Positions 1-22,223 of a stretch of DNA of 22,223 nt are shown here, piece by piece (the first letter of the stretch is position 1; each line of letters starts with the position of its first letter). Origin of the DNA: a virus. Under the pieces are notes generated by a model, which was given only the letters and a program-made list of their open reading frames with translations, did not search any database and had not been told where the DNA came from. The position numbers and the translations under genes were made by a program. Location: positions 1 through 22,223 of the IMG/VR virus record IMGVR_UViG_3300004448_001497. One strand, 5' to 3'.

Positions 1-1
1 T

Positions 2-3000
2 AGAATGATACCACAACTTCAAAGACTTTTTAGGAGTGGAAGATTTTCTAATTATAGATCTGCTGCTGATGTATTTGATGGTAGTTATCTTTCTGATCCT
101 GACCTAGAAGGTGCATTTACAATGGAAGATGGAATGAGAATAGGTGGTAGTACAACAGGAAACCTAGGAGGATTTCTGGGAAACACTGCTTTAAACTGGG
201 GGTATTCTGCAGGTATTATTTATCAGATAGCAGTGGAAGAAGTTATTGGTGCAGGCGTTGCTGCTTTAGCATCTGTTCCATCAGGTGGTGGTTCATTAGC
301 AGCATACGGAGCATTGACTTTAAAAAACTTAGCTACTCTTACCAGACTTCCTAAAACTATTATGAATGGTTTTAAGGCATCAGCAAATCTATTTAAAAAC
401 TTTAACAATATTCGTTACTCAAAAGATTTTTGGGATATAGCTAGAACAGGTGGAAATTTTACTGCAAAGCTTATTAGTCCTGAGATGGCACACACTATTA
501 AAAACTGGAAGACAACAGGTAATACTTTTCAAAATGCATATAACATAGGAAAAAATACTGAAGTGTTTGGTGCTTTTTATAGAGATATGAGGATGTACAA
601 TGCTGCATTAGCAGAGTCAAAAATGGAAGCAGGTTTAGTATACAATACTGTTTTAGAAAATGGAATGAGATATTCTAATTTTAGAAATAATGGTAATGGA
701 ATTTCTCCAGAAGAAATGACTAAAATTCAGACTGCTGCTTCTCAAGCTTCTTGGAAAACACTAGCACCTAATTTTGCATTGATTGCAGCATCTAACAGAA
801 TAGTATTTAAAAATGTATTTGGTAGTTGGGCAAAAAAACTTAATCAAGGAACTGCAACTACTTTAGCTAGAGTTTTAAGAAACGGACCAACTTCTTATAT
901 AAAGAAAAGCAAATGGTTACTTAAGTCTATTCCACAAGAAATTAAAGCAGGATTTAAAGTTGCATCATGGAAAGGTGCTGCAAAGACAACAGGTGGGGTA
1001 ATGCTAAGGTATGGAGCTAGCGGTATGGTAGAAGGGTTGCAAGAAGTATCTCAAGAAGCTATATCAGCAGCAACAGGAGGATACTATAGTGCTGTTTTAA
1101 GAGACCCTACTGCTGGTGGTAAATTATCAATGAGTGGATTTTATGGTGCCGCTGGTGATGAAATATTTACTAAACAAGGACTTGAAACATTTGCGTCAGG
1201 TTTTCTTATTGGTGGAATGATGGGGCCTTATCAACAGATTTTATTTGAAGGTATCCCTGCTATCTATAGTACAGTTAGATCTAAAGTTGCTAATAGTAAA
1301 AAGTTTAACCCAATGTTTGATCAAGAGATTGTAGATTATGCAAAGCAACAAAGAGAGACAGAGGAACAGATGATTGATGATGTTGTGGCACAAGCTAATG
1401 AAATGGGCACACAAGTTGAGCAGATAAATCTTATGCTTGATCCTGTTAAGATGAGTGCTGCTTTACAAGACCAAGCAGCTGGTATAGCTAATATGTCTAT
1501 TGCTTTAAATAGCAAGTATGATTATATGAACAATAGAAACTTTACAAGCTTTGATAACCTATACCATAAATATCAAAGAGGTTTGATGGGTATATATAAA
1601 GAAATGGTTACAGACTTTTCTAAAATGTCTGATACTGAAATAGGAGAAGCATTTAATAAAAAAGATTTTGGTAGAAACCCAGAAAAATTAAGAAACAAAT
1701 TTGTAGAAGAGCTAACTAGAATAAATGAATTTGGTGAAAGAATTGCTTCTAAAAAAACAGATAAATTATTTGAAGATAAAAAATTAGATTTAAGTGAATA
1801 TGATAAATCTAGCAAGGCTTATAGAGATGCTTTTTTTCATAACAGAGCTATAGATCAAGCTAAGATGTTGTATATATTTTCTAAAGAATCATTTCTTGAT
1901 GCTGTCAAAAGACAAATGGAAATTGAACAATCATTTGAAAATGAACCAATATTTACTAAACAAAAGTATGGTGATATAAGAGTTCTTTCTAATGCAGAAA
2001 GTATTAAGACTGAGATAGATCAACTTGATAAAGAACTTAAGGCCAAAGAAGATGCAGGTGTTCCAGCTACTGAACTTAAAAAAGACAAAAGGAAAAGAAA
2101 AGATTTAAAAAGATATTATGACATCTTAACTGATCCTAAAAACTTAACTAAGAAAGGTTTCTTTAATAGAGCTAAAACAAAATCAATTAAAGGTGCTTTA
2201 AAAACATATTTAAATGGTATTGCTGAAGATAAATCTGATTATGTAAATGAAGAAGTAATAGATGATGTGTTAAGTAAATTAATAGATCACAGCTCATTAC
2301 AAGAAGATGCATTTGCTTTTTCACAGACTGTTAATATTATGGCTAACCCTGAGGTTACGGCAGAGATAGTCCAAAGAAATGTAGAATATTTTGAATTTTT
2401 ATTTAAGAATAGAAAAGAAGTATATAGATCACAAACTGAGCAGTATATAAGTTCATTAAAGAAAAATGAATTAATTAATAACATAGCAGAAGAAGATGTA
2501 TATATGCAACCTGAATTAATCAGAGCATTTTTATCTGATGAAATTGGTTCAGCGGGTTTATTAGAAGGTTTAGTCAATGGGCAATTTAGTATAGATGGTA
2601 GAGCTATTGGAGGTGCATTAAATTTAGATGCAGATCAAGAACTTACTATGAAGTTGATTGCTTTTATAAATACCTATAGACTTACCAATGAGCTTGAACA
2701 GGATATGAAGGATGTTCAGGATGCTGTTCCTGATGAACAACAAATCAATGTTGAAGAACAATTAAAGGATGCTGATATTGATGACATCCAAATAGGAGAT
2801 ACAAGTAGATCACCAATTCTAAAAAGATTATTAGAATCTCAATACCGTAAATATAAAGAATCTGCATTTGATAATGCTTTAGAGTTTGCAGATTGGAGAG
2901 TATCTGAAGAAGGTGTTAGAATTAAAACAGCTTACGATGCTATAAAAAGAATATGGGGTAAGGGTTATCAAATTTTTGTAGTTGAGAACGGTGTTGAAGA

Positions 3001-6000
3001 AACACGTTTAAAGGTTCCAACACAACAACAATTAAATAGTGAACAAGGATTCCAAGAGTTTTTAGATAGCAAAATAGCTAGAGAAGAACCTTTGATACAA
3101 GATGTATTAAATGCTTTGGACTTGAACATGGATATATTTACTACTGTAAATGTTCCTAGTGCTAGATCAGTAAAGCCACCTGTACAAGGAGTTGGTTTTG
3201 ACATAGTAGAAATACAAACAGAAGGTGGTTCTTTTTATAAAATTGTAGATAAAAAAGGTGGTAACTTAACACAAGCACAGTTAGATGTAATTTCTACTGA
3301 CATACAAGAAACAGGAACTTATACTGATTTATCTAAAGCAAAAAGATTGCTTAATATTTTAGATAAAGAAGTTTCTGATGGTAGAGTTTTTATATTTGAT
3401 GGTAAACAGTTATCAAAAGGAATGTCTGTATATGATAGAAATACAGGGGAAGAGTTTAGAATAAATAGTTCAGATAATACGGGTGGTATAATAAGTCTTG
3501 TTCCTACTGAGTTCTACATAAATGATTATAAAACAAGATATAACAATTCAAAACCTGAAAGTGAATTAGACTTCTTTACTAGATATGAGTTAGAAAAATT
3601 AACCTTTGATACTTTACCTACTAATGCTTATAAGTTATATTCAGATAGATTAAGTAAAGTTTATCCTGCAAGTTTATTTACTGAACCAAAAGGATCTTTA
3701 ACACCTAAGCAAAGATACCAGTATATAGTAAATGCATTATCTCCAGAAGATTTTCAAAACATTATAGTAGACTTTAAAGTAAACAATAGAGAGCGGCCTG
3801 ATGATTTTGATGATAGATATAAAGGTGGGCCTGAGAGTATACCTAATTCTTATATTAGAACACAGACAGAAAGATTTACTGTAGAGCTAAAATTAAATAA
3901 AGACGCAACAGTTAGAATTAATAATGCATTAGCTGCACAAAATATACCTATGATGGAAGGCCGCCTTCTTGATAAGGAAGGTCAAGGTACAATTGGTTTT
4001 ATACCTAATGATACGTTATACTTTATAGATGGAAATGGCAAGGTGGTAACACCTGGAACAATGACTGTTGACTATGCAAAAAATGTAATAATCCCAGCAA
4101 ATAGTGACCAAGGTATGGAAGCTGCTATACAACAAGTAGCTGCTGATTTTGGTAAGCAAGCTGTGCTAATATCATTTGCTAATGAGATGATTGATTCTGA
4201 TCAAACTGTTGGTACGTTAGGAGAGGGGTTAAAGATAATCAGAAATGAAGGTATACCTGCATATAATAAAGCTAATAATCCTGAAATTCCTTTAAACAAA
4301 TTAAGTCAGAAAACTACTGTTAATGGAGATATTATTATATATGATATATCAAGAGATGCAGCTGGTAATATGAAAGGAAGTCCCATAGTAAGATCTAACC
4401 TCAGCGGCAGTGCAAAATTAGAATTAGCTGCCAGGATAAAACTAAAACTTGAGGATTCACAACTTTGGGATAAGATGATTAGCGGTGATAAAACTGGAAA
4501 GAATGGTGGCTATACTGATAGGTATATAATGCCTATTGAACAACCCGGTGGTCTAATGACACTAGCTACAGCAAAAGCAATTAATATTGAAGAGGGTGTT
4601 GTTAGTGAAATGATGAATGATCTGTTACAACAGGCAAGCTTAGCAGCAGTAGAAAATAAAACAACTAAGAATGGCAAATCTGTAATTAAAGATAAAGGAT
4701 ATAATGATAAATTTCATTTAGACTTTATTGAAAAATATGGAAAGTTTTTTATTAGTGGACCAAAAGGAACTAATGTTACTATTGATGTTGCACCTGATGG
4801 AGCATTAAGAGCGGATTTGTTTAATAAATATACAGGTAAAAAGGGCAAAGTTTTTTATGAAAAAAAAGCTCAACAAAAAGAGAATACTCCGTTAGGTCAT
4901 ATGGAACAATTCTTTACCGATATTATTAATAGCCCAGTTGGTAGCACTGTAGGAATAGAAAGTTTAACTATAGCAAATTTTAGAAAGTCTTTACCACTAG
5001 ATGCAACTATAGATACAATGATGGAAGACTTAGTTACTAAGCTAGCTCCTGAAATTAGAGTTGGTCAGTCTATTGGATTTGAAGCAAATTCAAGTTCTTT
5101 AAAAGCAGCAGAAGACAAAGGTATATTTTTAGCAAGACCAAGAACAGAGTTGGAACATGATAGTTCTAAAAGAGTAACTGATACAGAGAGTAGAAGAGAA
5201 GATCCTGCTAGAGAAAGAGCTAGAGCAATTACTAACTTAGGTGATAAACTAACTCAAGAGGCTACTGATGTTGCTTTAAATGAAGGATCATCTATGGTTA
5301 GTATAGTTTCTTCATGGTTAAAAACAGAGGAAGGTTCTTTAGATAACCAAACTGCAGAAGAATCAGCATCTAAGTTTGCTTTAATATACAACAGAAAAAA
5401 CCCTGTAGCAGGTGAAGACAATAGATCAGTAGCTGAGATTATACAAGATAACAAAAGTTTAACTCCTGGTCAAAGAAAAGATAACGCAGGTCAAGCAGGT
5501 GCAGATTTATTTAACACAATTGCTCAAGGTATCAGTGTTAGAGAAACTATATTAAATGAAATTAAAAATCAGACTTTATCTTTAAAGCCAAATAATGAGG
5601 TTACTGATGATGTCTTTTTTGCTTTTGTAGATGATAATCTTTCAGAAGTACAAAAAACAGAGTTAGTACAATCCATTGGACAGAAAATTATAGCTGGTAC
5701 TGAGCTGTCAGCTAGAGAACAGGATATAAGAACAGCACTAAAAGATCAAATAGAGAACTATCTTACAGGCTCTGTTAATGCAGAACAGAAAAATGATATT
5801 GACCTTACTCTAATTGCACAAACTCCTATAGATGCAATAAATAATCAGATAGCTGAAAGAGAATCAGAGATATCTGAACAAGTAGGTGAAAAGAAAAAGG
5901 TAAGAGCATTAAGAAAAGATAAAATATATCAAGACTTATTAAAGCAAAGGGAAAAAATAATTGGCCCAGCCAATAAAATTTTGTCTCCTAGGCTTTCTAA

Positions 6001-9000
6001 AAAAGATGTAGAAGATTTAGATATATTTCTTGAATGGGCAAAATCTAATCTTCCAGAATTTATTAGAATAGGAGATATAGAAACATTAGGTAATAATTTA
6101 AAAGCAGGTGGCCTAAGAGTTGGTGCATTTGCTATGGATCTTGCAGCTATATCAGGAGGTCTTAGAACAGGGGGTACATTATATACTGGGGCATCAAATG
6201 GTTTTAGATATCATGAAGCATTTCATGGTGTATACCGAATGTTATTAACTCCTGCTGAACAGAAAAGTTTACTGCGTCTTGCTAAAACACAAAAGAGAGC
6301 ATTGCTAAGATTTCAAGGCAAAAGTATTGCAGTAGAACTTCAGAGGTTTAGAAACTCTGCAGATACATATACTAATATGTCTGATGTAGAATTAGAAAAT
6401 AGATATTATGAAGAGTATATGGCAGATGAGTTTGAGACATTTAAGAAAAGCCCTTCAAGCTCAAAAGCAGATACCGAAATTAAATCATTTTTTACTAGAT
6501 TAATTGAATGGTTTAAAAGAATGTTTAATTCATTTAATAAAAGTCAATTACTAACTTTATTTGAAAATATTGATTCAGGTAAATATGCACAAGCTTCTGT
6601 AGTATCAAATGATTTTACATTAGATACAAGTCCACAAGTTATTGTTGCTAATGCTATCCTACCTTATGAAGGTTTACAAGTAAATAGTTCTAAAGGTTAT
6701 TTGTATTTGGATAGTAACATTTCAAATAATTTAGTTAGTTCAATGGCAGCAAGTTATGTTGCTAGAAAAAATACTAACACTGATTCAGAAATAACTAATC
6801 AAGATATATTTGAAGATGTATTAGAAGACTTCACATGGTTGTATAATAAAACAAACCCAATCAATAGTAAATATAATTCTTCTGCAGAACCATCTAATGT
6901 GGCAGCAATAGAACAACTAGATAGAATACATGATGCATTATCATTTAATGCTACAGAAGATATTACAAAAAGTCCAATTTATAAATCAGTATTTGATGTA
7001 CTTGAGTTAATTGATGTTCAACAGAAAATTAAAGATGACAATATTGATCAGTATGAAAACACTGAAGGTTTAAGAAATGTAACTCAGTTTGGTAAAGAAG
7101 CATATATGAGTGGAGGCTTAGCATCATTACCAACATATCTAAGACAATACCTTTCTACTATAACAATGCCTTATACAGATGCGTTTGGTAATACACAACT
7201 AGAAAGTGGAGAAAAATTAATTGTACCTATAAATTCTTACAAGACTTATAATGGTATTATAAAGTCTGTAAAGAATGAGACAAGTCCTTTAGTTATACTT
7301 CAACGTATGTATATATTTAGTTTAAATAACTCTAATACTAAAGCTGCAGTTGAAAGAATATTTAATGATATTGGATTAGACTACCATAGTATTAGTGATA
7401 TATCAGAGTTACAATTACCTCAACAAATTAAAAACCCTACATTGTTTAATCAAATAACAAAAGGTTTTACAAACTATAAAGTTGATTGGTTATTCTTACA
7501 ACAAGATAATACTAATGAAGTTATTTCTTTCTCTGCAGCAGAAAGAGATGATACTCATACACAAAATGAATTGTGGAGCCAGGCTTATACTACTAAAAGT
7601 TTAAACTGGAAGATAAATCCTAAGACAAAAGATAAAGCATTAGAATCATTAGATGCTATTAATGATGCATTAACAGAAAGAAAAGAATATACAGATAGTC
7701 AATTGGATTTACTTTCAAGATCATTGACTGAAAATCTATATGATTCAGTTGGAATTAAACTGAGTCCTTTATATATGAAGTATAGTATATTATCTGCAAC
7801 AGGTCAAAGTAATAATGCAGCTCAAGACTATATACTTCAATACAATAGTGAAGCAGATGGAATGACTGCGGTGCAAGCCTATTGGATAAGAGATATTATA
7901 AATGCTGATGGAGATTTGTTTAACTCTGAAAATGATGGAGCAATTGCCAGGCTTAAAAGCTTAGCAATTAATAATGCTATTTTTGATGAGACAGTGGGTT
8001 TATCAGTATTTAGAGATGTAAATGGCAACTTAGTTAATGCTCATCAAAAACCTACATTTCATTTAGAAAGAGTTTTTGATTTAAATAAAGAAGCAGAAAT
8101 AGATAGATTAGCAGATGATGTATTTTTAGCTAATAATTATTTGTTAAACAACCTTGAGTTTTTAGATATGTCAGATGATAATATTCTAAAAATTCAAAGA
8201 CTTTCAGGGTTAAAAGAAGTTAAGACATTAGACAGAAGTGCTAATCTAGATTCATATCAAGATGGTGTAATAGGAACTACTGATTATGGTAGCTTTTCTC
8301 CTAAACAACTTTTGACAACAATGATAAACAATTATTTATTTGACTATAACTCTAGAAGTAATACATTTAAAACTAAGATGGATAAGGGTGCAGTTGCTCC
8401 TATTCTAATTAGGATAATGGAATCTTCTAATACAAATGATCAGATTTCATTGCCAATTATAAAGGCAATAAATGCAGACAGAAGTGATCAAGGTATTATT
8501 AGTCCTGAGTATATAAAAGAAATTTCTAATTTTGTAGAGAATGAATATAATAGAATTGTAAGAGAGAACAATGAAGAAGGAAATCTACCTTTACAAGAAC
8601 TTGTAACTAAAACAGGTGAGATAATTCAAATACCTAAAACAATTCCAGGTTATAATATACCAGATTCAGATGGTGTAATGAGAAAAAATCTTATGTTTAA
8701 TACAAAGGATTTGATTACTCAAGAACTTAGAGATTCATTAGAAGTATCTGCAACACAAGAAAACCCACCTTCATTTAAAAATGCACTTAAAGAAGCATTA
8801 GGCTCTGTACAGATAATAGAAGGAAGACCAACAAGTGATTATAGTAGAATCTTGGATCTTCAACTTAACATTAAGATTAATAATTTTCTTACGATGGTTG
8901 ACAATCTAGGTGTAGATAATAAAATATCTAGACTAATTGATAAAGGTTTACTAGATGGTGTTCAGGGTAAGGTTGCAGAACAAAAAGCAAGAGTAGCTGC

Positions 9001-12000
9001 TTTAAAACTTAATATAACAGAAGATAGAACTTACAACTTAAAGCAAATATTTTTAAATGATTACTTGAATACTAAATCATTAAACGAGTTGCTTTTAGGT
9101 GATCAAGCAATGATATTAGAAGATTCAATAAAACAAATTAAAAGAGCTAAGGGTCAAAATGCTGCAGGTGATAGTATATACTCACCAGTATCTAATCCAG
9201 AATTTGGTGTATTTGAATCTACTGAAAAATTAAATGCAATAATTCTTAAAGAGCCAACAATTAAATCAGAATTTAGTGGTAAAGATATAGACCGTTCTGA
9301 TGCACAGTTATATGTAACACCTAAATTTCATAGACATGCCCAAAATTCTTTAGGTAGTTTAACTAAGTTTGGTGCACAGATGCTAGATAAAATAGAAGGT
9401 GGACAGGAACTTACTGCTGATGAATTGTATGGACCTCAAGGTATGGCTAAGACTAATCAGATGTTGAACTCAAAAAAGTTTGTTTATTTTGATGGTAAAG
9501 TATATGCTAAATTTTCTTACATAACTTTAACAGAAGAGCTTACAGAAAACAATCCAGAACTTAGACAACTATATAGAGATATGGTAGCTATGGATAATGA
9601 ATATGGTGGTATTACTTTTGCTGGACCTGAGAGTGCTTTTAAAATGTTAAAAACAAATGTTCAGGCATTAGGAGATAATATTACACAACCTTCTATTCAA
9701 TTAGATGCAAAATATTTTAGAGAGCAAGTAAAAACAAAAACTAATAAAGATGAAATAACTGAGCAAAGTCAAATTAAAGCTTTAGCTACTTCTGAACAGA
9801 GACCTGACACACCAGTAAGCATAGAAACAAGACCTGATCTTAAAACTATAAAAGATGTAATAAGAGAGTATAATCTTAGTTTAGGTAAAAGAATAATTCT
9901 TAAGTTTAAAAATAAAAGAAATTTAATATATAGTTTTGAAGGTCTAATGCAAGATTTTGCTATTAGTTCTAAGAATAGAAACATAACACCGAACTTACAA
10001 GTTTTCTTAAAGTATGCATTAAACTCATTAAAAGCATCTAAGGCTAGTTCTAATCTTATGGAATTCTTTTCTATAGATGAGACTACTGGTGATGTTAAGT
10101 TTAACATTAACAATCCTATAAGTATAGCAAAAGCAGAACAGTTGTTTATGAGTTACTTTAGCAAGGGTGTGTTTCAAGAAAAAATTCCTGGACATGGTTT
10201 AGCACTAGTATCTGATAAAGGACACACCATACTTAGACGTATCTATAGTATGGAAAAGAATGGAAGACTAGGTAGAAATGAAGTTATAAGGGGAGCTGTG
10301 CCAGAAGGAGAAACAGTACTTGTACAAGATGTAGAAAACATGGGTGCTAATTACAAGTTCCCTTCTAATGGTAAAGGTATATTAGTAAGAGATAGATTAA
10401 GATATCAGTTGGCAGAATATAAAAACGGCAAACGTACAGGTCAATATTATAGTGAAGCAGTTATGCCTGCACACAGTGCTGATATATATAGTCAATTACA
10501 AAATAATTCTAATACAGTTATTCCTGACTCTGTAGGAAAAATGTTTGCTGTACGTATACCATCACAAGATAATCATTCAAGTATGAATGTTAAGCTCGTT
10601 GATTTCTTACCTGCTTACTATGGATCTTCTGCAATGTTTCCTGCTGAACTAATAGAAATATCAGGAGCTGATTTTGATATTGATACTGCTTATGTACAAA
10701 CAAAGGAGAGTTATTATGATAAAAAAACAGGAAAGTTTTATGCATACGGTGAAACACCAGGTAGGGGTTATTCTGATTATGTAAGATATATAAATCAAGC
10801 AGTAAACAAAGACACAGTATATTCTCAAGCTGTTTCTTCTTTTGAAAAACAAGGTAGTAAACTTGAAGATTCATATACAGATGCAGAGCTTATGGCTTCA
10901 GACTTTTCAGATAAAGCAGTAAAAGCAGCATCTAGATTAGGCTTACCTATTACAAAACAACAGTATATTAAATATGTTGATGAACGTGGTCAACCATATG
11001 AAGCAGCTTACAATAATGAAGTTTTAGATTATAAGTATGCGTTAATGGGTAATGAAGCAGTAAAAGATATTTCAGTAACTCCTGCTTCTCTAACTGCTAT
11101 TGAGAATGCGTATCAAGAACTTAAGAAGGCTGCTCCAGAATATGTAGCTAGATTAGATAATGAGAACATTGATGTAGATAGTATGACAGGTAAAGTTATA
11201 TCTTTTGAAGTTAATAAGGGTGCTGCTATTGGAAAGGCTGTATCACCAAATTTATATTTAAGTTTGTTGGGTGAATATGGAATAACTTTACCAAGTTCAT
11301 TAACATTTTCTTTACGTGGTATAAATTATTTTGGCTACGGTGCAGAAGTTAATTCTTATGGTAGCAGGATTCAAGATGAAATTTCATCTATTATAACAAT
11401 GCTTACAGATAACTCAAAAGAAAATTTTGTAGCAAAATTAGGCATGCATCCATCAGCTGTTGGACTTGCAACAAATGCAGTAGCACTTGGTATACCATTA
11501 ACTGATGCAGTATTTTTAATGAATGGTAAATTAGTCAGGGATTTATTTACTGAAGCTAATAATAAAATAGATAAGTTTGATGCAAGCTTTAAAACTTTAG
11601 TTGCAAGAAAACTTAGAGCATTAAAGAAGGTAGATGCATCTCCATCAGTATCATTGGAAACAATGACTAAAAGTGTAAATAGTCAAGCTTTAACTAAGGA
11701 AGAACAAAAATCAATACTATTAGTTCTAAATAATTTAAATACAATTTCATCTTTTACTGGAGCAATGTCTTCTATTACAGGAATGGCTGGTAATGGTATT
11801 GGAGCTAACTTTAGTGATGTTCAAAAAAGAGTGGATAGCTTTAGAACAATTGGTGTACTACCAGGTGATTCGGCCCCACTTATAGATATACAACCAATAC
11901 TAAAAAACAGTTGGGTAAAATCTAATATAGATATATTTAATCAAATAGCTTTTGACTTAATTCCTGCTACATTTATTACAGGAACACAAGAGTTTAATAA

Positions 12001-14578
12001 AATATATGCTAAAGTATCTAGAAATCTAAGCAAAAGTAAAATACAATTTACAGTTGAAGATCAACAAAAAGTAAAAAGAGATATGTTATCTTTCTTTACC
12101 ATACAAGCATATATGCAGAAGACAAAGTCATCTGAAGTAAAAGATGGAGCAACTCTCTCTAATCAATTAATATATCCAAACAGTTTTGACAATTCTATAT
12201 ATACTGCAATTAAAAGATTAACATCAGCTGATAAGGGTAATTTCTTTTTAGAAAATTTTATTACTATGCTTCCTATGTTTTCTGAAACAAACAATACAGG
12301 TATGAATCTAATTCAAGCTAATACTTGGAGAAGTTTAGACAAAGACCAAAAGCTAGATTTACAAACTTCTTTTTCAAAGTTATACGGAAATCCTTTATTA
12401 AGAAAAGATGCTATGACTATAGTAAACTATTTAATGGTTAAGGATGGTCTGCAGTCTGCTAGGGGAACTTTACTAGATGCTATTTCTCCATTTGTAATGG
12501 ATGAATATCTACAACAAATTAACAATGTTAATGAAGTCTTTTTAACTAATAAAGGTTGGTTAGAAACATTTGGAGCTGAACGTAATGAGCTAGTTAAACA
12601 ATTTGAAGATGGTTATTTTAGATCTGCTTCAGTAAATTCTAAAATTAATACAATAACTTATGATTTAATAGAAATAGGTGGAATACCAACTATGGGCTTT
12701 AACCGTCAAGGTTATAGTATGAAAAAGATAGAAGGTACTAAAGCAGGTGTTACTTTAGAATATAAACTATCTGAAGAAGAAATTGCAAAAGTAGACCGTA
12801 GAGTTGATGAAACAAGCCTTACTAAATTTATAAATGTTGTTGATGTTATATCTAATCCTATAGATGCACAATATTCCTTTTTTGAGCTAGACAGTATTAC
12901 TGAAACTAAAGCTGTTTATATAAAAACAGAAATGCAAGGTTCTTACTATCAAAATGGAATAGGTTTTATGTTTGGGCCAAGACCAAGTACTCAAGAAAAT
13001 AGAACCAATATAAGAAACAAAGGTGATATGAGAACTGCGTATGCTGCTGATCAATTTGACAGTATGAATTTTGAAGATTTTGCACCACCTCCAAACACTA
13101 TACAAAATCAAGCATTAGCAAATGAGAATGCAACTGTAGAAGCTACAGAAAATGAAATCAATTTTACAGCAGAAGATACAAGTAAAGCTGTTAATATTGC
13201 AGATATAGATACATTAAATAATTTATTAGGGATTGGTAAACCTAGTGAAACAAGACAAATGCAATTTGGAGAAGCCCGAATTAGTCTATCAACAGTTGAT
13301 GGTAAGTATGATGTACAACATAGTGAATTTGGAGCACTTACTGAATTTGGTCTAGATACTTATGAAGAAGCCGTAGCAATTGCCAAACCATTTGCAGAAG
13401 AGGCTGAAGTACAAACTAGTGAAGTTGCTAATAAATTAAAAATCATTTCAGAAAGAAGAGCTATAGCTACTAAATCTGATTTACAAAATTCTCAATTAAT
13501 AAAAGATATAAGAGTAGATAAAACTCAACCTAACGCATTAACTCCTAATGCTGCAGATAATAAATTAGCTGCTATAATGCTTTATGGAAAAACCTATGAT
13601 ACATTAATAGAAGAAGGCTTACCAGAAGAAGCTAATGAAGCAAAAACCTTAGCTTATAGAATATTGAATGATTTGATGTTTGATATCAATGAAATAGAAG
13701 AATACATGGATGTCATGACTCCCGAATATGCAGGTGTATTAACTACTAATGAAAACCCAGTTAAAGAGTTTTTTGAAAATGATATATTTGAACAGGCTGA
13801 TAAACAATTAACACAACAAACTAGTGGGGTTGAAATATCTTCTAATGCTAAAGGTTTAGCAGCAGCGCTTACTAATCCTACGGAATTAGCTAAGTCTAAA
13901 GGTAACCTTGCAGAGTCCTACCCTATAACTTTTAATGGTAAAAACTATAAAGATGTTGAGGCAGCTTATCAGGCATTAAAAGATAAGTCTGAAGCTAGGA
14001 CTAAACCTACTAAGGAAAATAGTGATAACTATAAGTTGATGGTAGATTTAATATCAGCTAAATTAGAGCAACACCCTAGGTTAGTTTCTTCAATAATTGA
14101 ACAAGGGGGTGTTGCTTGGATAAGTTCTTCTACTCACCAACCTACTAAACAAAATACAGTTTGGGAAACGGGTGGTCAAAATTGGTTTGTTGAATCTTTA
14201 GCTGATGCTTTTGACACAACGATTAAGAAAAGGAATTTGACTGAAGCAGTACAAACTAGTGAGGCTGTTGAAGATGAAGCCACAGGTATTGTTGATGCAC
14301 AAGAAAATATACCAACACCTACGGAAAAACAAGCACAACAAATTCAATTGTTTGATGAAGAGATTAGTAATCAATACCCTATCATTACTTCACTTTATAA
14401 TAGTATCTTTGAAACTCCTGGTGTTAATGTAGAGGCAACATCTCAAATAGAAGCACTAGAAAATAACAACATAGATTCTTTAGAAGCTATGATAGAGTTA
14501 TATAATAGCCCATTAACAAACTTTGAATCTGAAGAAGATTTTGAAGACTATGTTAAAAAATGTATATTAGGAATTTAA
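2..14578 (+). CDS. Giant virion RNA polymerase polyprotein, crAss-like (5' partial)
   Basis: Likely a virion-packaged, ejected RNA polymerase that transcribes early phage genes. The first Met is at base 5, but the frame is open to the window edge and the first residues look internal, so the N-terminus is probably missing; at least 4,857 residues. Visible order: Gly/Ala-rich hydrophobic patches (about 60-110 and 330-410), charged helical regions (about 430-950), a zincin-like module with HEAFH (2070-2074), and a polymerase core with R3517-I-P, S3525-S-M and the loop D3556-F-D-I-D3560. An acidic linker follows at about 4330-4405, then small C-terminal modules including a NADAR-like one (about 4610-4745). 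The DFDID loop matches my recollection of phi14:2 gp66 (about 2,200 residues), so this protein is more than twice as long. Only one cysteine is present, C4853. The next giant gene lies 9 bases downstream in the same frame. Polymerase assignment is strong; packaging and the other roles are inferred. Confidence 0.85.
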   Translation, partial: RMIPQLQRLFRSGRFSNYRSAADVFDGSYLSDPDLEGAFTMEDGMRIGGSTTGNLGGFLGNTALNWGYSAGIIYQIAVEEVIGAGVAALASVPSGGGSLAAYGALTLKNLATLTRLPKTIMNGFKASANLFKNFNNIRYSKDFWDIARTGGNFTAKLISPEMAHTIKNWKTTGNTFQNAYNIGKNTEVFGAFYRDMRMYNAALAESKMEAGLVYNTVLENGMRYSNFRNNGNGISPEEMTKIQTAASQASWKTLAPNFALIAASNRIVFKNVFGSWAKKLNQGTATTLARVLRNGPTSYIKKSKWLLKSIPQEIKAGFKVASWKGAAKTTGGVMLRYGASGMVEGLQEVSQEAISAATGGYYSAVLRDPTAGGKLSMSGFYGAAGDEIFTKQGLETFASGFLIGGMMGPYQQILFEGIPAIYSTVRSKVANSKKFNPMFDQEIVDYAKQQRETEEQMIDDVVAQANEMGTQVEQINLMLDPVKMSAALQDQAAGIANMSIALNSKYDYMNNRNFTSFDNLYHKYQRGLMGIYKEMVTDFSKMSDTEIGEAFNKKDFGRNPEKLRNKFVEELTRINEFGERIASKKTDKLFEDKKLDLSEYDKSSKAYRDAFFHNRAIDQAKMLYIFSKESFLDAVKRQMEIEQSFENEPIFTKQKYGDIRVLSNAESIKTEIDQLDKELKAKEDAGVPATELKKDKRKRKDLKRYYDILTDPKNLTKKGFFNRAKTKSIKGALKTYLNGIAEDKSDYVNEEVIDDVLSKLIDHSSLQEDAFAFSQTVNIMANPEVTAEIVQRNVEYFEFLFKNRKEVYRSQTEQYISSLKKNELINNIAEEDVYMQPELIRAFLSDEIGSAGLLEGLVNGQFSIDGRAIGGALNLDADQELTMKLIAFINTYRLTNELEQDMKDVQDAVPDEQQINVEEQLKDADIDDIQIGDTSRSPILKRLLESQYRKYKESAFDNALEFADWRVSEEGVRIKTAYDAIKRIWGKGYQIFVVENGVEETRLKVPTQQQLNSEQGFQEFLDSKIAREEPLIQDVLNALDLNMDIFTTVNVPSARSVKPPVQGVGFDIVEIQTEGGSFYKIVDKKGGNLTQAQLDVISTDIQETGTYTDLSKAKRLLNILDKEVSDGRVFIFDGKQLSKGMSVYDRNTGEEFRINSSDNTGGIISLVPTEFYINDYKTRYNNSKPESELDFFTRYELEKLTFDTLPTNAYKLYSDRLSKVYPASLFTEPKGSLTPKQRYQYIVNALSPEDFQNIIVDFKVNNRERPDDFDDRYKGGPESIPNSYIRTQTERFTVELKLNKDATVRINNALAAQNIPMMEGRLLDKEGQGTIGFIPNDTLYFIDGNGKVVTPGTMTVDYAKNVIIPANSDQGMEAAIQQVAADFGKQAVLISFANEMIDSDQTVGTLGEGLKIIRNEGIPAYNKANNPEIPLNKLSQKTTVNGDIIIYDISRDAAGNMKGSPIVRSNLSGSAKLELAARIKLKLEDSQLWDKMISGDKTGKNGGYTDRYIMPIEQPGGLMTLATAKAINIEEGVVSEMMNDLLQQASLAAVENKTTKNGKSVIKDKGYNDKFHLDFIEKYGKFFISGPKGTNVTIDVAPDGALRADLFNKYTGKKGKVFYEKKAQQKENTPLGHMEQFFTDIINSPVGSTVGIESLTIANFRKSLPLDATIDTMMEDLVTKLAPEIRVGQSIGFEANSSSLKAAEDKGIFLARPRTELEHDSSKRVTDTESRREDPARERARAITNLGDKLTQEATDVALNEGSSMVSIVSSWLKTEEGSLDNQTAEESASKFALIYNRKNPVAGEDNRSVAEIIQDNKSLTPGQRKDNAGQAGADLFNTIAQGISVRETILNEIKNQTLSLKPNNEVTDDVFFAFVDDNLSEVQKTELVQSIGQKIIAGTELSAREQDIRTALKDQIENYLTGSVNAEQKNDIDLTLIAQTPIDAINNQIAERESEISEQVGEKKKVRALRKDKIYQDLLKQREKIIGPANKILSPRLSKKDVEDLDIFLEWAKSNLPEFIRIGDIETLGNNLKAGGLRVGAFAMDLAAISGGLRTGGTLYTGASNGFRYHEAFHGVYRMLLTPAEQKSLLRLAKTQKRALLRFQGKSIAVELQRFRNSADTYTNMSDVELENRYYEEYMADEFETFKKSPSSSKADTEIKSFFTRLIEWFKRMFNSFNKSQLLTLFENIDSGKYAQASVVSNDFTLDTSPQVIVANAILPYEGLQVNSSKGYLYLDSNISNNLVSSMAASYVARKNTNTDSEITNQDIFEDVLEDFTWLYNKTNPINSKYNSSAEPSNVAAIEQLDRIHDALSFNATEDITKSPIYKSVFDVLELIDVQQKIKDDNIDQYENTEGLRNVTQFGKEAYMSGGLASLPTYLRQYLSTITMPYTDAFGNTQLESGEKLIVPINSYKTYNGIIKSVKNETSPLVILQRMYIFSLNNSNTKAAVERIFNDIGLDYHSISDISELQLPQQIKNPTLFNQITKGFTNYKVDWLFLQQDNTNEVISFSAAERDDTHTQNELWSQAYTTKSLNWKINPKTKDKALESLDAINDALTERKEYTDSQLDLLSRSLTENLYDSVGIKLSPLYMKYSILSATGQSNNAAQDYILQYNSEADGMTAVQAYWIRDIINADGDLFNSENDGAIARLKSLAINNAIFDETVGLSVFRDVNGNLVNAHQKPTFHLERVFDLNKEAEIDRLADDVFLANNYLLNNLEFLDMSDDNILKIQRLSGLKEVKTLDRSANLDSYQDGVIGTTDYGSFSPKQLLTTMINNYLFDYNSRSNTFKTKMDKGAVAPILIRIMESSNTNDQISLPIIKAINADRSDQGIISPEYIKEISNFVENEYNRIVRENNEEGNLPLQELVTKTGEIIQIPKTIPGYNIPDSDGVMRKNLMFNTKDLITQELRDSLEVSATQENPPSFKNALKEALGSVQIIEGRPTSDYSRILDLQLNIKINNFLTMVDNLGVDNKISRLIDKGLLDGVQGKVAEQKARVAALKLNITEDRTYNLKQIFLNDYLNTKSLNELLLGDQAMILEDSIKQIKRAKGQNAAGDSIYSPVSNPEFGVFESTEKLNAIILKEPTIKSEFSGKDIDRSDAQLYVTPKFHRHAQNSLGSLTKFGAQMLDKIEGGQELTADELYGPQGMAKTNQMLNSKKFVYFDGKVYAKFSYITLTEELTENNPELRQLYRDMVAMDNEYGGITFAGPESAFKMLKTNVQALGDNITQPSIQLDAKYFREQVKTKTNKDEITEQSQIKALATSEQRPDTPVSIETRPDLKTIKDVIREYNLSLGKRIILKFKNKRNLIYSFEGLMQDFAISSKNRNITPNLQVFLKYALNSLKASKASSNLMEFFSIDETTGDVKFNINNPISIAKAEQLFMSYFSKGVFQEKIPGHGLALVSDKGHTILRRIYSMEKNGRLGRNEVIRGAVPEGETVLVQDVENMGANYKFPSNGKGILVRDRLRYQLAEYKNGKRTGQYYSEAVMPAHSADIYSQLQNNSNTVIPDSVGKMFAVRIPSQDNHSSMNVKLVDFLPAYYGSSAMFPAELIEISGADFDIDTAYVQTKESYYDKKTGKFYAYGETPGRGYSDYVRYINQAVNKDTVYSQAVSSFEKQGSKLEDSYTDAELMASDFSDKAVKAASRLGLPITKQQYIKYVDERGQPYEAAYNNEVLDYKYALMGNEAVKDISVTPASLTAIENAYQELKKAAPEYVARLDNENIDVDSMTGKVISFEVNKGAAIGKAVSPNLYLSLLGEYGITLPSSLTFSLRGINYFGYGAEVNSYGSRIQDEISSIITMLTDNSKENFVAKLGMHPSAVGLATNAVALGIPLTDAVFLMNGKLVRDLFTEANNKIDKFDASFKTLVARKLRALKKVDASPSVSLETMTKSVNSQALTKEEQKSILLVLNNLNTISSFTGAMSSITGMAGNGIGANFSDVQKRVDSFRTIGVLPGDSAPLIDIQPILKNSWVKSNIDIFNQIAFDLIPATFITGTQEFNKIYAKVSRNLSKSKIQFTVEDQQKVKRDMLSFFTIQAYMQKTKSSEVKDGATLSNQLIYPNSFDNSIYTAIKRLTSADKGNFFLENFITMLPMFSETNNTGMNLIQANTWRSLDKDQKLDLQTSFSKLYGNPLLRKDAMTIVNYLMVKDGLQSARGTLLDAISPFVMDEYLQQINNVNEVFLTNKGWLETFGAERNELVKQFEDGYFRSASVNSKINTITYDLIEIGGIPTMGFNRQGYSMKKIEGTKAGVTLEYKLSEEEIAKVDRRVDETSLTKFINVVDVISNPIDAQYSFFELDSITETKAVYIKTEMQGSYYQNGIGFMFGPRPSTQENRTNIRNKGDMRTAYAADQFDSMNFEDFAPPPNTIQNQALANENATVEATENEINFTAEDTSKAVNIADIDTLNNLLGIGKPSETRQMQFGEARISLSTVDGKYDVQHSEFGALTEFGLDTYEEAVAIAKPFAEEAEVQTSEVANKLKIISERRAIATKSDLQNSQLIKDIRVDKTQPNALTPNAADNKLAAIMLYGKTYDTLIEEGLPEEANEAKTLAYRILNDLMFDINEIEEYMDVMTPEYAGVLTTNENPVKEFFENDIFEQADKQLTQQTSGVEISSNAKGLAAALTNPTELAKSKGNLAESYPITFNGKNYKDVEAAYQALKDKSEARTKPTKENSDNYKLMVDLISAKLEQHPRLVSSIIEQGGVAWISSSTHQPTKQNTVWETGGQNWFVESLADAFDTTIKKRNLTEAVQTSEAVEDEATGIVDAQENIPTPTEKQAQQIQLFDEEISNQYPIITSLYNSIFETPGVNVEATSQIEALENNNIDSLEAMIELYNSPLTNFESEEDFEDYVKKCILGI
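6167..6559 (+). other. Zincin-like metalloprotease domain inside the giant polymerase protein
   Basis: Residues about 2055-2185 carry the zinc-protease motif H2070-E-A-F-H2074. About 60 residues later comes an acidic helix E2136-E2137-x-x-A-D2141, which could supply the third zinc ligand as in gluzincins. An aromatic amphipathic helix follows (FFTRLIEWFKRMF). Zincin-like modules are known in giant proteins of crAss-like phages and in polyvalent injected proteins. Possible roles are self-processing of the giant chain or cleavage of a host protein. The motif is seen directly; activity is inferred. Confidence 0.6.
9602..11530 (+). other. RNA polymerase core region with DFDID metal-binding loop
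   Basis: The loop GADFDID has D3556, D3558 and D3560 at bases 10670-10684. It corresponds to the NADFDGD loop of the beta-prime subunit and to the DLDGD-type loop of QDE-1-like polymerases. Upstream, R3517-I-P...H-S-S-M3527 mirrors the beta-prime pattern RxP-x-LH-x-x-SM, which precedes the metal loop by a similar distance. FAGPESAFKM (around K3213) and SQIKAL (3255-3260) lie where the first double-psi barrel is expected. TDNSKE (3801-3806) downstream resembles a conserved block of crAss-like polymerases, possibly near the bridge helix. The outer edges of this region are approximate. Confidence 0.8.
13404..13422 (+). repeat. Direct repeat copy 1 in polymerase C-terminal linker
   Basis: CTGAAG followed directly by TACAAACTAGTGA. 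It encodes QTSE (residues 4470-4473) at the boundary between a small module with the pattern TYEEAVAIAK and a helical module. Copy 3 has the same two blocks with a three-base CAG between them. Confidence 0.6.
13816..13826 (+). repeat. Direct repeat copy 2 (core only)
   Basis: The 11-base core ACAAACTAGTG, encoding QTSG (residues 4605-4608), in the same reading frame as the other copies. It lies just before the NADAR-like domain. Only the core is shared, so this copy could be coincidental. Confidence 0.45.
13832..14239 (+). other. NADAR-like domain at the C-terminus of the polymerase polyprotein
   Basis: Residues about 4610-4745 follow the order of landmarks of the NADAR/DUF1768 (YbiA-like) fold. 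YPITFNGKNY then E4652-A-A-Y-Q-A-L-K4659 matches the family pattern PI-x-x-GK-x-(Y/W)...SEHxxQAxK. LISAKLEQHPRL (K4686, Q4689-H-P4691) matches AKFEQHxxL. VWETGGQNWF (W4720 to F4728) matches the final W-G-x-G-x-N block. NADAR enzymes hydrolyse N-glycosidic bonds, including ADP-ribosyl-guanine on DNA. The His of SEH is replaced here (EAA), so the domain is divergent and activity is uncertain. A role reversing host DarT-type modification of phage nucleic acid is a hypothesis. Confidence 0.5.
14241..14262 (+). repeat. Direct repeat copy 3 in polymerase C-terminal linker
   Basis: CTGAAG-CAG-TACAAACTAGTGA, copy 1 with a three-base insertion, encoding QTSE (residues 4750-4753). It sits immediately after the NADAR-like domain and before the acidic C-terminal tail. 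Confidence 0.6.
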
Positions 14579-14587
14579 TAGAGAACC

Positions 14588-17500
14588 ATGAGCAAATGTC
14601 ATAATAAAAATACAGCAGAATACCAGTCTCTAAAACAAGAGTATGGTACAGATGTAGTAGTAGGAAATGTAATTGATCAGTATCAGAACTTTACTAAGAC
14701 AAACACAATACCTACTGTTGCAGAAGCAATAGAGTTTCTTAGCAATAAGCAAACCTTATATAACTTAAAGCAATTAGACTTTGGTCAATCACTATTAAAC
14801 AATCTTAGGAGACTTAGTATTATACACAGCTTTCAAGGAAAGTATTTTATAAACAACACTGATCAAGCAACATTACAACCAAGTGATGACTTAGTAGAAT
14901 CTAATAGAAGAAGATTAGAAAAATACTTAGAGATAAATAATATACCAATTAACTCAGTTGAAATAAAAAAAACTCCAAAAACTTATTCTGTAAGGATAGA
15001 TAGTACAATATTTAGCCCAAAGGACATGTTAGAAAAATCTAGATCATGGGACTTTCCTAGAACAAGACATGTTGTTATGCATTTAATGAAGTTAATTCCT
15101 GGTTTAAATGTGTCTTTGAAATCTGTTAGTGAGGCAGAAAAGTTATATAATGACATACCTCAATGGAGAAAGTCTAGAGTTCCTTTTAGTGAAATTAATT
15201 CTTTTTATGTAGAAAACAATGTAATCCTAATAAAAGGAAGAGTTACTGATGAGGTAGCAATAGAGGAAGTATTGCATCCATTTATTGAAGCAGTTAAGTC
15301 AAGTAATATAAGTTTATATGAGGGCCTCTTAGCAGAAGCAGCTAAAGCATTTCCTGAAATGAAACAACAGATTGATGATGCCTATAATAGTAATAGAGGC
15401 ATTGGTGCTGACGCAAGAGAGATGGAGTTGATTACACAAGCATTAGCAAGACACTTTAAAAAAGAATATGAAGAAAGTCCTACGCAAAGTTTTATGGATA
15501 AAGTTCTTCAATTGTTAGAATGGTTATCAACAATAATCAAAAACTTAAATGAAGTAATAACCGGTAGAACTATTAATATAGATAACATCTCTGAAAGAGC
15601 TAGCTTATCTGATATTGCTAAATTGTTAAATACAACAGGGATAGTATTTAATATAGATACATTACAGACTAACGGTAAGGTAATGTATAATTTATCTCCT
15701 AAAAAAAAGAAAGTTATAGATGAAGTAAAAGCTAAGTCTAATGAATTTCAAAAACGTATTATTGATAGGCTAACACATAAAGTAAGTGAAGCTAAACAAG
15801 AATCTGATACGTTATCTGTTAGTGCAGGACCTGAAAGTTCTACACAAAACAGTGATCCTTTAGTTATTTTAAATAAAAAAGATGGTAAATTTTATAATCT
15901 AACTGATAGAAAGCAAGTTATAAAGTCTACGTCAGACGTTGTTGGTAGGAAGCAAGACAGTCAGAAAACTATAGAAGTTAAGCAAGATGTAAGTTTAATG
16001 TTAGATGCAATAGCAATAGATCAATCATTTGAAAATATACAAGATCAACTTGTTGGCTTAACACCAGAGTTTGCTCAGCAAGCTTTTAATAATTTGGTAG
16101 AGGAACTACAAACAACAATGAATGCTACTGATAGAATGTTAACTAACGTAGTGTTTTATGATCAATTAACTGACACAGCTGGTATTGCCGATGTGGTTAT
16201 AATAAATAGAGTAGGTCACTTTAAGATACTAAAACTACAAATTAATGAGTCTAATGTAATGTCTAAAAATCCAAAAACATGGATTAAAGGTGTATTAAAA
16301 AATGATTTAGAAAAGAGTTCATACTATCAAGATAAAGTAGATTTGCAGGAAGGTAATTTATTAAAGGATGATAAGTTAAGTTTATCTGTACAAGATCAAG
16401 TAGAGGTAGGACTTGTTAGAAGAATGGCAGAAAACCAAGGGTATGATATTGTTTATGGAGATGATGCTTTACAAAGCTTAATATTAAGTTATAAAGGAAA
16501 AGCATTACAATTTCATGGCCATATAAATCATCCTCAATTTCAAAATGCAGATAAAGTAGATGGTATCATTCCATATTCTGTATATACAATATCAGATGAT
16601 GAAGTTGATAAACTATCAAAAGATTTAGAGGAAGGCCTTTATGATGTAGATGAAAAAAATTTAGAGCTAGAGACTATGGCTGAGCAAGTGGATCCATCAT
16701 TATATCCTGCTGAGAGTACTATTTCAGTTGCATTGAGCTCTTATTACGAAGCTATAGTAGATGAGGCAAGAGTTAGAGAGATGACTGAAGCAAATATTTT
16801 TAGTGATAGATCAGCTGCAGATCATAGAGAGACAATTGCAAATACATTATCTTATATAACTGTTGCAAAAGCAGAAGGACCAGTTGCTCAGTCAGTAGCA
16901 TATACAAAGCTATTGAGAGATGCTCTTAAAGAAATGCAAAAGTTTGAAGCTTATGTAATAGATCCACAAAGTATTGTTAAAGATCCTAACTATGTTAAGT
17001 ATGTAATGAACTTTAATCAATTCTTAACTACGTTTGATGGTTTATATCTTATAAAAGATAATACAGATATTAATGCAACTCAAAGATCTTTAATAAACCA
17101 AATTAATATTCAGTTAGTTAGGTTACTTGGTGCACCTACTATCAAAGGTAATGGTCAAGGAGAAGGATTAATAAATCAAGCTTTAATAAACTATGTTTTA
17201 GATTTGTCTAAATCACTATCACAAGATGGAATGAGTCAAGACAAGAATAACATATTACAGTCACATAGTGGTAAGACATTTACTGTAGAGGATATTGAGG
17301 ATTTAATAAAATTAGTTCCTGATGTAGACAAAGCAGAATTGTATTCAAAAGATCTAGCAACATCAGCAGATTTTTTATTAGGTACAATGGATAAGATATT
17401 TAAGATTAAAAGAATTGAATTCCTGGATAAAGTAAAAGCTAGGGAAGAGAATCTTAGAAAAGCTGGTGCATCACTTTTAACTTTATCATCTGAAAAAGAT

Positions 17501-20356
17501 CTCCAAAAGCTTTATGACTTTATGTTAGAGTTTGATGAAGAGGGTAACTTTACAGGACTATATACTCAACGTATAGGTCAACAATATTTTTCAGAAAAAA
17601 CAAGATTAAGAGACGAACTGTATGATATAAATGGTAAGCCATTTCATTATAGACCTATCTTCTCTATAATAAATGCCAAAGAGAGTGACTTAAAGTATAA
17701 TAAAGAACTTTACTTTAAGAAAAAAGCTTTTGGTGATTTTATGAATGCTGAGTCATATGAAGATGGTCAATTAAATTCTGGCAAATATCACAGGTATACA
17801 GATGAGTTTACAAAGGTAAGAGCAAAATGGGAAATCTTTCAACCTTGGTCTAATGGTGAAGGAGGTAATTGGATAAAGAAACCAGGAACCAACAAGCAAG
17901 CATATGAATCATATAGAAGAAAGTATTATCAAGAACAACCATATACAAAGATGTATAAGGATGCTAGCAAAAGACCTACTGGTGTTATTCTAGAAAATGA
18001 ATCATTCCCCTCTGTCAGACCTGACTTTGTTGAAGTTAAAGATAGTTTTATTGATGTTGATGGATCAGTGAAGTCATTATTAAATCCTAAGTATAATGAT
18101 ATAATGAATCCTAAAGATGCGTTAGGACAAGCAAGAAAAAATTTCTATGATATTTTTGTAAAAGACTATGAATCATTACTAGATAAACTACCTAAGTCAG
18201 TTAGAAATAAGATGCTAGGTAAAGTGCCTATCATTAAAAATAATTTGGTAAAAGATCTATTAGAGAAACCTCCTGTAGTGACTAAGCTTTTACCTAGATT
18301 GGTGAGAAACTTTAGACAGTTTTTTACTACAACTGCAACACAAAGAATTGTACAAGTAGATAATGATGGTAACTTAATTGATACCTTACCTGTATACTAT
18401 ACTGGTTCTGCTTCTGTTGACTCAGATTTAGAGCAAGTCCAAAATCAAATGGAGGAGCTTAGACAAGAAAGAAAAGACAATAAAATTACATTAGGTGTTT
18501 ATGAAAAAAAGAGAGCGGCTTTAGAAGCACAATTTGCTGCATTAAGAACTAAGCCTACAAAGGGTCAACTTGAAAAAGATTTAACAAAGAGTTTAATCAA
18601 GTTTAGTACTATGGCAGAAAACTTTGAGGCAATGGGAGAAATAGAAGACTCACTAAAAGCTATAGTTAAAGTAATAGAGATGAGAGATTATCAAGCTCCT
18701 GGTGCAACTACTTTAGTTGGTAAACTATATGACAAAGCTAAAGGTTCAATAACTAAAGAGGTAGGAAAAAAGAATTATGACGGCTTGCAAAGTAATGCAG
18801 CTAGAAGAGCTCATCACTATATGAAAATGACATTTTATGATAATGATAGGATGACACAAGGTGCTGTTGAAAAAACAACAAATCTATTAGTCAATGCTTC
18901 CTCTTTAGCTTATGTTGCATTTAATGTTTTTGGTAACTTTAATAACCTTACTATTGGACAAATAAATAATGCTATTGAAGCAATGGGTGGTTTATTTTTT
19001 ACTGGTCAAGGATATAAAAGAGCACAACAAGATTTTGCAGTTACAGCTACAAGGGGTATAATACAAAGAACTCCAGAATCAATAGGGGACTTTGCAGATT
19101 TTACTACTAGGGTTGCTACATTAAATAGTGTCAAGTTAAAAAAAGCCAATTATGATATAAAGAAACCTTTGTCTTTATATGAGTGGTTATCAGACCATTA
19201 TTATATGATGGATGATAGTACAGATATTAGAGAAACGTTTAGTGGTAGAGAAGATACGGGTACGGTATGGGAAAGATTTACAAGCTTTGGTTATTCATTT
19301 AATCAAGGTGCAGAATACTATGCACAAAGTACTATAGGTCATGCTATACTATATAGTACATTCTTAACTAATGGAGATGAGACTTTAAGTATACGTGAAG
19401 CATGGGATTGGGATGCAGCAACTCAAACAGCCAAACTAAAAGATGGCTTTGATACTGTTATAGATAAAAGAACAGGATTTACGCAACCTTATAATGATAA
19501 CTATAGAGCACGATTAAGAAATAGAATACGTGAAGTAAATAAACAGATACACGGTAACTATGCCAGAGAAGATAGAATGGTAATTCAAAATAATTTCTTA
19601 GGTATATTGATAGCTCAGTTTCACAAGTGGGTAATGCCTGCATTTAGAGCAAGATTTCAACAACAATACTATGATCAAAATTTAGGATGGCTTGAAGGAA
19701 GATACTTGTCTTTTATTAAATTTGGTAAGTATATGACTGGTGTTAGTAAACATGGTACAAGAGTATTACAAGCTCAAGGTATGGGGTCTATAGGTAAAAA
19801 TTTGGGAGCAGGATTTAAAGAAGCTTATGGTTATTCTGAAAATCTTAGTGGTGAAGAATTCTATGATGATAATAAAGCAAATATGCTGCTTAAAAATGTA
19901 TATAGAACATTAGGTGAAGCATTTTTGGTAATGAACTTATTTCTATTAAGTAATTTATTTGAAGGTGCTGATGACGATGATGAGGGTATAGAAAGAAAAC
20001 TTAAAAACTTTATTGCATATACATCAGTACGAGCAAGAAAAGAAATGGTTATGTTTATTCCAATACCTGGACTTGGTGGTTTTCAACAAATGTATCAGAT
20101 GGCAAAGACACCAATTGCATCTACAAGAACATTAGGTGAGTTAGGAGAAGCATTAGAACTTACAGTACAGACTCCAGTCAAATGGTTATTTTTAAGCGAT
20201 CAAGAGTTTATGCAAGACAGTAGTATTGTTTATCAAAACAAACCTAGAAAAGGACAATTAAAGATGGCAAAGAATTGGTTTGATGTTTTGCCTTTATTGT
20301 ATTCAATACAAAAGTATTTTTCTTTTGAAAAGAATGATGATTTTTATATTAAATAA
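14588..20356 (+). CDS. Giant virion/ejection protein with degenerate enzyme domains, crAss-like
   Basis: A 1,922-residue protein, probably packaged and ejected with the polymerase protein. The ATG follows the previous stop by 9 bases (TAGAGAACC) in the same frame, so translation is probably coupled; no clear ribosome-binding site is seen. It begins MSKCHNKNTAEY, a C-x-N-K-N start I recall from other crAss-like giant proteins. Residues about 195-325 are zincin-like but have E226-E-V-L-H230 in place of HExxH. Residues about 450-640 resemble a PD-(D/E)XK fold with a lost active site. A charged helical region spans about 1310-1400 (MEELRQERKDNK). Near the C-terminus is a hydrophobic stretch (about 1776-1791) followed by an acidic DDDDEG patch. 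C4 is the only cysteine. Exact role unknown; it could be part of an ejection conduit or a polymerase partner. Confidence 0.75.
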   Translation: MSKCHNKNTAEYQSLKQEYGTDVVVGNVIDQYQNFTKTNTIPTVAEAIEFLSNKQTLYNLKQLDFGQSLLNNLRRLSIIHSFQGKYFINNTDQATLQPSDDLVESNRRRLEKYLEINNIPINSVEIKKTPKTYSVRIDSTIFSPKDMLEKSRSWDFPRTRHVVMHLMKLIPGLNVSLKSVSEAEKLYNDIPQWRKSRVPFSEINSFYVENNVILIKGRVTDEVAIEEVLHPFIEAVKSSNISLYEGLLAEAAKAFPEMKQQIDDAYNSNRGIGADAREMELITQALARHFKKEYEESPTQSFMDKVLQLLEWLSTIIKNLNEVITGRTINIDNISERASLSDIAKLLNTTGIVFNIDTLQTNGKVMYNLSPKKKKVIDEVKAKSNEFQKRIIDRLTHKVSEAKQESDTLSVSAGPESSTQNSDPLVILNKKDGKFYNLTDRKQVIKSTSDVVGRKQDSQKTIEVKQDVSLMLDAIAIDQSFENIQDQLVGLTPEFAQQAFNNLVEELQTTMNATDRMLTNVVFYDQLTDTAGIADVVIINRVGHFKILKLQINESNVMSKNPKTWIKGVLKNDLEKSSYYQDKVDLQEGNLLKDDKLSLSVQDQVEVGLVRRMAENQGYDIVYGDDALQSLILSYKGKALQFHGHINHPQFQNADKVDGIIPYSVYTISDDEVDKLSKDLEEGLYDVDEKNLELETMAEQVDPSLYPAESTISVALSSYYEAIVDEARVREMTEANIFSDRSAADHRETIANTLSYITVAKAEGPVAQSVAYTKLLRDALKEMQKFEAYVIDPQSIVKDPNYVKYVMNFNQFLTTFDGLYLIKDNTDINATQRSLINQINIQLVRLLGAPTIKGNGQGEGLINQALINYVLDLSKSLSQDGMSQDKNNILQSHSGKTFTVEDIEDLIKLVPDVDKAELYSKDLATSADFLLGTMDKIFKIKRIEFLDKVKAREENLRKAGASLLTLSSEKDLQKLYDFMLEFDEEGNFTGLYTQRIGQQYFSEKTRLRDELYDINGKPFHYRPIFSIINAKESDLKYNKELYFKKKAFGDFMNAESYEDGQLNSGKYHRYTDEFTKVRAKWEIFQPWSNGEGGNWIKKPGTNKQAYESYRRKYYQEQPYTKMYKDASKRPTGVILENESFPSVRPDFVEVKDSFIDVDGSVKSLLNPKYNDIMNPKDALGQARKNFYDIFVKDYESLLDKLPKSVRNKMLGKVPIIKNNLVKDLLEKPPVVTKLLPRLVRNFRQFFTTTATQRIVQVDNDGNLIDTLPVYYTGSASVDSDLEQVQNQMEELRQERKDNKITLGVYEKKRAALEAQFAALRTKPTKGQLEKDLTKSLIKFSTMAENFEAMGEIEDSLKAIVKVIEMRDYQAPGATTLVGKLYDKAKGSITKEVGKKNYDGLQSNAARRAHHYMKMTFYDNDRMTQGAVEKTTNLLVNASSLAYVAFNVFGNFNNLTIGQINNAIEAMGGLFFTGQGYKRAQQDFAVTATRGIIQRTPESIGDFADFTTRVATLNSVKLKKANYDIKKPLSLYEWLSDHYYMMDDSTDIRETFSGREDTGTVWERFTSFGYSFNQGAEYYAQSTIGHAILYSTFLTNGDETLSIREAWDWDAATQTAKLKDGFDTVIDKRTGFTQPYNDNYRARLRNRIREVNKQIHGNYAREDRMVIQNNFLGILIAQFHKWVMPAFRARFQQQYYDQNLGWLEGRYLSFIKFGKYMTGVSKHGTRVLQAQGMGSIGKNLGAGFKEAYGYSENLSGEEFYDDNKANMLLKNVYRTLGEAFLVMNLFLLSNLFEGADDDDEGIERKLKNFIAYTSVRARKEMVMFIPIPGLGGFQQMYQMAKTPIASTRTLGELGEALELTVQTPVKWLFLSDQEFMQDSSIVYQNKPRKGQLKMAKNWFDVLPLLYSIQKYFSFEKNDDFYIK
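15170..15562 (+). other. Degenerate zincin-like domain (EEVLH)
   Basis: Residues about 195-325 have the local layout of the zincin module in the upstream giant protein: a strand (NNVILIKGRV), a helix with E226-E-V-L-H230-P, an acidic downstream helix (E278-M-E280) and a closing helix LQLLEWLSTIIKNL. The first zinc-ligand His is Glu here, so normal HExxH zinc binding is not expected. It is probably a structural remnant or a binding module. Confidence 0.5.
15935..16507 (+). other. Degenerate PD-(D/E)XK nuclease-like domain
   Basis: Residues about 450-640 contain GIADVVIINRVGHFKILKLQ (532-551). This has the layout of the core hairpin G-x-x-D...(D/E)-x-K, with D535 in place of the first acid. 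The second position reads K549-L-Q551 where (D/E)-x-K is expected. The following helix with VQDQVEVGLVRRMAENQGY matches the Gln-containing helix that closes the fold. The fold resemblance is moderate, and nuclease activity looks lost. Confidence 0.4.
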
Positions 20357-20384
20357 GACAAATTAACAGGTTTAAATCTAGTGA

Positions 20385-20412
20385 CTGACATATTATTTAG
20401 TTATATTATAGT
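20385..20412 (+). promoter_or_regulatory. Possible sigma-70-like promoter upstream of the lysis genes
   Basis: CTGACA (20385-20390) and TATAGT (20407-20412) are 16 bases apart in the 84-base gap after the second giant gene. This would give a leader of about 20 bases before the lipoprotein ATG. The Bacteroidota consensus (TTTG / TAnnTTTG) is not evident, and AT-rich DNA produces such matches by chance. Confidence 0.25.
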
Positions 20413-20440
20413 ATACAGGCACACATGTATAACATAGACT

Positions 20441-20839
20441 ATGAAAAAATTATTATTATTATTAATATTAGGAATAGTTTTATCTTGTGGAACATATGAT
20501 ATATCTACTAGCTATAAAATTAAAAGTATCTTAACTATAACTGAAAAAGGTGATACTCTTGCTGTTCCTGTTAGAGATTTTAAATTTAGAATACTTGATA
20601 ATAGAATAAGAGAATTTATAAACCGTGATCCGTATAGACACAATTATAATTGGCAGCATAGGAATTGGAATTACTATAGCGTTCCAAATATTAATGTTAG
20701 AAGTACAAACAGTCCACCGGTTATATACACAAGACCGATAAGTGTACCAATAATTAAACCTGTAAGGCCAATCAAAACGGTTAAGCCTATTAGAATTGCT
20801 GCTCCAGTGGGGATATCAAAAGAAAATAAAATTAAATAA
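20441..20839 (+). CDS. Pro-rich phage lipoprotein, candidate outer-membrane spanin (o-spanin)
   Basis: A 132-residue protein with a type II signal peptide: MKK, a Leu/Ile-rich core, and the lipobox V13-L-S-C16, so C16 should be lipidated and the protein anchored in a membrane facing the periplasm. The middle is Asn/Tyr/Trp-rich (around residues 65-80). The C-terminal third is Pro- and Lys/Arg-rich with repeated PI/PV units (PIIKPVRPIKTVKPIR). Its stop codon overlaps the holin start by one base, so the two are co-translated. A Pro-rich lipoprotein next to a holin recalls Rz1-type o-spanins, which help disrupt the outer membrane at lysis, but Rz1 proteins are usually shorter and no i-spanin partner is visible here. 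It could also be another virion or exclusion lipoprotein. Lipoprotein call firm, spanin role tentative. Confidence 0.7.
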   Translation: MKKLLLLLILGIVLSCGTYDISTSYKIKSILTITEKGDTLAVPVRDFKFRILDNRIREFINRDPYRHNYNWQHRNWNYYSVPNINVRSTNSPPVIYTRPISVPIIKPVRPIKTVKPIRIAAPVGISKENKIK

Positions 20840-21252
20840 TGACAACTAAATTATTAATAGTGAGTATAACAGCATTCTGTACGTATTTATGTACATACTT
20901 TTTTGATTTATCAATGGAAAACATGGAACAATACTTAGCAGTTTGTTCAGTATTATGGTTAGATGGGATATTTGGAGTTTGGGCAGGCTGTAAAAGAGAG
21001 GGTTTTAAAACATATAAAGCATTAAGAATTACAAAAAATACCTTTACATGGTTAGCTATTCTTACAGTTATCCTTATGGTAGAAAAAGGTTTTACCGGAA
21101 CAGGCTGGCTATCAGAAGTTGTTATTGTACCTTTTATGATACTACAACTTATAAGTGCTTTAAAGAATGCTTCTATGGCAGGACTGATAAAAACAGAAGA
21201 GCTTAATAAAATTCTAGATAGGATTGATAATCATAAAGGATTAAGAAAATAG
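20839..21252 (+). CDS. Phage holin (holin_4 / toxin-secretion holin-like)
   Basis: A 137-residue membrane protein that should form holes in the inner membrane at lysis. There are four hydrophobic segments, at about residues 4-22, 32-50, 66-82 and 90-108. Between the second and third, LDGIFGVWAGCKREGFKTYK (41-60) has the D-x-x-x-G-x-x-A-x-K-x-x-x-F-x-T-x-K pattern of the phage_holin_4-type family of Bacteroidota and Firmicutes phages. The C-terminus is a charged soluble tail (EELNKILDRIDNHKG). The ATG overlaps the upstream TAA by one base (TAATG), so translation is coupled to the lipoprotein. No endolysin is visible in the window. Confidence 0.8.
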   Translation: MTTKLLIVSITAFCTYLCTYFFDLSMENMEQYLAVCSVLWLDGIFGVWAGCKREGFKTYKALRITKNTFTWLAILTVILMVEKGFTGTGWLSEVVIVPFMILQLISALKNASMAGLIKTEELNKILDRIDNHKGLRK

Positions 21253-21389
21253 TTACTAAAAATACATGTAAAAGTTGTGATAAACCCATGACTTACTACG
21301 GAGGGACCAAGATAGATGGCCCCTTTTTTTATTGCCCTTTATGTGACTCTGTGTATTTTATTTATAATCCAAAGAATCAATGTAAATAG
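21240..21389 (+). CDS. Small zinc-ribbon protein with no standard start codon
   Basis: The frame after the holin encodes a zinc-ribbon-like peptide. CKSC (C at bases 21267 and 21276) is followed by MTYYGG, then DGPFFYCPLC with the second Cys pair at 21333 and 21342, and the tail NPKNQCK. Two CxxC knuckles about 20 residues apart around a Gly turn are typical of small treble-clef or ribbon proteins of phages. No ATG, GTG or TTG precedes the first knuckle before an in-frame stop at 21234. Candidate starts are ATT at 21240, giving (M)KKIVTKNTC, and ATA at 21249, which overlaps the holin TAG and has AAAGGA 8 bases upstream. An ATG at 21288 would drop the first knuckle. The 3' end overlaps the minus-strand lipoprotein by 32 bases. 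Function unknown. Confidence 0.5.
   Translation: MKKIVTKNTCKSCDKPMTYYGGTKIDGPFFYCPLCDSVYFIYNPKNQCK
21300..21330 (+). terminator. Probable intrinsic terminator of the plus-strand late/lysis block
   Basis: GGGACC (21303-21308), a 9-base loop, GGCCCC (21318-21323), then seven T (21324-21330). The stem has five G-C pairs and one A-C mismatch and can be extended outward by an A-T and two G-U pairs. It acts in the plus direction only, since the other strand has no T-run after the stem. It lies between convergent genes but inside the zinc-ribbon frame. Confidence 0.55.
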
Positions 21390-21543
21390 CTCTATCATAT
21401 GCATCTTGTATTGAGTCTTGCTTAGTATAAATAATAAGCTCTCCTTCATCTATATACCAATCTAGTACGTTAAGATCATTATCTGGATTATACTGTGGTT
21501 TGCAACCTAGGCAAACCAACAGTAATAATAACCTAACCTTCAC
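21358..21543 (-). CDS. Small lipoprotein downstream of nrdA
   Basis: A 61-residue protein with a short signal peptide MKVRLLLLLVCLGC and a likely lipidated C14 (lipobox C-L-G-C, with a non-standard residue at -3). The mature part is short and acidic (YNPDNDLNVLDWYIDEGELIIY, residues about 18-39). The start is GTG at 21541-21543, inside the last codons of nrdA; the genes overlap by 11 bases, so expression is probably coupled. The 3' end overlaps the zinc-ribbon frame on the other strand. No family is recognised. Small phage lipoproteins can act in superinfection exclusion, but nothing here shows that. Confidence 0.55.
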   Translation of the reverse strand: MKVRLLLLLVCLGCKPQYNPDNDLNVLDWYIDEGELIIYTKQDSIQDAYDRAIYIDSLDYK

Positions 21544-22223
21544 AACTACTACATTCTAAAATATTTCTTGCAAAGTCTTGTGCACTACTCTTACTAAACT
21601 GATAGTATAAAGTCTTGACACCTTCTTCCCATGCATACATATAAAGCTTATTAATATCTTTAGCTGAGACAGACGGATCTATCATAAGGTTTAAAGACTG
21701 TGACTGATCAATATACTTCTGTCTCTGTGCTGCTTGTAATACAATTTCTTTAGGGGATATTTCAACAAAGGACTTAAATACTAATTTAGTTGGAAAGTCT
21801 AAGTGTTGTACACTACCATCTTTCTTAAGTATGGATTGCCAAGTCTTAGTATTATTTAACCCGTACTTTTCTAATTCATCTTCTAAAAAAGGATTCTTGT
21901 ATACTGTCTTAGATTTAGCAAGGTCTTTAATAAAGTAGTTAGACTTAATGGGTTCTATACCCATAGACACAGCACCGTGTATAAAGCTACTTGATTTGGT
22001 TGGTGCTATAGCCATAAGAGTTGTGTTAGCATAACCTTCCCTAAGAGATGTGTAACCATATTCTTTATGTAGTTCTCTTGATGCAATTTCACTTCTATCT
22101 TTTATAGTACTAAATATCTGAGCATTCAAACCTTTAGCTTGAATTGAATCAAACTCAATAAGCTTAGACTGAAATAAAGAATGGTAACCTAATACACCAA
22201 GGCCAATTGCTCTGTGTTTTTCA
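21533..22223 (-). CDS. nrdA: Ribonucleoside-diphosphate reductase alpha subunit, class I (C-terminal part)
   Basis: The last 229 residues of the large subunit of class I ribonucleotide reductase, which makes dNDPs for phage DNA synthesis; the 5' part lies beyond the window. Visible family landmarks: RAIGLGVLGYHSLF at the edge of the fragment; APTKSSSFIHGAVSMGIEP, the substrate-phosphate loop (E. coli PSETSS...GIEP); QSLNLMI; and TLYYQ, the Tyr pair of the radical-transfer path (E. coli Y730/Y731), which marks class I. The C-terminal tail ends ECSSCEG, the Cys pair reduced by thioredoxin or glutaredoxin. The frame runs in without a stop from the right edge; a TTG at 22129 is an internal Leu, not the start. 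It opens a minus-strand metabolism block convergent with the lysis block. The small subunit is not in view. Confidence 0.93.
   Translation of the reverse strand, partial: EKHRAIGLGVLGYHSLFQSKLIEFDSIQAKGLNAQIFSTIKDRSEIASRELHKEYGYTSLREGYANTTLMAIAPTKSSSFIHGAVSMGIEPIKSNYFIKDLAKSKTVYKNPFLEDELEKYGLNNTKTWQSILKKDGSVQHLDFPTKLVFKSFVEISPKEIVLQAAQRQKYIDQSQSLNLMIDPSVSAKDINKLYMYAWEEGVKTLYYQFSKSSAQDFARNILECSSCEG

Follow-up and report, generated by a model that had tools for sequence, protein, structure and literature searches.

Paired terminal cysteines mark the breaks between cysteine-poor virion RNA polymerase cargo proteins of crass-like phages and suggest head-to-tail disulfide coupling

The window analysed here is a 22,223-nucleotide stretch of viral DNA (IMG/VR record IMGVR_UViG_3300004448_001497) that encodes two giant proteins, P1 and P2, in the same orientation. 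The cargo proteins of this family are named after their PhicrAss001 counterparts as A (gp47-like), B (the polymerase, gp50-like) and C (gp49-like); P1 corresponds to A+B and P2 to C. The features of the region are as follows.

5..14578, + strand: P1, predicted fused A+B virion RNA polymerase cargo protein (gp47-like plus gp50-like), assigned by blastp and to the AB class by HMM
6212..6226, + strand: HEAFH zincin-like motif in the A part of P1, residue 2070, from the HMM families for A
10670..10684, + strand: DFDID metal-binding catalytic motif of the two-barrel, crass-type RNA polymerase, P1 residue 3556
14324..14575, + strand: P1 C-terminal helical domain of about 84 residues predicted by AlphaFold2, ending in EDYVKKCILGI
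14561..14563, + strand: TGT codon of C4853, the sole invariant alignment column and proposed upstream partner in a P1–P2 disulfide
14588..20356, + strand: P2, predicted C cargo protein (gp49-like) of 1922 aa, assigned by blastp and by tblastn to Crassvirales RNA polymerase subunits
14597..14599, + strand: TGT codon of C4, invariant in 14 homologues and proposed downstream partner in the disulfide

The P1 frame comprises 4857 codons within the window, and its N-terminus is lost at the contig edge. Because residue 3 of P1 aligns with residue 166 of a complete relative in genome G002, approximately 163 N-terminal residues are absent, the ATG at base 5 lies inside the gene and the true P1 would be about 5,020 residues long. 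The combined length of about 6,780 residues given in the first-pass annotation therefore holds within the window (6779) but not for the intact proteins.

BLASTP analysis of P1 showed matches to both PhicrAss001 gp47 (E 7e-8, around HEAFH) and gp50 (E 6e-14, around DFDID), and since both align to P1 it is read as a fusion of two cargo proteins that are separate in PhicrAss001. P2 matches PhicrAss001 gp49 (E 2e-19). The sequence ISGADFDID at P1 residue 3556 fits the G[SA]DFD[IV]D context and lines up with eight crass sequences. In phi14:2, the homologue of B is gp077 (PDB 6VR4), a DNA-dependent RNA polymerase of the same two-barrel type that also carries DFDID. Relatives of P1 and P2 found by tblastn in the phage collection are distant only and nearly all crass-like. 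Close relatives are found in IMG/VR on contigs that reach 101 kb, among them the 101 kb contig G001, whose P2 is 83% identical and which has PHROG matches to head, portal and terminase proteins. The features of a crass-type genome (about 90–105 kb, with major capsid protein, portal, terminase and a nearby cargo block) were found in the relatives, in G001 by its length and PHROG matches and in G002 by its gene order, the window itself being a 22 kb fragment. Scans of P1 and P2 with Pfam and PHROGs gave nothing useful, and a sequence comparison of the P1 polymerase part with PDB chains gave zero matches. Foldseek analysis of a P2 N-terminal model did not provide a solid match in the PDB; low TM-score matches were obtained to virion proteins of Cellulophaga, Tenacibaculum and Flavobacterium phages. 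Judged by sequence, P1 and P2 are virion RNA polymerase cargo of a crass-like phage and new members of an already known protein family, and by analogy with their homologues they would be present in virions and delivered through the tail.

Two further features were noted in these proteins. Relative to the G002 homologue, P1 contains an insertion of roughly 340 residues (about 4409–4749; window about 13229–14251) that is not recognised by Pfam. Part of it (4603–4769) matches different positions in two loci of the survey described below, the tail end of the upstream piece in L319 and the interior of B in L313, and the insertion may be a mobile cargo domain. The P2 sequence EEVLHP (residues 226–231; window about 15263–15280), near the N-terminus, shows E226, E227 and H230 unchanged across 14 homologues and could represent a degenerate zincin-like motif.

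P1 and P2 together contain two cysteines in 6779 residues (0.03%), one at residue 4853 of 4857 in P1 and the other at residue 4 of 1922 in P2, which confirms the count made at first reading. The expectation of dozens was also sound: codon-position base composition predicts about 60 TGY codons in P1 and 24 in P2, or 84, and the rate in the other proteins of G001 (309/25,657, or 1.20%) predicts 81, at which rate the Poisson probability of two or fewer is about 1.6e-32. The neighbouring frames are not depleted, as had been stated, with four cysteines in the holin-like frame and a CSSC ending in the nrdA fragment. A distance of 36 nt separates the two cysteine codons (about 14561 and about 14597), which flank the P1 stop and the P2 start. 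By simple arithmetic, two cysteines placed at random would have a probability of about 4e-6 of both falling within ten residues of the P1/P2 boundary and on opposite sides of it.

Base composition, codon usage or a generally low cysteine content of phages, without any selection linked to ejection, is a very improbable source of this depletion. The high A+T content of the genomes and the scarcity of cysteine in several capsid proteins (major head protein 0/539, portal 2/919) speak for it, but the same-genome rate is 1.2%, and TGT and TGC are common in the remaining frames of the P1 and P2 DNA. Cysteine content also drops sharply at the edge of the cargo block within one gene block of G002, where six consecutive proteins with 4 cysteines in 10,683 residues come right after a 33-cysteine virion protein. 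For the cargo block, this explanation is already refuted by the within-genome comparison. The protein that directly precedes the G002 block (L352; G002:C1 10808–17263) is a virion structural protein of 2152 residues.

Depletion tracks ejection in other phages. The ejected proteins of N4 (vRNAP, gp51 and gp52) contain no cysteine in 4294 residues, those of T7 (gp14–16) one in 2261 and those of P22 (gp7, gp20 and gp16) none in 1309. These proteins enter the host envelope or cytoplasm and are essentially cysteine-free like those of the window, but they lack coupled pairs of terminal cysteines; no sequence homology is claimed. The five cargo proteins of PhicrAss001 proven by mass spectrometry have 7 cysteines in 7478 residues, compared with about 1–1.4% in its other proteins (84/8418 in the remaining virion proteins and 136/9689 in the gp51–gp96 set, which is mostly replication and metabolism). 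The cargo of phi14:2, in which gp079 and gp080 were counted by position, has 6 in 6411, against 32/6591 for virion proteins outside the cargo that were confirmed by mass spectrometry and 66/5649 for a non-virion sample. Outside this comparison, the virion polymerase subunits of phiKZ have one cysteine in the N-terminal 1052 aa of gp178 and two in the 490 residues of gp180. The giant virion two-barrel RNA polymerase of Thermus phage P23-45 (gp96; PMC10770324) has none in 5002 residues; it differs in being fused to the tape measure protein of a siphovirus, and the low cysteine background of the whole phage makes its depletion weaker evidence.

The proposal that near-total avoidance is specific to ejected proteins stands in part, being favoured by the sharp boundary in G002 and weakened by the cysteine-poor head and portal proteins. 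That all homologues share the depletion did not hold, as some relatives contain 10–39 internal cysteines in the B chain. Seven B chains (L036, L041, L044, L054, L125, L131 and L158) have 17–39 internal cysteines and keep the expected terminal cysteines, the C-terminal one of L036 lying at position −27; avoidance is possibly relaxed in anaerobic or gut habitats. Cysteine depletion in cargo is thus common and not obligatory. As a means of predicting ejected proteins, which had also been suggested, it has the merit of recurring in unrelated phages and is nevertheless imperfect because it is neither confined to ejected proteins nor universal in their homologues.

One reading of these counts, in line with the first-pass annotation, is avoidance only: ejected proteins purge cysteine because a stray disulfide would hinder their unfolding, passage or refolding, and leftover cysteines are tolerated at flexible ends. 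It accounts for the depletion in N4, T7, P22, crass-like and P23-45 cargo. That reading overlooks the conserved leftover cysteines at matched protein ends; beyond the avoidance of disulfides, the rule is probably to permit exactly these.

In PhicrAss001, where A and B are separate and not fused as in P1, the leftover cysteines lie at C2339 of 2341 in gp47, at C5 and C2404 of 2412 in gp50 and at C5 of 1349 in gp49, which has one internal cysteine besides. The terminal peptides are CNS for gp47, ICGANTLYEL and CITTNSTIEELAAK for gp50 and CAIIPQVR for gp49. Phage phi14:2 encodes three separate chains with two cysteine junctions, where the window has one junction; these proteins, confirmed in virions by mass spectrometry, have cysteines at C1797 of 1797 (gp078), at C3 and C2179 of 2180 (gp077) and at C3 (gp076). 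Junction cysteines are also present in p-crAssphage, crAss002, cr3, cr11, cr85, cr116, cr118, cr128 and Dulem virus 41, as well as in a Leptolyngbya phage outside Crassvirales. The annotated B gene of cr116 appears to be interrupted near the DFD motif, and the next ORF of 833 aa has the cysteine end. The annotated start of crAss002 gp33 (L018:21242–33979) is apparently wrong; an internal start gives MSCTPSN, similar to the MSC of other Intestiviridae.

The final 457 residues of P1 were aligned with those of 11 homologues (12–26% identical), and the cysteine is the sole invariant of 897 columns; the N-terminal invariants of P2 in 14 homologues are M1, C4 and N6. The residues flanking the junction cysteines vary freely, with lysine frequent just ahead of the C-terminal cysteine. 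AlphaFold2 predicts a small helical domain (pLDDT mostly 85–94) for roughly the final 80 residues of P1, behind a long stretch of pLDDT below 50, with the cysteine at the end of the last helix.

Four scans of viral contigs produced 260 loci with the polymerase motif, of which 141 are distinct at 98% and which form 109 clusters at 60% core identity; these represent one broad viral lineage and one cyanophage, and the locus statistics are not independent events. A terminal cysteine was scored within the last ten or first ten residues. Where B and C are split, B has a C-terminal cysteine in 103/105 loci and C an N-terminal cysteine in 102/105 at the 98% level (75/77 and 74/77 respectively for the 60% clusters). 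The C-terminus of C itself carries a cysteine in none of 83, and none of the 16 B–C fused proteins has one at its C-terminus. Where A and B are split, A ends in a cysteine in all 20 cases and B begins with one in 18 of 19. Terminal cysteine as ordinary background is ruled out, since other ORFs of at least 250 aa at the same loci have it at 17–19% for each end compared with about 98% at cargo junctions. The internal cysteine rate is 0.84% in these background ORFs and 0.087% in B.

The A–B junction was also examined with a neighbour test free of family models. It is preferred over the zincin-based assignment of A because the latter flagged a clade whose break precedes the zincin-like domain. When B has an N-terminal cysteine, the upstream neighbour ends in cysteine in 51/56 loci, and when B lacks it, in 0/18 (Fisher 4.6e-13; 41/45 versus 0/16 and 2.4e-11 for the 60% clusters). 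In the L289–L346 group, the break lies upstream of the zincin-like domain, which here is part of B, and the cysteine pair sits at the shifted break; the upstream piece of L319 in this group matches P1 residues 252–844. The triple fusions have no cysteine in 5642 aa (L061), a single internal C1323 (L107) and none in L081, which is open at the 5′ end.

Nearly all exceptions to this pattern are misannotated starts, frameshifts or cysteines at −11 or −27, each resolved individually. The cysteine lies at −27 in L036 and −11 in L336; in L041 and L083 the cysteine comes after an internal start; L102 and L103 have a frameshift after MKCPN; L053 has an extended N-terminus with cysteine at residue 20; and L069 has a frameshift within a fusion. 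The sole unexplained exception is L118 (L118:2–17477), in which the B end has no cysteine, a 730-aa ORF intervenes and the downstream C gene starts with MAC. At the level of sequence, cysteines are present at both sides of split junctions, absent from the outer ends and gone after fusion. Translational overlap that would force the junction cysteine codons is ruled out, because the A and B genes of PhicrAss001 are on opposite strands.

This pattern bears on avoidance alone, since mere tolerance would not be expected to give near-universal cysteines at the B–C break or the only invariant residue of the P1 end, nor would it empty the outer C-terminus of the chain and the fused proteins. The N4 and P22 ejection proteins, moreover, have no terminal cysteine. 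Avoidance only is quite unlikely, and the evidence already speaks against it as a complete account. A relic of protein splicing or of a polyprotein, in which the junction cysteine is left from split-intein or ligation chemistry, is barely credible. The cysteine does resemble the +1 cysteine of inteins, and introns and inteins have been reported in crass-like polymerase genes (PMC7886860), but the N-terminal cysteine follows a methionine and a few residues behind its own start codon, leaving no space for an intein piece, and the opposite strands of PhicrAss001 A and B also argue against it.

The preferred reading, which is given a probability of roughly 0.64 and is drawn from sequence comparisons, is that disulfides tie split cargo head to tail into a single threadable chain and that cysteine is purged elsewhere. 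The C-terminal cysteine of each cargo protein would bond to the N-terminal cysteine of the next, namely P1 C4853 to P2 C4 in the window and gp47 to gp50 to gp49 in PhicrAss001. The cargo would be threaded N-terminus first and at least partly unfolded through the portal, tail and envelope, and the coupled gene products would be ejected as a single train of fixed order and stoichiometry. The purge would keep stray disulfides from knotting or cross-linking the cargo, and, other thiols being scarce, links could form only from end to end, which would make the linkage unambiguous. Gene fusion would be the peptide-bond equivalent, and fused junctions would need no cysteine because the peptide bond replaces the disulfide. 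We infer that the junction pairs are disulfide-bonded in virions and released by reduction, which could take place in the cytoplasm. The more specific picture of a covalent daisy chain, with up to three giant proteins joined by single disulfides, threaded serially and uncoupled by cytoplasmic reduction, is held at somewhat better than even odds.

Several observations are consistent with disulfide coupling. PhicrAss001 gp47, gp49 and gp50 were detected in virions by mass spectrometry and are proposed to exit partially unfolded through constrictions under 50 Å, N-to-C ejection has been proposed for gp45 and disulfides are present elsewhere in the virion, in tail, hub and portal-vertex proteins (PMC10172136; Bayfield et al., whose samples included both reduced and non-reduced ones). 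The head-to-tail order A-B-C matches the natural fusions AB, BC and ABC and is compatible with the ejection direction proposed for gp45. If disulfide-joined cargo is ejected as a single thread, then the chain rule, its replacement by fusion and the A-B-C order are what one expects. The N4 vRNAP, a single chain without coupled terminal pairs, has no cysteine at all.

Other observations count against coupling. The cargo of PhicrAss001 is mostly unresolved in cryo-EM (PMC10172136). A B protein that carries a cysteine at each end could close into a ring or form concatemers, and dimers of A or of C are conceivable; coupling needs partners that are positioned beforehand so that B avoids pairing with itself. 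The disulfides would have to arise in a reducing cytoplasm once assembly is complete, or else after lysis. The up to 39 internal cysteines in the B chain of some relatives weaken the idea that only these links can form, and in L118 the B end has no cysteine although the C gene starts with MAC. Noted separately, thioredoxin-like proteins are encoded by several crassviruses (p-crAss gp37 and gp39, L019:11056–12323; cr128, L025:17453–17698) and could be relevant if the cargo is redox-coupled.

A different chemistry of the terminal cysteines is unlikely. They might share a metal ion, serve as a co-packaging tag, form homodimer disulfides or act as a thiol in polymerase assembly in the new host, and the same terminal rule would fit, as would the confidently predicted helical domain that bears the C-terminal cysteine and the lysine commonly found ahead of it. 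A single cysteine per side would be a poor metal site, however, and the profiles show no second conserved ligand adjacent. Homodimers or a tag do not predict the cysteine-free C-terminus of C, the loss on fusion or the shift with the break.

No earlier description of the cysteine rule at the breaks, or of the coupling it implies, was found within the literature covered. The string "cystein" is absent from the full texts of the PhicrAss001 structure (PMC10172136), a Crassvirales review, the DEV, N4 and P23-45 papers and an ejection-protein review, subscription papers including that on the phi14:2 polymerase being outside this scope; a literature search on cysteine in ejection proteins gave nothing relevant.

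These phages deliver several RNA polymerase proteins of 150–550 kDa in a set order, and the channel measures less than 50 Å across. As to how, the cysteine rule, which applies to over 100 divergent loci, tracks breakpoints and is lost on fusion, offers a directly testable answer, and the homologues in cultured gut and marine crassviruses allow the test to be made on cultured phages. It can also be used to work out which phage proteins, though separate, are delivered in a single chain and what their order is, and it provides a sequence signature of ejected proteins common to unrelated podoviruses. If true, the disulfide chain would be a second way, besides gene fusion, of translocating proteins in order, and one that is redox-reversible. 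To our knowledge, such a coupling mechanism, if confirmed, would be without precedent.

Between the cargo genes and the holin, the window encodes an additional ORF of 132 aa (20441–20839) with a signal peptide and a lipobox-like LSCG motif, the product of which is likely a phage lipoprotein.
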